Positions 1 through 64,000 of a DNA stretch of 64,000 nt are shown in pieces (the first letter of the stretch is position 1; each line of letters starts with the position of its first letter). The notes beneath the pieces were generated by a model that was given only the letters and a program-made list of their open reading frames with translations, ran no database searches and was not told the origin of the DNA. The position numbers and the translations under genes are program-made. Origin of the DNA: Bacteroidales bacterium (GTDB lineage Bacteria > Bacteroidota > Bacteroidia > Bacteroidales > UBA932); NCBI GenBank assembly GCA_017445015.1, contig JAFSVL010000028.1, positions 124,001 through 188,000 on the forward strand, written 5' to 3'.

Positions 1-1752
1 AGCGGAACGGGGCTCGAAGTGAGCGGATTGCTCTTCAAGGGCTGCACCGCATCTTCGGGCGCCATCGTCGAATTCCGCGACGGGGATTCCCTGGCCCGGC
101 ACTGCCGCATGCACGACTGCGTGCTGGACGACTGCAACCCGGCCTCGCGCCAGACCGCCTACAGTTACGTACATCTCTACGGAAAGTTCAACAGCGTGGA
201 CCACTGCTCCCTGCTCGGGAAACTCAATCTCGGCGTAACCCTCATCGTCATGCTCAATTATGACGGATGCGACGAGAACTTCCACAACATCGACCACAAT
301 ATCTTCGGCCCCCGTCCGGTTTACGGTTCCAACGGCGCCGAGACGATCCGTGTCGGCACATCGCACCAGTGCATGCAGAATTCCCGCAGCCGTATCTGCG
401 ACAATCTGTTCCTGCGCTGCAACGGCGAGGTGGAGGTAGTTTCAATCAAATCTTCCGAAAACCTGATCGCCCGCAACGACTTCTACGAGTGCGAGGGCGT
501 GCTGGCGCTGCGCCACGGAGACCGGAACGTCGCGCAGGGCAACCGTTTCTTCGGACACGGGAAGCGCAATACCGGCGGCATCCGTATCGTGGGCGAAGAC
601 CAGAAGGTGCTGGGCAACCTCTTCCAGGGGCTCGCCGGAGAGCGTTTCTTCTCTGCGCTCGCGCTTATGTACGGCGTGCCGAACTCCCTCCCCAACCGCT
701 ATATGCAGGTAAAGAACACCCTTATCGAAGGCAATACCTTCGCCGCCTGCAAAAGCATAGAATTCAATACGGGCGAAGACTTTGAACGCACGCTTCCGCC
801 TGCAGGCACCCTGTGGAAGGACAATACCGTGTGCCCGCAGGCCTGCGCGGAGGAACCCTCCCTGGAAGAACTCGCCGCCGGCAGGGGCGCCAAGTGGTAT
901 GACTGGGCACCCTCCCCCGCCCGGACTTCGGGCAAAATCCTGAACGCATCACCGTCAGGGGCCCTTGCCACCCTCGTGGAAGAAGCCCCCGCGGGCTCGA
1001 CCCTCCTGCTGGAAGACGGCCTCTATGTCCTTGAGAGGGCGCTCGTCATCGACAAGCCCCTGGAAATCCGCGCGGCCGACGGCGCCTCGCCCAGATTCGT
1101 GTTCAAAGGGCGCTCGAAAGACAATTTCATTACCATCGCGGACGGCGGAGAACCGGTCCTCCGCGGACTTTCGTTCAGCGGAGAGGCCTTCCCCGGATAC
1201 AGCCTGGCATCGGCTATCGTGACCACCGCGCCCAAGATGATCCGCCCCTACAGCCTCACGATCGAGGATTGCAGTTTCAGCAACTGCGGAGAAAGCGGAT
1301 TCGTGCCCGTAAAGGGCGGGAAAGGGACCTTTGCCACCTCCGTAACCCTGCGGAACTGCCATTTCAGCGCCCTCAGCGGAGATGCGGTCAACTTTGCCGC
1401 TGAAACGGAGGACAAAGGCAGATACAATGCGGACGATATGCTGATTGAAGGCTGCCACTTCGAACGGATCCTCGGCATTCCGGTGAATATCCGGCGCGGC
1501 GGAAGCGATGAGAGCACCGCCGGTCCGTATGTCACGGTCCGGGATTGCAGTTTCGACGACTGCTGCAACAAGGTGCGCGGGTCCGTGCTCCAGATTATCG
1601 GTGCACAGGTGCTGGAAATCAGTTCCTGCCGTTTTAACGCCAGCGGCAGGGGCGGCTACAGCATACGGCTTGACGAAGCCCCCTGGGAAAAGATTACATT
1701 GAAGGGGAACCGGTTCTTCCAATCCGGCCCCATCCTTAAAAATGGAAGATAA
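1..1752 (+). CDS. PL6-family alginate/chondroitin-B-type lyase, 5' end cut by the window
   Basis: The frame is open from base 1, so the true start lies upstream of the window and the GTG at 19 is only the first start-like codon. Known of the family: PL6 enzymes are secreted right-handed beta-helix lyases that cleave alginate (some cleave dermatan sulfate) by beta-elimination. Seen here: a signature region RPVYGSNGAETIRVG at about residues 99-113 (counted from the GTG), and a Lys in VVSIKSS (residue 144) and an Arg in LALRHGD (residue 165). They are 21 residues apart, the same spacing as the catalytic Lys/Arg pair of characterised PL6 enzymes. A second beta-helix begins near residue 305, so this looks like the long two-domain form. 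The stop overlaps the start of the PL17 gene (TAATG), so the two are cotranscribed. Alginate is favoured because PL17 and KdgF follow. Confidence 0.88.
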   Translation, partial: SGTGLEVSGLLFKGCTASSGAIVEFRDGDSLARHCRMHDCVLDDCNPASRQTAYSYVHLYGKFNSVDHCSLLGKLNLGVTLIVMLNYDGCDENFHNIDHNIFGPRPVYGSNGAETIRVGTSHQCMQNSRSRICDNLFLRCNGEVEVVSIKSSENLIARNDFYECEGVLALRHGDRNVAQGNRFFGHGKRNTGGIRIVGEDQKVLGNLFQGLAGERFFSALALMYGVPNSLPNRYMQVKNTLIEGNTFAACKSIEFNTGEDFERTLPPAGTLWKDNTVCPQACAEEPSLEELAAGRGAKWYDWAPSPARTSGKILNASPSGALATLVEEAPAGSTLLLEDGLYVLERALVIDKPLEIRAADGASPRFVFKGRSKDNFITIADGGEPVLRGLSFSGEAFPGYSLASAIVTTAPKMIRPYSLTIEDCSFSNCGESGFVPVKGGKGTFATSVTLRNCHFSALSGDAVNFAAETEDKGRYNADDMLIEGCHFERILGIPVNIRRGGSDESTAGPYVTVRDCSFDDCCNKVRGSVLQIIGAQVLEISSCRFNASGRGGYSIRLDEAPWEKITLKGNRFFQSGPILKNGR

Positions 1753-3890
1753 TGAAAATCAAGTATTTTATCCTTACCCTCCTGTTCGGCACGCTGAGTC
1801 TCGGCACCCTTGCGGCATCCGTGGAGCATCCCTCGCTGACCCTTACCCGGGACGGCGTAAAAGCCATCCGCAAGCGCGCAGACAAGGCGCCGCTCTTCGA
1901 CGCTTCGCTCGAGCGCGTCATGGCGGAGGCGCAGACCGCCCTTGGGCGTCCGCTCGAAATGCCCGTCCCGAAAGACGGGGGCGGCGGCTACACGCACGAG
2001 GCGCACAAGCGCAATTATTATGACATGTATTATTGCGGGCTTGCCTATCAGGTAAGCGGAGACAAGAAATACGCCCGCAAGGTGGAAGAGATGCTGCTTG
2101 CCTACGCGCAGCTCTACCCCACCCTGGACTGGCATCCCCTGACCAACTCCCCCGTCCGCGGCCGCCTGTTCTGGCAGACGCTCAACGAGAGCGTATGGCT
2201 GGTGCATCTCTCCATGGCTTACGACTGCGTCTATGACGCCATCAAGCCGGCCAGGCGCAAGGTCATTGAGAACGGGGTATTCCGCCCCGCCTGTTCCTTC
2301 ATCATGGAAGGCACGCCGGAAAACCGCGCCAATGAGGACACCTTCAACAAAATGCACAATCACGGCACCTGGGCCCAGGCCGCGGTGGGCATGGCGGCCA
2401 TCGTGATGGGCGACGACGCCCTTTTGGACAAGGCCCTGTACGGCAGCCGCCCCGGCGGCGGATTCCTCCGCCAGATGGACAGTCTCTTCTCGCCGGAAGG
2501 CTACTTCACCGAAGGCGCCTACTATCTGCGCTATGCCATCTGGCCCTTCATGCTCTTTGCCGAGAGCCTGCAGCACAACCGTCCGGAACTGAAAGTGTTC
2601 GAATACCGCGACGGCATCCTTTTCAAGGCGATGGATGTGCTGGTACAACTCGCCTATCACGGCGAATTCTTCCATTTCAACGACGCCCTGCAGAAAGGAT
2701 ACTGGGCGCAGGAACTGATTTGCGCCACGGATGTGGTCTATGCCAACTGCCCCTCCAAGGATTATCTGCTCAGCATCGTCAGGGACTATCAGAAACAGGT
2801 CAACATCTCCGATGCGGGCTTCCGTACCGCGCTGGACCTTGCCGCCGGACAGGCAAAAGATCCCGTTTTCCGCAGCGGACTATATACCGACGGGCCTGAG
2901 GGCCGTGACGGCGCCTTTGCCGTGCTGCGCTGCGGAAACGACGACGCCTTTACCTTCAAGGCCACTTCGCACGGCCTGAGCCACGGGCATTATGACAAAC
3001 TCACCTTTGCCTGGTACGACAGCGGCAACGAGGTCATCAGCGATTATGGTGCCTCCCGCTTCCTGAATATCGAAGCCAAAAACAAGGGCCACTACACCCG
3101 GGAGAACAAGAGTTACGCCATGACCACCGTCGCGCACAATACGCTGGTGGTGGACGAGACCTCCCATTTCCAGGGAAAAATCAGCATCTCCGAGCGTTAC
3201 TCTCCCGTCCTGCTCGCCTATTCGGACGATGACAGGGCGTTCCAGTATGTGGCGGCCCTCGACACCGCGGCCACGCCGGGCGTGCGCATGCAGCGCTGGA
3301 TGGGCCTCGCCCGGATTCCCTTCCTCAGCGGTCCGCTGATCATCGACCTGCTGAAGGCCGAAAGCGCAGGCAGCCACAGTTATGACTACCCCATCCACTA
3401 CAACGGGCACATGGTCAGCCTTTCCGTTCCCTATCAGCGGGCGATGGACACGATGCGGACGATGGGCAGCGCCCCCGGATACAAGCACCTGTGGGTGGAA
3501 GCCGAAGCGAAGGGCGGCAAGGACTGCACGTCCTACACCTGGATCTGCGGCACGAAACTCTACAGCATCACCACCGCCACGACGATGGACTCGCAGATCT
3601 TCCTGCTGCGCTCCGGCGCGAACGACCCGGACTTCAACCTGCGCAGCGAGCCCTCCTTCCTGCTGCGGGAAACGGGGCGCGGGAACCACCTCTTCGCCTC
3701 TTGCATCGAAACGCACGGGCACTATGACCTGCAGGTGGAACTGGCCTCCGACATGGAGCGTTCCTGCACGGGAGTCACCGTCCTGAGCGACGACGCTTCC
3801 GGCATGAAGGTCCGCTATGACTTCAAGGGAGGAAACAGCGTAACCGCCACGGTCGATTACGCGACAAATACGATGAAAATCAATTATTAA
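1752..3890 (+). CDS. PL17-family exo-oligoalginate lyase (heparinase II/III-like)
   Basis: A 712-aa protein with an N-terminal signal peptide (MKIKYFILTLLFGTLSLGTLA). Known of the family: PL17 enzymes trim alginate oligosaccharides to unsaturated monouronates that open to DEH. Seen here: an N-terminal alpha/alpha-toroid region with KMHNHGTW (Asn203, His204) and EGAYYLRYA (Tyr around 257-261), matching the Asn/His/Tyr catalytic area of PL17; then a beta-sandwich region with GLSHGHYDKL and DYGASRF, typical of the heparinase II/III fold and its metal-binding histidines. Full length for the family. It overlaps the PL6 stop by one base and is followed 9 bp later by kdgF, so polymer cutting, oligomer trimming and ring opening sit in one operon. 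Confidence 0.92.
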   Translation: MKIKYFILTLLFGTLSLGTLAASVEHPSLTLTRDGVKAIRKRADKAPLFDASLERVMAEAQTALGRPLEMPVPKDGGGGYTHEAHKRNYYDMYYCGLAYQVSGDKKYARKVEEMLLAYAQLYPTLDWHPLTNSPVRGRLFWQTLNESVWLVHLSMAYDCVYDAIKPARRKVIENGVFRPACSFIMEGTPENRANEDTFNKMHNHGTWAQAAVGMAAIVMGDDALLDKALYGSRPGGGFLRQMDSLFSPEGYFTEGAYYLRYAIWPFMLFAESLQHNRPELKVFEYRDGILFKAMDVLVQLAYHGEFFHFNDALQKGYWAQELICATDVVYANCPSKDYLLSIVRDYQKQVNISDAGFRTALDLAAGQAKDPVFRSGLYTDGPEGRDGAFAVLRCGNDDAFTFKATSHGLSHGHYDKLTFAWYDSGNEVISDYGASRFLNIEAKNKGHYTRENKSYAMTTVAHNTLVVDETSHFQGKISISERYSPVLLAYSDDDRAFQYVAALDTAATPGVRMQRWMGLARIPFLSGPLIIDLLKAESAGSHSYDYPIHYNGHMVSLSVPYQRAMDTMRTMGSAPGYKHLWVEAEAKGGKDCTSYTWICGTKLYSITTATTMDSQIFLLRSGANDPDFNLRSEPSFLLRETGRGNHLFASCIETHGHYDLQVELASDMERSCTGVTVLSDDASGMKVRYDFKGGNSVTATVDYATNTMKINY

Positions 3891-3899
3891 CTTTTTATT

Positions 3900-4244
3900 A
3901 TGAAGACGAGAAGCGAAACTTTTCAGATCGGCGCCAAACTCCCCTGGGAGAAGGCCGGCGAGGGCGTAAGACGCCAGATTATGGGTTATGACGGCCAGTT
4001 GATGGTAGTCAAGGTGCACTTTGACAAGGGTGCCATAGGCCAGATGCACGAGCATTATCACAGCCAGGCCACCTATGTGGAGAGCGGCAAGTTCGAACTC
4101 ACCATCGGACGCAAGAAGAAAGTGCTCAAGGCGGGCGACGGGTATTATGTGGCCCCCGACGAACTGCACGGATGCGTCTGCCTCGAGGAAGGCGTGCTCA
4201 TCGATATCTTCTCGCCCCACAGGGCTGACTTCCTGAAGAAGTAA
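3900..4244 (+). CDS. kdgF: KdgF-like cupin, unsaturated uronate ring-opening protein
   Basis: A 114-aa single-domain cupin without a signal peptide, so it acts in the cytoplasm. Known of the family: KdgF converts 4,5-unsaturated monouronates from alginate or pectin to the linear 5-keto sugar (DEH/DKI). Seen here: metal-site residues in GQMHEHYHSQATYVESG (His50, His52, His54, Gln56) and the later His90 in DELHGC. The C-terminal IDIFSPHR carries Asp102, Phe104 and Arg108, the positions I recall as functionally important in characterised KdgF. It sits between the PL17 lyase and the transporter, which fits processing of imported lyase products. Confidence 0.9.
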   Translation: MKTRSETFQIGAKLPWEKAGEGVRRQIMGYDGQLMVVKVHFDKGAIGQMHEHYHSQATYVESGKFELTIGRKKKVLKAGDGYYVAPDELHGCVCLEEGVLIDIFSPHRADFLKK

Positions 4245-4248
4245 GGGT

Positions 4249-5556
4249 ATGAAAATCAAAGGAATGAGATGGTGGGTCCTGGGCCTTATCGTGCTCGTCA
4301 CCATCATCAACTACCTGGACCGCAACACCCTCGGCATCATGTGGGCCAAAATCGTGGAAGATTTGGGACTCATCAACACCGAAGGGCTGAGCGAAACTGA
4401 GTTCAACGACCTCAGCAAGAAACTTTTCCGCGACATCAATATGGTGTTCATGATTGCGTACGGCCTGTCGCAGCTTTTCTCCGGAAAACTATACGACAAG
4501 ATCGGTACGCGCAAGGGATTCACGATCTCGGCGATTGTGTGGGGTATCTCCGACCTGCTCACTTCCTTCGCCGGAGGCGTGAAGTCGATCGCCGGATTCC
4601 GCGCCGGCCTGGGACTCGGCGTCGCTGGCCCGTGGCCCGGAGCCGTCAAGAGCAATGCCGAGTGGTTCCCGCAGAAAGAGAGGGCCATGGCCCAGGGATT
4701 CTTCAATGCAGGAGCCTCCCTCGGTGCCATCCTTGCGCCCATCCTCATCGCGCTTATCTATGCCGCAGTGGGCTGGAAGTGGACCTTTGTCGCCATCGGC
4801 GTGCTTGCTCCCCTCTGGGTGGTTCCGTGGCTGCTGGTCAATAAGAAAGGCCCCAAGGAGCATCCCTGGGTTACGGAAGAGGAAAAGGAGTATATCGTCA
4901 ACGGCCAGCCCGAATGCAAGGTAAGCAACGACAAGGGCCTGAGCTGGGGACAGCTGCTGTCCCGCCGCAAGAGCTACGCCGTGATTCTCGGCCGTTTCTT
5001 CCTGGATCCCATCTGGTGGATGTTCGTCACCTGGCTGCCCATCTATCTGGGACAGAAATACGGGATGGATATCAAACAACTGGCAACCCACATGTGGATT
5101 CCCTATGTAGGAGCCGCGCTGGGGTCGCTTGCCGGAGGCTGGGTCTCAAGCCACTTTATCCACAAGGGGCGCAGCGTGGGATTCGCCCGCAAGGCTGCCA
5201 TCCTGATCGGTGCGGTGATCCTGCTGCCGTCGCTGATTTATGTGGCCTTCGTACAGGAGCCCATGGTGGCGGTGAGCGTGATGGCGGTCATCCTTTTCGG
5301 CTACCAGTTCACCATCAACAATATCCAGACGCTCCCCGGTGACATGTACACGGGAAAGAGCATCGGCTCGCTGGCCGGACTCGGCGGTGCGGCCGCCGTC
5401 CTCGGCACCATCCTTACGATGGTCTTTATCCCGATGCTGACGGCGGGAGACAACTGGACGCCCTTCTTCATCATGGGGGCCTCCCTCGTGCCGCTGAGCC
5501 TGATCTGCGTGTTCTGTTTCGGCGGAAAAATCCAGCATGATGCAGACCGGCAGTAA
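4249..5556 (+). CDS. MFS transporter, hexuronate/anion:cation symporter type (ExuT-like)
   Basis: A 435-aa protein with about twelve hydrophobic segments, starting 4 bp after kdgF. The N-terminus ITIINYLDRNTLGIMW and the first-loop region YDKIGTRKG are typical of the ACS (anion:cation symporter) branch of MFS that carries hexuronates and galactarate. The arginine/glycine-rich stretch FRAGLGLGVAGPWPGAVKS and NAEWFPQKERAMAQG are also characteristic of that branch. By position it should import unsaturated uronates or DEH released by the PL6/PL17 lyases. Family assignment is firm; the substrate is inferred from context. Confidence 0.88.
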   Translation: MKIKGMRWWVLGLIVLVTIINYLDRNTLGIMWAKIVEDLGLINTEGLSETEFNDLSKKLFRDINMVFMIAYGLSQLFSGKLYDKIGTRKGFTISAIVWGISDLLTSFAGGVKSIAGFRAGLGLGVAGPWPGAVKSNAEWFPQKERAMAQGFFNAGASLGAILAPILIALIYAAVGWKWTFVAIGVLAPLWVVPWLLVNKKGPKEHPWVTEEEKEYIVNGQPECKVSNDKGLSWGQLLSRRKSYAVILGRFFLDPIWWMFVTWLPIYLGQKYGMDIKQLATHMWIPYVGAALGSLAGGWVSSHFIHKGRSVGFARKAAILIGAVILLPSLIYVAFVQEPMVAVSVMAVILFGYQFTINNIQTLPGDMYTGKSIGSLAGLGGAAAVLGTILTMVFIPMLTAGDNWTPFFIMGASLVPLSLICVFCFGGKIQHDADRQ

Positions 5557-5569
5557 ATCGCCGGGCACC

Positions 5570-5652
5570 GAGGCTTCAGCCTGCGGCATCGGGCGCTTGT
5601 TGCTTCGCAACCCTATCCGGGTAAATGCGCCCTCATGCCTGAGGCTTCAGCC
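5570..5652. repeat. Structured intergenic repeat, copy 1
   Basis: An imperfect inverted repeat of about 25 bp flanks a conserved core. Within it 5594-5633 matches 9380-9419 with one mismatch in 40 bases, and similarity extends to about 5580-5638. The core holds a small perfect hairpin (GTTGC-TTC-GCAAC, 5600-5612), whose loop is the only difference from copy 2, followed by CCTATCCGGGTAAATGCGCC. The outer 12-mer GAGGCTTCAGCC occurs at both ends (5570-5581 and 5641-5652); because it is nearly self-complementary it also serves as the stem. It lies between the transporter and the SDR gene. It could be a small non-autonomous mobile repeat, a terminator or attenuator, or a small RNA. Confidence 0.7.
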
Positions 5653-5706
5653 ATTTGCGTACCCAGCAGAAATCAAGATACAACCAAACTAATTAAAGAT
5701 AAAGAA

Positions 5707-6462
5707 ATGAAAAGACTTGAAGGAAAAGTAGCCATCGTGACCGGTGGCGCCCGCGATCTGGGGCGGGCAATCTCTGTGAAACTTGCATTGGAAGGGGCAA
5801 AGGTATGCCTCAATTACTTCGACAATGAAGCCGATGCCAAGGAAACCCTCGAAATGATCAAGAAGGACGGCGGGCAGGCCATCGCCGTACAGGGCGACAT
5901 GACCAAGGCCGCCGACGTGAAGAATCTCTTCGCCAAGGCCGCCGAAGCATTCGGCCCTACCCTGCATGTGCTGGTGAACGTGGTGGGCGGCATCGTCGGA
6001 CGCAAACTCATCACCGAGCAGGACGAGAAATGGTATGATTTCCTGATGGACGTGAATATGCGCAGCGTATTCCTCTGCACCCGCGAGGCCGTTCCCATGA
6101 TGACCGAAGGCGGTTCCATCGTCAACTTCTCGTCGCAGGCCGCACGCGACGGCGGCGGTCCGGGCGCATCCATGTACGCTACCGCGAAGGCGGCCGTCAT
6201 GTGCCACACCCGCTCCATGGCCAAGGAACTCGGGCCCCAGGGCATCCGCGTGAATGCGCTCGCCCCCGGTATGATCAATACCTCGTTCCACGACCGCTTT
6301 ACCAAACCCGAAGCCCGTCAGAACCTGCACAATACCGCTCCCCTGCGCCGTGAAGGCGAAGCCCGCGAAGTCGCCGACCTGGTCTGCTTCCTCGCCTGCG
6401 AAGAATCCTCATACATTACCGGCACCGCCATCGACATCAACGGAGGAGTCCTCTTCTCGTAA
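5707..6462 (+). CDS. SDR-family oxidoreductase, probable DEH/uronate reductase
   Basis: A 251-aa classical short-chain dehydrogenase. The start at 5707 (MKRLEGKVAIVTGG) is preferred over an in-frame ATG at 5635, which would add 24 residues, lie in the preceding repeat and be atypical. Seen here: the NAD(P)-binding TGGARDLGRA, the structural VNVVGG (an NNAG variant), the catalytic Ser in NFSSQAA, and YATAK with the Tyr/Lys pair; the C-terminus ends in the usual DINGGVLFS. In alginate loci SDRs of this type reduce DEH to 2-keto-3-deoxygluconate, which is the likely role given the PL6-PL17-KdgF-MFS neighbourhood. Substrate and cofactor preference are inferred, not seen. Confidence 0.85.
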   Translation: MKRLEGKVAIVTGGARDLGRAISVKLALEGAKVCLNYFDNEADAKETLEMIKKDGGQAIAVQGDMTKAADVKNLFAKAAEAFGPTLHVLVNVVGGIVGRKLITEQDEKWYDFLMDVNMRSVFLCTREAVPMMTEGGSIVNFSSQAARDGGGPGASMYATAKAAVMCHTRSMAKELGPQGIRVNALAPGMINTSFHDRFTKPEARQNLHNTAPLRREGEAREVADLVCFLACEESSYITGTAIDINGGVLFS

Positions 6463-6474
6463 ACCCATCCGGAC

Positions 6475-6609
6475 ATGAAAAGAAAAGAATACCAGAGGCC
6501 TGATGCCAATCCTCTGATTATCGGGAATATGGCTATCAGCTGTACGAGCAGCAACTATACGAACAGCGCCGTGGAAGACGTGACCATCGAAGATGAATAT
6601 GAATGGTAA
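6475..6609 (+). CDS. Small peptide (44 aa) preceding a fimbrillin-type lipoprotein
   Basis: An ATG-to-TAA ORF encoding 44 residues, beginning MKRKEYQRP, containing SCTSSNYTN in the middle and ending in an acidic, aromatic tail (EDEYEW). It starts 12 bp after the SDR stop and ends one base before an ATG (6611) in frame with the fimbrillin-like gene. It resembles the 46-aa ORF at 47515-47655 in length, in the basic K-x-Y-x-R-P start, in C-[TD]-S-S followed by N, in the acidic tail and in its place just upstream of a fimbrillin lipoprotein. Short peptides of this look are common in Bacteroidales genomes but I know of no assigned function. Real coding is inferred from the paralogy and spacing. 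Confidence 0.6.
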   Translation: MKRKEYQRPDANPLIIGNMAISCTSSNYTNSAVEDVTIEDEYEW

Positions 6610-6622
6610 AATGAATGCAGCT

Positions 6623-8557
6623 ATGAAAAAGATTTATTTATTCTCAGCCCTGGTGCTGGCGGCATTCGTTTCCTGCCAGACCGTTGAAAAGGAGAATCCC
6701 TACGGCCCCGAGACGGCCAAAGTCCCCATGAGCTTCGACGCGACCATCAGTCTGGACGAAGAACTGGAAAACGCGGACGCTTCAAAGCTGGAGGTGGGGT
6801 CGGTCGATACCGAAAACAAAAAACTCACTTTCGCATGGAAGAAGGGCGACAGGATTGCCGTCTATGACAACATCTCCGCCACGCCCAATGTGTTTACGGC
6901 GGATGCGGACGGAGCAAAGACGTCTTTCTCCGGTACGGTGAGCGAGGGTGCCACCCGCTTTATCGCCATTTATCCCTATTCCGCGGCGATCAGTGCCAAT
7001 GTCGAGACAGGTGCATGCGAGATTGATTTCCCCCGGGAGCAGACGGCGGTCGCCGGAAGTTTCGACCCGGAGGCGCTCGTTTCGGTCGGCTCCGCAGAGA
7101 TTACCGAAGAGACTCCGAATCCTTCCATCCGCTTCCGCCTGATCGGTGCGCTGCTGAGTTTCAGCGTGGATTATGACAACGTGGTTTACGCAGAATTTTC
7201 CGGAAGCCGTGCGATGACTGGACGGACGACTTTTAATAATGCCGTAGGTGCTTCCGGTCCCGGCAGTGTAAGTACCGGGACCCCGAATTACAAGGATGTG
7301 AGTCTCAAGGCTGAAGAGGGCTCCGCTTTTGTGAAAGGGGAAACTTATTACGTGAGCGTGCGCCATACCGGCAGCAACTCCCAGGAAGGCTTTACGGCAA
7401 AACTTATCACCGAGGACGCCCAGGTGGCAAGCCGGACGGGAAGCCGTGCCCTTCAAATCGCCCGGAAGACCCTCTATCCCCTGGGACGTTTCAGCGATGC
7501 AAACGTCACCTTCGCTTATGACCGGTACGCCGTGTACAATGCCGGATTCGATGTCCTCATTGCCGGCATGACCTACAACAAGGCGACAGACGGAGATGCG
7601 ACGCTGCTTAAAACGGGCACGAATTTCAAGACCGGAATCACGGGGGTCATCTTCCTGGAAGCCTCCGCGAGCATCACGAACAGCTCGGAAGTCACCGTTA
7701 CGGATAGAGTGGTTCTTGCCAGCAACGACCCCGCACATCCAGCTACATACACCGGGACAAGCGGCAAATCCTTCCTGCTCAAATCGGGGTCACTCATCTT
7801 CGACAACCTTATTGTGGATATGGCCGCCATGACCAGCGGACAGTTTATCACCAAGAAGGACAACGATTCGGACGCGGATGAACTGAGCTTCTATAGCTGC
7901 GATGTACGGAACATTACAAGGTCCGTCTATACCCCCAACAGCTCCTACCTCGCCAAGGGGGTAAAGAATATCTTGTTCACGGGAAACCGTTTCGAGTTCG
8001 ATGCGGCATCGGTAAAACTGATTACCATCAATTCCGGGGCAAAAACCCTTGCAAGCTATGAGTTTTTCGCTTTTACGGACAACGTGTTCTACACCTCCAG
8101 CGCAACAGCCCTGAACAGCCAGATATTCGACACCAGTGCCTCCATCACCGATGATTCAGGCACCCAGGCGCTCTTCCTGAGCAACAACCTGTTCTATAAT
8201 ATCGCGGCATCCAACGGCTACTTCCGCTCGTGGAACATTTCTTCCGCCGAAGTAACGGGCAATATCGCATGGGTTGCAGACGGCACCGACATCGGCAGCA
8301 ATGCCAAGTTCCTGAAATTCGGACAGCCTACCAACGACAACAAAGCCAACTATGCCGGTACGGCCTCTGACAATTACTGCTACGGAACACTTGCCGGAGG
8401 CAAGAGTTGGACCATAGCGGACGCCAAGGACAAGAGCGGCCTGAGCAATGTCACCACGCTCGATATGAATCCGATTGCGAGTTTCGACACCGCTACCGGA
8501 GCATTCACCCTTGTGGATGAGTACAAGGAATTCGGCCCGCAAATCCAACCGCTATGA
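6623..8557 (+). CDS. Surface lipoprotein: fimbrillin-like N-terminus plus beta-helix region
   Basis: A 644-aa protein. The start at 6623 gives a clean lipoprotein signal (MKKIYLFSALVLAAFVSC, Cys18); ATGs at 6593 and 6611 are in frame alternatives. Residues about 30-290 resemble fimbrillin/FimB-like domains (LTFAWKKGDRIAVYDN, FSGTVSEGATRFIAIYP, QIARKTLYPLGRF). The remainder has repetitive, Asn-rich strands (ILFTGNRFEF, LFLSNNLFYNI, AEVTGNIAWV) of a right-handed beta-helix, like the DUF4957/DUF5123 pectate-lyase-like proteins of Bacteroidales glycan loci. The likely role is glycan binding or cleavage at the cell surface in the alginate locus. The TGA stop is followed in the same frame by a lyase-like domain, see the next entry. 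Confidence 0.75.
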   Translation: MKKIYLFSALVLAAFVSCQTVEKENPYGPETAKVPMSFDATISLDEELENADASKLEVGSVDTENKKLTFAWKKGDRIAVYDNISATPNVFTADADGAKTSFSGTVSEGATRFIAIYPYSAAISANVETGACEIDFPREQTAVAGSFDPEALVSVGSAEITEETPNPSIRFRLIGALLSFSVDYDNVVYAEFSGSRAMTGRTTFNNAVGASGPGSVSTGTPNYKDVSLKAEEGSAFVKGETYYVSVRHTGSNSQEGFTAKLITEDAQVASRTGSRALQIARKTLYPLGRFSDANVTFAYDRYAVYNAGFDVLIAGMTYNKATDGDATLLKTGTNFKTGITGVIFLEASASITNSSEVTVTDRVVLASNDPAHPATYTGTSGKSFLLKSGSLIFDNLIVDMAAMTSGQFITKKDNDSDADELSFYSCDVRNITRSVYTPNSSYLAKGVKNILFTGNRFEFDAASVKLITINSGAKTLASYEFFAFTDNVFYTSSATALNSQIFDTSASITDDSGTQALFLSNNLFYNIAASNGYFRSWNISSAEVTGNIAWVADGTDIGSNAKFLKFGQPTNDNKANYAGTASDNYCYGTLAGGKSWTIADAKDKSGLSNVTTLDMNPIASFDTATGAFTLVDEYKEFGPQIQPL

Positions 8558-9361
8558 AGGATTTCGGTCCCCTCGGTTGACCCCACGGCTGAAGGTACCC
8601 TCGTCGCCAATGGTGACGACGGGGGCACCTACAGCCTCATCCGGGCGAAGGGCTATAATTACGAGACTCCGGACGCGGACCACAGTCCCGCGCTCAGGCA
8701 TATCCGCCAGGAATATGACGGCAGTCTGGGACGCTACGTCTTCGCCTTCGACATCCACATCGATACGGATACCAACAAGGGCGAGGATATTGACCGGCAG
8801 CGCAATGAACTGAAAACCGACAACTCCTCCCCCGCCTCGATGGTCGCCGCGCAGGGGCAGACGCTGGAAAACAGCTGGCTCTTCCGGCTGCCGGAAGGGA
8901 TGAAGACCACCACGGCCTTCACGCACGTGCACCAGATAAAGGGCGTGGACAACAGCGCGGGCACGGCGGATATAAGCCAGCCGCTCATCACCTTTACCTG
9001 CCGGACGGCAGGAAGCGGCCAGGAGTTCCAGGTGATCCACGTATCCCCGTCGTCGGAAGGGAGCACGCTCAAATACCTTGCGAAAGTGAACCTTTCCGAT
9101 TTTCTCGGAGAATGGGTAAGCGTGACGGAGCGCATGGTCTGTTCCGCATCCGGAACGTACAGCGTAAGCATCCGGAGAATCCGGGATGCGAAAACGCTGG
9201 TGAACATCCAAGACGCCCCCGCCTGCATGTGGAGAAGCGGCGCGCAGGGAATGCGGCCCAAGTGGGGAATCTACCGCTGGTTCGGGGAAGGTCGCTCTGC
9301 GGCCTCCCAACTCCGGGACGAAACGTTATGGTTCGCCGATTTTTCAGTTTCGGCACATTAA
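8558..9361 (+). pseudogene. Jelly-roll lyase-like domain lacking its own start, in frame behind a TGA
   Basis: The frame is open for 267 codons directly after the TGA (8555-8557) of the upstream lipoprotein gene and is in phase with it. There is no in-frame ATG, GTG or TTG before the ATG at 8840, yet similarity to the paralog at 11219-12136 begins at about 8597 (for example YNYETPD, then RHIRQ). Shared motifs are FRLPEGM, HVHQ-K-G, FLG-WVSV, MRPKWGIYR and LRDE-L-FADF. The fold looks like a concanavalin-type jelly roll as in the PL7/PL13/PL20 lyases; I cannot assign a family. Either a nonsense mutation or deletion removed the start, or the TGA is read through to give one surface protein of about 912 residues. 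A shorter product from 8840 would lack the first third of the domain. Confidence 0.65.
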
Positions 9362-9437
9362 AAATCCTGCGGCAACGGTCGCTTGTTGCTGCGCAACCCT
9401 ATCCGGGTAAATGCGCCCTAACGCCGCAGGATTTTTA
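9359..9437. repeat. Structured intergenic repeat, copy 2
   Basis: A perfect 15-bp inverted repeat (TAAAAATCCTGCGGC at 9359-9373, its complement at 9423-9437) encloses the same 40-bp core as copy 1 (9380-9419, one mismatch). The inner hairpin is GTTGC-TGC-GCAAC. The stem sequence differs from copy 1 in its outer part but keeps CCTGCGGCA. It overlaps the stop of the lyase-like frame and precedes the GntR gene. The T-run in the right arm would suit a rho-independent terminator, but the conserved core is more than a terminator needs. Confidence 0.7.
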
Positions 9438-9447
9438 GAAATTTTAC

Positions 9448-9455
9448 TATTTTTG
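9448..9455 (+). promoter_or_regulatory. Predicted -7 box for the GntR gene
   Basis: TATTTTTG matches the Bacteroidetes TAnnTTTG consensus. Only 8 bases separate it from the ATG at 9464, so the transcript would be nearly leaderless. Confidence 0.5.
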
Positions 9456-9463
9456 CTGTAAAT

Positions 9464-10180
9464 ATGAACAGAGCGGTACTGCATAAACAAGACGACCATA
9501 TTGCTGCCATTCTGGACGGAATGATCACTCTCCTGGATGCCGGAAGGCTGATTCCGGGAGAGCGCATCCCGTCCGAACGGAGACTCGCCGAGATGCTCGG
9601 CGTCAGCCGTTCCAACGTGCGCCTTGCCCTGCAGCGAATGGAGGTTTACGGCATCCTGCGCACCTACCCGCAAAGCGGATCGGTGCTCGCCGACTACTCC
9701 CCTTCCGTATTGCGCAACCAGATCCGGGAAATGCGGGAAGCGGGCAGCTTCGATTTCAGGTCCCTGGTCAGCGTCCGCGTCCTGCTGGAAAAGGAGGCCA
9801 TCCGGCGCTGCGCCACGCTGCGTACGGAAGAGGACCTGCTACGCCTTGAGCGCGCCCTTGCGGATTTCCAGGCCAATATGGAAACGCCACTGCGCGATGA
9901 AAAGGACCTCGCCTTCCATCTCACGATAGCCAAGGCCTCACACAATCCGGTCATCGCCTCCCTGCTGCTGACCATTACGCCCGAAGTGCTGAAATATTAC
10001 CGCCATTACAGCGCCTGCGCGATGCCCGCACAGCAGATTTACCTCGAGCATAAAAAAATGCTCGACTGCATCCGCGCACAGGACGCGGATGCAGCCGGGC
10101 AGTGCATCGAGCAGCATTTTCAAGCCATTACCCGCCTGGCCGAAAAAGTGTTGGCGGACGTTCCCAGAATCGGGATTTAG
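9464..10180 (+). CDS. FadR-subfamily GntR transcriptional regulator
   Basis: A 238-aa regulator with an N-terminal winged helix-turn-helix (residues about 12-80: GRLIPGERIPSERRLAEMLGVSRSNVRLALQRME) and a C-terminal FCD helical domain, whose metal/ligand residues appear as DLAFHLTIAKASHNP, EHKKML and CIEQHF. Known of the family: FadR-type regulators of sugar-acid use respond to uronate catabolites and usually repress. It lies inside the alginate locus, so a uronate or KDG-type inducer is likely. A TTGGT-N2-ACCAA palindrome of the kind bound by UxuR/ExuR-like GntR proteins is found at 11198-11211 and is a plausible target. The gene ends in a 4-bp convergent overlap with the esterase gene. Confidence 0.88.
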   Translation: MNRAVLHKQDDHIAAILDGMITLLDAGRLIPGERIPSERRLAEMLGVSRSNVRLALQRMEVYGILRTYPQSGSVLADYSPSVLRNQIREMREAGSFDFRSLVSVRVLLEKEAIRRCATLRTEEDLLRLERALADFQANMETPLRDEKDLAFHLTIAKASHNPVIASLLLTITPEVLKYYRHYSACAMPAQQIYLEHKKMLDCIRAQDADAAGQCIEQHFQAITRLAEKVLADVPRIGI

Positions 10181-11163
10181 AGATTTGCCACGATATAATC
10201 GACCGTCTTGAAGAAGATTTCCTCCATCTTGTCGGAAGTCTTCGAGGAAAGGTTGTGGTCGTAATTGGGGTAGCAGAGCAGTTCCGCGCTGCCTTTGCGG
10301 CGCTTCAGCGCATCGGCGAAATCGCGGCTCTGGCTGCATTCTACGGTGATATCGGCGGTTCCACAGACCAAAAGTGCCTTCAGGGACGTACGCTTGGGCA
10401 GCATCAGCAGCGGAGAGACGGCGCGCAGGACGTCGGGATCGCGGTCACAGAAATAGGCGATGCGCACCGGGTCCTTCGTTTTCTGGACGATGGCCGCCGT
10501 CGTCAGGTCATAAATGCCGCTGTAGCCCACGAACAGTTTCGTATCGGGGAACCTGATGGCCGCGCAGGCGCCCAGGTGGCCGCCGGCCGATGTCCCGAGC
10601 ATCCCCATGCGCTTCACGTCAACGCCCAGCTCAGCGGCATGGGCGGACACATACGCCATCGCGTCCAGCACATCCTGCAGGGAAACGTTGACATTTACGT
10701 CTTCGGGGCCGGCCAGGGAATATTCGATGCGCACGCCGGTAATGCCGTGCTGCTGCGCGAGATACTTCGACAGAGAGCGGCTGGCGTCAAAGTTTCCGCG
10801 GGCCCAGCCGCCGCCGTGGCAGAAAAACATCACCGGAGCGGGACCGGCGGGGTCGAGCGCCTTGTCAACGGCGATTTTCAGTTCGCGGCCGTTTTCCGTC
10901 TTATAAACGATTTCCTCGGTTTCGACCTTATTGTATAATTTGCCCGTAAGCCTGTCGTTCTGATGCGTATAGGGTGTGAGGAGGTCCGGGATGGCGTCCA
11001 GGTCCAGACCCTCGATCTTCCGGTAGTTCTTTTCCTTGAGCAGGGAATAAGTGCCGTCCTCATTCTGCATGAGTTTCATGGCGTAGCGGTTGGTTACCTG
11101 CTGGGCGCCGAGCGGCAACGCAGCTGCAAGCGTCAACAAGGCGAGTAAAAAAATCCTTTTCAT
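10177..11163 (-). CDS. Secreted alpha/beta-hydrolase (esterase, BD-FAE-like)
   Basis: A 328-aa protein whose start at 11163 gives a signal peptide (MKRIFLLALLTLAAALPLGAQ); a longer in-frame extension upstream has no signal and would cross the divergent promoter region. Seen here: the oxyanion motif FFCHGGGWARG, the nucleophile elbow LGTSAGG, and the C-terminal His in NYDHNLS, all typical of the HSL/BD-FAE branch of carbohydrate esterases. It probably removes acetyl or similar esters from sugars in the periplasm. It is divergent from the lyase-like gene at 11219 with only 55 bp between, so the two may share the operator there. Substrate is not evident. Confidence 0.82.
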   Translation of the reverse strand: MKRIFLLALLTLAAALPLGAQQVTNRYAMKLMQNEDGTYSLLKEKNYRKIEGLDLDAIPDLLTPYTHQNDRLTGKLYNKVETEEIVYKTENGRELKIAVDKALDPAGPAPVMFFCHGGGWARGNFDASRSLSKYLAQQHGITGVRIEYSLAGPEDVNVNVSLQDVLDAMAYVSAHAAELGVDVKRMGMLGTSAGGHLGACAAIRFPDTKLFVGYSGIYDLTTAAIVQKTKDPVRIAYFCDRDPDVLRAVSPLLMLPKRTSLKALLVCGTADITVECSQSRDFADALKRRKGSAELLCYPNYDHNLSSKTSDKMEEIFFKTVDYIVANL

Positions 11164-11187
11164 GGTGGGATAATATGTGAAAATCAG

Positions 11188-11195
11188 TATATTTG
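11188..11195 (+). promoter_or_regulatory. Predicted -7 box for the lyase-like lipoprotein gene
   Basis: TATATTTG fits TAnnTTTG, 23 bases before the ATG at 11219. The palindrome at 11198-11211 begins two bases downstream, over the expected transcription start. Confidence 0.55.
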
Positions 11196-11197
11196 CG

Positions 11198-11211
11198 ATT
11201 GGTTGACCAAT
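11198..11211. promoter_or_regulatory. Candidate GntR/UxuR-type operator
   Basis: ATTGGTTGACCAAT is a perfect palindrome with a 2-base centre and has the TTGGT-N2-ACCAA form known for UxuR/ExuR-type GntR regulators of hexuronate genes. It sits between the -7 box and the start codon, where a bound repressor would block initiation. The nearest candidate regulator is the FadR/GntR protein at 9464-10180. I saw no second copy in the other short intergenic gaps of the locus. Confidence 0.55.
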
Positions 11212-11218
11212 TTCATCC

Positions 11219-12136
11219 ATGCAAATATATAAAATATTTACCGATATGTTCCCCATACTGACGCTTCTTGTCGGCGGACTGATTTCCTGCACGCCGGCCG
11301 GACAAGGTACCGCTCCCGTCACACCCCTTTCCCCGTCCGTCCCCGCCGGGATGCTCGCCGCCGACGGCAATGACGAAGGCACCTACGCGCTGATCACCGC
11401 CAGCGGCTATAATTATGAGACTCCGGACAATTCCGGAGCGCACGCGCAGGCTCCGTTCCGCCATATCCGCCAGCGCTTTGACGTGGCGCTGGGAAAATTT
11501 GTATTCGATTTCTACATGCACATCGACAATGACGACGACCGCGGCAAGGTCAACGTGCGGGACCGTCAGCGCAATGAAATCAAGACCGACGCCCACTCCC
11601 CCTCCGACATGGTGGCGCAGAAGGGCGAAACGATGCATTTCAGCTGGAAATTCCGTCTGCCGGAAGGGATGCAGACCACCAATAAATTCGCGCACGTCCA
11701 CCAGCTCAAGGGGCTCGACAACAAAGAAGGCACGGCGGACATCTCCCTGCCGTCGGTCACCTTTACCTGCGTGAGCCTTTCCAACGGCAAGCAGCAGTTC
11801 CAGGTCCGCTTCGTCCCGCCCACCGAACAGGGCTCCGGAAACGTGTACCTCGCCAAAACCGACCTGGGCGCCTTCCTCGGGCAATGGGTCAGCGTCGAGG
11901 AGACCGTCACCTTCGACGACAACGGCAGTTACAGGCTGCTCATCACCCGCATCAGCGACGGGAAAACGCTGGTCAGCATCGACGAGAAGGGCCTGTCCCT
12001 CTGGCGCACCGGCACCACCGGCATGCGGCCCAAGTGGGGGCTTTACCGCAATTTCGGTACGGACCGCAGCCTCTCCTACCTGCTGCGCGACGAAGTGTTA
12101 AGTTTTGCCGATTTTTGGGTCGAAAAAAAGAAATAA
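11219..12136 (+). CDS. Lipoprotein with jelly-roll lyase-like domain
   Basis: A 305-aa protein with a hydrophobic N-terminus ending in a lipobox (VGGLISC, Cys24); an ATG at 11246 is an alternative start. The body (from about residue 50) has YNYETPD, RHIRQ, HFSWKFRLPEGM, FAHVHQLKG, FLGQWVSV, MRPKWGLYRNFG and a terminal LSFADFW. This looks like a secreted concanavalin-like jelly roll as found in heparinase-I/PL7/PL20-type lyases; the HVHQ-K-G block could be catalytic, by analogy with their Gln-x-His motifs. It is clearly paralogous to the frame at 8558-9361. A uronate polymer is the likely substrate from context and from the uronate-type operator in front. Family number not assigned. Confidence 0.7.
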   Translation: MQIYKIFTDMFPILTLLVGGLISCTPAGQGTAPVTPLSPSVPAGMLAADGNDEGTYALITASGYNYETPDNSGAHAQAPFRHIRQRFDVALGKFVFDFYMHIDNDDDRGKVNVRDRQRNEIKTDAHSPSDMVAQKGETMHFSWKFRLPEGMQTTNKFAHVHQLKGLDNKEGTADISLPSVTFTCVSLSNGKQQFQVRFVPPTEQGSGNVYLAKTDLGAFLGQWVSVEETVTFDDNGSYRLLITRISDGKTLVSIDEKGLSLWRTGTTGMRPKWGLYRNFGTDRSLSYLLRDEVLSFADFWVEKKK

Positions 12137-12140
12137 GCCG

Positions 12141-12148
12141 TATCTTTG
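12141..12148 (+). promoter_or_regulatory. Predicted -7 box for the COG0523-hydEGF operon
   Basis: TATCTTTG lies just after the stop of the preceding gene and 7 bases before the ATG at 12156, implying an almost leaderless mRNA for the maturation operon. Confidence 0.55.
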
Positions 12149-12155
12149 CGGCACT

Positions 12156-13307
12156 ATGGAACTTCAAAACAGGCAGGTGCCGGTCCTGCTGCTCACCGGC
12201 TATCTGGGCAGCGGAAAGACCACGCTGCTCAACCGTATCCTCGCCAACCGCAAGGGAATCAAATTTGCGGTGATAGTCAATGATATAGGCTCCGTCAATA
12301 TCGACGCTTCCCTCATCGAGCAGGGCGGAATCGCCAGCCGCACCGACAGTTCCCTGGTGGCCCTGCAGAACGGCTGCATCTGCTGCACGCTCAAAACCGA
12401 CCTGGTCGCGCAGATCGCTGAACTGACGACGATGCGCAAGTTCGACTACATCGTCATCGAGGCGAGCGGCATCTGCGAACCCGCGCCGATTGCGCAGACC
12501 ATCAGCACCCTGCCCTCCTATGCCGACCAGTACGTCATGGGCGACATGCCCTACCTGGACTGCATCGTGACGGTGGTGGACGCGCTGCGCATGCGCGACG
12601 AATTCGCGGGCGGAGAAGCGCTTTCCCGTGAAAACCTGGACGAGGACGACCTGGAGAAACTGATCATCGAACAGGTGGAGTTCTGCAATATCGTGCTGCT
12701 GAACAAGGCGGCGGAGGTTTCCGCCGGAGAACTGGGGCGGCTGCGCGCCATCGTCAAGGGCATCAATCCCGGCGCCAGGGTGCTGGAATGCAATTTCGGC
12801 GATATCGAACTCGACGAAATCATCTATACCGGGATGTTCGATTTCGATGCCGTGGCGACTTCCGCCGCATGGATTGCCGCCATCGAAGGCGAAGAAGAGG
12901 AGGAAGAGCCTGAGGGAGAGGCCCTTGAATACGGCATCCAAACCTATGTCTATACCCGTCGCGAGCCCTTTGATTTCGGGCTTTTCGACGATACGGTCTT
13001 CCGCAAGTGGCCCGCCGGGATTATCCGTGCAAAGGGCTTGTGCTGGTTTTCCGACGAGCCCGGGAAATGCTGGCTCTTCGAACAGGCCGGACGGCAGAAG
13101 CAGGTGCGCGAAGCGGGTCTGTGGTATGCCATGATGCCCGCCGCGGAACTGGAGGAGCAGTTGGAAAGAGACGCCCAACTCCGCCGCGACTGGGATCCGG
13201 AGTATGGCGACCGCATGCAGAAAATCGTCTTCATCGGCCAGCATCTCGACCCGGCCGCCATCGACGCCCTGCTGGACCGCTGCCTGGTTGCGCATTGGCA
13301 GCGATGA
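12156..13307 (+). CDS. COG0523 (CobW/ZNG1-type) GTP-binding metallochaperone-like protein
   Basis: A 383-aa G3E-family P-loop GTPase. The start at 12156 follows the promoter box; an in-frame ATG at 12105 would overlap the preceding gene. Seen here: the Walker A GYLGSGKTT, the family hallmark metal motif GCICCTL (C-x-C-C), VIEASG as the switch/Walker B region, and LLNKAAEV as the guanine-specificity loop; an acidic linker (GEEEEEEPEGE) leads to the C-terminal CobW_C domain. Known of the family: insertion or transfer of Zn, Co or Fe. The stop overlaps the hydE start (ATGA), tying the protein to [FeFe]-hydrogenase maturation in this organism. A role there is inferred from context only. Confidence 0.85.
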   Translation: MELQNRQVPVLLLTGYLGSGKTTLLNRILANRKGIKFAVIVNDIGSVNIDASLIEQGGIASRTDSSLVALQNGCICCTLKTDLVAQIAELTTMRKFDYIVIEASGICEPAPIAQTISTLPSYADQYVMGDMPYLDCIVTVVDALRMRDEFAGGEALSRENLDEDDLEKLIIEQVEFCNIVLLNKAAEVSAGELGRLRAIVKGINPGARVLECNFGDIELDEIIYTGMFDFDAVATSAAWIAAIEGEEEEEEPEGEALEYGIQTYVYTRREPFDFGLFDDTVFRKWPAGIIRAKGLCWFSDEPGKCWLFEQAGRQKQVREAGLWYAMMPAAELEEQLERDAQLRRDWDPEYGDRMQKIVFIGQHLDPAAIDALLDRCLVAHWQR

Positions 13308-14203
13308 TACGGGAAAACGACCTTGAAGCGCTGCTGACCGGGGACAAATCCACGGCTGAAGACCTGTTCAGGCGGGCCCGGGAAAAGTGCCTTGCCGTCA
13401 AGGGCCCGGAAGTGCTTGTCCGGGCGCTTGTCGAATGGAGCAACGTCTGCCGGAACGACTGCCTCTACTGCGGCATCCGCCGTTCCCGGAACGTTCCCCG
13501 CTATACGCTCGGCGAAGAAGAAATCCTGGACTGCTGTACACGCGCATGGAACGACGGGGTGAGGACCTTCGTGCTCCAGGGCGGAGAAAACCCGGCGGCT
13601 GCGCTGCGCCTCGTCCCTACCGTGAAAAAGATGAGGGAACGCTGGCCCGGGGCCGCCATCACCCTGTCGCTGGGGGAACTGCCCTTTACGACCTATGCCC
13701 TGCTCAGGGAAGCGGGCGCGAACCGCTATCTGCTGCGTCACGAGAGCGCGAACCCCGCCCATTACGCCAGCCTGCATCCCGCCGGGATGCGGCTGGAAAC
13801 CCGTCTGGCCTGCCTTCAGGAACTCCGCAGACTCGGTTACGAGACGGGGATGGGGATGATGGTAGGAAGTCCCGGTCAGGGAGTCGGGCATTTGTTGGAA
13901 GACCTGCGCCTGATGCAGGCATTCCAGCCGGACATGATCGGCATCGGCCCCTTCATCCCGCAGGAAGGAACGCCCTTTGCGGACCGTCCCGCCGGCAGCG
14001 CGGAGATGACGCTCCGCCTCATCGCCATACTGCGCCTGATGCTCCCGGAAGCGAATATTCCCGCGACGACGGCGCTTGCTACGCTCCTGCCCGAAGGCAA
14101 GAAAGCCGGAATCCTGGCCGGGGCCAATGTGGTCATGAATGTCTATACGCCCGAAAATGAGCGTGCGAAATATGATTTGTATAAAGGAAAAGTGAATGTA
14201 TAA
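13304..14203 (+). CDS. hydE: [FeFe]-hydrogenase maturase HydE (radical SAM), short C-terminus
   Basis: A 299-aa radical SAM protein of the BioB-like HydE family, cytoplasmic. It helps build the organometallic precursor of the H-cluster 2Fe subsite. Seen here: the cluster motif CRNDCLYC within EWSNVCRNDCLYCGIRR, then VLQGGENP, TLSLGELPF, YLLRHESANP, GYETGMGMMVGSPGQ, IGIGPFIPQEGTPFA and NIPATTALATL, all HydE-typical. It ends right after DLYKGKVNV, whereas the HydE proteins I recall continue for about 40 more residues, a stretch that can hold a second, non-essential Fe-S site. The start overlaps the COG0523 stop, and the 3' end overlaps hydG by 8 bp. Confidence 0.92.
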   Translation: MIRENDLEALLTGDKSTAEDLFRRAREKCLAVKGPEVLVRALVEWSNVCRNDCLYCGIRRSRNVPRYTLGEEEILDCCTRAWNDGVRTFVLQGGENPAAALRLVPTVKKMRERWPGAAITLSLGELPFTTYALLREAGANRYLLRHESANPAHYASLHPAGMRLETRLACLQELRRLGYETGMGMMVGSPGQGVGHLLEDLRLMQAFQPDMIGIGPFIPQEGTPFADRPAGSAEMTLRLIAILRLMLPEANIPATTALATLLPEGKKAGILAGANVVMNVYTPENERAKYDLYKGKVNV

Positions 14204-15611
14204 CCCTGCATCCCATAAAGCCGGAGAATTCATCTGTCACGAGGAAGTGATGGAAACGCTGGAGGAGGCGAGGCGCGAATCCAGAAACGCCTCCCGCATC
14301 TCGGAGATTCTGGAAAAGGCCGCCCTGTGCAGGGGACTCGGCCATCGCGAGGCCGCCATCCTGATGGAGTGCGACGATCCCGGGGTCGAAAAGAAACTGT
14401 ATGCCCTGGCCGAAAAGATCAAACGGCGCTTCTACGGCAACCGCATCGTGCTTTTCGCCCCGCTTTACCTGTCGAATTATTGCATCAACGGCTGTGTGTA
14501 TTGCCCTTATCACGCCAAGAACCGCTCCATCCCCCGCAGGAAACTTTCACAGGAGGAAATTGCCGGAGAAGTCCGGGCACTGATCCGCATGGGACACAAG
14601 CGGCTGGCGGTAGAAGCGGGTGAAGATCCGGTCCGCAATCCGCTCGAATACATCCTGGACTCCATCCGGACGATCTACTCCGTGCGGGAAGGCGGAAACT
14701 CCATCCGTCGCGTCAACGTCAACATCGCCGCTACGGACGTCGAATCATACCGGAAACTCAAGGCCGCCGGCATCGGCACCTACATCCTCTTCCAGGAGAC
14801 TTATAACAAAGAACAATACCTGAAACTGCATCCTACGGGTCCCAAGAGCAATTATGAGTGGCATACGGAGGCGATGGACCGTGCACAGGAGGGCGGCTGC
14901 GACGATGTCGGCATCGGCGTTCTCTTCGGGCTGGCCGGCTACAAATACGAACTGACGGGCCTGCTGATGCACGCCGAGCACCTGGAAGCCCGCTTCGGCG
15001 TCGGGCCGCATACCATCAGCGTGCCGCGCATCTGCCCCGCCGACGATATTTCCACGGAAGACTTTCCCGACGCCCTGCCGGATGCGATTTTCCGCAAGCT
15101 GGTAGCCGTCCTCCGGGTAGCGGTCCCCTATACCGGGATGATTGTCTCGACGCGCGAAAGCGCGAGGATGCGGGAACAGCTGCTGCACTGCGGCATCTCC
15201 CAGATCAGCGGCGGGTCACGCACCAGCGTCGGCGGATACACGACAGCGGAACGCCACGACGAGACCGCCCAGTTCGACGTCTCCGACACCCGCAGCCTGG
15301 ACGATGTCGTGCGCTGGCTGCTGGAGAACGACCATATTCCCAGTTTCTGTACAGCCTGCTACCGGGAAGGCCGCACCGGAGACCGGTTCATGTCGCTGTG
15401 CAAAAGCGGGAAAATCAGCCTCTGCTGCACCCCCAACGCCCTGATGACGCTGAAGGAATATCTGATGGACTATGCCTCGCCCGAAACGCGCCGCGCCGGG
15501 GAGGCCATGATTGAGGCTTCCCTGTCCGACATCCCTGAAGGCCGCGTCCGGGAGGTGACCGCCGACCGGCTCCGGCGCATTGAAACCGGAGAACGGGATT
15601 TCAGATTTTAA
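14196..15611 (+). CDS. hydG: [FeFe]-hydrogenase maturase HydG (tyrosine lyase)
   Basis: A 471-aa radical SAM protein, full length for the family. HydG cleaves tyrosine to p-cresol and makes the CO and CN ligands of the H-cluster. Seen here: the radical SAM cluster motif CINGCVYC (Cys96, Cys100, Cys103), conserved KRLAVEAGEDP and FQETYN blocks, and a C-terminal CTACYREGRTGDRFM beginning at Cys385 followed by the later SLCCTPNA, the site of the second, dangler-Fe cluster (C-x2-C...C). The N-terminal TIM barrel and C-terminal extension are both present. It lies between hydE and hydF with an 8-bp overlap and a 9-bp gap. Confidence 0.95.
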   Translation: MYNPASHKAGEFICHEEVMETLEEARRESRNASRISEILEKAALCRGLGHREAAILMECDDPGVEKKLYALAEKIKRRFYGNRIVLFAPLYLSNYCINGCVYCPYHAKNRSIPRRKLSQEEIAGEVRALIRMGHKRLAVEAGEDPVRNPLEYILDSIRTIYSVREGGNSIRRVNVNIAATDVESYRKLKAAGIGTYILFQETYNKEQYLKLHPTGPKSNYEWHTEAMDRAQEGGCDDVGIGVLFGLAGYKYELTGLLMHAEHLEARFGVGPHTISVPRICPADDISTEDFPDALPDAIFRKLVAVLRVAVPYTGMIVSTRESARMREQLLHCGISQISGGSRTSVGGYTTAERHDETAQFDVSDTRSLDDVVRWLLENDHIPSFCTACYREGRTGDRFMSLCKSGKISLCCTPNALMTLKEYLMDYASPETRRAGEAMIEASLSDIPEGRVREVTADRLRRIETGERDFRF

Positions 15612-15620
15612 CGGACAGCC

Positions 15621-16691
15621 ATGGAACGCCTGCACATCGCCTTTTTCGGTCCGGCCAACAGCGGCAAATCCACGCTGGTCAATACCTTGGCGGGACAGGA
15701 AGTCTCCCTGGTAAGCCCCATTCCCGGGACGACGACGGACCCGGTCCGCAAGGCCATCGAAATACCGGGGCTTGGCCCCTGCGTGCTCATCGATACCGCC
15801 GGCTACGACGATGAAAGCCCCCTCGGCGCACAGCGGCGGCGCCTCAGCCTGGCCGTACTCGATGAGGCAGATATCGCCGTAGTACTGGGCGACAGCCCGC
15901 TGTTCCAGTCCCTGGACATCCCGGTCATCCGGTATGCGCAGGGCGAAGGCATCGGTTCGCTCATCGCCCGCATCGCAGCCGCCGCACCCGAGCGCGAAGA
16001 AAGGAGCCTTACCGGGAATCTGCTCAAGGAAGGCGACACGGTCGTCCTCGTGATGCCGCAGGACAGCGAAGCCCCTAAAGGGCGGCTCATCCTCCCGCAG
16101 GTACAGGTACTCCGCGAACTGCTGGACCGCGGTTGCAACGCCCTCTGCTGCCAGCCATCCGGCCTTCAGGCGGCGCTTGACAGGCTCCGGGAGCGTCCCG
16201 CCCTCGTCATTACCGACTCGCAGGCATTCCGGCAGGTCGATACCCTGCTGCCGCGGGAATGTCCGCTCACCTCGTTTTCCATCCTTCTCGCCTGCGCCAA
16301 AGGGGATATCCAGACCTTCCTGGAGGGTGCCGGAGCCATCGACCGGCTCCAGCCCGGAGACCGGGTGCTCATCGCGGAAGCCTGCACCCACGTCCCGGAC
16401 ACGGAGGACATCGGACGGGTCAAGATTCCGGCATTGCTGCGCCGGCACGTATGCTCCGGCAAGGGCGGGGACCTTGGCGTCGATATCTCCGCCGGAAATG
16501 ACTTCCCCGAGGATTTGTCCCCCTACCGTCTTGTCATCCATTGCGGGGCCTGCGTCGCGGGCAGCCGCCTTGTCCGGGCAAGAACCAGAAAGGCACTCCG
16601 TGCAGGAGTGCCCATTACCAATTACGGACTTGCCCTTGCAGCGTTGCAGGGCATCCTGAAGCGGGTGGCTATTCCTCGAATTCCGCGATAA
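15621..16691 (+). CDS. hydF: [FeFe]-hydrogenase maturation GTPase HydF
   Basis: A 356-aa scaffold GTPase that receives the HydE/HydG product and delivers the 2Fe unit to HydA. Seen here: the N-terminal GTPase domain with FFGPANSGKSTLVN (G1), GTTTDPV (G2) and LIDTAGYDD (G3), a middle dimerisation domain, and a C-terminal Fe-S domain with IHCGAC (His307, Cys308, Cys311), the HCxxC cluster ligands. The length is a little under the roughly 400 residues usual for HydF. The last 23 bases overlap hydC convergently. Confidence 0.94.
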   Translation: MERLHIAFFGPANSGKSTLVNTLAGQEVSLVSPIPGTTTDPVRKAIEIPGLGPCVLIDTAGYDDESPLGAQRRRLSLAVLDEADIAVVLGDSPLFQSLDIPVIRYAQGEGIGSLIARIAAAAPEREERSLTGNLLKEGDTVVLVMPQDSEAPKGRLILPQVQVLRELLDRGCNALCCQPSGLQAALDRLRERPALVITDSQAFRQVDTLLPRECPLTSFSILLACAKGDIQTFLEGAGAIDRLQPGDRVLIAEACTHVPDTEDIGRVKIPALLRRHVCSGKGGDLGVDISAGNDFPEDLSPYRLVIHCGACVAGSRLVRARTRKALRAGVPITNYGLALAALQGILKRVAIPRIPR

Positions 16692-17139
16692 TCTTTTTGA
16701 TATCGGAAGGATTCAGCCTGCCGTACACTTTTTCCCCGATGGTCGCCACCGGAGCCAGGCCGCAGGCACCGACACAGCGCAGGCAGTCGAGCGAGAACTT
16801 TCCGTCCGGCGTCGTCTGCCCGACTTCGATCCCGAGCACGCGCTTGAACTCCTCCAGCACCTTGTCCGAACCCCGGACGTAACAGGCCGTTCCCAGGCAC
16901 ACGGATACGGGATATTTTCCCTTGGGCACCATGGAGAAAAAGGAATAGAACGTCACGACTCCATACACTTTCTGGGGAGGAACGCCCAGTTTCCGGGCAA
17001 TCACCGCCTGGACTTCTTCAGGGAGATAACCGAGGGTATTCTGGCATTCATGAAGAATGGAAATCAGTTCCCCGGGGGCGTTTCCGAATTGTTCACAGAT
17101 GTCCTCAACTTTGCGGAGGGCCTCACAAGACACTTTCAT
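16669..17139 (-). CDS. hydC: Bifurcating [FeFe]-hydrogenase gamma subunit HydC (NuoE-like)
   Basis: A 156-aa NuoE-type subunit with a thioredoxin-like [2Fe-2S] domain. Seen here: the N-terminal helical part with LISILHECQNTLGYLP and YGVVTFYSFF, and cysteines in VCLGTACY (Cys81, Cys86) and CLRCVGACG (Cys119, Cys122, Cys126), the usual C-x4-C...C-x3-C arrangement. It links NADH/ferredoxin-side electron transfer to HydB in the trimeric hydrogenase. Its start overlaps the hydA stop by 4 bp, so it is the last gene of hydB-hydA-hydC. Confidence 0.92.
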   Translation of the reverse strand: MKVSCEALRKVEDICEQFGNAPGELISILHECQNTLGYLPEEVQAVIARKLGVPPQKVYGVVTFYSFFSMVPKGKYPVSVCLGTACYVRGSDKVLEEFKRVLGIEVGQTTPDGKFSLDCLRCVGACGLAPVATIGEKVYGRLNPSDIKKIIAEFEE

Positions 17140-18893
17140 GACGATTTAGAAGCTTTGTTGAAATAATGGGTATGGAGAAGTTTCTCGGACCGTTCGCCGA
17201 GGGGCTCTCCGAGGAAGACCTTGTAGAGTTGCTGAATATCAGGATTTTCGTGGCTCTTGCGGACGGGCTTGCCCTCATCCTCACGATAGATGGCCCGGGT
17301 ACGGGCCTTCAGGATTTCCACGTTGCCGTGATGGTAGGGCTGTCCTGCGCCGCCGATGCAGCCACCGGGGCAGGCCATCACCTCGACCACATGATAATCC
17401 AGTTCCCCCGCCCTGAGTTTATCCATCAGGATGCGGGCATTGCTGAGCGTGTGCGCCACGCAGACCTTCAGCGGGAAGCCGGCGAGGTCGATGGTCGCTT
17501 CTTTGATTCCCTGCAGGCCGCGGACATCGGTAAATTCCAGACGCGGAAGGGTCTTCCCGGTATAGACCTCATAGACGGTGCGCAGTGCGGCCTCCATCAC
17601 GCCGCCGGTTGCGCCGAAAATGGCGGCGGCGCCGGAAGACTCGCCCATCGGCGTATCGAAATCGCTGTCCGGGAGGGTCATGAAGTCGATATTGGAACGT
17701 TTGATGAGTCTTGCCAGTTCACGGGTCGAGAGGGAATAATCCACATCGGGATTGCCGTTGAGGGAAAATTCCTCCCGTTCACACTCATACTTCTTGGCAA
17801 GGCAGGGCATGATGGAAACGACGACCAGTTTTTCGCGCGGGATGCCCATCTTCTCCGCCCAGTACGTCTTGGCGACGGCACCGAACATCTGGGCGGGAGA
17901 CTTTGCCGACGAAGGATATTCCAGCAGGTCCGGATAGTTGTGCTCGAAGAAATTGACCCACGCCGGGCAGCAGGAGGTCATAATCGGCAGTTCGACCCGC
18001 TTGTCCCCGCCCAGGAAGGCCTTGAGGCGGTGAAGGATTTCGGCGCCCTCTTCCATGATGGTGAGGTCTGCGCCGAAATCCGTATCAAACACATAATCGA
18101 AGCCGAGATACCGGAGGGAACTGGCGAGTTTTCCGGTCACAATCGTCCCCGGTTCAAGCCCGAACTCTTCCCCGAGCGCAACGCGCACGGCGGGGGCGGG
18201 CTGGGCGATGACGATCTTCTCCGGGTCGTAGAGGTCGTCGAGAAGCCGGTCGGTATTGTCCCTTTCCATCAGCGCACCGGTCGGGCATACCGCGACGCAC
18301 TGGCCGCAGTAGGTACAGTCGGTATCCTTGAACATCCGGTCGAAAGTCGGCGCAATCGTCGCGTCGAAACCACGGCGCACGGCGCCCAGAACGCCGACGG
18401 ACTGCACCTGATTGCATACGGACTCGCAACGGCGGCACAGGATGCACTTGTCCATGTTGCGGGAAATGGCAGCCGTTTCCTCATGCTTGCGCTGGGACTG
18501 CTCGCCCTTGTAGGTCATCCTGCGGATATTGAAACGGATGACCAGCCTCTGGAGTTCACAGTCACTGCATTTGGGGCAGGTGAGGCAATCGTTGGGGTGG
18601 TCGGAGAGGATGAGTTCCGCCACGGTCTTGCGGGCACGCACGACACGCTCGGAGTTGGTCCTCACAATCATCCCCTCTGCGACAAGGGTCGCACAGGAAG
18701 GGGCAAGATTGCGCCGGCCCTCGATCTCTACTACGCAAAGGCGGCAGGATGCCGGAGCATTCTTTACGCAGGTGCCCTTGAGGTCCATGTGGCAAAGGGC
18801 GGGGATATTGATGCCGACAGATGCGGCGGCATCAAGGACGGTGGTTCCCCGGGGCACGGTGACGGCCCGGTTATCTATGGTGAGGGTAATCAT
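17136..18893 (-). CDS. hydA: [FeFe]-hydrogenase catalytic subunit HydA
   Basis: A 585-aa soluble catalytic subunit. Domains in order: a plant-type [2Fe-2S] domain (Cys34, Cys42, Cys50, Cys53, Cys67), a His/Cys [4Fe-4S] region around residues 99-112, two [4Fe-4S] clusters (CILCRRCESVC at 150-160 and CTYCGQCVAVCP at 193-204), then the H-cluster domain with all three signatures: TSCCPAW (306-312), MPCLAKKYE (362-370) and MACPGGCIGGAGQP (506-519). All H-cluster ligands are present, so the enzyme should be active. With NuoF- and NuoE-like partners this is the trimeric electron-bifurcating type that couples H2 to both ferredoxin and NAD(H). It overlaps hydB and hydC by 4 bp each. Confidence 0.96.
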   Translation of the reverse strand: MITLTIDNRAVTVPRGTTVLDAAASVGINIPALCHMDLKGTCVKNAPASCRLCVVEIEGRRNLAPSCATLVAEGMIVRTNSERVVRARKTVAELILSDHPNDCLTCPKCSDCELQRLVIRFNIRRMTYKGEQSQRKHEETAAISRNMDKCILCRRCESVCNQVQSVGVLGAVRRGFDATIAPTFDRMFKDTDCTYCGQCVAVCPTGALMERDNTDRLLDDLYDPEKIVIAQPAPAVRVALGEEFGLEPGTIVTGKLASSLRYLGFDYVFDTDFGADLTIMEEGAEILHRLKAFLGGDKRVELPIMTSCCPAWVNFFEHNYPDLLEYPSSAKSPAQMFGAVAKTYWAEKMGIPREKLVVVSIMPCLAKKYECEREEFSLNGNPDVDYSLSTRELARLIKRSNIDFMTLPDSDFDTPMGESSGAAAIFGATGGVMEAALRTVYEVYTGKTLPRLEFTDVRGLQGIKEATIDLAGFPLKVCVAHTLSNARILMDKLRAGELDYHVVEVMACPGGCIGGAGQPYHHGNVEILKARTRAIYREDEGKPVRKSHENPDIQQLYKVFLGEPLGERSEKLLHTHYFNKASKSS

Positions 18894-20794
18894 ATAACGT
18901 TAATTGCGCCGAATTTACAACGCGAGATGCACATTCCGCAGCGGATGCACTTTTCAGGATTGATGACAAACGGTTTCCGGACTTCTCCTACGATGGCTTC
19001 CGCGGGACAGCCCCGCGCACAGGCGCTGCACCCTTTGCAGAGGGCCGGGTCGATGGAGTAGGTAAGGAGCGACTTGCACTTGTGCGCACGGCAGATGTGG
19101 TCCCTTACATGTTCCTCGTACTCCTCGCGGAAATTGGAGAGCGTCGAGAGGACGGGATTCGGGGACGTCTGTCCGAGTCCGCAAAGCGCGGTGTCCTTGA
19201 TGGTCTTTGCCAGGTTCTCGAGCGTGTCGAGGTCTTCGGGCGTACCCCGTCCGTCGGTAATGCGGTCCAGGATTTCCAGCATCCGCTTGTTTCCGATACG
19301 GCAGGGCGTACACTTTCCGCAGGACTCGCCCACGGTAAACTCGAGGAAGAACTTGGCCACCGAGACCATGCAGTCGTCCTCATCCATGACAATCATTCCG
19401 CCGGACCCCATCATGGAGCCCGCCGCGGCGAGCGATTCGTAGTCGATGGGAAGGTCGAGATGCTTTTCCGTGAGGCAGCCGCCGGAGGGTCCTCCGGTCT
19501 GGATGGCCTTGAATTTCTTGTCGTTCTTGACGCCGCCGCCGATATCATAGATAATCTCGCGGAGCGTCGTTCCCATAGGGACTTCAATCAGCCCCACGTT
19601 ATTGATTTTCCCGGCGAGGGCAAAGACCTTCGTTCCCTTGGATTTCTCCGTTCCGACGGAGGCGAACCACTGGGGGCCCTTCGTCAGGATGACGGGCACA
19701 TTGGCCAGCGTCTCGACGTTATTGACATTGGTCGGACGGCCGAAATAGCCGGCTTCCGCAGGGAACGGGGGCTTGAGCGTCGGCTCGCCACGCCGCCCCT
19801 CCATCGAATGGATGAGCGCGGTTTCCTCGCCGCAGACAAAAGCGCCGGCGCCATAACGGATCTCGATATCGAAATCAAAGCCGGTACCGAGGATATTCTT
19901 CCCGAGCAGGCCGTATTCACGGGCCTGGCCGATGGCGACCTTCAGGCGATGTACCGCCAGCGGGTACTCGGCACGGATATAGATAAGACCGCGGTGCGCG
20001 TTGATGCAGTAACCGCAGATCATCATCGCCTCGATGACGGAGTTGGGATCGCCTTCCATGATGGAACGGTCCATGAATGCCCCCGGGTCGCCTTCGTCGG
20101 CGTTGCAGACGACAAACTTCTCCTCCGCATCGAACTTCCGGGCGATTTCCCACTTCAGGCCGGTGGGGAAACCGGCGCCGCCCCGTCCGCGGAGACCGGA
20201 GGCCTTGATATCGGAAAGGACGTCCAGGCTGTCGCGCTGAAGGCTTTGTGCGAGGGCCTTGTAGCCATCCCTCGCGATGTATTCAAGAATATTTTCAGGA
20301 TCGATAAAACCGCAGTTGCGCAGCGCGATACGCTTTTGCTTGCGGTAGAAATCCATGTGCTTGGAATCGCTGATATGCTGTCCGGTTACCGGATCCTGGT
20401 AAAGCAGGCGATCCACGCGGGTTCCGGAAATGATATGGGAAGTCACAATTTCCTCCACGTCGGAAGGATGGACGGAAGTATAAAAGGTATTGTCGGGGAT
20501 GATCTTGACGATAGGGCCCTTTTCACAGAAGCCAAAACAGCCGGGAACCACCACATCGACCTTGCCGGCGATGCCGTGAGCCTCAAGGCTCGCATGAAAA
20601 TTCTCGACGATTTTTGCGCTTTCAGAAGCCTTGCAACCTGTACCGCCGCAGCAGAGAATCTGCATACGAGGCTCACCTTTGTTCAAGCCTGCGGTTTCGG
20701 TAGAATTGCCATTAACACTTCCCTCCCTGATTGACAACGACTTAACGACTTCTTGTCGAATGCTCTCAAGAGCATCAGGTGATGTAATGATCAT
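18890..20794 (-). CDS. hydB: Bifurcating [FeFe]-hydrogenase beta subunit HydB (NuoF-like)
   Basis: A 634-aa flavoprotein subunit. Domains in order: an N-terminal thioredoxin-like [2Fe-2S] domain (CCGGTGCKAS near residue 50, CFGFCEKGP), the NuoF NADH/FMN domain (GLRGRGGAGFPTGLKW, CNADEGDPGAFMDR, YGAGAFVCGEETAL), the [4Fe-4S] motif ESCGKCTPCRIG, and a C-terminal ferredoxin domain with two [4Fe-4S] sites (CKGCSACARGCP, CIRCGMCISRC). It is the site of NAD(H) reaction in the trimeric hydrogenase. First gene of the leftward hydB-hydA-hydC operon with a predicted promoter box at 20827-20834. An internal Met (position 44, MQILCCGG) is a less likely start. Confidence 0.95.
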   Translation of the reverse strand: MIITSPDALESIRQEVVKSLSIREGSVNGNSTETAGLNKGEPRMQILCCGGTGCKASESAKIVENFHASLEAHGIAGKVDVVVPGCFGFCEKGPIVKIIPDNTFYTSVHPSDVEEIVTSHIISGTRVDRLLYQDPVTGQHISDSKHMDFYRKQKRIALRNCGFIDPENILEYIARDGYKALAQSLQRDSLDVLSDIKASGLRGRGGAGFPTGLKWEIARKFDAEEKFVVCNADEGDPGAFMDRSIMEGDPNSVIEAMMICGYCINAHRGLIYIRAEYPLAVHRLKVAIGQAREYGLLGKNILGTGFDFDIEIRYGAGAFVCGEETALIHSMEGRRGEPTLKPPFPAEAGYFGRPTNVNNVETLANVPVILTKGPQWFASVGTEKSKGTKVFALAGKINNVGLIEVPMGTTLREIIYDIGGGVKNDKKFKAIQTGGPSGGCLTEKHLDLPIDYESLAAAGSMMGSGGMIVMDEDDCMVSVAKFFLEFTVGESCGKCTPCRIGNKRMLEILDRITDGRGTPEDLDTLENLAKTIKDTALCGLGQTSPNPVLSTLSNFREEYEEHVRDHICRAHKCKSLLTYSIDPALCKGCSACARGCPAEAIVGEVRKPFVINPEKCIRCGMCISRCKFGAINVI

Positions 20795-20826
20795 TCGTTT
20801 AGCGGTTAGAATAATATTTGAGACCG

Positions 20827-20834
20827 CAAAATTA
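20827..20834 (-). promoter_or_regulatory. Predicted -7 box for hydBAC
   Basis: On the minus strand TAATTTTG fits TAnnTTTG and lies 32 bases before the hydB start, in the 66-bp gap after adk. Confidence 0.5.
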
Positions 20835-20860
20835 GGGATAATTTATAAAAAGAAAAAGGT

Positions 20861-21433
20861 TCAGAGCGACATAATCAGCGCATCGATGCGGGCGGAGACA
20901 TCGGTGACGGATCCCTCGCCCGAGATTTCATAATAGATGCCGCGACGGCGATAGAACTGGATGAGCGGTTCGGTTTTCTGATGATAGGTGCGGATGCGGT
21001 TGGCGATGATGGCATCGTCAGCGTCATCGGCACGGTTCTCCAGCATGGCGCGGTGCTTGATGCGCTCATAAATCAGCGCATCGGGAATATGCAGCGACAG
21101 GACCGCGGTCACGCGCTCCCCCGCCTCGTCGAGCCGTTTCTCCAGCGCTTCCGCCTGGGCTATCGTGCGCGGGAAGCCGTCCAGCAGGAACCCGTCCACT
21201 CCCTTCGCCGCATCGAAGGCGGCAAAGAGCATGTCCTCCACGACCTGGTCAGGGACGAAATTTCCCTTTTCAATGAGCTCTTTCGCAATCTTTCCGAGCG
21301 GCGTTCCGGCGGCAATCTCGCTCCGCAGCAAATCGCCTGTGGAAATATGCAGGAGGTTGTATTTTTCCGACATGGGAATGGCCTGCGTGCCTTTCCCGGC
21401 ACCCGGAGGCCCGAAAATGATATAGTATTTCAT
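20861..21433 (-). CDS. adk: Adenylate kinase
   Basis: A 190-aa nucleoside monophosphate kinase that balances ATP, ADP and AMP in the cytoplasm. Seen here: the P-loop FGPPGAGKGTQ at residues 7-17, HISTGDLLRSEI, FLLDGFPRTIAQAEAL, and a short LID typical of the 190-residue Bacteroidetes form without zinc cysteines. The start overlaps the hpt stop by 4 bp, giving an hpt-adk operon of purine nucleotide genes. Confidence 0.96.
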   Translation of the reverse strand: MKYYIIFGPPGAGKGTQAIPMSEKYNLLHISTGDLLRSEIAAGTPLGKIAKELIEKGNFVPDQVVEDMLFAAFDAAKGVDGFLLDGFPRTIAQAEALEKRLDEAGERVTAVLSLHIPDALIYERIKHRAMLENRADDADDAIIANRIRTYHQKTEPLIQFYRRRGIYYEISGEGSVTDVSARIDALIMSL

Positions 21434-21975
21434 TCCTCGTCCAATACGTAGATATCCTTATAATTGCGGCCGATGCCGTCATAATCCAGACCGAAGCCCA
21501 CGATGAACCGGTTGGGAATTTCCATTCCCACATAATCGAGATTCACATCCTTCTTATACACATCGGGCTTGAGCAGCATCGTGCAGACCTTGTAATCGGC
21601 CGCTTTTGTCTCTTTCATGTACTCGCTCAGCGCGACGATGGTATTCCCCGTATCGACAATATCCTCCACGACAATCACCCTTCTTCCGGAAAGGTCTGAA
21701 GTCGGGCCGAGGAGGTTGCGTACCACGCCCGTGGAAATGGTTCCGGAATAGGAAGAAAGTTTCATGGAAACCAGTTCGCAGTTGAACTCCAGCCGCTTCA
21801 TCAGTTCCGCGGTGAAAAGCACGGAGCCGTTGAGAATACAGAGCACGACAGGAATATCGGTACAGCCCCTGAAATCCGCGTTGATCTTGTCCGCCACCCT
21901 GTCAATCGCTTCACTGATGCGTTCATAGGGAATATACAAGCGGAACGTTTTGTCGTAAAGCTTGATTTTTTCCAT
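21430..21975 (-). CDS. hpt: Hypoxanthine phosphoribosyltransferase
   Basis: A 181-aa salvage enzyme that makes IMP/GMP from hypoxanthine/guanine and PRPP. The start at 21975 (MEKIKLYDKTF) fits the family; the frame stays open far upstream but runs antisense through the next gene. Seen here: the PRPP-binding motif VIVVEDIVDTGNT (residues 100-112) and VVLCILNGSVLF near residue 43, both typical, with the C-terminal DYDGIGRNYKDIYVLDE. Cotranscribed with adk. Confidence 0.95.
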   Translation of the reverse strand: MEKIKLYDKTFRLYIPYERISEAIDRVADKINADFRGCTDIPVVLCILNGSVLFTAELMKRLEFNCELVSMKLSSYSGTISTGVVRNLLGPTSDLSGRRVIVVEDIVDTGNTIVALSEYMKETKAADYKVCTMLLKPDVYKKDVNLDYVGMEIPNRFIVGFGLDYDGIGRNYKDIYVLDEE

Positions 21976-21999
21976 TTCCAGCCAACAAATATCGGAGGC

Positions 22000-22007
22000 C
22001 AAAATTA
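22000..22007 (-). promoter_or_regulatory. Predicted -7 box for hpt-adk
   Basis: TAATTTTG on the minus strand, 24 bases before the hpt start, in a 105-bp AT-rich divergent gap. Confidence 0.5.
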
Positions 22008-22080
22008 CAAAAAAATCCATATCATCCTCGTAAAAAAATATCAATAAAAGATAAAATAGTAGTTTTTTTACGCCGGAGCG

Positions 22081-23781
22081 ATGCATCCTTGCGCCATGAG
22101 ACTTTTGATGAGCCTGATGGAAGCCATTCTGTTGCTGGCAGGAGCCCTTTCCGAGGAGGAACTGGACGAGAGCGTCATCGAGCGCTTCGGGCGCTATGCG
22201 GACGCGCCCCTTCCGCTCAACACAGCCGGGCGCTCGAGGCTGCTCGAAAGCGGCCTGTTGAGCGAGTATCAGGCGACGGTATTGCTCGAACACCGCCAAC
22301 GCGCCGGCACGGTGCGTTCCTATACGGAACTGGCCCTTCTGGACGGGTTCGGGGCACGGACGGCGGAAGCGCTGCGATATTTCACGACGCTGGAAGGAGA
22401 GGCAGTCCGCAGGGAGGGACTGCGCGGCGAAGCCCTGCTCAGGGGTTCCGTGCGCCTGCGGGACGGCACGGCGGAAGCGGCGGGCGGCGCAAAAATCCTG
22501 CTTGAACTCCCGCAGCGCGCCTCCCTGTTCTGGGGGTCGCGGTATTCCTACGGCGATGCCCGTTATTCGCCCGGAAGTTTCAGCGCTTCCTATCACGGGA
22601 AGGACGGCCGCTGGAAACTCGTCGCTGGAGATTTCCACGCCCGGTTCGGACAGGGACTCTGCGCCTGGAGCGGCTTTTCGCTGAGCGGGTTCGGGACGGC
22701 GGGAGCCTTCGGGCGACAGGCCCAGGGCATTACGGCCTCACATTCATTTTCAACGGCCCTCCGCGGCCTCGCGGCCGATGCCGGATTCGGACCGGTAAGC
22801 CTCAGCGGCGGCCTGTACGCGGACGGCCTGCGCGAAAGGATGGACGGGAAAACGCATAAAATCGGCCTGGGATACTGCCTGAACGCCGTTTACCGCTGGC
22901 AATGGGGACACGCGGGCCTGAGCGCCGCAGGGCTGGACGGAGCACCGGCGTGTTCCGCCGACTGGCGCATGGGCGGGCACGGCTTTTCCTGGAGCGGAGA
23001 GGCGGCATGGGACTTCCGGGGAAAGGATATCGCCGCCCTGACTTCCCTGCGCTGGAAACCGAAATACGGCATCGAGGCTGCCATCAACCTGCGATATTAC
23101 GGCCCCGGCTACCGCAGCCCGCTCTCCGGCGCCCCGCGTGCATCGGGAAGCGCCAACCGGGACGAGGCCGGCGGCGCCGTTGCCCTCAGCACAGCCTGGG
23201 GAACGCTCAGTTATGACCTCTGCACAAAACCCTCGGAGGGCGGAATGGGACATAAGGCCATACTCCACGCCTTTCACGAATGGCACGCGGGGCCCGTCAC
23301 GCTTATGCCGGCCCTGCGCGCCGTCCTGGTCCGGCGCAGTTGGAACGGCACTCCCCTGCGGACGGACCTGCGCGGGGATATCGGCGCGACACTGGGGAAA
23401 TGGGCGCTGAACCTGCGGTACAATACGGTATTTTGCCGTGGACGGTCCTGGCTTTGGTACGCCGAGTCGGGTTATGACGGCATCTGGCTGCGCTTTTCCC
23501 TGTTCAAAATCGATAATTGGGACGACCGGATCTATGTTTACGAACGGGATGTGCGCGGGGTCTTCAATGTGCCGGCCTGCTACGGACGGGGCTGGAGCCT
23601 TTCAATGGCCGCCAACCGGAGCTTCAAGGGGAAAGCGACGCGGCACCGGATCGGATTCCGGGCATCCTACACCCGCCAGTTCCCCTCGGAGGCCGGCCGC
23701 AGCAGCAGTTTTGAAGGCAAGCTGCAATACACTATAGACTGGAGAGTACATTCTCCATACGGGTCCCGCGCGAGCCCTTGA
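22081..23781 (+). CDS. Helix-hairpin-helix protein with putative outer-membrane beta-barrel
   Basis: A 566-aa protein with a hydrophobic N-terminus (MRLLMSLMEAILLLAG; an ATG at 22096 is an equally good start). Residues about 40-110 form a ComEA-like helix-hairpin-helix pair (PLPLNTAGRSRLLESGLLSEYQ, then YTELALLDGFGARTAEAL). The rest is a run of alternating aromatic/glycine strands (LFWGSRYSYGDARYS, FHARFGQGLCAWSG) ending in LQYTIDWRV, as in an outer-membrane barrel. Such HhH-plus-barrel proteins are widespread in Bacteroidetes with no firm function known to me. The last 50 bases overlap murF convergently. Confidence 0.72.
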   Translation: MHPCAMRLLMSLMEAILLLAGALSEEELDESVIERFGRYADAPLPLNTAGRSRLLESGLLSEYQATVLLEHRQRAGTVRSYTELALLDGFGARTAEALRYFTTLEGEAVRREGLRGEALLRGSVRLRDGTAEAAGGAKILLELPQRASLFWGSRYSYGDARYSPGSFSASYHGKDGRWKLVAGDFHARFGQGLCAWSGFSLSGFGTAGAFGRQAQGITASHSFSTALRGLAADAGFGPVSLSGGLYADGLRERMDGKTHKIGLGYCLNAVYRWQWGHAGLSAAGLDGAPACSADWRMGGHGFSWSGEAAWDFRGKDIAALTSLRWKPKYGIEAAINLRYYGPGYRSPLSGAPRASGSANRDEAGGAVALSTAWGTLSYDLCTKPSEGGMGHKAILHAFHEWHAGPVTLMPALRAVLVRRSWNGTPLRTDLRGDIGATLGKWALNLRYNTVFCRGRSWLWYAESGYDGIWLRFSLFKIDNWDDRIYVYERDVRGVFNVPACYGRGWSLSMAANRSFKGKATRHRIGFRASYTRQFPSEAGRSSSFEGKLQYTIDWRVHSPYGSRASP

Positions 23782-25033
23782 CCAGGACCAGGGTATCCGA
23801 AGGCGGGTCGGCATCGAGCGCGGCGGCCAGGGATGCGGAATCCGCGTACCAGCACGAACGTCCCAGACCGGCGGCGTCGAGCGCAAGGCCGAATTCCTCC
23901 CCCACGAAACGGGCATCGGTCCCGGATTCGGAAAGGCGCTTCACAATCCGGAGATGTTCTTCCGCCGACGCCGCGCCGAGTTCCCGCATCTCGCCGAGCA
24001 GCGCCAGTTTGCGGCCGGCGCGCATTTCAAGCAGGTTTTCGATGGCCACCGCCATCGATGAGGGATTGGCATTATAGGCATCGACAATCAGGGTATTGCG
24101 CTGCGTCTGCACCCGCTGGGAGCGCTGGTTCGAAGGTTTGTACGCCGAAATCGCGGCAAAAGCATCCGAAAGCGGAACGCCGAAATAGCGCCCTACGGCA
24201 ACAGCCGCCAGTACATTCGTCGCATTGTAGGCGCCGATAAGCGCGGTTTCTACTGTCGTACCCTCGACAACGAGCCGCAGGAAGGGATGCGCCGCGTCCG
24301 TCGGCAGGATTTCCACCCCCTCGTAGCGGATGCCGTAGGACCAGACGTGGCAGGCACATTCGCGTGCCATCTGCGTCAGGTCCGGGTCGTCGGCATTCAG
24401 GAAAATCACCGAACCGTCGCGCGAAGCAAGCCATTTATACAACTCACCCTTGGCGGCCTTTACCCCCTCGAAGGAGCCGAATCCCAGCAGATGCGCCTTG
24501 CCGACATTGGTAATCAGGCCATAGTCCGGACGGGATACGCGCACAAGCTTTGCGATATCGTCGGGATGGTTCGCCCCCATCTCGATGACGGCGATCTGCG
24601 TTTCCGGCGTAATCGAGAGCAGGCTGAGCGGCACGCCGATGTCATTGTTGAAATTGCCCTTCGTCGCAGTGACACGGAACTTTTTCGAAAGCACCGCGGC
24701 AATCAGTTCCTTCGTCGTGGTCTTTCCGTTCGTACCCGTAAGGCCGATGACGGGCAGCGAACCGCCGGGCTTCACGTGCTCCCGGTGATACACGGCCAGT
24801 TCCCGCAGCGCGGCATAAGTGTCCGGAACCTTGATGAGCCGCGGGTCGTCCGGCAGGGCGGCGGCAGCGTCCACGACGGCACAGCCGGCACCGGCCTCCA
24901 GGGCCCCCAGCGCATAATCGTTCCCGTCGAAATTTTCCCCTTTCAGGGCAAAGAACATCTCGCCGCCCTTCAAAGTACGGCTGTCGGTGGCCACTGCGCC
25001 GCCGCAAGCCAGAAATCTGTCATAAAGTTCCAT
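23732..25033 (-). CDS. murF: UDP-N-acetylmuramoyl-tripeptide--D-alanyl-D-alanine ligase MurF
   Basis: A 433-aa Mur ligase that adds D-Ala-D-Ala to the peptidoglycan precursor in the cytoplasm. Seen here: the N-terminal substrate domain with ATDSRTLKGGEMFFALKGENFDGNDY, the ATP-binding GLTGTNGKTTTKELI (near residue 98), EMGANHPDDI, and the C-terminal domain with VDAYNANPSSM and LALLGEMRELG. Full length. It follows dut with a 3-bp gap, so dut-murF are probably cotranscribed. Confidence 0.96.
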   Translation of the reverse strand: MELYDRFLACGGAVATDSRTLKGGEMFFALKGENFDGNDYALGALEAGAGCAVVDAAAALPDDPRLIKVPDTYAALRELAVYHREHVKPGGSLPVIGLTGTNGKTTTKELIAAVLSKKFRVTATKGNFNNDIGVPLSLLSITPETQIAVIEMGANHPDDIAKLVRVSRPDYGLITNVGKAHLLGFGSFEGVKAAKGELYKWLASRDGSVIFLNADDPDLTQMARECACHVWSYGIRYEGVEILPTDAAHPFLRLVVEGTTVETALIGAYNATNVLAAVAVGRYFGVPLSDAFAAISAYKPSNQRSQRVQTQRNTLIVDAYNANPSSMAVAIENLLEMRAGRKLALLGEMRELGAASAEEHLRIVKRLSESGTDARFVGEEFGLALDAAGLGRSCWYADSASLAAALDADPPSDTLVLVKGSRGTRMENVLSSL

Positions 25034-25036
25034 ACG

Positions 25037-25471
25037 CTATTTTCTTCCCGTACTGCCGAAGCCCCCGTCGCCCCGTTCGGAAGCCGAAAGTTCCCCGACA
25101 CTTTTCCATTCGATACACTCATGCCGGGCCAGTACCAGTTGCGCGATGCGCTCGCCGTTCTCGACGGTGAAGGGCTCGCCCGAAAGGTTGACGAGAATCA
25201 CCTTCACTTCTCCGCGATAATCCGCGTCGATGGTACCGGGGGCGTTGAGCACCGTAATCCCCTTCTTCGCGGCCAGTCCGCTGCGCGGCCGCACCTGCAC
25301 CTCATATCCGGCAGGAATCTCAAGATAGAGTCCCGTAGGGATCATCGCCCGCTCCAGGGGTTTCAGCATCACCGGGGCGTCCAGACACGCCCGCACGTCC
25401 ATTCCGGCGGACAATGGCGTTGCATACGCAGGCAACGCACCGCCGCTTTTGTTCACCACTTTGACAGTCAT
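25037..25471 (-). CDS. dut: Deoxyuridine 5'-triphosphate nucleotidohydrolase
   Basis: A 144-aa trimeric dUTPase that makes dUMP and keeps uracil out of DNA. The five family motifs are visible: AGMDVRA (motif 1), RPRSGLA (2), [11 protein letters not shown] (3), [12 protein letters not shown] (4) and the C-terminal [11 protein letters not shown] (5). Full length; start at 25471 ([11 protein letters not shown]). Confidence 0.96.
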
Positions 25472-25585
25472 ACCGGTACTTAGAAGATTTTGACACGAAG
25501 ATAAGGATTCTCGAAAAGCCTTGCAAGATTTCCAATAATTTATTTACTTTGTCCTTTCGGGAAGGGCGATAAACCGCCCCCGCTG

Positions 25586-26674
25586 ATGATGGGAAAAAAG
25601 GTAAGTATCAAGCAAATCGCCGAACGGGCCGGAGTATCGGCCGGAACGGTGGACCGGATTATCCACAACCGCGGCAAGGTTTCTGAAAAAAACATGGAAG
25701 CGGTGGAGAAAGTACTCAAGGAAGTCGGCTACCGCTCCAATATCCACAATTCGGCCGTCGGCTATTTCCGGAAACTGAACATTGCCGTGACGATGCCCCA
25801 GAACGTCGAAGGCGACTACTGGTGGCTCATCGATTCCGGCATCCGTCACGCGGTGGACGAGTACTATGACGTCAGCATCGAACTGCAAAGGTTCTTTTAC
25901 AATCAGTTCGATATCCGATCCTACCGGGACGCCTACCGGGCTATTGTCGCATCCCGGCCCGACGCCGTGATCATCGGTCCCTCGTTCACCGAAGAAACGC
26001 GGGAACTCTGCCGGGAACTGGATGCGCAGCATACGCCCTACGTCATGGTGGATTCCGTGGTAACGGGTACACGGCCGCTGACGTACCTTTGCGCGGACGC
26101 ACATGCCGCGGGGCGCATCCAGGCGGAAATCCTGCACCGCATCACGCCGCCGGAAAAGGCCATCGCGCTCTTTGAAGCGGACCCCGTAGGCAAGCGCGAA
26201 CCCGTCAACACCGGGAAACGCAAAAAGGGCTGGGACGAGTTCTTTGCCCAGCAGGGCGAGGGGCGCGTCCGTTTTATCGGCAACTATTCCGCGGCCACCA
26301 AAAAGGAAACGCAAATTGCCGGATTCCTTGAGCAGCATTCCGACATCGGCGGCATCGCCGTACAGAATTCCCGCGCCTACCTTCTGGCGGACGCTCTGGC
26401 AAAACTGGGGATCAAGGACATCAACATTGTCGGATTCGACCTTACACAGCGCAACGCCGAATGCCTGCGCAAACGGGCAATCACGGCGCTCATCTGCCAG
26501 AATCCGGAACTCCAGGGCTACCAGGCACTCATCGCCATCCTGGAATACATGCTCTACAAGCGTCCCGGCATCCGGAAGGTCAGTTTCAGCCCCATCGATA
26601 TCGTACTGGCGGAAAACCTTCCCTACTACAGCGCCACCTTCGGCAGCGGGAACAACATCTTCCCCATCGCATGA
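25586..26674 (+). CDS. LacI-family transcriptional regulator
   Basis: A 362-aa regulator. The N-terminal helix-turn-helix is VSIKQIAERAGVSAGTVDRI with the hinge helix region VEKVLKEVGYRSN; residues about 70-350 form a periplasmic-binding-protein-like sensor (NIAVTMPQNVEGDYW, NIVGFDLTQRN, ALICQNPELQGYQAL). The sensor resembles sugar-binding LacI members with a CheY-unlike type 1 fold. The stop overlaps the start of the diacylglycerol kinase-like gene by 4 bp. A TTACTTTG sequence upstream (25549 region) is a weak promoter candidate. The regulated genes are not evident from the surroundings. Confidence 0.86.
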   Translation: MMGKKVSIKQIAERAGVSAGTVDRIIHNRGKVSEKNMEAVEKVLKEVGYRSNIHNSAVGYFRKLNIAVTMPQNVEGDYWWLIDSGIRHAVDEYYDVSIELQRFFYNQFDIRSYRDAYRAIVASRPDAVIIGPSFTEETRELCRELDAQHTPYVMVDSVVTGTRPLTYLCADAHAAGRIQAEILHRITPPEKAIALFEADPVGKREPVNTGKRKKGWDEFFAQQGEGRVRFIGNYSAATKKETQIAGFLEQHSDIGGIAVQNSRAYLLADALAKLGIKDINIVGFDLTQRNAECLRKRAITALICQNPELQGYQALIAILEYMLYKRPGIRKVSFSPIDIVLAENLPYYSATFGSGNNIFPIA

Positions 26675-27624
26675 ACGACGGCTGGTTTATTATCGCCAAC
26701 ACCCACGCCGGCTCAAGCAAGACCATCAGCCTGTGGGAAAGGGCACAGGGGGCGCTCGACAGGCGCGGTATCGCTTACCGGCTGGCGCGTACGGAGTATA
26801 AAGGGCATGCAAAGGCACTGGCCCGTGATGCGGCGGCCTCCGGCTGGCGGAAATTGCTTGCGGTGGGCGGGGACGGCAGCATCCATGAGGTGCTGGGCGG
26901 TGTACTCGACTGGTGCGCGGAATCCGGCACCGACCCTGCGGAATTCACCCTCGGCGTGGCGCCTATCGGCTCCGGGAACGACTGGATCCGGTCTTTCGGC
27001 ATTCCCGGCGATGCGTTCAAAGTCATTCCGCTGATGGGCGCCGAGGCTACGGGCCGGGAAGATGTCGTCCGTCTTGATTTTGCCGACGGCAGCCAGCGCT
27101 GGATGGCCAACGGAGCCGGAACCGGATTCGACGCGCACGTATGCGAGCGGGTCAACCTCCAAAAGGAAAGCGGCCACCGCAGCAAACTGATTTACCTGAA
27201 AGCGCTCTTGCATACGATTTTCCATATCCGGGCCATCCGCGTCCGCGTCACCGGAGACGGGGAAGAACGCTTCTGCGGCGATTGTTACTCGATCGCCGTC
27301 GGCAACGGGAAATACAGCGGTGGCGGCATGCGGCAGGTTCCGCTCGCCGAGCCCGACGACGGATGGGTTGACGTCATGGTCGTACCCAGGGCCAGACTTT
27401 CCAAACTGGTCCAGGAACTTCCCCGCCTCTTCAGCGGCACGGTTCACCTTTCGCCGCTGGTCATTAGTTTCCGCTGCCGGGAACTGCGCATCGAGCCGCT
27501 GGACGGCGCCTCTCACGATATCGTGGAGATAGACGGCGAAATCGAAGGCCGCCTGCCCGTCAGCGTGAACGTGGACGGGAGGCAATTGAACGTGCTGTCA
27601 GCCAACGCGCAAGCCCGCCGATAA
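26671..27624 (+). CDS. Diacylglycerol/lipid kinase family protein (DagK/YegS-like)
   Basis: A 317-aa protein. The start at 26671 (MNDGWFIIANTHAGSSK) overlaps the LacI stop (ATGA). Seen here: the nucleotide-binding GGDGS motif in LLAVGGDGSIHEVLGGVLD, the GSGNDWIRSFG block and the C-terminal DGE motif (EIDGEIEG), which define the DAGK_cat family. It phosphorylates a lipid or sphingoid-type alcohol. Its last 65 bases overlap a PAP2 phosphatase gene on the other strand, so a lipid kinase and a lipid phosphatase face each other. Confidence 0.88.
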   Translation: MNDGWFIIANTHAGSSKTISLWERAQGALDRRGIAYRLARTEYKGHAKALARDAAASGWRKLLAVGGDGSIHEVLGGVLDWCAESGTDPAEFTLGVAPIGSGNDWIRSFGIPGDAFKVIPLMGAEATGREDVVRLDFADGSQRWMANGAGTGFDAHVCERVNLQKESGHRSKLIYLKALLHTIFHIRAIRVRVTGDGEERFCGDCYSIAVGNGKYSGGGMRQVPLAEPDDGWVDVMVVPRARLSKLVQELPRLFSGTVHLSPLVISFRCRELRIEPLDGASHDIVEIDGEIEGRLPVSVNVDGRQLNVLSANAQARR

Positions 27625-28159
27625 GGAGGGCGACGAGCGGCCCCGCGAGAAAACCGACGAGCACGTCGCCCAGGAAATGCTTTCCCACAAAAATGCGGCT
27701 GAACCCCACCAGGAAGGCCCAGATAAAAATCCATAGGGTATAGGGGATGCAGCGGCTGCCGTCCGAACGGAATGCCATCACCGACATGATGGCAAAAGCA
27801 ATCGCATTGGCGGCATGGGCGGAGAAAAAGCCGTACTTTTCACCCCCCTCCAGCACCCACAGGCCATGATGGATCATATAGGGATCCTTGCAGGGACGCC
27901 AGCGCGCGACTAGTTCCTTGATGAAAGTGGAGAAGTGGTCGCAGCAGAGCACCATCAAAGCCATCGCAGCCACCCAGATCAGGGCGCGCCGCCAGCCCAG
28001 CCGCCGGAAAAGGAAGAATACGACGACGGCATACATGATACACCAGATCCAGCGGTGCGAAAACAGAATCCAGATGCGGTCGGTCACCGGGCTGTGCAGG
28101 GCATTGATCGCCAGGGTCGCCTCCCGGTCCCACAAGTGAAGTTGGTGGATAAAATTCAT
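27560..28159 (-). CDS. PAP2-family membrane phosphatase
   Basis: A 199-aa integral membrane protein with about five or six hydrophobic segments. The start at 28159 ([19 protein letters not shown]) overlaps the obgE stop (TAATG); an ATG at 28177 would add six residues inside obgE. The three-part phosphatase signature is present: KELVARWRP (K-x6-RP), GFFSAHAANA (the usual PSGH is FSAH here) and SRIFVGKHFLGD (SR-x5-H-x3-D). Likely substrates are undecaprenyl pyrophosphate, phosphatidylglycerol phosphate or phosphatidate. Confidence 0.9.
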   Translation of the reverse strand: MNFIHQLHLWDREATLAINALHSPVTDRIWILFSHRWIWCIMYAVVVFFLFRRLGWRRALIWVAAMALMVLCCDHFSTFIKELVARWRPCKDPYMIHHGLWVLEGGEKYGFFSAHAANAIAFAIMSVMAFRSDGSRCIPYTLWIFIWAFLVGFSRIFVGKHFLGDVLVGFLAGPLVALLIGGLARWLTARSIASRPRSR

Positions 28160-29148
28160 TACTGCAGGGCTTTCCAAAGGATGTCTTTCAAGCGGTCAAG
28201 ACCTTCTCCGCTGACCGAGGAAATGAAAACGTGCGGCACCTTCCGCGGCAGATGCGGGAGGATTTCGCGTTCTATTTCCGCATCGGCGCAGTCACATTTG
28301 GTGATTGCGAGGATGCGCTGCTTGGTCAGCAGTTCAGGATTGTACTGTTTGAGTTCAGCAAGCAGGGTTTTGTATGCCGCGGCGATATCGTTTTCTTCGA
28401 TACTGACCAGGAACAGCAGCACCGAATTGCGCTCGATATGGCGCAGGAAGCGGATGCCGATGCCCTTCCCTTCATGCGCGCCCTCGATGATGCCGGGGAT
28501 GTCCGCCATTACGAAGGAACGTCCGTCACGGTAATTCACGATGCCCAGGTTCGGTTCGAGCGTCGTGAAGGCATAATCGGCGATTTTGGGCTTCGCCGCC
28601 GTCAGTACGGAAAGGAGCGTCGATTTTCCCGCATTCGGGAAACCCACGAGCCCCACGTCGGCAAGCAGTTTGAGTTCCAGGACGAACCAGCCTTCCTCCC
28701 CTTCCTCTCCGGGCTGGGCATAGCGCGGCGTCTGGTTGGTGGCGCTTTTGAAATAGTCGTTACCCAGGCCCCCTCTGCCGCCTTTGCAGAGGATACGCTC
28801 CTGACCCGCTTCCGTCAGTTCGAAAAGTTGTTCTCCGGTCTCGGCCACCTTCACCACCGTTCCCGCAGGGACATCCAGGACGATGTCGGTGCCGTTTTTC
28901 CCCTTGCGCAGCGCAGCCCCGCCCTTCTCGCCGTCCTCCGCCTTGATATGCTTGCGGTACTTGAGGTGGATCAGCGTCCAGAACTGCGGATTGACGCGCA
29001 GGATGATATGCCCGCCGCGGCCGCCGTCCCCCCCGTCGGGTCCCCCCTTGGGGATATACTTCGCACGGTGCAAGTGCATCGAGCCGGCACCCCCGTGCCC
29101 CGACGCACAATATATCTTGACGTAGTCGATGAAATTCGATTCGGCCAT
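28159..29148 (-). CDS. obgE: Ribosome-associated GTPase ObgE/CgtA
   Basis: A 329-aa essential GTPase that acts in 50S assembly and stress control. The start at 29148 ([13 protein letters not shown]) follows the promoter box. Seen here: the Gly-rich Obg domain ([31 protein letters not shown]), then the G domain with [14 protein letters not shown] (G1), FTTLEPN (G2), [11 protein letters not shown] (G3), ITKCDC (G4) and ISSVSGEGL (G5). It lacks the C-terminal OCT extension, as is common in Bacteroidetes. Confidence 0.96.
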
Positions 29149-29167
29149 AATCGCTTCTATAACTTTG

Positions 29168-29175
29168 CAAAGGTA
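29168..29175 (-). promoter_or_regulatory. Predicted -7 box for obgE
   Basis: TACCTTTG on the minus strand, 19 bases before the obgE start. Confidence 0.55.
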
Positions 29176-29342
29176 ACGATTTATCTTGATATCCCGAAAC
29201 GGAAAAGACCCGGCAGTTGACCTTCGCTCCGTCAAACTGGGAGCTCCCATCAATCCTGTCATTAACAAAATCAAAACCTTCCGCCCTGAAGCCTTTTTTT
29301 ACTGGATGCAAATCGAAAAACTCTTGAACGAATAGCAGACTT

Positions 29343-29561
29343 CTAACTCCTAACGCCATCCTGCTGGCCAGTAATGCGGTCATGAATTTCTCCCACAAGT
29401 TGTGGGAGTTTTTGCGGCTCCTGAGCATTGAACATATACCACTGCTTCATGCGCCACAAATTGCGGGCAGAGAAGCCCTTGGATTCCGGGAATGCAGCCT
29501 GCAAGTCCAGACTGACCTGCTCGACAATCCCGGAGCCCCATTTTACTTTTTGTTTTGATTC
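29343..29561 (-). pseudogene. Fragment of a DUF1016/YhcG-type nuclease N-terminal domain
   Basis: A 72-codon open stretch reads ESKQKVKWGSGIVEQVSL, then FPESKGFSARNLWRMKQWYM and PQLVGEIHD, which is the core of the DUF1016 N-terminal domain of YhcG-like PDDEXK nucleases. It ends at a TAG at 29343 and has neither the family's N-terminus nor its nuclease domain. It fills part of the 575-bp gap between obgE and the DeoR gene. This is the scar of an accessory gene inserted and then lost; 29176-29342 shows nothing I can name. Confidence 0.65.
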
Positions 29562-29681
29562 ACAAACGGGTAACAGAAATTGCGGTAATCTGCGCCGAAC
29601 TATCCCGTCTGGGGCGCAATTTGTTTATGATTATGGAGAATGATAGGCCATCGGATTTTTGAATATCCCATAAATTATGAG

Positions 29682-29689
29682 TAAATTTG
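29682..29689 (+). promoter_or_regulatory. Predicted -7 box for the DeoR-GH106 operon
   Basis: TAAATTTG fits TAnnTTTG, and TTTTTG at 29656-29661 supplies a -33-like element 20 bases upstream. The DeoR start is 34 bases downstream. Confidence 0.6.
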
Positions 29690-29723
29690 CGATTTACAGA
29701 CCCTGTAAGATACACTAAGAAAC

Positions 29724-30488
29724 ATGCTTTCCGCTCACGATCGACAAAAACTCATCCTGTCCGAACTGAAACAGAAGGGCTACGTACGAGTACAGGACCT
29801 CGCAGGCAGCCTGGGGGTTACCGGAGCCACCCTTCGCAGCGACCTTCGGATACTTGAAAGCCAACACCTTCTCCAACGGAACCATGGCAGCGCCTTCCCG
29901 ATCAAACAAAAAGTCATTGACCTTCCGGTCCAGGAAAAATCCTCCATACGGGCCGCCGAGAAACAGCGGATTGCCCTGGCTGCCGCGAATATGGTAGGCG
30001 AAGACGACGCCATCATCATGACCTCGGGAACGACCATCGAGACGCTGGCGCAGAACATAAAGGCAAAAGGGATCCTGAATGTGGTAACACCCTCCATCCG
30101 CGTAGGGGTATTCCTCAGCGAACACAATGATATCAACATCCTGATGCTTGGCGGTCATCTTATTAAAAACTCACTCTCCGTGCGGGATACATATACCCTG
30201 GAAGGGCTGAAGAATATTACCTGCAGCAAACTGTTTTTCAGTTGCGACGGTTTTGACCTGGAAGCCGGAGTGACAACGGCATTCGTGGAAGAGGCCCGCA
30301 TGACCAACGCCATGATGGATACCGCCTGCCAGGCTATCCTCCTGGCGGACTCGTCCAAATGCAGAAAAATCGGTTTTGGGAAAATCTGCGATTTCGCCCG
30401 CGTAAACACCCTGATTACCGATACTGGCCTGGCCCCTGACATCAAGAAACAGATAGAAAACGCTGGCGTCAAAGTCGTCGCAGTATAG
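29724..30488 (+). CDS. DeoR-family transcriptional regulator
   Basis: A 254-aa regulator with an N-terminal DeoR helix-turn-helix (RQKLILSELKQKGYVRVQDLAGSLGVTGATLRSDL) and a DeoRC sensor domain (IIMTSGTTIETLAQ, LNVVTPSI, LMLGGHLIKNSL, LADSSKCRKIGFGKI). Known of the family: the sensor usually binds a phosphorylated sugar. It begins an operon with the GH106 gene 7 bp downstream and probably controls it; a rhamnose-derived phosphate would be a sensible effector, which is inference. Confidence 0.88.
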   Translation: MLSAHDRQKLILSELKQKGYVRVQDLAGSLGVTGATLRSDLRILESQHLLQRNHGSAFPIKQKVIDLPVQEKSSIRAAEKQRIALAAANMVGEDDAIIMTSGTTIETLAQNIKAKGILNVVTPSIRVGVFLSEHNDINILMLGGHLIKNSLSVRDTYTLEGLKNITCSKLFFSCDGFDLEAGVTTAFVEEARMTNAMMDTACQAILLADSSKCRKIGFGKICDFARVNTLITDTGLAPDIKKQIENAGVKVVAV

Positions 30489-30495
30489 ATTCTAC

Positions 30496-33400
30496 ATGCG
30501 CACATCCCTCCGGATCGCTCTTGCAGCGCTAAGCTTTTATACATTTCTGCCCGTCCCTCCGGCGACCGGCCGGAATCATCCGGGTACAACAGAGCGTCTC
30601 TGCCAGGAATTTGCCGACCCGCCTCGCGAAGCAAGACCTCTGGTTTGGTGGCACTGGATGAACGGGAATATCACTTCTGACGGGATTCGGAAAGACCTTC
30701 TGTGGATGCACCGCAGCGGCATAGCCGGTTTCCATGTGTTCGATGCCAATTTCTCGACACCGCAGGTGGTGGAGCGCCGAATCGAGTATATGTCTTCCGA
30801 ATGGAAAGAAGTGTTTTCCGGCGCGCTCCGCCTGGCCGACTCCCTCGGCATGGAGGTCGCGATGGCAAGTTCCCCCGGATTCAGCGCTACTGGAGGACCC
30901 TGGGTAAAAGCGGAAGATGCCATGAAAAAACTGGTTTGGCGGGAAATGGTCATCGATGGCGGGAAGCCTTTCAACGGGCCGTTGCCGGAGCCATTGACCA
31001 TAACCGGACCCTTCCAGGACATCGAACAGGTCCCGGATCTTTCATACTATGAAGACGTGGCCGTCGTAGCCGCCCGCCTCCCGGACGGGGAACAGCCTGT
31101 GCAGGCTCAGCTGTCGTCAAGCGGGGGCTCTTTCACCACGGCTCAACTCAATAACGGCGACTTCTCCGACGATTCGGAATTGCCGGCAGACCCTTCCGGT
31201 TTTGCGTGGATTCAATATACTTATCCCCAACCCGTGACGGTAAAAGCCATGACCTGCGTGGTGGACGATATGGGACGCGGCGCACACGCACCTGAAAGGA
31301 TGGCACGGGATACGCTGCTGGTGAGTGATGACGGGATTTCTTTCCGCATGGCAACACCCATCTACGGAGGTTTCTGCCCTTGCCAGACATTTGATTTCGA
31401 ACCGGTTACCGGACGGCATTTCCGCTGGAAGCATGCCAATCCCCAGGCGAAATATCTCTACAGCCGGATGAAGACGGTTCCGGCGGCTCCGACGAGCCGG
31501 ATTGCCGAATTCCGTCTGCATACGATTATGCGGGTCAACCATGCCGAGGAAAAAGGCGGCTTTGCATCAGCCTATGACGTGGAACGCTTCCCCACCCCGC
31601 CTGCTCCGCAGGAAGACATCACCCGCGAGACCATTGACCTGACACAGCATTATAGGGACGGCATTCTGAACTGGAATGCGCCTGAAGGCCGCTGGAGAAT
31701 ATATCGTTTCGGCGCCTCCCTGACCGGTAAGATGAATCATCCAGCCTCCCCCGAAGCCACCGGACTCGAGGTGGACAAACTTGATCCGGCAGCGTGGAAG
31801 CGCTATTTCCACGACTATCTGGACGCTTTCCGGGAAGCTGCAGGGGGCATGATGGGTAAGCGGGGAATCCGTTATCTTCTCTCGGACAGTTACGAGGCCG
31901 GTTTCCAAAACTGGTCGCCAAGACTACTGCATGAGTTCCGTTCCCGCCGCGGTTATGACGCCGCCCTCTGGCTGCCGAGCCTGGACGGGGTCATTATCAG
32001 GAGCAGCGAAGAGACGGACCGCTTCCTTTGGGACTGGCGCCGTACCATCGGGGAACTATACGAGGAAAACTACGCGCTGATGAGCGAAATTGTCCAGAAA
32101 GATTACGGCATGGAGGGCTGCTACATAGAAGCCCATGCCAACGGACGCACGTTCAATGCCGACGGAATGTCCGTCAAGCGCACCGCCCTGTACCCGATGT
32201 CGGAAATGTGGGTGCCCGGGAAGGTCAGCTCGAAGGACCGCATCCCTGAAGGGCAGTCCGATATCCGGGAATCCGCTTCCGTCGCCCATATATACGGACA
32301 GAACCGGGTTGCTGCGGAGTCACTGACCGCCATAGGGCTGGAGCGGCAGGCCTGGACCTATTACCCCGCCAATCTCAAGCGGACTGCAGACCTGGAATTC
32401 GGCGCAGGGGTCAACCGCCTGGTCATCCACGATTCAGCCCATCAACCCTTGGACGACAAATTCCCGGGGCTCGGTCTCGGCGTTTACGGACAGTGGTTCA
32501 ACCGGCATGAGTGCTGGGCGGAGCAAGCAGGAGCCTGGGTGGATTACCTCTCCCGGACCAGCTACCTCCTCCAACAGGGGCGCTTCGTGGCAGACATCCT
32601 TTGGTTCTACGGAGAAAATACCAACATCACAGCCCTTTACAGTCACGCCCGACCACCGGTACCTGACGGATATAATTTCGATTATGTCAATCCGGAAGCC
32701 CTGCTGAACGAGATCAGCAGCGAAAACGGCCGTCTTTTGGCACGCTCCGGAATGGAGTATCGACTGCTCTGCATCGATCCGGGTATTAAGAAAATGACGC
32801 TCCCGCTACTGGAAAAGCTGGTCTCCCTGGCTGAAAGCGGGGCTGTCGTCTGCGGTCCCCTGCCAGAGTCGTCACCCAGTCTTTCGGACTCCGGGGAGGA
32901 CTTCATGGTCTTGCTAGAAAGAGCCAGGGCCTGCCCGACTTTCCTCTGCGGGGCGAGCTGCCTGGAAGCCCTGGGACACTGCGGCATCGCACCTGATGTG
33001 GATTGGCACGGGGAAAAAGACCTGAATTTTGTCCACCGCCACCTTTCCGGAGCGGAAATCTACTGGGTCAACAATTCCACATACACAAAGCGCAGAGTGC
33101 AGCTTTCTTTCCGCTGCGCAGGACTGATCCCTGAAATCTGGCGTCCCGAAGACGGACAGATTCTCCCTGTAAGCTGGCGGCGCGATGGCAACCGCACCCA
33201 AATGCTGCTGGAGATGGAGCGCGACGATGCCTTTTTCATTGTTTTCCGGAAGCCGAAGAGCGGAGAATCCAAGCGGGGCAGAAACTTACGTACACCAACT
33301 GTCATAGAGCTTATCCCCGTTGAAAGCCCCTGGAGCATTGAATTCCAGCCGGGGAGAGGAGCTCCGGAAAGCATCCGCACCTCAGCCCTCTTTGACCTGT

Positions 33401-33780
33401 CCACCTCTCCGTCGGACAGTATCCGCTATTTCTCCGGAACGGCTGTTTACAAGACCAGCTTCACGCTCAAACGGGCGGACGGGACAGTAGAACTGGACCT
33501 CGGAGAAGTGGGCTGTATCGCCGAAGTGCGCATCAACGGCCGGGCCTGTGGCACGCTCTGGAAAGAACCTTACAAAACAGATATCTCCGCCGCGGTGCGC
33601 GACGGAGACAACCTCTTGGAAATCCGCGTAACCAACCTCTGGCCGAACCGGCTGATCGGGGACGCCCGCCTTCCAAAGGAACAACGACTGACATATAGCC
33701 CGATTCCCTTCTACCATGCAGACGATCCCCTGCTTCCCTCCGGCCTCATGGGACCGGTGACCCTCCGGCTGATGCGCTGA
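30496..33780 (+). CDS. GH106-family alpha-L-rhamnosidase
   Basis: A 1094-aa secreted enzyme with an N-terminal signal (RIALAALSFYTFLPVPPATG). Seen here: RPLVWWHWMNGNITSDGIRKDL and GIAGFHVFDANFSTPQVV near the N-terminus, then ASSPGFSATGGPWV, the hallmark start of GH106 proteins; a central catalytic barrel region with LLSDSYEAGFQNWSP and GCYIEAHANGRTFNADGM (candidate acidic residues); and a C-terminal GH2-like galactose-binding domain (ELDLGEVGCIAEVRINGRA, EIRVTNLWPNRLIGD). It removes terminal alpha-rhamnose from glycans such as rhamnogalacturonan II or plant glycosides. It follows the DeoR gene and stops 2 bp from the convergent MBL operon. The rhaD/rhaB genes lie further right. Confidence 0.88.
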   Translation: MRTSLRIALAALSFYTFLPVPPATGRNHPGTTERLCQEFADPPREARPLVWWHWMNGNITSDGIRKDLLWMHRSGIAGFHVFDANFSTPQVVERRIEYMSSEWKEVFSGALRLADSLGMEVAMASSPGFSATGGPWVKAEDAMKKLVWREMVIDGGKPFNGPLPEPLTITGPFQDIEQVPDLSYYEDVAVVAARLPDGEQPVQAQLSSSGGSFTTAQLNNGDFSDDSELPADPSGFAWIQYTYPQPVTVKAMTCVVDDMGRGAHAPERMARDTLLVSDDGISFRMATPIYGGFCPCQTFDFEPVTGRHFRWKHANPQAKYLYSRMKTVPAAPTSRIAEFRLHTIMRVNHAEEKGGFASAYDVERFPTPPAPQEDITRETIDLTQHYRDGILNWNAPEGRWRIYRFGASLTGKMNHPASPEATGLEVDKLDPAAWKRYFHDYLDAFREAAGGMMGKRGIRYLLSDSYEAGFQNWSPRLLHEFRSRRGYDAALWLPSLDGVIIRSSEETDRFLWDWRRTIGELYEENYALMSEIVQKDYGMEGCYIEAHANGRTFNADGMSVKRTALYPMSEMWVPGKVSSKDRIPEGQSDIRESASVAHIYGQNRVAAESLTAIGLERQAWTYYPANLKRTADLEFGAGVNRLVIHDSAHQPLDDKFPGLGLGVYGQWFNRHECWAEQAGAWVDYLSRTSYLLQQGRFVADILWFYGENTNITALYSHARPPVPDGYNFDYVNPEALLNEISSENGRLLARSGMEYRLLCIDPGIKKMTLPLLEKLVSLAESGAVVCGPLPESSPSLSDSGEDFMVLLERARACPTFLCGASCLEALGHCGIAPDVDWHGEKDLNFVHRHLSGAEIYWVNNSTYTKRRVQLSFRCAGLIPEIWRPEDGQILPVSWRRDGNRTQMLLEMERDDAFFIVFRKPKSGESKRGRNLRTPTVIELIPVESPWSIEFQPGRGAPESIRTSALFDLSTSPSDSIRYFSGTAVYKTSFTLKRADGTVELDLGEVGCIAEVRINGRACGTLWKEPYKTDISAAVRDGDNLLEIRVTNLWPNRLIGDARLPKEQRLTYSPIPFYHADDPLLPSGLMGPVTLRLMR

Positions 33781-33782
33781 AC

Positions 33783-35045
33783 CTATTTGCAGCTATACAC
33801 CCGGGATTCGGATTTGATCGTGTACATTTCGTCCCTGTTGTCCAGCATGAAGACCCGGAACTGATCTCCGCCGGGGTCCACGCGGATGACCACATGACCG
33901 TCATACCCCGCACACTTGGCATACACATCCTTGTTCGCATCCATGGTACTGTCCCAGTTCTTGGTCAGGTAAATATCTTTCACCCACACCTGCTGGAAGA
34001 GATAGGTAAGAATGTCCGGATCGGCATGCTTGATATCGAAACAGGGGATGACAATGACACGGGGATTAAACCCCTGACTCTTCATGCTGGTTCCCCATGA
34101 GTTCGTATTCATGTGATGGTTGCTCTTGAAGGCCTCGAGCCGCTCGACATAGTCCCTGCAGTAGAGCGCCTGCATGTTCTGGGGCTGAGAGACCAGGTCG
34201 CCAGCGGCGATAAAGTCGAATTTTCCATATTGCACGTGAAAGCCGCAACACTGTCCGTTCTCACTTCCTGCTTCGCTGCCCTTGATAATACCATTTCCGT
34301 CGCTTCCCTTCTGGTATGCCTTCCCGTTGCCCACGTGGTTGAATACGCGGAAATTCGTGTACTTGTCCTTGGTGGCTCCGGTGAGGACGATCTGCCGGTC
34401 GGTCCCGAGATTGTAACGCTCGGCAACCAGACCCTTGTTCGCTACCGCATATTTGACGAATTTGATGAAATTCGGCGTCGCCTTAGATTCCGTGCACGGG
34501 GGAAAGATGGACGAATCGTCATCGTAGGAGGGATAGCCACGGTCAATCAGTTTCCTGAACGGGACCAGTTCGTAGAGGCCGGAGAAGCCGCACAACTGAT
34601 ACTTCCCCTCGGGATGGACGGGATTCGAGGAGTGGGTCTCGCCCATATGGTCGATGTGGAAGTGGGTCAGGAAGGCATAGTCGATTTTCCCCTCCGACGA
34701 AGCCGGGAGGAAATGCTGGATGTAGCGGGCGTATAGCTCGTACACGCGGGACTTGTCGTCGGGACGCTGGGGATGCTCGTCGCCACTGTGTGTCTCTCCG
34801 GCGTCCGCAACCAATGAAGTGCCGTCCGGGAAAATATACAGGGCGCACTCTCCCCGATTGGTACTGATGTAGTGTATATCCAGATATCCCTCGCTCCAGG
34901 AGGGCATCGTCTTTCCGACGAGGGACTCCGTATCATCTCCCGGCAGGTTGTCCCCCCAGGGCATCGTCTCCGGATTCTTCTGTCCACAGGAGACAAGGGT
35001 CAAAAAACAGCATAAGATGGATAGTGGCAGATAGCTTCTAATCAT
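33783..35045 (-). CDS. Metallo-beta-lactamase-fold surface lipoprotein (copy 1)
   Basis: A 420-aa lipoprotein. The start at 35045 gives a lipobox (CCFLTLVSC, Cys20); an ATG at 35066 would overlap the upstream gene. The body carries SWSEGYLDIHYISTNRGEC, FPDGTSLVADAGE, the metal motif THFHIDHMG (His128, His130, Asp132, His133), IAAGDL and EAFKSNHHMNTNS. The order (polymer-sensing N-strand, H-x-H-x-D-H, G-G/A-DL, HH) resembles the ComEC C-terminal domain and the pneumococcal phosphorylcholine esterase Pce, so a hydrolase acting on phosphodiesters is possible. It is the last gene of the leftward SusCD operon, 11 bp after copy 2. Confidence 0.78.
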   Translation of the reverse strand: MIRSYLPLSILCCFLTLVSCGQKNPETMPWGDNLPGDDTESLVGKTMPSWSEGYLDIHYISTNRGECALYIFPDGTSLVADAGETHSGDEHPQRPDDKSRVYELYARYIQHFLPASSEGKIDYAFLTHFHIDHMGETHSSNPVHPEGKYQLCGFSGLYELVPFRKLIDRGYPSYDDDSSIFPPCTESKATPNFIKFVKYAVANKGLVAERYNLGTDRQIVLTGATKDKYTNFRVFNHVGNGKAYQKGSDGNGIIKGSEAGSENGQCCGFHVQYGKFDFIAAGDLVSQPQNMQALYCRDYVERLEAFKSNHHMNTNSWGTSMKSQGFNPRVIVIPCFDIKHADPDILTYLFQQVWVKDIYLTKNWDSTMDANKDVYAKCAGYDGHVVIRVDPGGDQFRVFMLDNRDEMYTIKSESRVYSCK

Positions 35046-35056
35046 GGCAGGTTTAT

Positions 35057-36259
35057 TTATTCGCAATAAAAGGGACCGTCACGGTGGAGCACCCTGTATT
35101 TAGGGTCACAGTCATCGAGCACATATACATAGTACTTCTTCCCACCGGGCAAGACGCGGATGACTACATGGCCGTCAAGGGATGCGGCTTTCTCAGCGAG
35201 TTCAGGCATCTCCTCAAGAATACTGGGATGGGTGCTGGTGATATACAGGGACCTGGGGCCGCTGTAGCCTGCTTCAGAGAAGATATTCTCCCGCAAGACC
35301 TTCACCCAGGGCTTGTGGGAATCAAAGGCCGGACAGACGATGACCCGGGGCTGAAGGACTGCCAGGGTCAAGGTGTCCATGGTATTCCACGCCATGTGGT
35401 GACCGGCCTTCATCGCCTCCACCTTTCGGCCTATCGACCGGGCCATCGGAAGTTCCAGCGTGAGGTCGTGGAGATCGCCGCCGGCATACCAGTCGAAGTC
35501 CCCGTAACTGAGCAGAATGGTGCAGGAGTTGGCATTCTCCCGCGGCCCTTTCTCCTTGCGGTCGTACGGATCCACCACTTTCTCCCCGTCCCAGTAGCAG
35601 CCGTTTACGGCAATGTTCAGAATCCGGAAATCCGGATACTTCCCGGGACGGTGGCGAAGGCCGAGCTGGGAGCTGGAGCCAAGCGCGAACTTCTGGGCCT
35701 TGAAGCGATTGCGCGAAGTCCCGTATTGCATGTAGCGCGCCCAGTTTTTAACCGTCCGCTTGCCGAAGAATTCATCCGTCGAAGGATTATAATCCGGCCA
35801 GGAACGATCAATGACATAGCGGAAGGGCAGTTTGTCGTTGAGGGATGTAATCCCCGTCAGCACGTACTTGCCCTCCGGATCCCGGGAGAAACGTTTCTCC
35901 ATCGCGCCCATATGGTCGATATGGTAATGCGTCAGGACCATATAGTCCAGTGTATCCCGGCCCACACGCGGCATGAAATGACGGATATACCGGCTGCAAG
36001 CATCGGTAGTACGGGTCAGGGAATCCGGCCGGGGATAGACCTGCGGATACTTCGGGTTGGCAGTTTCCACCTCGCCGCAGTCGATCAGCATGGTGGTGCC
36101 GTCCGGGAGCACATAGTAAGCACATTCCCCCCGTCCGGTACTGATAAAATGAATATCCAGATATCCTTCCCTCCATGCCGGGAGCTTTCGGCAGCGTGCC
36201 TCGGCAGAGCTCATCAGGCCAAGGATCACGACGGCAATACAAATCAGAATTCTTCTCAT
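35057..36259 (-). CDS. Secreted metallo-beta-lactamase-fold protein (copy 2)
   Basis: A 400-aa protein with a signal peptide (MRRILICIAVVILGLMSSAEA) and no lipobox cysteine, unlike its neighbours. Shared core: WREGYLDIHFISTGRGEC, LPDGTTMLIDCGE, VLTHYHIDHMGAM (His111, His113, Asp115, His116), WYAGGDL, VEAMKAGHHMAWNT and VIRVLPGGKKYYVYVLDD. All first-sphere histidine/aspartate residues of the family are kept, so it should bind metal. Its start overlaps the stop of the fimbrillin/FISUMP-like gene by 4 bp, mirroring the fused arrangement in the protein at 42803-45712. Confidence 0.78.
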   Translation of the reverse strand: MRRILICIAVVILGLMSSAEARCRKLPAWREGYLDIHFISTGRGECAYYVLPDGTTMLIDCGEVETANPKYPQVYPRPDSLTRTTDACSRYIRHFMPRVGRDTLDYMVLTHYHIDHMGAMEKRFSRDPEGKYVLTGITSLNDKLPFRYVIDRSWPDYNPSTDEFFGKRTVKNWARYMQYGTSRNRFKAQKFALGSSSQLGLRHRPGKYPDFRILNIAVNGCYWDGEKVVDPYDRKEKGPRENANSCTILLSYGDFDWYAGGDLHDLTLELPMARSIGRKVEAMKAGHHMAWNTMDTLTLAVLQPRVIVCPAFDSHKPWVKVLRENIFSEAGYSGPRSLYITSTHPSILEEMPELAEKAASLDGHVVIRVLPGGKKYYVYVLDDCDPKYRVLHRDGPFYCE

Positions 36260-37866
36260 GGCTGTTTTGCATATACGGGTTTAACACAAAAACCTGCCCG
36301 GCTGCCGAAGGCGGCATTCTCATGCGGGAAGCTGGTTTTGGTAGAAAGATAGAGCATGGCCGGATAACAGAGGCCTTCTGTGGCCTTTTCATGCGTTATG
36401 ATAACTGACGACCAATAGGTCCCCTGATCAACTTGTTTGTTGATTGTGAAGGGCTGTTTGTCGTAACGGCGGCCGCTCTTGACAAAGAACACACCCTTGG
36501 CGAGGTCTTCGTCCGTGAGGGGGGTCAATTCCAAATTCTCCACCCTTTCCTTCCCCGTACCGGGATTGGTGAAGAGAAAACCGCGCAATGTCTGATTGTC
36601 CGGGGTAAAGTAGCTCCCGTACTGGACGGAGGCCTTGTCAAGGAGGTTTTGGATCTCGCTGCGGGTCGGCAAGCGCCAGCTGCCGTTGGACGCCCACCAG
36701 GCAATGTCGCCATACTTGGCCGCCTCGAAATCCGTCGTTTCACTCGTGCAGGCCTGGTCCAGGAACATCTTGCCGGAAATATCGGTTCCCACCGCGGCGT
36801 TGATGCACTTGAGCGCATCGTTGGAGAAGGGATCCTCGATGCCGCCGAAATTAAAGTGGTCGTACAAGTCGTATGATTGGGCGGAGAAGGTGACGTCGGT
36901 GCCGGTCGCATTCTCGCAGTTGACATAGTACCATTGCTGAGGGGCCAGCCTCCAGTCTGTGCGGAAGCCTTCAGCCGTATCGCCCTTGCTGTGTAGCAGG
37001 TTCCCCTGGGCCCAGTAGGTTCCGCAGACAAAGACGGCGCCCGGCACTTCAGGCACCACTTCCTCATAGTCGGGCAGGGTCAATTCGACAGAGCGCTGGG
37101 CGCTGCGGGCGAGAAAGGACGCGACGCCCAGCAGTTCCCCTTCCGTCAGGACAGCACCTTCGCTGTCAAGCGAAGCCACATGGAGGGACGCATATTCTGC
37201 AACCGGGACGGCTACGGAATAAATAACCGACGTCTGGCCGTCCCCAAGGGAAGCAACGAGTTTCGTCGCGCCTTCCGGGGCAGGAACGCCCTTTTCCATG
37301 GCATCATCCACGTTAAAACTGATGTTGCCCGACAGCGCCTTGTCCGCAGAAATCTCCAGGCGGACAGCCCCGTAAGGGATGTTGCCGACTTTCACGCTCA
37401 GGTAACTGAGCAGCTGGACAAATCCAATTTCGTAGCTTTCCCCGATACGTGCCGACATCAGCGGACATCCCCCCTTCCCGATGTCTTCGGAAAGGACAGC
37501 CGAGACTTGGTTGCCGGAAACCTGCAGGATGGCGGAAGCAGGATAGAAGGCATAGCTTCCGAGCTGCTTGCCGGCGGGAAGTTCTCCCTTGAAAAAGGCC
37601 CTGCGCGTCCCTCCGGTCCCATCCAGTGTCAATACCGCCAGCGAGCCGTCCGTACAGATGACCGCAATCTGGTCTCCCCTTTCCCAACGGGCCTCTCCGG
37701 ATAAACTCATCGTCGCTTTGGCAGAGCAGTTCTCCATCGACGCCAGCAACGTCACTTCACCGCTGCGGTGAAAAGTGGTATCAGGAACGAATTCCGCTTC
37801 GTTCCCTTTCTTTGCACACGACACCATAAGAAGGAGCGCGGCAAAAAAGCATCCTGTTCTTTTCAT
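36256..37866 (-). CDS. Fimbrillin-like / FISUMP-like surface lipoprotein
   Basis: A 536-aa lipoprotein (MKRTGCFFAALLLMVSC, Cys17). Residues about 25-275 resemble a fimbrillin N-terminal domain (LSGEARWERGDQIAVICTDG, FFKGELPAGKQLGSYAFYPAS, VELTLPDYEE). Residues about 285-536 look like the Fibrobacter major paralogous (FISUMP) type: WAQGNLLH, TDWRLAPQQWYY, GDIAWWASNGSWRLPTRSEIQNLL, FFVKSGRRYD, YWSSVI. Such proteins are usually surface-exposed binders in Bacteroidetes. It lies 4 bp after SusD and overlaps the MBL gene downstream, so it belongs to the same transport or binding complex. Confidence 0.74.
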   Translation of the reverse strand: MKRTGCFFAALLLMVSCAKKGNEAEFVPDTTFHRSGEVTLLASMENCSAKATMSLSGEARWERGDQIAVICTDGSLAVLTLDGTGGTRRAFFKGELPAGKQLGSYAFYPASAILQVSGNQVSAVLSEDIGKGGCPLMSARIGESYEIGFVQLLSYLSVKVGNIPYGAVRLEISADKALSGNISFNVDDAMEKGVPAPEGATKLVASLGDGQTSVIYSVAVPVAEYASLHVASLDSEGAVLTEGELLGVASFLARSAQRSVELTLPDYEEVVPEVPGAVFVCGTYWAQGNLLHSKGDTAEGFRTDWRLAPQQWYYVNCENATGTDVTFSAQSYDLYDHFNFGGIEDPFSNDALKCINAAVGTDISGKMFLDQACTSETTDFEAAKYGDIAWWASNGSWRLPTRSEIQNLLDKASVQYGSYFTPDNQTLRGFLFTNPGTGKERVENLELTPLTDEDLAKGVFFVKSGRRYDKQPFTINKQVDQGTYWSSVIITHEKATEGLCYPAMLYLSTKTSFPHENAAFGSRAGFCVKPVYAKQP

Positions 37867-37870
37867 ACTA

Positions 37871-39673
37871 TCAATAACCTGGGTTGTTGTTTTCGGGACC
37901 GATCAGCGGGTTGGTGACCATTTCGTCGTAAGGGAACGGCCAGAGTTCATCCTTTCCGCTGACAAATTTCTTTGTCGTATGGAGCCGGGCGTCGAAGGCT
38001 TTCCCGTCGAAGGTGGTTTCGCCGTCGAAGGTCACTACCCAGTCCCTGTCAATCACCGGTTTGGCATTCGTCAGTACCTTGCCGAAGGCCGGTGCATACT
38101 GCGAGGCATTGCCGGCTTTCACGGCTACGATTTCATCCGGATTCTCGGAACTCTTCCAGCGCCGGATATCAAACCATCGGAAGCCCTCGTTGCAAAGTTC
38201 GACTTTGCGTTCATAGCGGAGGGCGGAGCGGAGGTCGGCCACGTCCGTGGCGGTGACGGGCGGCATGTGAACACGGTCACGGATGCGGGTAAGTTCCGCT
38301 GCGGCGCGCTGCTTGTCTCCGCCGTCCCACTCGATGTTCGCCTCGGCGTCGATCAGCAGCAGCTCGGCCAGACGCATGATCGGGCAGTCCAGCTCATCTT
38401 CGTAATCCCCTCCCGTCATCACACCGTAGTAAACCGGATCGCAATACTTCCTCCAGAGGAAGCCTCCCGGACCCTGTACTCCGTTGGGACCATATTCGCT
38501 CTTGTTCCCCGATACGTCGTTGTTGTTGACGTATTCTTTCTTCGCGTAGTCATAGACATTCTTGTCGGACGGGTCGATGGAGAACTGCACGTTCATGCAG
38601 CGGGAATTGCTGCGTACCGTGTACAGGTCCAGGCGCGGATCACGGTTCTTCCAGGGATCTTTCCAGTCAAAGAGGGGCGACTCCGTAATCGGCAGCCCGT
38701 CAGTACACTGGAAGGTGCACATCATGTGCAGGGATGGTCCCACGGCGGCGGCACCGTTATGGACACGGGAGCCGAAGGCATAAATGCCGTGATGGACATT
38801 GCTTGCGGCCAGTCGGTTGAACTGAATCGCCCAAATCCACTCCTTGCTGTTTTTCTCTGCGTCAAAGCCGAACAGCGGCGTGGGATCCGGCTCTCCTTCG
38901 GCATGCGTGGGATAATAAGTGCAATCCAGAGGGGTCAGGTCGTAAACGCCGTCGGAGAGCGCAAGGGCTATCCCTGCGTAACGTGCGGCGTCCTCATAAC
39001 GGCCCCAGTTGAGACAGATTCTGGCCTTGAGCCCGTAGGCGGCCACACGCCCAAGCCGCGCAGTCCCCCACTCCGCCGCAGGCCACGCGACGGGAAGATG
39101 GTCTATCAACTCATCGTCCATGTCGGAGATTATCCTTTCAATAATGGTCGCTTTGGGCGTCCTGGGATAGGCATTATCTTGTAGATCAAGGGAATGGTCG
39201 ATAAAGGGAAGATCGCCGTACATCTGGCAGCCGAAGTCATAGAAGTAGGCTCTCAGGCATAACAGCTCGGCTTTCAGCTGACAGTAGCTGTCTTCGCTCA
39301 TTTCATCCTTGATGGAGTCCAGTCTGTCCAGGACCAGATGGATGCGGCCGATGGCTTTGTAGAGCCGGGCGTATGTATCGGTGACGCCGGAATAGGTAGA
39401 CGTGATGATCGACTGGGTATAGTCCGGCCACTTGGACAGCACCGTGCGCATCGCAGCCACGTCGGTGAGATTATCCAGCCATCTTTCCGGGAACGGCTGA
39501 CGGTATTGTTCGTTGTTGGCCAGACTTTTATAGGCGGCGAGAACACCGGCGAGAGCCTCTTTTTCATTGGCGGGGAACGTTCCTGTCGAAGGACCGGAAA
39601 GCGGCGCCCTGTCCAGGGAACAGCCCAGCGTCAGAGAAGCGGCCAGACAAAGATACAGTATATTCTTTTTCAT
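37871..39673 (-). CDS. susD: SusD/RagB-family nutrient-binding lipoprotein
   Basis: A 600-aa lipoprotein (MKKNILYLCLAASLTLGC, Cys18) that caps the SusC pore at the cell surface. Seen here: the TPR-like helical start (FPANEKEALAGVLAAYKSL), RLYKAIGRIHLVLDRLD, LKAELLCLRAYFYDFGCQMYGDLPFID, YGLKARICLNWGRYEDAARYAGIAL, and near the C-terminus LLLIDAEANIEW and ALRYERKVELCNEGFRWFDIRRWK, all typical SusD blocks. It is paired with SusC 12 bp upstream. The ligand cannot be read from the sequence. Confidence 0.95.
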   Translation of the reverse strand: MKKNILYLCLAASLTLGCSLDRAPLSGPSTGTFPANEKEALAGVLAAYKSLANNEQYRQPFPERWLDNLTDVAAMRTVLSKWPDYTQSIITSTYSGVTDTYARLYKAIGRIHLVLDRLDSIKDEMSEDSYCQLKAELLCLRAYFYDFGCQMYGDLPFIDHSLDLQDNAYPRTPKATIIERIISDMDDELIDHLPVAWPAAEWGTARLGRVAAYGLKARICLNWGRYEDAARYAGIALALSDGVYDLTPLDCTYYPTHAEGEPDPTPLFGFDAEKNSKEWIWAIQFNRLAASNVHHGIYAFGSRVHNGAAAVGPSLHMMCTFQCTDGLPITESPLFDWKDPWKNRDPRLDLYTVRSNSRCMNVQFSIDPSDKNVYDYAKKEYVNNNDVSGNKSEYGPNGVQGPGGFLWRKYCDPVYYGVMTGGDYEDELDCPIMRLAELLLIDAEANIEWDGGDKQRAAAELTRIRDRVHMPPVTATDVADLRSALRYERKVELCNEGFRWFDIRRWKSSENPDEIVAVKAGNASQYAPAFGKVLTNAKPVIDRDWVVTFDGETTFDGKAFDARLHTTKKFVSGKDELWPFPYDEMVTNPLIGPENNNPGY

Positions 39674-39685
39674 GATTCCACCATT

Positions 39686-42600
39686 TTAGAATTTCACCTC
39701 GAGACCGAAAGTATAGGTACTCACCAGCGGATAAACATCACCGATAGAGCCGGTCGTAGCTCCCTGAGACCCTCCCTGGTAGGCGGTTTCGGGGTCATAC
39801 CCCTGATAGTAGTTGTCCAGCGTGAACACGTTGGTTGCATTGGCAAACAAGGTCAAGTTGCTCAGCCGGACCGCCTTGAGCCACTTTTTCGGGAGAGACC
39901 AGCTGAGCTGGATATTCTTGAGCCGCAGGTAGGAGGCATCCGCCATCCAGAAAGTGGATACTTTCCGGTTCAGGTCGCTGACATACGAGAGTCTCGGAAA
40001 CTTGGCGCCGGGATTATCAGGCGTCCAGTTGTCCATGTGTTCGCTCCGGAAGGTATTGCCGGATATACAGGGCTGGGTAAAGCCGCCGCTGATGTAGGCG
40101 TCCGCCTTTCCGACACCCTGGAACTGGAGGTTGAGATTGATGCCGTTCCAGCCCAGGTCGAGAATCAGGCCATAGGTGTACCTGGGAATGAGACTCCCCA
40201 CAATCTGCTTGTCCTGGTCGTCGATCTTTCCGTCAGGAATCGCCTTTCCATTATCATCGAACGCGCCGGCGACATCTTGATAGACCAGGTCCCCCGGACG
40301 GGTAATCTGGGAATACTGGGGGCAGTTTTCATTGATCCAGTCCGCCTGTTCCTGGGTCTGGACGATACCGAGGCACTTGAGCAGGTACAGCGAATTGATG
40401 GAGTAGCCTTCCTGGTTACGAATCACGCCCGAGGTTCCATAAGTCCCCTTCATGTCCACGATCTTGTTGATGACGTCGGAGACGTTCGCATTGACACCGA
40501 GACTCCAGAGACCCCAGCTGTCATGGTAGCCTAGTCCCAGTTCCCAGCCCCGGTTGGTTACGACGCCGGCATTCTGGTAGGGGGCGTTGAGGCCGATGGA
40601 TGAGGGAATGTCGAGTTTCATCAGGATACCATCCGTCACTTTGCTGTAATAGTCGGCCGTGATCGTAAATTTGTTCCACAGTGCAGCATCCAGGCCGATA
40701 TCAGCCATTCGCGTCGTTTCCCAGGTAAGGTTCTCGTTGGCAAGGTCCGTCTGTGTGACGATAGAATGGATACCGCTTCCCGCCCAGATGCTGCTGATGG
40801 CAAGAAGTTGGGTCGTGGGGTAAATGGATCCGATGTTCTGGTTACCCAGCAGACCGTATGAGCCGCGCAACTTCAGTTCCGTGAGCGTGTTCTTGACACT
40901 CCTCATGAACCCTTCCTCCGTTATGCGCCATGCGGCGGACACGGAAGGGAAGGCGCCCCAGCGGTTCTTACGGATGAAACGGGAGGAACCATCATAGCGG
41001 ATGTTCGCCTCCAGGAGATAGCGTTCCTTGTAATTGTAATTAACCCTGCCGAAGAAGGAAGCCAGGGCCAGCTGGGTATGACCGCCGCTGTTGTCCTTGA
41101 ACTCGTTGTCCGCACCGGCGCTGATGACATCATACTGGGGATAATCATAGTCGCGACGGCTTGCGCCCAGGTCCTGGACATCATTCTCCTCGTAGGAGGC
41201 CCCGGCGAGGATTCTGAGATTATGGTCTCCGAACGATTTCGACACAAGGGCCGTGACCTGGTAAAGGCCGCTGTAGTTGAAGGTGTCGGTTTCTTTCAGA
41301 TAATTGTATTCCCGGTTGGCGGTAGCCGCCACGGTACCATAGGGGTCGGAATGATAGTATACAAGGTCGTAAAAGTCGTGGGCCCGGACAATGGAAAGGC
41401 GGGGGGCCGCCTTGACCTCCAAGGTCAGCCACTTGGCCGGCTTGTACGCAAGGGAGACGGCCGCGCCGAGCCGAAGACTCTTGCGCTGGATTACGCCACC
41501 TTCGCCGAGCTCAATCATGGGAAGCGGATTGGTCGTCCCGCCGGTGAAAGCGGCATAGCTTCCGTCCGACCACTGAGCAAGCGACAGGGGGTCCTTGGCG
41601 TTCATGAAGTTCAGCGCATTGTCCTGGGCTATGCCTTTATGCCTGTTTGTCAGCGTAGCGTTGATGTCCACTTTCAGTTCCAGGCGGTCATTCAACGAGA
41701 CATCCATGTTGTTCCGGAGGTTGATTCGCTTATAATCAGACTGCTTGACAATGGCGTTCTGGCTGAGATATCCGACGGAGGACATGACGCGGATCCTGTC
41801 GTTACCGGCCGTCATCGAAAGCACATGGTTATGGGTGAATCCGTCCCCCGTGAGGATGCGTTTCTGCCAGTCCGTTATCGGAAAGGCATCGGGGTCAAGA
41901 TAGTGGTTCTTGTAATAATTGTCGATGTACTCGTCGGTGTAGATGGTGGCCGCGCCGTCGTTCAGCGCCGCCCGCTGGGAAAGTTTCATATACTCCAGCG
42001 GAGAAGCGACGGAGGGGTATACGACAGGTTTCTGCCATCCGACATAGCCGCGGTAGGTGACGGAAGCCTTCCCCTTGCTGCCGCGCTTGGTGGTGACGAG
42101 AATCACGCCGTTGGCGGCCCGGTTTCCATAAATGGACGAGGAGGCGGCATCTTTCAGGATGGAGATCTGCTCGATCTGCGTGGCATCCAGCACGCCAAGG
42201 TTGCCTTCCACGCCGTCGATCAACACCAGCGGCGCGCAATCGGAACCGCCTAACGAGCCGATGCCGCGGATCTGGATGTTAAGGTTTTCGACGCCCGGCG
42301 CACCGCCGCCGGCCGTGACCGTCACGCCGGGGGCGACGCCCTGCAGCGCAGAACTCACCTGGGAAATCGGCTTGCGGCTGAAGTCGTCGGTAGAAACGGA
42401 AGCCACGGATCCGGTCAGGTTGACCTTTTTCTGGGTGTCGTAGCCCACGACCACCACTTCCTCCAAGAAATCAGTAGCCGGCTGAAGTTCAATTGTATAG
42501 GACTCGCGTCCGTCCACACTCACTTCTTTGTCGAGAAATCCCAGGAAGGAGATGGTCAGCACATCACCTTCACGGGCGGCGATACGGAAAAAGCCGTTGT

Positions 42601-42784
42601 TGTCGGTCACCGTACCGCTGCCGGTCCCCTTGATGACCACCGAAGCACCCGGGAGCGTAAGCCCTTCGGCATCAAGCACCTTGCCCGAAATCTGTCCGTT
42701 CTGGGCTGCTGCCTGAAAACAGACCGCAGGGAGAACAAAGAGCAGCGTCAGGGCGTAGATGAGGAATCTGCATTTGAGTCTCAT
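39686..42784 (-). CDS. susC: SusC/RagA-family TonB-dependent outer-membrane transporter
   Basis: A 1032-aa protein with a signal peptide (FVLPAVCFQAAAQ). Domains in order: a carboxypeptidase-regulatory-like domain (ISGKVLDAEGLTLPGASVVI), a plug (EEVVVVGYDTQKKVNLTGSV, ALQGVAPGVTVTAGGGAPG, SILKDAASSSIYGNRAANG), then a 22-strand barrel ending in the aromatic terminus YTFGLEVKF. It imports an oligomer bound by SusD, driven by TonB. There is no long N-terminal signalling domain, so no anti-sigma partner is implied. It starts 18 bp after the fimbrillin-MBL fusion gene. Confidence 0.96.
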   Translation of the reverse strand: MRLKCRFLIYALTLLFVLPAVCFQAAAQNGQISGKVLDAEGLTLPGASVVIKGTGSGTVTDNNGFFRIAAREGDVLTISFLGFLDKEVSVDGRESYTIELQPATDFLEEVVVVGYDTQKKVNLTGSVASVSTDDFSRKPISQVSSALQGVAPGVTVTAGGGAPGVENLNIQIRGIGSLGGSDCAPLVLIDGVEGNLGVLDATQIEQISILKDAASSSIYGNRAANGVILVTTKRGSKGKASVTYRGYVGWQKPVVYPSVASPLEYMKLSQRAALNDGAATIYTDEYIDNYYKNHYLDPDAFPITDWQKRILTGDGFTHNHVLSMTAGNDRIRVMSSVGYLSQNAIVKQSDYKRINLRNNMDVSLNDRLELKVDINATLTNRHKGIAQDNALNFMNAKDPLSLAQWSDGSYAAFTGGTTNPLPMIELGEGGVIQRKSLRLGAAVSLAYKPAKWLTLEVKAAPRLSIVRAHDFYDLVYYHSDPYGTVAATANREYNYLKETDTFNYSGLYQVTALVSKSFGDHNLRILAGASYEENDVQDLGASRRDYDYPQYDVISAGADNEFKDNSGGHTQLALASFFGRVNYNYKERYLLEANIRYDGSSRFIRKNRWGAFPSVSAAWRITEEGFMRSVKNTLTELKLRGSYGLLGNQNIGSIYPTTQLLAISSIWAGSGIHSIVTQTDLANENLTWETTRMADIGLDAALWNKFTITADYYSKVTDGILMKLDIPSSIGLNAPYQNAGVVTNRGWELGLGYHDSWGLWSLGVNANVSDVINKIVDMKGTYGTSGVIRNQEGYSINSLYLLKCLGIVQTQEQADWINENCPQYSQITRPGDLVYQDVAGAFDDNGKAIPDGKIDDQDKQIVGSLIPRYTYGLILDLGWNGINLNLQFQGVGKADAYISGGFTQPCISGNTFRSEHMDNWTPDNPGAKFPRLSYVSDLNRKVSTFWMADASYLRLKNIQLSWSLPKKWLKAVRLSNLTLFANATNVFTLDNYYQGYDPETAYQGGSQGATTGSIGDVYPLVSTYTFGLEVKF

Positions 42785-42802
42785 GATTATTAATCCTTTG
42801 TG

Positions 42803-45712
42803 TTAATGGCAGGTATAAGGTCCATAGCTCGCTTCCACGGAATAGGAAAAATCCGTGTCCCTGAGCTTATATACATAGAATTCATTGCCTCCGGGGCTGA
42901 CCCGGATGACAAAATGCCCATTGTAGTCCTTGAATTTGTCTGCAAGATTTTCGATTGGCCCCCCTTCCTTCTGGACGAAAGTGCCGTCCAGAAGACCGGA
43001 GTGGAGGTTGGTCGAGAAAAGGTCGCCATACTGTCTGTGGTTCGACAACGCCGGATCTCCCGGCTTGTCCTTGTCGCTGATCATCGCGACCGTCACCTTG
43101 GGCTGGAGAATGGCCGCCGCGCCGGCACTGAAGGTATTGTAATACATGTGATGGTTCGCCTTCATGGCCTCCACCTTTTTGTCCAGGCCTGAAACAATCA
43201 GCGGCATGACAGGATTCTGGCATCCGCAGTCACCGCCCGTATAGTAGTCGAAATTCCCGTAGGAAATCAAGTGGGTGAGGCTGACGGTGTTTTCGCCCAT
43301 GGTTCCCGCGTAGGTGCCGAACGCGCTGCCGTTCCAATATTTTCCGTTGCCGCCGATATTGGCCACGCTGCAGGCATAGGAGCTGTCGTACTTGAGTTTC
43401 AGCTGCTTCTTGTAATTGCCGTTCGCGTTCATATTGACGGCGAACCATTCCATCCCGTCCACGTCTCGCCGGTAAGCGGCGAATTTCCGGTATTCCTCCA
43501 GGAATTCGGCGTTGTAGTCACTGGTTTCCGGAACGCCTGAAGGTCCCAGGCGGTCCACCAGCTTTTTAATGGGGAGATCATCATAGACGGCCATCACTCC
43601 GGTACGACAGTAGCCGTTCCCGGAAGTTCCGTATTCATCCCGGACGGAACCTACATGGTCGATATGGAAATGGCTGAGCACGAAAAAATCAAGATAATCA
43701 TGTCCCGTGGCCTTGAGAAAATGCCGCGCGTAGGCCGTATAGACCTTGAAGGGGCGGACAGAAGCCGACGGCTTACGTGCGACGGCTTCGTCGGAACTGG
43801 TTTCATACTCTCCTGCGTCAATCATGATCGACGTTCCGTCGGGCAGGATGACCAGAGAGCACTCCCCCCGTCCCGCATTGATAAAATGGATGTCCAGATA
43901 GCCGGGGCTCCAAGAGGGGAGCGTATTCCCATCCGGCTGCGGGAGCGGATCGGGAACCGCTTCGGACACCGTTGTATTCAGCAAGGGCCTGACAGGCAGG
44001 CATTTCTGAACATGGCCGACGCCATAGCCGGAATAAGTCGTGCCCGCATCGCTGTTCAGGTCCACGGCATATCCGTAGTCGCAGGTGTTGGCCGCCCTGA
44101 ATCCGAGAACTGAAGTGGAGTAACCGCTCTGCGGATATTTCTCCATATCCAGCCCCGAGAAGGTGGCGCTGCGATAGTAGCCCTGGCTGTTCACCTGAAC
44201 AATCCGGTCGGTGTTTTTGCCGCTGATGAAACGCCCGCGTCCGGCCTTGGGCAGGAACACCCCGCTTTCCAGATCGGCCTCCGTGAGCGCCACCGCCGTC
44301 GTGGTCAAGGTCGAAACCTCCCAGGAAGGCGTGGAGGTCAGCAGGATTCCGTAAATCCGGTTGCCGTCCTTCTCCACATAGCCCGCCCGGCCCGTGGCGT
44401 AATCCGGACTGACGGCACTGCCGGCGCGGAGCTTCACGATTTCAGCGGATTTCGGCATGCGGTACTGTCCCTTGCTGGCCCAGAAAGCGACGTCTCCATA
44501 AAGGGAAGAACCACTGGCGAGCGCTCCTCCATCGGGCGTAGCAAAACGGGCGTCCCCCTCGACGACGGCCGCATCCAGCTCATCTCCGCTGCCGGAAGAG
44601 ATGCTGAAGACGCGTCCGGAGATATTGTACTTCGCCGTTGTAGGGAGCATAAAGCCGGAAGAAGCCAGCCAGGCGTCACCGGCCAGGCCGCCCCAGGTAA
44701 AACGGTCGAATGCCATCGTGCTCTGGTTATGCTGAAGGCCCGTGCCGGTCCCGACTTCATCCCAGCCAAAGAATTCGTAAGGTGCGGAGGCGATACGCCA
44801 ACCGGTCTGAAAGCCCTCGGTCGTGCTTCCGCCGCTTTCCGCCATCAGATTTCCCGCAGCCCAGCGTATGCCTTCCACTTTACGGATGGCGCCGCTGCGC
44901 GTAACGCGGCTGCGAGCGTTCAATGCGGGCACCACCACATAGTCCCCGGCGGTCAGGCTTCGTGCAGATGCTCCGAGACGAAGGCTTTCCACCCCCTCAA
45001 TCGGCGTTTCATCGCCGTCCAGCAGGCAGAGCGAAAGTTCGGAGTACGCTCCCGGCGGAAGAGCGAGACGGAAATGAAGGTCTCTGCCATAGCCCTCGCC
45101 GCAAGGGAAGGTTATCCTTCGGGAAGAGGGAACGGCCTGCGTCTCCAGGGGGCCGGCGGCCAAGGCGTCAAAGGAAAGCGTGCCGCAGATTCGCACATTT
45201 CCAGCCCGTACGATGAGCGCCCGGGCGTAGGCGGGGATGTCGTGGAGGGTCAGGTCCACGACGGCCGCGATGTGGTGGAAGTGAAGATTCTCAGGCTTCC
45301 CCTCGGCGTAGCTCACACTTGAAGCCAACACGCAGGGAACCGCGTCCGATCGCACTTCCGTCCAGGGGAGCACCATCGTTCCGGCCGTATCCCCGGCCAA
45401 TGCATAGGGATAGACCGCCAGATTCCCGGGTGTCCCGCTCACCGCTCCGGTGAACGTACCGTCGGAAGTTCCCGCCCCATCCGTAAGAGAGAGAACAAAC
45501 TTCTCTCCTTCCGTATTGTACACAGCAATCTCGTCTCCTTCCGTCCAGCAGGTTTTGCCCGAAGGTTCAACGGAAAGTTTGGTCGCAGGCAGCTGCGCTC
45601 TCAGGGAGAGAACGGCCGTCGGCGCTTCGGGAGCGGTAGGCACCGGCGTCTCCCGCTCGCAGGAAAAAGCGGGCGGGAGACAGGCGAGCAATATCAGCAG
45701 CTGCCTTTTCAT
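42803..45712 (-). CDS. Fimbrillin/FISUMP-like lipoprotein fused to a metallo-beta-lactamase domain
   Basis: A 969-aa lipoprotein (MKRQLLILLACLPPAFSC, Cys18). Domains in order: a fimbrillin-like region (about 25-270: TKLSVEPSGKTCWTEGDEIA, LSLTDGAGTSDGTFTGAVSG, RSLTAGDYVVVPALN); a FISUMP-like region (about 280-590: IRWAAGNLMAE, GDVAFWASKGQYRMPKSAE, LPVRPLLN); and a C-terminal MBL domain (about 605-969: SWSPGYLDIHFINAGRGEC, LSHFHIDHVG at 679-688, YYTGGDCG, VEAMKANHHMYYNT). The MBL half aligns with the two separate MBL proteins of this operon, and the front half with its two fimbrillin/FISUMP neighbours. The fusion shows that the two parts work as one unit at the cell surface. Confidence 0.78.
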   Translation of the reverse strand: MKRQLLILLACLPPAFSCERETPVPTAPEAPTAVLSLRAQLPATKLSVEPSGKTCWTEGDEIAVYNTEGEKFVLSLTDGAGTSDGTFTGAVSGTPGNLAVYPYALAGDTAGTMVLPWTEVRSDAVPCVLASSVSYAEGKPENLHFHHIAAVVDLTLHDIPAYARALIVRAGNVRICGTLSFDALAAGPLETQAVPSSRRITFPCGEGYGRDLHFRLALPPGAYSELSLCLLDGDETPIEGVESLRLGASARSLTAGDYVVVPALNARSRVTRSGAIRKVEGIRWAAGNLMAESGGSTTEGFQTGWRIASAPYEFFGWDEVGTGTGLQHNQSTMAFDRFTWGGLAGDAWLASSGFMLPTTAKYNISGRVFSISSGSGDELDAAVVEGDARFATPDGGALASGSSLYGDVAFWASKGQYRMPKSAEIVKLRAGSAVSPDYATGRAGYVEKDGNRIYGILLTSTPSWEVSTLTTTAVALTEADLESGVFLPKAGRGRFISGKNTDRIVQVNSQGYYRSATFSGLDMEKYPQSGYSTSVLGFRAANTCDYGYAVDLNSDAGTTYSGYGVGHVQKCLPVRPLLNTTVSEAVPDPLPQPDGNTLPSWSPGYLDIHFINAGRGECSLVILPDGTSIMIDAGEYETSSDEAVARKPSASVRPFKVYTAYARHFLKATGHDYLDFFVLSHFHIDHVGSVRDEYGTSGNGYCRTGVMAVYDDLPIKKLVDRLGPSGVPETSDYNAEFLEEYRKFAAYRRDVDGMEWFAVNMNANGNYKKQLKLKYDSSYACSVANIGGNGKYWNGSAFGTYAGTMGENTVSLTHLISYGNFDYYTGGDCGCQNPVMPLIVSGLDKKVEAMKANHHMYYNTFSAGAAAILQPKVTVAMISDKDKPGDPALSNHRQYGDLFSTNLHSGLLDGTFVQKEGGPIENLADKFKDYNGHFVIRVSPGGNEFYVYKLRDTDFSYSVEASYGPYTCH

Positions 45713-45724
45713 CTTCTCCGGGGA

Positions 45725-47512
45725 TTAATCGACGAGCACCGGACGGATGGCGTTGCCGATAGGTGTCTGGCCGCAGTTCGTTTTGCTCAACTTGATGGTA
45801 TAGCCATAACTCATGGCATTGCCCTCGGCAAAGCAAACGGCCGTTACGCAGTCTTCATACCCTGCATTCAGGCTGCCATAGGTCCCGGACCAGTAGGCGC
45901 CCCAGTTGTTGAAGCGTTTGATTCCAGTAGCGTCGAAACTTGTCGTCGAATTCTTGGTGCGTTCTCCGATCTTGGGAAGGAACAGCCCGCTTTCGATATC
46001 GGCTGCAGTCAGTTCGACGGCCGTCTCATTGTAGGTCGTCGTCTCCCAGGAAGGGCAGGAGGTAAAGAGAATACCGTTAATCTTTTCACTCCCTGCCATA
46101 TAGTATCCCGCCTGCATATGGGCATAGTCGCTGCCCGCTCCTGCATTGTTCTTGGCGTAGAGCTTGTTCAGTTCGGCCTTGTGCGGCAGGCGGTACAGTC
46201 CTTTGCTGGCCCAGAAGGCAAGGTCGCCGCAGAGCGAGGGGTTGCTGTCCGCAAAATCATTGGCCGCAAAGCGGTCGTCCCCCGTAAGTTCCGTCAACGT
46301 GGAAATATCCGTGGCGGCACCACTGAAGACCTTCCCGCAGATGTCAAAGTTCGCCACCGAGCTGGTCACCTTCTGGTTATGCACCCGCGAGGCGCGTCCT
46401 ATCGTCCCCCAGCTGAAATAATCCCAGTGCGTATAGGTGGATCCATCCTTGTACGTTGCAACATTCAGGGAAAATTCAATATTGTCCGGATCCTCCGCAG
46501 CCGAGATATCATTGAGCAGCATATACTGGCTCTCCCACTGATGGTCATACAGGTTCCAGCCGCTCTGCCAGCCCTCTCCGGTTGTGCCGCTCTTCCAGGC
46601 CCTGAGATTGCCCGTCGCCCATTTCACGTCTTCCACCTTGACATAACCGCTGCGCGTTACCTTGCTGCGGACATTGACGGACGGCATCGCCACGTAATCC
46701 CCCGCCGTCAGCGTGGAATAGGCCGCGGGAACGGTCATTCCCGTACCCTCGATCGGGTCTTCATCTCCGTCCACCACGCGGATCCGGTAGTTCGAATAGG
46801 TGCCGGCGGGCACCGGAACGAAGATCTGCACCGTTTCTTCAGCCCCGTAGGCCGTCTTGTAAGGGAAATAGACAAAGAGGTCCCGTGTAGTGCTGCCGTC
46901 CACAGGGGTCAGTCCGTCCAGATTGGCATTGACCGTGAACGTGCCGCTCAGCGGGAGACTCGCATCAATCGTCTTCAGCGCACAGGCATAGGCCGGAAGA
47001 TCCTGAAGGGTAAACTCCATGACGGCCGCGATGTGGTGGAAATGCAGCTGGTCGGAAAGCGGACTCTCCTCCCCCGTCGTGACGGAAGAAGCCATCAGCA
47101 GCGGAATCTCATCGCTCAGCGCAATATAGCGGGGAATCACGATGCGGCCTTTCGTATCGCCGGCATAAGAAGCAGGAAAAACCGCCAGGTCGTCCAGGGT
47201 ACCTTCGATGACACCGGAGAACGTGCCGAAGGAAGTCCCGGCGCCGTCGGTAAGGGAAAGCTCATACTTGGTTCCCTCCGTGTTGTAGACAGCAATCTTA
47301 TCCACCGCCGTCCAGGCGGTCTTGCCGCTGGTGGCGACGGAAACCTTGGTCTCTGGGATGGAGGCGGTAAAAGTGACCGCACGGGGAGCGTCACTGACTT
47401 CCGTCTCGGGCGGAGTGTTTTCATTTACATCCGCCTGAGGGGTAAGCTGCTTCTGGCAGGAAGAGGCAAAAATGACGGATAAGCCGATCAGGGTTAAAAA
47501 TGTCTTTTTCAT
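45725..47512 (-). CDS. Fimbrillin-like / FISUMP-like surface lipoprotein
   Basis: A 595-aa lipoprotein. The start at 47512 (MKKTFLTLIGLSVIFASSC, Cys19) is preferred over 47560, which lies inside the preceding small ORF. It has the same two-part plan as its neighbours: a fimbrillin-like half (TKVSVATSGKTAWTAVDKIA, ELSLTDGAGTSFGTFSGVIE, TLTAGDYVAMPSVNVRSKVT) and a FISUMP-like half (VKWATGNLRAWKSG, CGDLAFWASKGLYRLPHKAE, YWSGTYGSLN, GNAIRPVLVD). No MBL domain. It is only 2 bp after the 46-aa peptide and 12 bp before the fusion gene. Confidence 0.75.
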   Translation of the reverse strand: MKKTFLTLIGLSVIFASSCQKQLTPQADVNENTPPETEVSDAPRAVTFTASIPETKVSVATSGKTAWTAVDKIAVYNTEGTKYELSLTDGAGTSFGTFSGVIEGTLDDLAVFPASYAGDTKGRIVIPRYIALSDEIPLLMASSVTTGEESPLSDQLHFHHIAAVMEFTLQDLPAYACALKTIDASLPLSGTFTVNANLDGLTPVDGSTTRDLFVYFPYKTAYGAEETVQIFVPVPAGTYSNYRIRVVDGDEDPIEGTGMTVPAAYSTLTAGDYVAMPSVNVRSKVTRSGYVKVEDVKWATGNLRAWKSGTTGEGWQSGWNLYDHQWESQYMLLNDISAAEDPDNIEFSLNVATYKDGSTYTHWDYFSWGTIGRASRVHNQKVTSSVANFDICGKVFSGAATDISTLTELTGDDRFAANDFADSNPSLCGDLAFWASKGLYRLPHKAELNKLYAKNNAGAGSDYAHMQAGYYMAGSEKINGILFTSCPSWETTTYNETAVELTAADIESGLFLPKIGERTKNSTTSFDATGIKRFNNWGAYWSGTYGSLNAGYEDCVTAVCFAEGNAMSYGYTIKLSKTNCGQTPIGNAIRPVLVD

Positions 47513-47514
47513 GG

Positions 47515-47655
47515 CTATTCCTCCTCTATTTCCCAATCGCCATAGCGATAATTGACACAATCAAGGTTGGAAGCACTGGAATCACAAAGTGACTGGGTGC
47601 GAAACCGGATTGCCGATGTTTCGGGCCGGATGTACGTTTTGTTTTTGGGTTCCAT
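47515..47655 (-). CDS. Small peptide (46 aa) preceding a fimbrillin-type lipoprotein
   Basis: An ATG-to-TAG ORF encoding 46 residues, beginning MEPKNKTYIRPETSAIRF, then SLCDSSASN and an acidic tail (YGDWEIEEE). The stop lies 2 bases before the ATG of the lipoprotein gene, which suggests translational coupling. It resembles the 44-aa peptide at 6475-6609 in layout and in its neighbour. Cysteines at two positions and the lack of a signal peptide are visible; the function is unknown. The function could also be purely regulatory (a coupling leader). Confidence 0.6.
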   Translation of the reverse strand: MEPKNKTYIRPETSAIRFRTQSLCDSSASNLDCVNYRYGDWEIEEE

Positions 47656-47683
47656 GTCGTTTGGTTAGTTATAATTTTAGTTG

Positions 47684-49570
47684 TTATTGCCGGTTAATCA
47701 CGTCGAAGGCATATACATGGGCCTGATCAGCCCCCCAGGTGGAGGTGACGACCAGCCGGACGGCGTCCGCCTTGACAGGAGAGAATGCGACCTTCCTCAG
47801 CCGGAGGAAGTTCTCGCCATCTTCATACACGGTCTGCCACTTTCCTTTGACCCGGACATCCAGCCGGAACCCACGGGCCATCATGGGAGGCATCGGCGAA
47901 CGTTCCGTAGTGGCCTCGAGCTTGCGCATCCTCTTGGCGCGCACCTTGAGGCCCGAATCGAAGACGAGACGGACAGCATTGAATTCCACCGGCCTTTTCC
48001 ACTGGTAGAGAATACCCTCCTCGTCGCCGGGAGAAATCCATACGCCGTTGTCACCATCGTCGCGGGTACGGTCAATTCCGTTCCGCAGGTTCTCCGGAAC
48101 GTTCATGGCACTTAGAGTAAGCGGCGAAACCTTGCGCCAGCGGTACGGGAGCATGCAGTCATCATCCTCCAAGGTATCCTGAAGCTCGGCGATATGATTC
48201 TTCCTCAGTTCAGCGGGTGTCTCTCCATAGCGGAGCGCAAGGGCGGCGCCGGTACCTGCCGCCTGGCCCAGCAGGGCGCAGGTGGACATTACGCGGGTGG
48301 CCGAAAGGCCCATGTGGGTACAGGAAATGTCCCTGCCCGCAAACATCAGGTTGGGGACGTTTACCGAGTAGAGACAGTCGAACGGTATCCCGAAGATGCG
48401 GGGCGTCGCATAGTCGATGCTGATATAGCCCTTCTTGTGGAAGGCATCCGGGTCGTGGTCGTCCAGCGCCCAGCCGCCGTAGGCGACGACATCTTCAAAA
48501 TGCCCGCCGCTTACGACGTCATTTTGACTGAGGATATGGGGGGCAACGTAACGGATGGACTCCCGTTTCCCGGGAAGGGAGCCGATCCAGTCCAGGTCAT
48601 AGCCCTTGCAACGGCCGTCAGGATGATTTTTCATGTATTCCCAGACGCCGTAGGCAATCCGCTTCAGTTCAAACTGGATTTCATTGGCATCGGCGATCGT
48701 GTCCATGTTCCCGCCGAATTCAATCCACCAGAAATTGTTGTCTTCGGGATACAGGCGCTTATAGACGAACTTTGTCCCGGGGATGGTGGATTGCGGCGTC
48801 GCATAGTTGAAATCATCGTCCGTAAAATGGTAAGCCCAGTCCGGTGCACGGAAGGGATGGTCCTCCGTGGTCTTTCGGAGCTGCAGCAGGATGGAATTCC
48901 CCATGGTCTTGGCATCACCCCCCTTCTGGAGGCAAGTCTCGCCGAATTCTGAAGGGAATTCCCGGCCATGGCGGAAGCGGGCGCCGCTCAGGCGCAGGAT
49001 GCCGTCGCCGGTACAGTCCGCAAAGAGTTTACCTTTAATATGGTACCGGGTGTAGGCGTTGGTGTTCCAGGCCGTCACGGCGGCGATGGTCCCGTCGGCG
49101 TTCATTTCCACCCCGTCCACCGACGTATTGAGAAGCAGTTTGATGCGCGGTTCCTCGATCACCGTTGAATAAATGACATCATCCCAGAGCGTATAACGCT
49201 GTAGCGGGTTGTAATAGAAGTTCTTGAGCTGCAGTTCTTCCAGGATGCCCGCCTCCATGTCCTCGTCGTTTTTTACGCCGACGATTCCCATTCTCATTTC
49301 GCTGGAAGCGTTTCCGCCCAGCACAGGACGGTCCTGGAGCAGAATGACATCGGCCCCGTGGCGGGCCGCCGACACCGCCGCACACACCCCGGCGAGTCCT
49401 CCTCCGCACACAATCAGGTCCGCCTGAAGACTGACCTGCGTGATGACAGGGGAATTTTTCTCCGTCTTCATCGTCCCGTAGGGCGACGCGACCGTCGTAT
49501 CCCGCACGGACAGCGCAGAAGCCGGCATGCCGGTAAGCAAGGTAGCAAGAAGGAATGAAAAGTAGCGCAT
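47684..49570 (-). CDS. Secreted FAD-dependent oxidoreductase (FAD_oxidored type)
   Basis: A 628-aa protein with a signal peptide (MRYFSFLLATLLTGMPASALS), so it acts in the periplasm or at the surface. Seen here: the FAD-binding LIVCGGGLAGVCAAVSAARHG (GxGxxG-type) near residue 52, RPVLGGNASSEMRMG, LFADCTGDGILRLSGA, and a second nucleotide-side block MFAGRDISCTHMGLSATRVMS, as in PF12831 proteins found in many Bacteroidetes glycan loci. The last ~130 residues (GILYQWKRPVEFNAVRLVFDS, DAVRLVVTSTWGADQAHVYAFDV) look like a discoidin/F5-8-type sugar-binding domain. Substrate unknown. It lies between gpsA and the 46-aa peptide with 18- and 28-bp gaps. Confidence 0.82.
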   Translation of the reverse strand: MRYFSFLLATLLTGMPASALSVRDTTVASPYGTMKTEKNSPVITQVSLQADLIVCGGGLAGVCAAVSAARHGADVILLQDRPVLGGNASSEMRMGIVGVKNDEDMEAGILEELQLKNFYYNPLQRYTLWDDVIYSTVIEEPRIKLLLNTSVDGVEMNADGTIAAVTAWNTNAYTRYHIKGKLFADCTGDGILRLSGARFRHGREFPSEFGETCLQKGGDAKTMGNSILLQLRKTTEDHPFRAPDWAYHFTDDDFNYATPQSTIPGTKFVYKRLYPEDNNFWWIEFGGNMDTIADANEIQFELKRIAYGVWEYMKNHPDGRCKGYDLDWIGSLPGKRESIRYVAPHILSQNDVVSGGHFEDVVAYGGWALDDHDPDAFHKKGYISIDYATPRIFGIPFDCLYSVNVPNLMFAGRDISCTHMGLSATRVMSTCALLGQAAGTGAALALRYGETPAELRKNHIAELQDTLEDDDCMLPYRWRKVSPLTLSAMNVPENLRNGIDRTRDDGDNGVWISPGDEEGILYQWKRPVEFNAVRLVFDSGLKVRAKRMRKLEATTERSPMPPMMARGFRLDVRVKGKWQTVYEDGENFLRLRKVAFSPVKADAVRLVVTSTWGADQAHVYAFDVINRQ

Positions 49571-49588
49571 GACGATTCTATATTGGGG

Positions 49589-50641
49589 CTATAGGGTGTT
49601 GTCGAAGGTGAAACTGTCCCAAGGCAGCGCCGCATCCTTTCCGTGGTCCAGCACATCCGCCACGTGGGTCAGCATCGGGAATCGGGAGACGTCTATCTGT
49701 CCCATCTCGGCTTTCCGGCAAAGGGCCTTATACACCCTGCGCGCAACGACGATACTTTCCAGGGTTACGCCGGAAAGGATTTCCATCGCCTCGTCGTAGG
49801 TCTTGCCCTCGCCCAGCAGAATACCAATCTTCCGGGTACGTCCGCCATAGACGGTTACATAAAGGTCGCCAATCCCGATATTGACGCAGTCTTCCTCCGC
49901 CTTCTGAATCGCGAGAAGTTTGCGCATCTCCTTTGTCGCCTGATAAAAAGCTCCCGCCTGGGAATTGAAATGGAGGCCGGCGTCGGGCCCTTTTTCCCGG
50001 TTGACCAGACCGACTGTCATGGCAATGGCCAGTGCATAACCGTTCTTCAGGGCCACGGCACTTTCCAAGCCGTTGACATCGTTGGTCAGCGAAATATGGT
50101 AGTAGGAAGTCTGCATGGCCTCCTTCATCATCTTCAGAGAGGCGGTGTCTTCGCCGCAGAAAGCCACTTCACTGTGGTCATGGTACACCAGTTCGTAGGA
50201 GGTGCAGGGGCCGCCGATGGCATTAACCGTCCGGTGGATTCCTTTTTTCGCCAACGCCCGCTTCCAGTACTCCGGATAGGAAATAAGGGTTCCGTCATCC
50301 AGATTAATCAGGCCTTTGGTCACGGACAGCACCGGTACGGAGAGGTCAAGTTCACTGAGTACGGCTTCCAGAAACCATTCGACGCCAAAGGACGAAACGC
50401 CTCCGATAATAAAATCCGCACCGCTTACTGCCTCTTTCCACTGGTCGAACTGATAATATTCAACGCCTTCCGGGAAATCCGACACAAATTTGGGGTGTCT
50501 GTTCGTTTTACGACAGGCGCCGATGATGTCCTTGTCAAGGGGCGTACCGACCAGCCTCACCTCGTTTCCGTTTTCCCTTGCAGGGAAGGCCAGCGCCGAC
50601 CCCATCATTCCCGCTCCGATAATTACGATTCTCTTCTTCAT
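49589..50641 (-). CDS. gpsA: NAD(P)H-dependent glycerol-3-phosphate dehydrogenase family
   Basis: A 350-aa cytoplasmic dehydrogenase interconverting glycerol-3-phosphate and dihydroxyacetone phosphate. Seen here: the Rossmann motif IVIIGAGMMGSALA (residues 5-18), LSVTKGLIN, the catalytic Lys region VALKNGYALAIAMTVG, and NIGIGDLYVTVYGGRTRKIG (the family's GxGDLxxT block is conserved). It is the first gene after the predicted promoter at 50692-50699 of a ten-gene SusCD operon, an unusual place for gpsA. It may therefore be a catabolic copy that handles glycerol-phosphate from the imported ligand, or act on a related 2-hydroxy acid phosphate. Confidence 0.82.
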   Translation of the reverse strand: MKKRIVIIGAGMMGSALAFPARENGNEVRLVGTPLDKDIIGACRKTNRHPKFVSDFPEGVEYYQFDQWKEAVSGADFIIGGVSSFGVEWFLEAVLSELDLSVPVLSVTKGLINLDDGTLISYPEYWKRALAKKGIHRTVNAIGGPCTSYELVYHDHSEVAFCGEDTASLKMMKEAMQTSYYHISLTNDVNGLESAVALKNGYALAIAMTVGLVNREKGPDAGLHFNSQAGAFYQATKEMRKLLAIQKAEEDCVNIGIGDLYVTVYGGRTRKIGILLGEGKTYDEAMEILSGVTLESIVVARRVYKALCRKAEMGQIDVSRFPMLTHVADVLDHGKDAALPWDSFTFDNTL

Positions 50642-50691
50642 AATGGTTATCCTTTCGTCTCCGCTTGTTCACGCAATTCCAAGCAACTCCA

Positions 50692-50699
50692 CAAATTTA
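50692..50699 (-). promoter_or_regulatory. Predicted promoter of the gpsA-to-MBL operon
   Basis: On the minus strand TAAATTTG fits TAnnTTTG, with TTTG (50719-50722) 19 bases upstream as the -33 element. It lies 50 bases before the gpsA start, and no other good box was seen within the next 17 kb of tightly spaced leftward genes. Confidence 0.6.
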
Positions 50700-50761
50700 T
50701 ATCAAAAATTTATATTTTCAAAAAAATGAAAGAGTTTTGAAATAATATCGGAGAAAATTTT

Positions 50762-51148
50762 TCAATTATAAAAACGTTTGACTGCCACTATCTCCACGCC
50801 GGGGACATCGTGCAGCCATTCGGATTGCGACATTTGCCGGGGATTGGTGCCTGGAACACCTTGCGGGACGGCCATTCCGAGCTGGCCGAAGAGCCATTCC
50901 CAGTAGGGAGGCATCGTGCCGTCAGGAGCGAGCCAGTTCATGGGCGCGCTTTCGAAAACGGGCTGCCCGGAGGCGTCCACTCCCCTCACCCGCTTCACAA
51001 TGAAAGCAGGGCAGCCGCCGTGGCGAAGCGTGAAATCTGCAAGAAAGGTGTCCAGCGGATGACGGTCTACCCCATGGGCAAGGGTAGCATCTATTATCCA
51101 GACACTGTCCGCCTGAACTTCGGCAATTGCAACGTGAATCAGATTCAG
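50762..51148 (-). pseudogene. C-terminal remnant of a YiiX-like NlpC/P60 cysteine hydrolase
   Basis: An open stretch of 129 codons reads LNLIHVAIAEVQADSVWIID, then LAHGVDRHPLDTFLADFT and GCPAFIVKRVRGV. This is the second half of the permuted papain-like YiiX/YebB-type domain, including the conserved H-V-A-I. There is no start codon before an in-frame TGA just upstream, and the catalytic first half is missing. The first in-frame ATG is at 50998. The gene is a 5'-truncated remnant; the function of the intact family is cell-wall or protein amide cleavage. Confidence 0.5.
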
Positions 51149-51443
51149 CGTTCACCTTGACGGCGGATCTTCACGACTTTCGTCTCATCATTTTTCATAA
51201 TGCGAATTTACGAGCAACCCGAGAGAAATGCAAAACTTGTTTTCATTTCCGAGGTGCAGCCGTAAAAGCCCGCGAAGCGGCTCTTTGCCCCATAACTGGT
51301 CAGCCCTGGTCTTCTCAGTCTTAAGGTAAACTCGTACTCCCGAATGCTACATAGATGTCCAAGTATATGGATGTATTCCCGATTCTTTTTGATTGCCGCG
51401 TGCAAGATTTTCGATGTGCATATCTTTTATAAGTAAAAAACAG
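51149..51443. other. Intergenic stretch without a recognisable gene
   Basis: About 300 bases between the YiiX remnant and the radical SAM promoter. A 17-codon minus-strand ORF (start near 51199) and a 65-codon minus-strand ORF (51208-51405) are present; neither has a recognisable motif, a promoter box or a partner. I read it as degraded sequence left with the remnant next to it. Confidence 0.4.
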
Positions 51444-51451
51444 TATATTTG
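51444..51451 (+). promoter_or_regulatory. Predicted -7 box for the radical SAM operon
   Basis: TATATTTG fits TAnnTTTG, 14 bases before the ATG at 51466. Confidence 0.6.
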
Positions 51452-51465
51452 TCAAAACATCTACC

Positions 51466-52032
51466 ATGAAAATCAGATTCTTTGCTATTTATATCCTTGC
51501 CGGTGCGGCCTTCGTCGGCGTATCTCTCTGGGTGGCCCTGTCCCGGGGAAAGAGTGCCAAGGCACTGGCTGCCAAGTACAAACTTGGGGGCATCATGCTT
51601 ACTGCATGGTCCTTGTTGTCTGCCGCATCGTGCGAAATGCCCGGCCCCAAGATCATGTGCTACGAGCCTGCCGTGCCTCCCGAGGTCACCTGCTATGATG
51701 TGGCTGCTCCTTCCAACGTTCTTACAGTCAGCGTCAAGGGCAAGGAAGGCATGGAAGTGCAGCCGGGCGATGTACTTATTATCAGTATTGAGGCTCCAGA
51801 ATGCCTCAAGTATGCCTGCAGGATTACATCCCGCGATTCCGAGCCCTCCGTCATTCAGGACAAGACCTTTGACGGATTGCGATATACCAGCCGCCTGCTT
51901 CTCGAAATGCCTCTTGAGGCTACTGAATACAAGGGTGAGGCACTGGTTCAGGTCTTCGGTTATTACAGTGTTTCCGAGACCGAAGAACGGCAGATTCAGC
52001 TCGAAGGCGAGTTCGTCATCAAGTACATCTGA
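51466..52032 (+). CDS. Membrane/lipoprotein partner of a radical SAM/SPASM enzyme
   Basis: A 188-aa protein. Residues 4-25 form a transmembrane segment; a second hydrophobic stretch (GGIMLTAWSLLSAASC) ends in a lipobox-like cysteine at about residue 56. Just after it come two similar Cys-Tyr repeats, MCYEPAVPPEVTCYDVAAPS. The rest (about 85-188) is a beta-rich Ig-like domain with two more cysteines (CLKYAC). The stop overlaps the radical SAM start (TGATG). This matches, in layout, the Bacteroidetes pairs of a putative lipoprotein with a radical SAM/SPASM protein, in which the lipoprotein is the presumed substrate. The Cys-Tyr repeat is the obvious candidate for modification. The function is not established. 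Confidence 0.65.
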   Translation: MKIRFFAIYILAGAAFVGVSLWVALSRGKSAKALAAKYKLGGIMLTAWSLLSAASCEMPGPKIMCYEPAVPPEVTCYDVAAPSNVLTVSVKGKEGMEVQPGDVLIISIEAPECLKYACRITSRDSEPSVIQDKTFDGLRYTSRLLLEMPLEATEYKGEALVQVFGYYSVSETEERQIQLEGEFVIKYI

Positions 52033-53042
52033 TGGCACGCACGCATCTTAACAACATAGTATTCGAACTTACCCAGGCCTGCAACCAATGTTGCAGGTTC
52101 TGTTATAATTACTGGCGCGACGGCAGCACGCCCTTACCTCCGCCCGACCCGGCACAAGTCCGCCGGACCCTTCGCAAGCTCCTTTCACAGGCCTCCGTCG
52201 GTACCCTGTCCTTCTCCGGCGGCGAGCCCCTACTCCTTCGCAATATCCACGACCTTGCCCTCCATGCTCGCTTCCGGGGCAGCAACGTCAATATCCTTAC
52301 CAACGGCACCATGCTCACGCCCGAGTCCCTTCAGAACTTCATCAGCATTGGGATCGGAGCGATTCAGATTCCGTTTCTGAGCTATAAACCAGAGGTGCAC
52401 GAGTATCTGACGGGTTTGCCAGGTTCGTGGGCCAAGGCGTCGGATTCGCTGAAGAGGGTGGCGGGAAAGATGCCTGTCGGTGCTTTTGCCGTTCTTGTCA
52501 TAACCAAGGTGAACGCTCCCGACGTCACCGGAACGCTGGAGTTCCTTTATGACATCGGCGTCCGGAACGTCATGGTAAACCGTTTCAATATTGGAGGCAT
52601 GGGACTCAAGCATACGGAAGAACTGGCATTTGGCCGCGAGGCCCTTGCGGCCGCATTTGCCGATGTCGAGGACTTTGCCTGCGCCCATCCCGACATGCAC
52701 TTTGTGAGCGGTGTCTGCACACCCTTGTGCATGCTGGATACGGCTCCTTACCGTCACATCCGCTTTACCTGGTGCAGCACCGACTTCAGCCTCAGGCCGG
52801 TAGCCGTAAGCTATACGGGTGAAGTCCGTTTCTGCAACCATTCACCCGTCGTCATGGGGAACATCTACAACAGGCCCATAGGGGATATTCTTTTGGACCC
52901 TATGAACATTTCCCGCTACTCCGTGGTACCCGGACGCTGCAGGGACTGCCGGATGCTCAGCCGCTGCAACGGAGGATGCCGTGCAGCGTCGGAACAGGTT
53001 TTCGGAAGCTTCGGCGAAGCTGACCCTATCCTGAATTACTGA
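52032..53042 (+). CDS. Radical SAM/SPASM-domain enzyme
   Basis: A 336-aa enzyme. Seen here: the SAM-cluster motif ACNQCCRFCYNYW (C-x3-C-x2-C at residues 17-24), TLSFSGGEPLLLRN (the GGE motif), LTNGTML, and a C-terminal SPASM region RFCNHSPVVMGNIYNRPIGD followed by CRDCRMLSRCNGGCRAASEQ, with enough cysteines for one or two auxiliary [4Fe-4S] clusters. Known of the family: SPASM enzymes modify peptides or proteins (thioether, C-C or formylglycine formation). It is translationally coupled to the protein at 51466-52032, the probable substrate. No peptidase, exporter or RiPP recognition element is next to it. Confidence 0.88.
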   Translation: MARTHLNNIVFELTQACNQCCRFCYNYWRDGSTPLPPPDPAQVRRTLRKLLSQASVGTLSFSGGEPLLLRNIHDLALHARFRGSNVNILTNGTMLTPESLQNFISIGIGAIQIPFLSYKPEVHEYLTGLPGSWAKASDSLKRVAGKMPVGAFAVLVITKVNAPDVTGTLEFLYDIGVRNVMVNRFNIGGMGLKHTEELAFGREALAAAFADVEDFACAHPDMHFVSGVCTPLCMLDTAPYRHIRFTWCSTDFSLRPVAVSYTGEVRFCNHSPVVMGNIYNRPIGDILLDPMNISRYSVVPGRCRDCRMLSRCNGGCRAASEQVFGSFGEADPILNY

Positions 53043-53089
53043 ACCCTTGCCGTGTAATTGTTGGCTTGCAAAAGAGATCAAACCCGGCT

Positions 53090-54022
53090 TCAAGGCTTTC
53101 TCCCGGTTACATGTCCGAGGTCCATTGAAAAGGAGAGGATGTCGGCCCAGACTTCCTCATGACGGGTCTCATTATGGATTTCGTGGCGGAGGCCCGGGTA
53201 CAGTTTCAGGGATACGTTCTCATAACCTCTGTCCTTCATGGCCTGAACCGCCTGTCCAAGGGCTTTGTCACTTACGCGGCAAGGGTCCTGTGCACCGGAA
53301 ATAAAATACACGGGAAGGCCTGGGCGGCCGGCCGTCCAGTCTGTGGAATAGCAGTCTTTCATAAGCAGCAGAAGATTCAGGAAACCATCTGCAGTAAACA
53401 CGAACTGACACAGCGGGTCCGCGTGGTAGGCCTTCAGGACATCGGGATCCGAACACACCCAGGCCGACGGCCAGCCTTCTTTCTCAAACGGTCTGTTGTA
53501 GGCTCCGAAAGACAACTTCTGAAGGATTTTGGGCCGATAATGCCATCCTTTTATCCGGCCAAACATCCTGGCCAGGAGAATGCCGGCACCCTTTGCGGGG
53601 TTGTCGGAGGGACAGCCGCAGACGATAAGGCCGTCCACCTCTCTGTCGTATCGCCTGACGTAGGAACGCACCGCCAGGGATCCCATACTGTGGCCGAAGA
53701 GCGTGAACGGGAGACCCGGCCAGCGGTCCTTCGCCCACAGCGTAACAGCTTTGAGGTCCTCCACCAGGGCCAGCCAGCCGTCTTTCCCCATAAATCCAAG
53801 GTCTTCCCCGGACTTCACGGACCTGCCATGCCCCCGATGGTCATTACAAACCACGGCAAAGCCGTTTTTGCACAAAAACTCCATAAGGGGAATATACCTT
53901 TCCTTGTGTTCGCACATCCCGTGCGCTATCTGGATGATTCCCCGGGGCGTACCCTCAGGCTCCGCGTATATCAAAGACAGTTTCAGTCCGTCAACAGGAG
54001 AAATGATGATGTCAGTGTTCAT
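53090..54022 (-). CDS. Alpha/beta-hydrolase, monoacylglycerol lipase-like
   Basis: A 310-aa hydrolase. The start at 54022 (MNTDIIISPVDGLKLSL) is preferred over 54088 because the promoter box lies between. Seen here: IIQIAHGMCEHKERY (oxyanion HG), NDHRGHGRS, the nucleophile elbow LFGHSMGSLA, and the terminal His in YPGLRHEIHNET; the Asp is in ISGAQDPC. No signal peptide, so it is cytoplasmic. Lysophospholipase or monoglyceride lipase activity is likely. It stands alone. Confidence 0.85.
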   Translation of the reverse strand: MNTDIIISPVDGLKLSLIYAEPEGTPRGIIQIAHGMCEHKERYIPLMEFLCKNGFAVVCNDHRGHGRSVKSGEDLGFMGKDGWLALVEDLKAVTLWAKDRWPGLPFTLFGHSMGSLAVRSYVRRYDREVDGLIVCGCPSDNPAKGAGILLARMFGRIKGWHYRPKILQKLSFGAYNRPFEKEGWPSAWVCSDPDVLKAYHADPLCQFVFTADGFLNLLLLMKDCYSTDWTAGRPGLPVYFISGAQDPCRVSDKALGQAVQAMKDRGYENVSLKLYPGLRHEIHNETRHEEVWADILSFSMDLGHVTGRKP

Positions 54023-54039
54023 GATACGAATAAAGTTCA

Positions 54040-54047
54040 CAAAGATA
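54040..54047 (-). promoter_or_regulatory. Predicted -7 box for the alpha/beta-hydrolase
   Basis: TATCTTTG on the minus strand, 17 bases before the start at 54022. Confidence 0.55.
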
Positions 54048-54070
54048 CATTTTTTTCCATCCAAAACCAT

Positions 54071-54078
54071 TACCTTTG
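54071..54078 (+). promoter_or_regulatory. Predicted -7 box for the cupin-aminotransferase operon
   Basis: TACCTTTG fits TAnnTTTG, back to back with the promoter at 54040-54047 and 41 bases before the ATG at 54120. Confidence 0.55.
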
Positions 54079-54119
54079 CACCCTGCAAAGCCTACGAATG
54101 AGAATAGATAATAATGACC

Positions 54120-54584
54120 ATGAAAAGGATTTTCAATTGGGCGCTGTCCGCCACGCTGGTATTGGGCGCAAGCGCGTTTACGGCCTGCTCTTCGGCCAGC
54201 ACGAACAATGTGGAACAGGAAAAAGTAGAGACCACCGAACTGATCCGGACCAGCCAGAGCTGGGACGGCGTGGAATTGCCCGACTATTTTGAGGGACGGC
54301 CGGAACTGGTAGCCGTCAAATACGTATTCCCGGCAGGGAAAAAACTGGGCTGGCACCATCATCCCGTGATGAATTACGGCATCCTGGTGCAGGGCGAACT
54401 GACCATTATCGGGCAGGACGGCAAGGAGAAGGTGGTCCACGAGGGCGAGCCCGTCGTCGAAATGGTGAACACCATCCACCACGGCGAAAACCGCGGGTCC
54501 AAACCCGTCATCCTCTATATGTTCTATCTCTCGCAGAAGGACATGCCCCTGGCCGTCCAGCACCCGGAGATTCCATTGGATTAA
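54120..54584 (+). CDS. Cupin-domain lipoprotein
   Basis: A 154-aa protein with a lipoprotein signal (MKRIFNWALSATLVLGASAFTAC); an ATG two codons upstream at 54114 is possible. The mature part is one cupin domain: GKKLGWHHHPVMNYGILVQGELTI supplies the His metal ligands and Glu of motif 1, and NTIHHGENRG gives motif 2. It would bind a metal in the periplasm or outer leaflet. The role is unknown: secreted cupins can be isomerases, dioxygenases or binding proteins. It is 12 bp upstream of the aminotransferase gene. Confidence 0.78.
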   Translation: MKRIFNWALSATLVLGASAFTACSSASTNNVEQEKVETTELIRTSQSWDGVELPDYFEGRPELVAVKYVFPAGKKLGWHHHPVMNYGILVQGELTIIGQDGKEKVVHEGEPVVEMVNTIHHGENRGSKPVILYMFYLSQKDMPLAVQHPEIPLD

Positions 54585-54596
54585 AAATCCCAGATT

Positions 54597-55802
54597 ATGC
54601 CGCAGATTTCCAATACCGCCCGGATCATGCCGGAATCGGCCATCCGCAAGCTTACGCCTTACGCCGACCAGGCCAAGGCCGACGGCGTGCACGTCTATCA
54701 CCTGAACATCGGGGCGCCGGACATCAAATCCCCGGAGAGCGCGGTGCAGGCGGTCAAGGACTTTGAATTCGACCATCTCCCCTACTCGAATTCCGCGGGC
54801 ACCTTCGCGCTGCGGCGGGCGCTGGTAGAGAAGTACTACCAGCCCATCGGCATCGACATCACCGTCAACGACATCCTTGCCACGGTAGCGGGCTCCGAAG
54901 CGCTGACGATGGTTTTCCAGGCGGCCTGCGACCCGGGCGACGAGGTGCTGGTGATGGAGCCCTTCTACTGCAACTACAACACCTTTACGATGATGAACCG
55001 CGTCGAGATGGTCGCGGTCCACACCGATATCAAGGACGGATTCAAGGTTCCGCCGATGGAGGCCTTCGAAGCGGCCATCACCCCGCGCACCAAAGCCATC
55101 CTGCTCTGCAACCCCGGCAACCCCACCGGAACGCTCTACAGCAAGAAGGAAATGCTGGCTATCGGCGAACTGTGCCGCAAGCATGACCTTTTCCTGGTTT
55201 CCGACGAGGCCTACCGCGAATTCTGCTACACCGGCGAGCCCTATTTCTCCGCGATGCAGATTCCCGACCTGCGGGAAAACATCATTCTGGTCGATTCGGC
55301 CTCCAAGCGCTATAACCTCTGCGGCGCGCGCGTGGGCTGCATCGTTTCCTACAACCGCGATGTGCTGGGGCTCATCACGAAACTCGCGCAGGCGCGGCTC
55401 TGCCCCCCGGTGCTCGGCCAGACCGCCCTGTACGGCGCCCTCGACGCCCCCGCTTCCTATTACGAGGACGTCCGCAAGGAATATATCGCCCGCAGGGACT
55501 ACACCGTCAAGACCCTCAATGAGATTCCCGGCGTCTTTTCCCCGATGCCGATGGGCGCGTTCTACACCGTCGCTTCCCTGCCGGTGCATAATGCCGAAAA
55601 CTTTGCCAAGTGGCTGCTGACGGACTTCCGCCTCGACGGGGAAACGACGATGATTACGCCCGCCGCTCCCTTCTACAAGACCAAGGGCGAGGGCATGAAC
55701 CAGGTACGCATCGCCTATGTGCTGGAAGTCCCCGCACTCAAGAAGGCCATCCGCATTATCCGGGAAGGCCTGGCTATCTACCGCAAACTGGAGACCCCCT
55801 AA
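54597..55802 (+). CDS. PLP-dependent class I/II aminotransferase
   Basis: A 401-aa fold-type I aminotransferase of the aspartate aminotransferase group. Seen here: LNIGAPDIKSPESAVQAV, PYSNSAGTFALRRAL, ATVAGSEALTMVF (cofactor phosphate cup), CNPGNPTGTLYSKKEM, VSDEAYREFCYTGEP (Asp/Tyr contact PLP) and the Lys in LVDSASKRYNLCGARVG. The C-terminal FSPMPMGAFYTVASLPV fits the same family. The amino-acid substrate cannot be fixed. Four-base convergent overlap with the C10 peptidase gene. Confidence 0.88.
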   Translation: MPQISNTARIMPESAIRKLTPYADQAKADGVHVYHLNIGAPDIKSPESAVQAVKDFEFDHLPYSNSAGTFALRRALVEKYYQPIGIDITVNDILATVAGSEALTMVFQAACDPGDEVLVMEPFYCNYNTFTMMNRVEMVAVHTDIKDGFKVPPMEAFEAAITPRTKAILLCNPGNPTGTLYSKKEMLAIGELCRKHDLFLVSDEAYREFCYTGEPYFSAMQIPDLRENIILVDSASKRYNLCGARVGCIVSYNRDVLGLITKLAQARLCPPVLGQTALYGALDAPASYYEDVRKEYIARRDYTVKTLNEIPGVFSPMPMGAFYTVASLPVHNAENFAKWLLTDFRLDGETTMITPAAPFYKTKGEGMNQVRIAYVLEVPALKKAIRIIREGLAIYRKLETP

Positions 55803-57526
55803 GGCACCGATATTTCCTGAAGAATGGTCTCCCGGCTGCCGTCTTCATGAGTGATGACGGCCTTGAGGCGGTGCGTTCCCTGCGTGAGGGGCGGCGTGCG
55901 CTCACTGCACTTCACGCCGTCAAAATACCATTCCAGCGCCACATAAGGACGGTTCCCGAAGAGCAGCGAAGGACTCAGCTGTTCCCCGCGATAATACACG
56001 GCTTCCCGCTGGATAAAACGGATGTCCGGTCCCGCATGGAGGTATCCGACCGTGCCGTCGTCCAGGCCATAAGGCATCGGTTCCCAGTCGGACCCCGTAC
56101 GGTAAAAAACCTTCAGGACATCGCCCAGGGCCGGCTCGGCGCTGATGCGCGCATCATAATCATAGATGCGTACGCCGTAGTTGGGTTCGAGCAGGGGTAC
56201 GCTTTCCGCCGCCCCCACAAACTCCCTGAGCGTTCCGTCCCCCGCCACGAGTCCCACGCGCAGCGCTCCCCCGCTGTAACTATAGTTTCCACGGTTCGCG
56301 CAGAGGCCGAATTCCAGCCGGAAGGGGCTGTCTTTCGCGATGGTTCCGGACACCAGCCGCAGGCCCTGCATATCACCGGAACGGCGCATGCACAGCATAT
56401 CCTTGGGACGGGAACTGCCGCTTTTGTCAGGAATGAGGTCGAAAGCGGCGGCATGCCGGAAATAGTAGCCATATTCCGCCTCGCGGGAAGCATCGCCCGC
56501 ATAGGGGAAGAAGCAGTCGATGGAAAAATAGCCGTTGCAACTGCCCTTCCAGCCCCAGTTTACGTGCAGGCAGGACATTTCGTCATAGCCGTCCACGACA
56601 AAGGCATGACCGTACGTGGCCTCCGAAAAGGCCGAATAGAGCACCGGACGGCCGGCATCGATTTCCGCCTTGATGCGCGCCATCCAGGAAGATGTCGTGT
56701 AGTAACTGCGCTGCTCCACAAGCGCCGACATCGAATAACCGAAATATTGCGCCATCTTTGCCGGCGCATCATTGGCATAGGCGCTGGTCCCGCTCGCGTT
56801 GAACGCGGATTCTATGGCGATGGCGCAGTCATAAACCAGGCGCGCGACGCTGCGGTTGTCCGCGGGAACGTGATTGAGCGGCATGTCCGCCCAGTTGTAA
56901 CTATGCCCCAGCGCATGCCCGTTTTGATAGATGCGCGTCCCTTTCTCCGAAACAAACTCATAGCCGGGCAGCACGTCGCTTCCCTTTTCCGGCCAGCGGT
57001 AGTGGCGCATGATGATGGCCATCGCCAGCGCAACGCAGCCGGTGAGGGATTTTTCGCCATCGACAACAGGGGTATATTCATTGAAGGGCGCATGCTGGTC
57101 CCAGGTCGCGGTATTGATGAGGCGCGCAGTCCCCTCTCCCGCCCGGCTCAGCACCGCCGGCCGGTCCCATACAGCCTGAAGGCGGCTGTCGGAAATGCGG
57201 CCTTTCGCCGCAGATTCCCGGATGACCCGCGAAGTGGATTCCGCCCACGCACGGAGGTTGTCCGGAGCATCTTTCAGGGTAAAGCGGCCGCTGTGTGAAT
57301 AGGCCAGCACGGGAAGCGTGCAATCATCGGCGGAAACAATGACAAAACCGCCGCTCCTGCGATTGAATACATAGCAGCCTGCGGGAGCATCGGGCAGTCT
57401 CACCCAATCATCCGCGCCGGCAAAAAAGTCCGCCGCAACCTTCCGCGCCCGCTGTTCGCTGACCGGTGCCGCTGCCAAGGAGAAAGCCGCCGCCAGGGCG
57501 GACAGGAACAAAATCAGTCGTTTCAT
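55799..57526 (-). CDS. C10-family cysteine peptidase (streptopain-like) with prodomain
   Basis: A 575-aa secreted protease. The start at 57526 (MKRLILFLSALAAAFSLAAA) gives a signal peptide and overlaps the upstream stop by 4 bp. Residues about 20-130 form a Spi-type prodomain (SEQRARKVAADFF, CYVFNRRSGGFVIVSADD). The peptidase has WDQHAPFNEY, the active-site Cys164 in KSLTGCVALAMAIIMRHYRW, His307 in TYGHAFVVDGYDEM, and VNWGWKGSCNGYFSID. About 200 C-terminal residues form beta domains. Known of the family: SpeB, interpain and the Bacteroides Bfp proteases. It is coupled to the lipoprotein gene upstream. Confidence 0.9.
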   Translation of the reverse strand: MKRLILFLSALAAAFSLAAAPVSEQRARKVAADFFAGADDWVRLPDAPAGCYVFNRRSGGFVIVSADDCTLPVLAYSHSGRFTLKDAPDNLRAWAESTSRVIRESAAKGRISDSRLQAVWDRPAVLSRAGEGTARLINTATWDQHAPFNEYTPVVDGEKSLTGCVALAMAIIMRHYRWPEKGSDVLPGYEFVSEKGTRIYQNGHALGHSYNWADMPLNHVPADNRSVARLVYDCAIAIESAFNASGTSAYANDAPAKMAQYFGYSMSALVEQRSYYTTSSWMARIKAEIDAGRPVLYSAFSEATYGHAFVVDGYDEMSCLHVNWGWKGSCNGYFSIDCFFPYAGDASREAEYGYYFRHAAAFDLIPDKSGSSRPKDMLCMRRSGDMQGLRLVSGTIAKDSPFRLEFGLCANRGNYSYSGGALRVGLVAGDGTLREFVGAAESVPLLEPNYGVRIYDYDARISAEPALGDVLKVFYRTGSDWEPMPYGLDDGTVGYLHAGPDIRFIQREAVYYRGEQLSPSLLFGNRPYVALEWYFDGVKCSERTPPLTQGTHRLKAVITHEDGSRETILQEISVP

Positions 57527-58644
57527 AGGGCCGTCTGCACAATAAGAAGGGTTCCCCCGGAGGCGTCGATATACCATTCCAGACCGTCCTCCCGCTTGAC
57601 GGGCGTCAGCGTCACGGGAGCGGCCGGACAGCCGGAAACGCCGATGGCGGAGAACTGCGCTTCAATGGCCCCTTCACGCTGGAGCGGGAGCCGCACGCAC
57701 AGCACCTTTCCGTCTTCCAGGCACTGAAGGCGCCATTCCAGCGAAGCGGGACCCTCGACAAGGCCGATCTGGTCGCGCAAAGGGGTATAGGCATAGACCG
57801 GCATCATCTGCCCCTTGATATTGACAGTATAGAGTCCGGGGGCCGTCAAATTCAGATAGGGCGGTTCCGATTGTACGTACTCCACTTCCTGCAGGGTGAC
57901 GCAGGCGCCGCGCCCCAGTTCCACCGGATCCAGCGCAACGGACATCGCGCCGCCGTCGGTGTCGGTCAGCAGCAGTTGCGCGCCGCTGGAGAGGGCCCCC
58001 GCGGGAAGCACGAAACGGAAAACCACCGCTCCGGCGCCCGGATTCACCCCTTTCCCGCAATCCAGCGTCAGGGCATGTCCGGCTTCCCCGTCAAAAGAAA
58101 GGGCCGGCTCCGCACCGGTGCTCACCTGCGCCTTCCCGCAGAGGGGATGATCCCCGTCCGTCTTCAATTCCAGCCTGGCGATGCCCATATCTCCGCGCAC
58201 GGGCAGTTCCACCACCGCCATCGGCGTACGCAACTGCGCTTCTCCGCTGCCTTCCACCCTGGCCGCAAAGAAACCCGCCGCGGCATCGTAACCATCCTTG
58301 CTGTAAGTCTGTACGTCGGGAAGGGTAAGCATCAGGGAGGACGGCGTACCGAACTCCGCCACCGCCTCTACGGGCCAGACCAGGAAAAACGGGGCGCTGC
58401 CGGGTTTTTCACCGGAAAACCCACCGCGGGCACTCCGGGCGCCGGAATTCAGGGCGAAGGTATTGCCCCGGGGCCGCGTGGAACTCAGGACCTTGACCGC
58501 ATCACCGGACACCCACACGGGGTCCGCAGCAAAGGGAACGGCTTCCCGTGTCAGGGTAAAACCCAGTTCATTGGTAAACTGGTCGATGACGGTGCAGGCA
58601 GTCAGGAGAACGCAGGCCGCGACGAAACAGATTCCTTTCTTCAT
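57523..58644 (-). CDS. Fimbrillin-like lipoprotein coupled to the C10 peptidase
   Basis: A 373-aa lipoprotein (MKKGICFVAACVLLTAC, Cys17). The N-terminal ~250 residues resemble fimbrillin-type domains (VWVSGDAVKVLSSTRPRGN, GGFSGEKPGSAPFFLVWP, VVELPVRGDMGIARLELK), followed by a smaller beta domain (LNLTAPGLYTVN, ASGGTLLIVQTAL). The gene overlaps the C10 peptidase start by 4 bp. In Bacteroides, C10 peptidases are often encoded beside small lipoprotein inhibitors; this protein is larger, but it may serve as a partner, anchor or inhibitor, which is inference. Confidence 0.65.
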   Translation of the reverse strand: MKKGICFVAACVLLTACTVIDQFTNELGFTLTREAVPFAADPVWVSGDAVKVLSSTRPRGNTFALNSGARSARGGFSGEKPGSAPFFLVWPVEAVAEFGTPSSLMLTLPDVQTYSKDGYDAAAGFFAARVEGSGEAQLRTPMAVVELPVRGDMGIARLELKTDGDHPLCGKAQVSTGAEPALSFDGEAGHALTLDCGKGVNPGAGAVVFRFVLPAGALSSGAQLLLTDTDGGAMSVALDPVELGRGACVTLQEVEYVQSEPPYLNLTAPGLYTVNIKGQMMPVYAYTPLRDQIGLVEGPASLEWRLQCLEDGKVLCVRLPLQREGAIEAQFSAIGVSGCPAAPVTLTPVKREDGLEWYIDASGGTLLIVQTAL

Positions 58645-58705
58645 AGCGCAAATATCCGCAATTCCGCTTACATTCGCAAGTGTCGAAAATGAGATAAATA
58701 TTTAA

Positions 58706-58713
58706 TATATTTG
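58706..58713 (+). promoter_or_regulatory. Predicted -7 box for the GH3 gene
   Basis: TATATTTG fits TAnnTTTG, 19 bases before the ATG at 58733. Confidence 0.6.
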
Positions 58714-58732
58714 TGGAATAATTCGTTTGGAT

Positions 58733-61000
58733 ATGAAGCGTTTCTCCCTTCTTCTTGCGGTGGCTGCAGCCGCTGCCGCCTGCGCCCCCGGACCCTGGTC
58801 CGAAGCCGACTTCGGCACTTACAAAGTGATTTCCCAGAAAGGTTCTCCCGACATCGGCTACAGCCCTTCATCCGGCGTAGCCATCCTCAATGTTTCGGGC
58901 AGGCCCTTCAAAGACCTCAACCGCAACGGCGTCCTGGACCCTTACGAGGACTGGCGCAAAAGCACCGCGGAACGGGCGGCGGACCTCGCTTCCCGTCTCA
59001 GCCTTGAAGAAATCTGCGGACTGATGCTCTACTCGTCGGCGGTCACCGTCCAGTCTCCCGAGCTTACGGAAAAGCACCAGGCGCTTCTGGAAAAGGACCA
59101 CATCCGCCACATGCTGGTCGCGGCCGTATCGGATCCGGCAACGGCCGCACGGTGGTCCAATGCCGTACAGGCCTTCTGCGAGACGGTGCCGCCGGGCATT
59201 CCGTCGAACAACAGTTCCGACCCGCGCAACTATACCAACGGCACGGCCAACGTCAACAACTACAAGCCTGAGCCGGACGGGGAATTCGACCCCGCAGGAG
59301 CCAGCGACATTTCCAAATGGCCGCGCGAAATGGGGCTTGCCGCCACCTTCGACCTGGACATTATCCGCAGTCACGGCGAAATCGCGGCGGCGGAATACCG
59401 TGCCCTGGGCATTACCACCGCGCTCTCGCCCCAGGCCGATATGGCCTCCGAACCGCGCTGGAGACGCTTCTACGGCACCTTCAGCGAGGATCCCTACCTC
59501 TGCCGCGACATCGTGCAGACCTATTGCGAAGCCTTCCAGAACACCCCCGGAAGCAAGACCGGATGGGGCGGGAGCTCCGTGAACTGCATGGTTAAGCACT
59601 GGCCGGGCGGCGGGACAGGCGAAGCGGGCCGTGACGCCCACTTCGGCATCGGCAAGTATGCGGTTTATCCCGGCGGGCGCTTCGACCTCGGCCTGATTCC
59701 CTTCACGGACGGGGCCTTCAAACTGCCCGGCAAGACCCGCATGGCTTCGGCGGTCATGCCCTACTACACCATTTCCTACGGGCAGGACCCTTCCGGAGAA
59801 AACGTAGCCAACGGATTCAGCAGGTACATCATCCAGGACCTTCTGAGGGACAAATACCGTTATGAGGGTGTCGTATGCACCGACTGGGGCATCGTCAACG
59901 ATTACGAAAAAGTTTATGTCCACAAGGGCAAGCCCTGGGGCCTCGAGGGCCTTGGCCTGGCGGAGCGCAGGCTCCGGTGCTTCGAGGCCGGAGTCGACCA
60001 GTTGGGCGGCGTAAAGGACAACGCCATCAGCATGGAGGCCTATCGCCTGTGGGAAGAGAAATACGGGAAAGAGAGCGCACGCGAGCGTTTTGAACTCAGC
60101 GCCAGAAGGCTGCTTACCAATATTTTCAACGTGGGGGTGTTCGAGAATCCCTACGTAAACCCGGAAAATGCGGTCAGGATTGTCGGATGCAAGGAGTTCG
60201 TGGCAGCCGGCTACGAGGCGCAGCTGAAGTCCGTCATCATGACCAAAAATGCCGGCGGAGCCCTTCCCCAAAAGGGAAGGCTGAAAGTGTATGGACCGCT
60301 GCGGCATGTCCCCGCCGGCCTCAGCCATTGGCAGAAGCCGACCGCCGAATATGACGAATATCCCATTTCCAAAGAACTGCTTGGACGCTACTATGAGGTT
60401 ACCGACAGCCCTGAGGAGGCGGATTTCGCGATTGTCGCCATCAAGAGTCCCGTAGGACACTGGGGATATATCACCCCCGCTGACGATTCCTCCGAAGGCC
60501 ATTATCAGCCCATCAGCCTTCAGTGGAGTCCTTACTGCGCGAAGGATGCGAGGGAGGTCAGCATCGCCGGAGGGGACCCTACCGAAAATTCCGCCAACCG
60601 CAGTTACCGCGGCTATACCGAGATTTCATCCAACGAGAGTGATATGTACCTCGTGCGCAGCACCCGGGAGGCGATGGGAGGAAAGCCCGTCATCGTGGTG
60701 GTGGCTACCGAACGTCCCTTCGTCCCGGCGGACATCGAGCCTTCCGCCGATGCCATCCTCGTCGCCTTCGGCGTCAGCAACAACGCCATCCTCGACCTGA
60801 TCTCCGGAGCGGCCGAGCCTTACGGCCTGCTGCCCTGCCAGTTCCCCGCCGACATGAAGACGGTCGAGGAGCAGTGCGAAGACGTTCCGGGCGACATGCG
60901 CCCTTACGTGGACGCCGAGGGCCATGCCTGGGATTTCGCCTTCGGACTGAACTGGAGCGGCGTCATCAATGACGCACGGGTAAAGAAATACCGCCGTTGA
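58733..61000 (+). CDS. GH3-family glycoside hydrolase lipoprotein
   Basis: A 755-aa lipoprotein (MKRFSLLLAVAAAAAAC, Cys17; an ATG two codons upstream is also possible). The N-terminal barrel has the EKHQALLEKDHIRHML region, MGLAATFDLDIIRSHGEIAAAEYRALG, MVKHWPGGGTGEAG (the KH substrate-binding pair) and the nucleophile Asp384 in GVVCTDWGIVND. The C-terminal sandwich domain has LKSVIMTKNAGGALPQKG and LLPCQFPADMKTVEEQ. Activity is probably beta-glucosidase or beta-xylosidase at the cell surface. It has its own promoter and no glycan-locus neighbours. Confidence 0.92.
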   Translation: MKRFSLLLAVAAAAAACAPGPWSEADFGTYKVISQKGSPDIGYSPSSGVAILNVSGRPFKDLNRNGVLDPYEDWRKSTAERAADLASRLSLEEICGLMLYSSAVTVQSPELTEKHQALLEKDHIRHMLVAAVSDPATAARWSNAVQAFCETVPPGIPSNNSSDPRNYTNGTANVNNYKPEPDGEFDPAGASDISKWPREMGLAATFDLDIIRSHGEIAAAEYRALGITTALSPQADMASEPRWRRFYGTFSEDPYLCRDIVQTYCEAFQNTPGSKTGWGGSSVNCMVKHWPGGGTGEAGRDAHFGIGKYAVYPGGRFDLGLIPFTDGAFKLPGKTRMASAVMPYYTISYGQDPSGENVANGFSRYIIQDLLRDKYRYEGVVCTDWGIVNDYEKVYVHKGKPWGLEGLGLAERRLRCFEAGVDQLGGVKDNAISMEAYRLWEEKYGKESARERFELSARRLLTNIFNVGVFENPYVNPENAVRIVGCKEFVAAGYEAQLKSVIMTKNAGGALPQKGRLKVYGPLRHVPAGLSHWQKPTAEYDEYPISKELLGRYYEVTDSPEEADFAIVAIKSPVGHWGYITPADDSSEGHYQPISLQWSPYCAKDAREVSIAGGDPTENSANRSYRGYTEISSNESDMYLVRSTREAMGGKPVIVVVATERPFVPADIEPSADAILVAFGVSNNAILDLISGAAEPYGLLPCQFPADMKTVEEQCEDVPGDMRPYVDAEGHAWDFAFGLNWSGVINDARVKKYRR

Positions 61001-61040
61001 CACGTACAAATCTCCCTAATTTTTGCTACATTCGCAGATT

Positions 61041-62234
61041 ATGAAAAAGACCATTTTGATGATAGCCGCAGCCGTCGTGTGCCTCAGCGGCGTTTCCGCC
61101 CAGAACCGGGCCAAAGTCAAATTCCCCGATTATTCCTTTACCACCGTCAAGGCGGCGCCGATCACCTCCGTCAAGAACCAGTACCGGAGCGGCACCTGCT
61201 GGGCATTTTCCACCATCGGCTTCGTGGAATCCGAGGTCATCCGCCTGAACGGCATCAAGGATACGCTCAAATATCCCGACTTCTCCGAGTTTTTCGTCGT
61301 GAGCCACTCCTATCTGGAGCGGGCGGAAAAATATGTGCGCCTGGACGGGAAAATGGGGTTCAGCGCCGGCAGCCAGGGCGGTGACGTCATCCAGGTCATC
61401 AAGGACTGGGGACTCGTCCCGCAGGCGGAGATGACCGGCATGCAGTACGGCACGGACAAACCCGTGCAGGCGGAACTGGACGGCGTACTCAAAGCCTATG
61501 TGGACGTCATTGTCAAGAACCCCAACCGCACGCTCACCACTGCATGGAAAAACGGTTTCAAGGGCATCCTGGACGCCTATCTGGGAGCCTGGCCGGAGAA
61601 GTTCACCGTGGACGGGAAGGAATACACCCCGATTTCGTATCGCGATGCGCTCAAATTCAATCCCGACGATTATGTGAACCTCACTTCCTATACGCACCAT
61701 CCTTTCTATACCTGGTTCCCGGTGGAAGTCTGCGACAACTGGCGCTCCGACCTGAGTTTCAACGTCCCCATCGACGAATTCATGGAGATTGTGGAGAGCG
61801 CGCTGAGCAGCGGCTATACCATCGAATGGTCCGCAGATGTGAGCGACCCCGGCTTTACGCGGGACGGCCTGGGCATACTTGTAGATACGGATGCCAGCAG
61901 CCGTGCAGGCTCCGACCAGGAACACTGGGTAGGCAAGGCTGAAAGCGGCGAGAGCGCGCTGGCCACCGTCGTCGAGAAAACGCCCACGCAGGAGAGCCGG
62001 CAGATTGAGTTCGACAACAAAACCATGACCGACGACCACGGCATGCAGCTCTTCGGCATCGCCAAAGACCAGGACGGCAAAACATTCTACATGGCCAAGA
62101 ATTCCTGGGGCGAAACCGGAAAGTACAAGGGCATCTGGTATGTCACCCCGGCCTTCGTCAAGGGACAGAGCCTCGGCATCATGCTGCACAAGTCCGCCCT
62201 GCCCAAGGGCCTCCTCAAAAAGATGGGGAAATGA
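61041..62234 (+). CDS. Secreted C1-family cysteine peptidase (bleomycin hydrolase/PepC-like)
   Basis: A 397-aa protein; the start at 61041 gives a signal peptide (MKKTILMIAAAVVCLSGVSA). The catalytic set is complete: Gln47 and Cys53 in SVKNQYRSGTCWAFSTIGF, His333 in MTDDHGMQLFG and Asn354 in MAKNSWGETG. The long insert between Cys and His is that of the C1B (PepC/bleomycin hydrolase) branch, which acts as an aminopeptidase. Unlike the cytoplasmic PepC it is exported. Its stop overlaps the pssA start by 4 bp. Confidence 0.9.
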   Translation: MKKTILMIAAAVVCLSGVSAQNRAKVKFPDYSFTTVKAAPITSVKNQYRSGTCWAFSTIGFVESEVIRLNGIKDTLKYPDFSEFFVVSHSYLERAEKYVRLDGKMGFSAGSQGGDVIQVIKDWGLVPQAEMTGMQYGTDKPVQAELDGVLKAYVDVIVKNPNRTLTTAWKNGFKGILDAYLGAWPEKFTVDGKEYTPISYRDALKFNPDDYVNLTSYTHHPFYTWFPVEVCDNWRSDLSFNVPIDEFMEIVESALSSGYTIEWSADVSDPGFTRDGLGILVDTDASSRAGSDQEHWVGKAESGESALATVVEKTPTQESRQIEFDNKTMTDDHGMQLFGIAKDQDGKTFYMAKNSWGETGKYKGIWYVTPAFVKGQSLGIMLHKSALPKGLLKKMGK

Positions 62235-62953
62235 AACGGCATATCCCCAACTTCATCACCAGCCTTAACCTTGCCTGCGGCGCGGTAGCCATCGTGTTTA
62301 CCTTCCGGGGCAGGTTCGAGACCGCCTTCGCCCTGATGCTGGCCGCCGCGCTGTTCGACTTTCTCGACGGGATGGCGGCACGGGCGCTCGGCGCCTACAG
62401 TCCGATGGGCCGGGAACTGGATTCGCTGGCGGATATGGTCAGTTTCGGCGTACTGCCGTCGATGATGCTCTTCAACCTGATGCGCAGCTGCTCCTTCGGT
62501 GAGAATCCGCTCTGCTTCACAGCGCTGCTTATCGCCGTTTTCAGTGGTCTGCGACTGGCAAAGTTCAATATCGATGAACGGCAGCACGAGAATTTCATCG
62601 GACTCCCCACCCCTGCCTGCGCACTGCTCTGCGGCGCCCTCTGCGACTATGTCGTTCACGCGCCCGTATCGCTGCCTGCGCTCTGGAGTGCCGGTGTGGT
62701 ATTCATCCCCGTGCTGAGCGTCTGTCTGAGCGCCCTGCTCGTGTGTGAGATTCCCATGTTCTCGATGAAACTTTCGGCAGCGTCGCTGAAAACAAGGGAT
62801 GCGCTCTTTGTCAAGCGCATCTCCTTCCTCTCCGAGGTCGTTCTCATCATCATCCTGGCCTCCGTCACCGGCTTCCACTGGTCACTTGCCGTGCTGCTCG
62901 TTTTTGCGCTTTATATCCTCAAAAACCTGCTTTACGCGCTGCTGCGCATCTGA
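62231..62953 (+). CDS. pssA: CDP-diacylglycerol--serine O-phosphatidyltransferase
   Basis: A 240-aa membrane enzyme that makes phosphatidylserine, the precursor of phosphatidylethanolamine. The CDP-alcohol phosphotransferase signature is complete: DFLDGMAARALGAYSPMGRE followed by LDSLADMVSFG (D-G-x2-A-R-x8-G-x3-D-x3-D). Several hydrophobic segments follow. Overlaps the C1 peptidase stop (ATGA). Confidence 0.93.
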   Translation: MKRHIPNFITSLNLACGAVAIVFTFRGRFETAFALMLAAALFDFLDGMAARALGAYSPMGRELDSLADMVSFGVLPSMMLFNLMRSCSFGENPLCFTALLIAVFSGLRLAKFNIDERQHENFIGLPTPACALLCGALCDYVVHAPVSLPALWSAGVVFIPVLSVCLSALLVCEIPMFSMKLSAASLKTRDALFVKRISFLSEVVLIIILASVTGFHWSLAVLLVFALYILKNLLYALLRI

Positions 62954-62958
62954 CAGCG

Positions 62959-63771
62959 CTATTTCGGCAAGCCGAACACGTCGGACAATTCCTTCATCGA
63001 GGCCTCCGTCATCCCCTCGGGCTCGAAGCCCATATTGCGGGCTGAAATGTAGATCTGAGCGGCTTTGTTCAGGACATCCACCTGGTCAAAGGCGCTCATG
63101 ATGTCTGTGTCCACGGCAAAGACGCCGTGCTTTTCCCACATCACTACATCATAATCTTCATCGAGGCTGCGGAGGGTCGCTTCGGCCAGTTCCACGCTGG
63201 ACGGCAACATATACGGGACCATCCCCAACCCCCTGGGACAGAAGGCTTTCGTCTCCGGAATCATGGACCACAGCATCCGCGTGGCGGCGTCCTTTTCCAG
63301 CCATTTCCGGCTGTGCGTCAGCGCTACCAGTTCTATGGGATGGGTGTGCAGGGAAGCCCGGTACGGAGAGCCCTTCGAGAGGAGGTAGTTGTGGACGCTC
63401 AGGTGCGACGGGAGTTCGGAGGTGGGCTCGACCGGTTTGTCCGCGACAATTTCATAGTGCGCACAGTCCGGCAGGATGCGGATGATCGAGCCGGCGGCCA
63501 TAGGGTCGCGGGAAAGGTCGCGCATGCGCTTCTGGGTGCCTTTGCAATAGAACCAGCATCCTTTGAGCATCGGCAGGGTGGTACCGATGGGCTTCGGGCC
63601 GCTGACGGCGGGAAGGGCCTCCATTTCCCTGTCCGCGAATTCCGTAATGTTGACGGTAATATTGCCGCCGTTGCGCTCGGCCCAACCCTTTTGCCACAGA
63701 TATCCGGCCACTTCGGCCACTTTCTCCACTTCGGCCCTCAGGGCTTCCCTATTATCCAATATGCTTTGCAT
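62959..63771 (-). CDS. rhaD: Rhamnulose-1-phosphate aldolase
   Basis: A 270-aa class II zinc aldolase that splits rhamnulose-1-phosphate to DHAP and lactaldehyde. The start at 63771 (MQSILDNREALRAEVEK) is chosen, with an alternative ATG at 63795 inside rhaB. Seen here: WAERNGGNITVN, the phosphate-site KPIGTTLPMLKGCWFYCKGT, zinc ligands in SLHTHPIELVAL and a third His in VMWEKHGVFAV. The aldolase overlaps the end of rhaB by 20 bp, giving an operon that continues outside the window. It links to the alpha-L-rhamnosidase at 30496-33780. Confidence 0.93.
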   Translation of the reverse strand: MQSILDNREALRAEVEKVAEVAGYLWQKGWAERNGGNITVNITEFADREMEALPAVSGPKPIGTTLPMLKGCWFYCKGTQKRMRDLSRDPMAAGSIIRILPDCAHYEIVADKPVEPTSELPSHLSVHNYLLSKGSPYRASLHTHPIELVALTHSRKWLEKDAATRMLWSMIPETKAFCPRGLGMVPYMLPSSVELAEATLRSLDEDYDVVMWEKHGVFAVDTDIMSAFDQVDVLNKAAQIYISARNMGFEPEGMTEASMKELSDVFGLPK

Positions 63772-64000
63772 GAGGCATGAATTCTTTAATATCAAACGAT
63801 TCCGCGACGAATTTGCGCATTTGCCAGCGGTCCTTCACCAGGCCGGCAGCCCGGGCCTGCATCATCACATTGCCGATGGCCGTGGCTTCAGAAGGCCCCG
63901 CCGCAACAGGAACACCCGTCGCATCGGCGGTCCACTGGTTAAGAAGGTCATTCGCCGATCCGCCGCCGATGATGTGCAGTTTCCGGATTTCGAACGGAGC
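63752..64000 (-). CDS. rhaB: Rhamnulokinase, C-terminal part (5' end outside the window)
   Basis: The frame is open from the right edge (base 64000) to a TAA at 63752, 82 codons. It contains LHIIGGGSANDLLNQWTADA, GVPVAAGPSEATAIGNVMMQ and DRWQMRKFV, the C-terminal adenosine-binding part of rhamnulokinase (FGGY family), which makes the substrate of RhaD. It overlaps the rhaD start by 20 bp. Confidence 0.88.
   Translation of the reverse strand, partial: APFEIRKLHIIGGGSANDLLNQWTADATGVPVAAGPSEATAIGNVMMQARAAGLVKDRWQMRKFVAESFDIKEFMPHAKHIG

Follow-up and report, generated by a model that had tools for sequence, protein, structure and literature searches.

On what does a SusCD operon feed that carries three exported metallo-beta-lactamase-fold (MBL) proteins and has no matched glycosidase or lyase inside? 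This question is raised by a locus in the 64,000-nucleotide stretch of Bacteroidales DNA which we analysed as a whole (the window). As the first-pass annotation had described, ten leftward genes run from 50641 to 33783, with spacings of at most 28 bp or overlaps. A leftward promoter had also been placed upstream, and a candidate match is indeed present there. The genes and their neighbours are, from left to right:

29724..30488, plus strand: DeoR-family regulator, neighbour (PF00455, PF08220)
30496..33780, plus strand: GH106 alpha-L-rhamnosidase, convergent neighbour (PF17132, 947 bits)
33783..35045, minus strand: MBL-fold lipoprotein P0001, from its ATG (MBL motif residues)
35057..36259, minus strand: exported MBL-fold protein P0002 (PF00753, 29.3 bits; best PDB sequence match Pce)
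36256..37866, minus strand: FIS lipoprotein P0003 (24% identity in alignment to the P0007 family)
37871..39673, minus strand: SusD lipoprotein (PF07980, 137.6 bits)
39686..42784, minus strand: SusC, TonB-dependent transporter (TIGR04056, 908.6 bits)
42803..45712, minus strand: FIS-MBL fusion lipoprotein P0006 (MBL domain at about 42803-43930)
45725..47512, minus strand: FIS lipoprotein P0007, from its ATG (no Pfam match at E 0.01)
47515..47655, minus strand: 46-aa peptide P0008 (relatives upstream of FIS genes)
47684..49570, minus strand: exported FAD-dependent oxidoreductase P0009 (PF12831, E 5.6e-79; signal peptide by eye)
49589..50641, minus strand: GpsA-like dehydrogenase P0010, divergent clade (PF07479 and PF01210)
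50692..50722, minus strand: predicted Bacteroidetes-type promoter, TTTG-N19-TAAATTTG (pattern search)

FIS is our own label for a lipoprotein family without a name. The P0001 start is probably ATG 35045 rather than TTG 35066 because the lipoprotein signal begins there; for P0007, whose gene ends at 45725, the probable start is ATG 47512. Over both strands of the window the promoter pattern is matched in full four times (spacing 17-24), once by this candidate (50722-50692), and the stretch is AT-rich. A further promoter-like match, 29658-29689, is located at the DeoR-family gene. SusC and SusD are encoded by adjacent genes (TIGR04056, PF07980), the hallmark of a SusCD-type polysaccharide utilisation locus (PUL). 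With starch- and glycan-type PULs the operon shares SusC, SusD, lipoproteins and one promoter match; it differs in that no glycosidase or lyase was matched inside.

The three MBL proteins were examined for catalytic residues. Intact HxHxDH motifs had been read in all three paralogs, and this is correct: HxHxDH, the downstream Asp and the His-His motifs are present in P0001, P0002 and P0006, with all eight motif residues in each. In an alignment of 49 family MBLs, H111, D115, H116, D262, H287, H288 and H364 are conserved throughout and H113 is kept in 46; the other three (L053, L058 and L059) have a ComEC-like Asp at this position. Family members are 30-55% identical to P0002, the only one of the three window MBL proteins to pass the PF00753 cut-off, and the nine fused MBLs of the FIS-MBL type, as in P0006, form one clade. 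A profile of the 49 members was run against PDB sequences. Pce came first (E ~7.1e-15, both motif blocks aligned), ComEC was the second family (E 4e-12), and neither a classical beta-lactamase nor an AHL lactonase was named among the 12 matches at E 0.1. The predicted likeness to Pce and ComEC thus stood up to a profile search. Pce/CbpE is the pneumococcal teichoic-acid phosphorylcholine esterase (PDB 1wra, 2bib). The kinship is remote, as Pce is reached from the MBL family by the profile or by a weak phmmer match only (E 4.5e-5). The window MBLs are located in a SusCD operon, and the choline-binding repeat module of Pce has no Pfam match at E 1 in the window proteins. For ComEC, the common part is the C-terminal MBL domain; its competence membrane domain has no match in the window proteins (Pfam, NCBIfam).

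Phosphodiesterase activity has been measured for the ComEC domain, which acts as a nuclease (PMC8579336). Possibly, then, the operon is an extracellular nuclease system in which the MBLs degrade DNA or RNA like ComEC and SusCD imports the pieces. The ComEC-like Asp in three of the 49 MBLs would agree with this, as would the similarity of five of 30 FIS proteins to the T9SS-dependent surface endonuclease model NF052644 (best E 4.3e-6). However, in ComEC a motif II histidine ligand is swapped for aspartate (PMC8579336), whereas the window MBLs retain HxHxDH, and a nucleoside- or nucleotide-uptake family was the best match for none of 40 neighbour proteins scanned. We regard a nuclease system as very unlikely.

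The FIS lipoproteins had been taken for fimbrillin/FISUMP proteins. The Pfam and NCBIfam libraries include FISUMP or fimbrillin models. None of the 30 FIS members matches Pfam at E 0.01, and the three NCBIfam families that were touched, i.e. NF052644, a lipoprotein model (one member) and a choice-of-anchor model (one member), are neither; this identity is thus unsupported. P0003 has a sub-threshold Pfam match to Lcl_C (E 0.035), and a search of PDB sequences with the FIS family gave no match. Relatives of the small peptide P0008 (39-52 aa) are encoded directly upstream of 11 of the 40 FIS genes examined, out of 60 listed.

Is the association of MBLs with SusCD a peculiarity of this genome? A lack of linkage in other genomes had been named beforehand as one outcome that would refute the interpretation, and the linkage is conserved: in a genome set selected for the presence of MBLs, all 17 SusD homologues at least 56% identical have MBL genes no more than 5 kb away. 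Of 299 genomes in the family to which the window belongs, 43 have MBLs of this kind, and 75 loci were found in named genomes. One Ereboglobus locus has MBLs and no SusCD match. Gene runs were examined for loci L004-L062 (59 of the 75; L063-L078 were left out), and 58 gave a run. For genome-wide counts, 35 of the 43 MBL-positive family genomes were carried on and joined by 29 genomes from 32 of the 75 loci. From these 64, G300, G303 and G315 were dropped as copies of G297, G295 and G248 (coordinates agree), which left 61.

The statement that the operon is without a glycosidase is correct within its ten proteins, in which no glycoside hydrolase or lyase was matched by Pfam; it fails for the surroundings. 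The operon is separated by 2 bp from the end of the convergent GH106 gene, which follows the DeoR-family gene, and the G310 operon, whose FAD oxidoreductase is 83% identical to P0009, contains a GH2. The L024 run has a GH92, an alginate-lyase family protein and a melibiase-like protein. All this would suit an ordinary glycan locus, e.g. for a plant glycan that contains rhamnose; the MBLs would then have carboxylic esters or lactones as substrates, and the GpsA-like gene would be there by chance. Yet Pce and ComEC, with which the MBLs group, both work on phosphodiesters, and in L004, L006, L007, L008, L013 and L021 FIS genes alone stand between SusD and the last MBL. GH106 is present in 32 of the 61 genomes and lies no more than 10 kb from an MBL in six of 61 (counted by eye); as a constant partner it was rejected. 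A plain glycan locus appears quite unlikely. The neighbouring GH106 gene and the GH2 of one related operon suggest that the polymer may carry sugars as well.

With a probability slightly above one half (about 0.53), we consider the operon to be a SusCD locus for a polymer, most likely a glycerol-phosphate one, in which phosphodiester bonds join the chain or attach its decorations. Because the recognised exported hydrolases resemble a teichoic-acid esterase and some relatives adjoin glycerol-phosphate genes, its substrates may be phosphate-linked polymers like those of Gram-positive cell walls. The proposal of a glycerol-phosphate or phosphodiester-bearing ligand gained circumstantial backing from a minority of loci. 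GDPD, glycerol-1-phosphate dehydrogenase, GpsA or GlpT-type genes occur in 9 of 58 MBL runs; among 39 control SusCD runs there is one with such a gene. This is a modest excess (Fisher P 0.037), obtained from loci that are partly related to each other and with queries drawn in part from them. With the query proteins used, 49 of the 58 have no glycerol-phosphate gene. Controls were 40 SusCD stretches hand-picked among the matches listed, away from MBL genes, of which 39 gave a run. The MBL runs include near kin (L014/15/17; L018/52/54). A further 21 MBL regions, partly chosen for glycerol-phosphate genes and so no evidence of frequency, gave 19 runs, six with such genes.

Distances were compared with random placement, using MBL places from 60 of the 61 genomes with weak partial MBL rows left out, glycerol-1-phosphate dehydrogenase rows of at least 77 bits (n = 53) and GpsA rows of at least 46 bits (n = 46); for GDPD and GlpT the observed counts are lower bounds from the matches listed, and the expected ones are from full tables. 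Within 1 kb of an MBL, at least four GDPD genes were observed vs 0.65 expected (P 0.004; among the matches listed, P 0.012 at 5 kb and 0.036 at 10 kb). Three glycerol-1-phosphate dehydrogenase genes, two of them near kin, compare with 0.13 expected (P 4e-4; 0.007 at 5 kb, 0.023 at 10 kb). GlpT was absent at 1 kb among the matches listed (0.67 expected) and reached at least five at 5 kb (1.93 expected, P 0.047) and at least five at 10 kb (3.13 expected, P 0.21). GpsA was absent at 1 and 5 kb, with two at 10 kb vs 0.42 expected (P 0.07).

Individual loci illustrate these associations; the dehydrogenase, transporter and GpsA matches are below curated NCBIfam cut-offs. L120, from the same genus, has on one strand GpsA (73% identical to P0010), then after 472 bp an unnamed gene, SusC, SusD, two MBLs, an oxidoreductase (PF12831-type by weak similarity, 84 bits) and a GlpT-type transporter. 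L018, L052 and L054 combine an FAD oxidoreductase, an MBL, a glycerol-1-phosphate dehydrogenase-like protein (E 2.9e-44), a GlpT/UhpC-type transporter (TIGR00881, 9e-87) and a HAD phosphatase (L018 family-scanned, L052 and L054 by similarity). The Bacteroides loci L014/15/17 have alkaline phosphatase, SusC, SusD, GDPD, a PF12831 oxidoreductase and an MBL (L014 scanned, the others by similarity), and a second locus of B. oleiciplenus, L124, has SusC, SusD, MBL, GDPD and a GlpT-type gene. In L189, a same-clade SusCD without MBL is accompanied by a calcineurin-type phosphoesterase and the dehydrogenase; the opposite strand has GlpT and GDPD as a pair.

The closest known kind are the SusCD phosphate utilisation systems of Flavobacterium. 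PusCD of PUS I-IV in Flavobacterium johnsoniae shares the SusCD pair, and phosphodiesterases and phosphatases (calcineurin-type, PhoA-type or other enzymes) replace the CAZymes; these systems are induced by phosphate depletion and were proposed to act on lipid head groups and nucleic acids (PMC8115612). The window operon differs by three predicted MBLs of the Pce type, by FIS lipoproteins and by a GpsA-like enzyme; the term 'metallo' is absent from the main text of the F. johnsoniae paper. The operon might similarly scavenge small glycerophosphodiesters or phospholipid head groups for phosphate and carbon, and GDPD and phosphatases adjoin MBLs in several loci. However, 44 of the 58 MBL loci have no phosphate gene of any kind by the queries used, and SusD with several FIS lipoproteins and three distinct MBLs would better suit a large polymer. 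We therefore hold scavenging of small molecules to be unlikely. No SusCD locus of the kind described here appeared in titles and abstract openings of the open-access papers listed by the searches.

At the head of the operon a gpsA gene had been called. P0010 is above the cut-offs of both GpsA domains, PF01210 and PF07479, and retains LKN, which we take to be the catalytic lysine motif of GpsA. It belongs to a divergent clade, however: among 11 clade members compared, nine are 72-79% identical to it and two are at 58 and 62%, while three canonical GpsA proteins are at 25-27%. P0010 scores 99.8 bits, below the cut-off of 257, with the best-scoring curated NCBIfam GpsA model. GpsA enzymes usually have a biosynthetic role.

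For the polymer-feeding operon we suggest the following. The polymer would be bound by exported FIS lipoproteins and SusD and cut at different phosphodiester bonds by the three exported MBL proteins, relatives of Pce and of the ComEC nuclease domain. SusC would import the pieces. In the cytoplasm, the GpsA-type dehydrogenase would convert released sn-glycerol-3-phosphate to dihydroxyacetone phosphate. The exported FAD oxidoreductase would act at some step of the pathway. As to the identity of the polymer, we infer that teichoic acid may be the ligand.

A wider generalisation is doubtful. Bacteroidota and, by the Ereboglobus locus, Verrucomicrobiota might possess systems for eating Gram-positive wall polymers that are sorted by the handedness of glycerol-phosphate. 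Operons with the GpsA clade would then serve sn-glycerol-3-phosphate polymers (wall-teichoic type), and those with glycerol-1-phosphate dehydrogenase polymers of sn-glycerol-1-phosphate (of the lipoteichoic type, or streptococcal rhamnans bearing glycerol-phosphate); the window operon, beside a rhamnosidase, would be of the sn-3 kind. If the feeding on phosphate-linked polymers is real, Bacteroidales from gut and rumen samples own dedicated machinery for such wall polymers of their Gram-positive neighbours, a nutrient source that would be missed by PUL catalogues built on glycosidase families. A testable role would then also be offered for this large MBL family.

The FAD oxidoreductase was considered as a specific component of MBL operons. 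This was rejected: only five of 21 matches at 70% identity or more are linked to MBL genes. Six of the unlinked ones have a glycerol-1-phosphate dehydrogenase gene at a distance of about 6-8 kb. In all five of these that were inspected (L191-L195), the two genes face opposite ways and are separated by further genes.

The ten genes that the first-pass annotation had read as one leftward operon were all found on the minus strand, running from 50641 to 33783. By coordinates, the first seven gaps in gene order measure 18, 28, 2, 12, 18, 12 and 4 bp; the next pair of genes overlaps by 4 bp, and the last gap is 11 bp, which presupposes an ATG start for the metallo-beta-lactamase-fold (MBL) gene MBL_1. 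The proposed leftward promoter was matched as TTTG-N19-TAAATTTG at 50722-50692, one of four such matches in the window. Family matches confirmed SusC, SusD, the FAD oxidoreductase (PF12831) and the GpsA-like protein. The window lies within one contig of a draft genome (2.3 Mb, 79.75% complete) that, judging from the nearest kin of its MBLs, evidently belongs to Bacteroidales.

The operon had been described as free of glycosidases. This holds for the transcript and was restricted to it because a rhamnosidase gene faces the operon's end:

30496-33780, GH106 alpha-L-rhamnosidase (947 bits), facing the operon end
preceding the GH106 gene, DeoR-family regulator

The FAD oxidoreductase has its nearest relative in genome G310, at 83% identity, and a GH2 gene follows that relative on the same strand (L198). 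Elsewhere in the window are a lyase locus (19-6462, plus strand; chondroitinase-B family, alginate-lyase/heparinase-like, MFS transporter, SDR), a radical SAM/SPASM-like protein (52032-53042, plus) and, a few kb off, a C10 (streptopain family) peptidase with an inhibitor domain (55799-57577, minus).

The suggested likeness of the MBL proteins to Pce, the teichoic-acid phosphorylcholine esterase, and to ComEC was supported by profile search. A 49-member MBL profile run against PDB sequences retrieved Pce (7.1e-15), then ComEC (4e-12), and the Pce alignment spans both halves of the Pce motif. H111, D115, H116, D262, H287, H288 and H364 are conserved in 49/49 members and H113 in 46/49; all eight are present in the three window MBLs. 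Only the second MBL, P0002, passed the PF00753 cut-off of 22.7 bits (29.3); MBL_1 (18.3) and the fusion protein P0006 (12.9) fell below it. P0002 shares 36% identity with MBL_1 and 37% with the MBL domain of P0006. A lipobox-like motif occurs in 23/49. A quick tree built from 54 MBLs, its branches long, grouped all nine of the fused type in one clade and all seven of the third-position type in another. The three window MBLs fell in three separate places and thus may be enzymes with different jobs. The NCBIfam model of the anti-phage 6A-MBL enzyme matched weakly, far under its cut-off, at 35057-36259 (minus, E 2.2e-5) and 42803-43930 (minus, E 1.1e-4).

The family scan found 75 MBL loci in named genomes; within the window's own taxonomic family, 43 of 299 genomes carry the MBL family (34 of 143 good-quality ones). 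The anticipated linkage was present: among 58 named MBL gene runs, at least 32 contain SusC or SusD, at least 24 the nameless lipoprotein family labelled FIS, and at least ten a member of the FAD oxidoreductase family. All 17 SusD homologues at least 56% identical, the window's among them, have a same-strand MBL gene no more than 5 kb away; of three at 48-49%, one has such a gene within 9 kb, the other two none. As these genomes were picked for holding the MBL family, this demonstrates tight linkage, not frequency. In six loci (L004, L006, L007, L008, L013, L021) MBLs are the sole recognised enzymes from SusC to the last MBL.

Four locus contexts point the same way, to glycerol-phosphate. L120, from the same genus, carries on one strand GpsA, an unnamed gene, SusC, SusD, two MBLs, an FAD oxidoreductase (weak similarity, 84 bits) and a GlpT-type transporter; its GpsA belongs to the window's clade (73% identical to the window's GpsA-like protein, P0010) and ends 472 bp before the next gene. 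L018, L052 and L054 (the latter two by similarity) combine FAD oxidoreductase, MBL, a glycerol-1-phosphate dehydrogenase (G1PDH)-like protein, a GlpT/UhpC-group transporter (291.5 bits to TIGR00881, whose cut-off is 407.75) and a HAD-IIA phosphatase. The top NCBIfam match of the G1PDH-like protein reaches 2.9e-44, yet its 151.5 bits fall short of the 413-bit cut-off. Bacteroides MBL loci have alkaline phosphatase and GDPD (L014 scanned; L015, L017 by similarity), and a second B. oleiciplenus MBL locus (L124) has GDPD and a GlpT-type gene. In Ereboglobus (Verrucomicrobiota; L121, L036) five MBLs accompany FAD oxidoreductase, G1PDH and a calcineurin-type phosphoesterase; SusC/SusD labels were absent from the stretches seen. 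A same-clade SusCD pair without MBL (L189) lies beside a calcineurin-type phosphoesterase and G1PDH; the opposite strand there carries GlpT and GDPD as a pair.

Glycerol-phosphate genes occur in 9/58 MBL runs versus 1/39 MBL-free SusCD runs (P 0.037), any phosphate gene in 14/58 versus 2/39 (P 0.011). Under random placement, proximity to MBL genes gave P 0.004 at 1 kb and a weaker 0.036 at 10 kb for GDPD, and 4e-4 and 0.023 for G1PDH. GlpT, among the matches listed, had none at 1 kb and at least five against 1.93 expected at 5 kb (P 0.047); at 10 kb at least five stood against 3.13 (P 0.21). GpsA had none at 1 and 5 kb and two against 0.42 at 10 kb (P 0.07). The excess over controls is modest, the MBL loci are akin to one another and the query proteins were drawn partly from the same loci; therefore, the glycerol-phosphate theme is one of several lineages and a minority of MBL loci.

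P0010 shares 72-79% identity with nine clade members and 58 and 62% with two others, but only 25-27% with canonical GpsA of three genomes (G107, G257, G312); it retains the LKN lysine. Clade members occur in GlpT-GpsA-GDPD clusters (G282, G298), near GDPD-like genes (G295, G297) and, in the window's genome, near GlpT. The clade may have a catabolic role. Because some genomes list no canonical-scoring GpsA, it may serve lipid synthesis there. B. subtilis wall teichoic acid is reported to be built of sn-glycerol-3-phosphate and lipoteichoic acid of sn-glycerol-1-phosphate (Walter et al., PMC7086022), and Streptococcus mutans polyrhamnose bears glycerol phosphate in sn-1 configuration (PMC11754754). 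In our boldest reading, the two dehydrogenase types in MBL operons would pair with the two kinds of glycerol-phosphate handedness.

The closest known kind is the Flavobacterium Pus systems (PMC8115612), in which phosphoesterases replace CAZymes beside SusCD. The window operon shares this plan, its phosphoesterases being predicted, and differs by its Pce-type MBLs. The best explanation is a SusCD locus for a phosphodiester polymer, most likely glycerol-phosphate, at a probability of about 0.53. We lowered this from 0.55 because five FIS proteins match an endonuclease model, which made slightly less improbable an extracellular nuclease system with MBLs degrading DNA or RNA; we still consider that unlikely.

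Modules recurring away from the window's operon are GlpT-GpsA-GDPD (L131, L132), G1PDH-GlpT (L138, and L130 in the window's own genome, which also has GpsA-GlpT, L129) and G1PDH-GlpT-GDPD (L139). FAD oxidoreductase orthologues without MBL link (L191-L195) lie about 6-8 kb from an opposite-strand G1PDH-GlpT pair; in L191 a HerA-like gene adjoins. A 654-aa reading frame (6593-8557), which did not match the FIS profile, is overlapped at its start by a short peptide (6475-6609, plus) somewhat like a family of 39-52 aa. That family, whose members end near a G(D/E)W motif and mostly have a Cys, stands immediately upstream of 11/40 FIS genes. Its members include:

47515-47655, minus, window peptide
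L010, L035, L042, L046, L047, L048, L052 and L054, related loci
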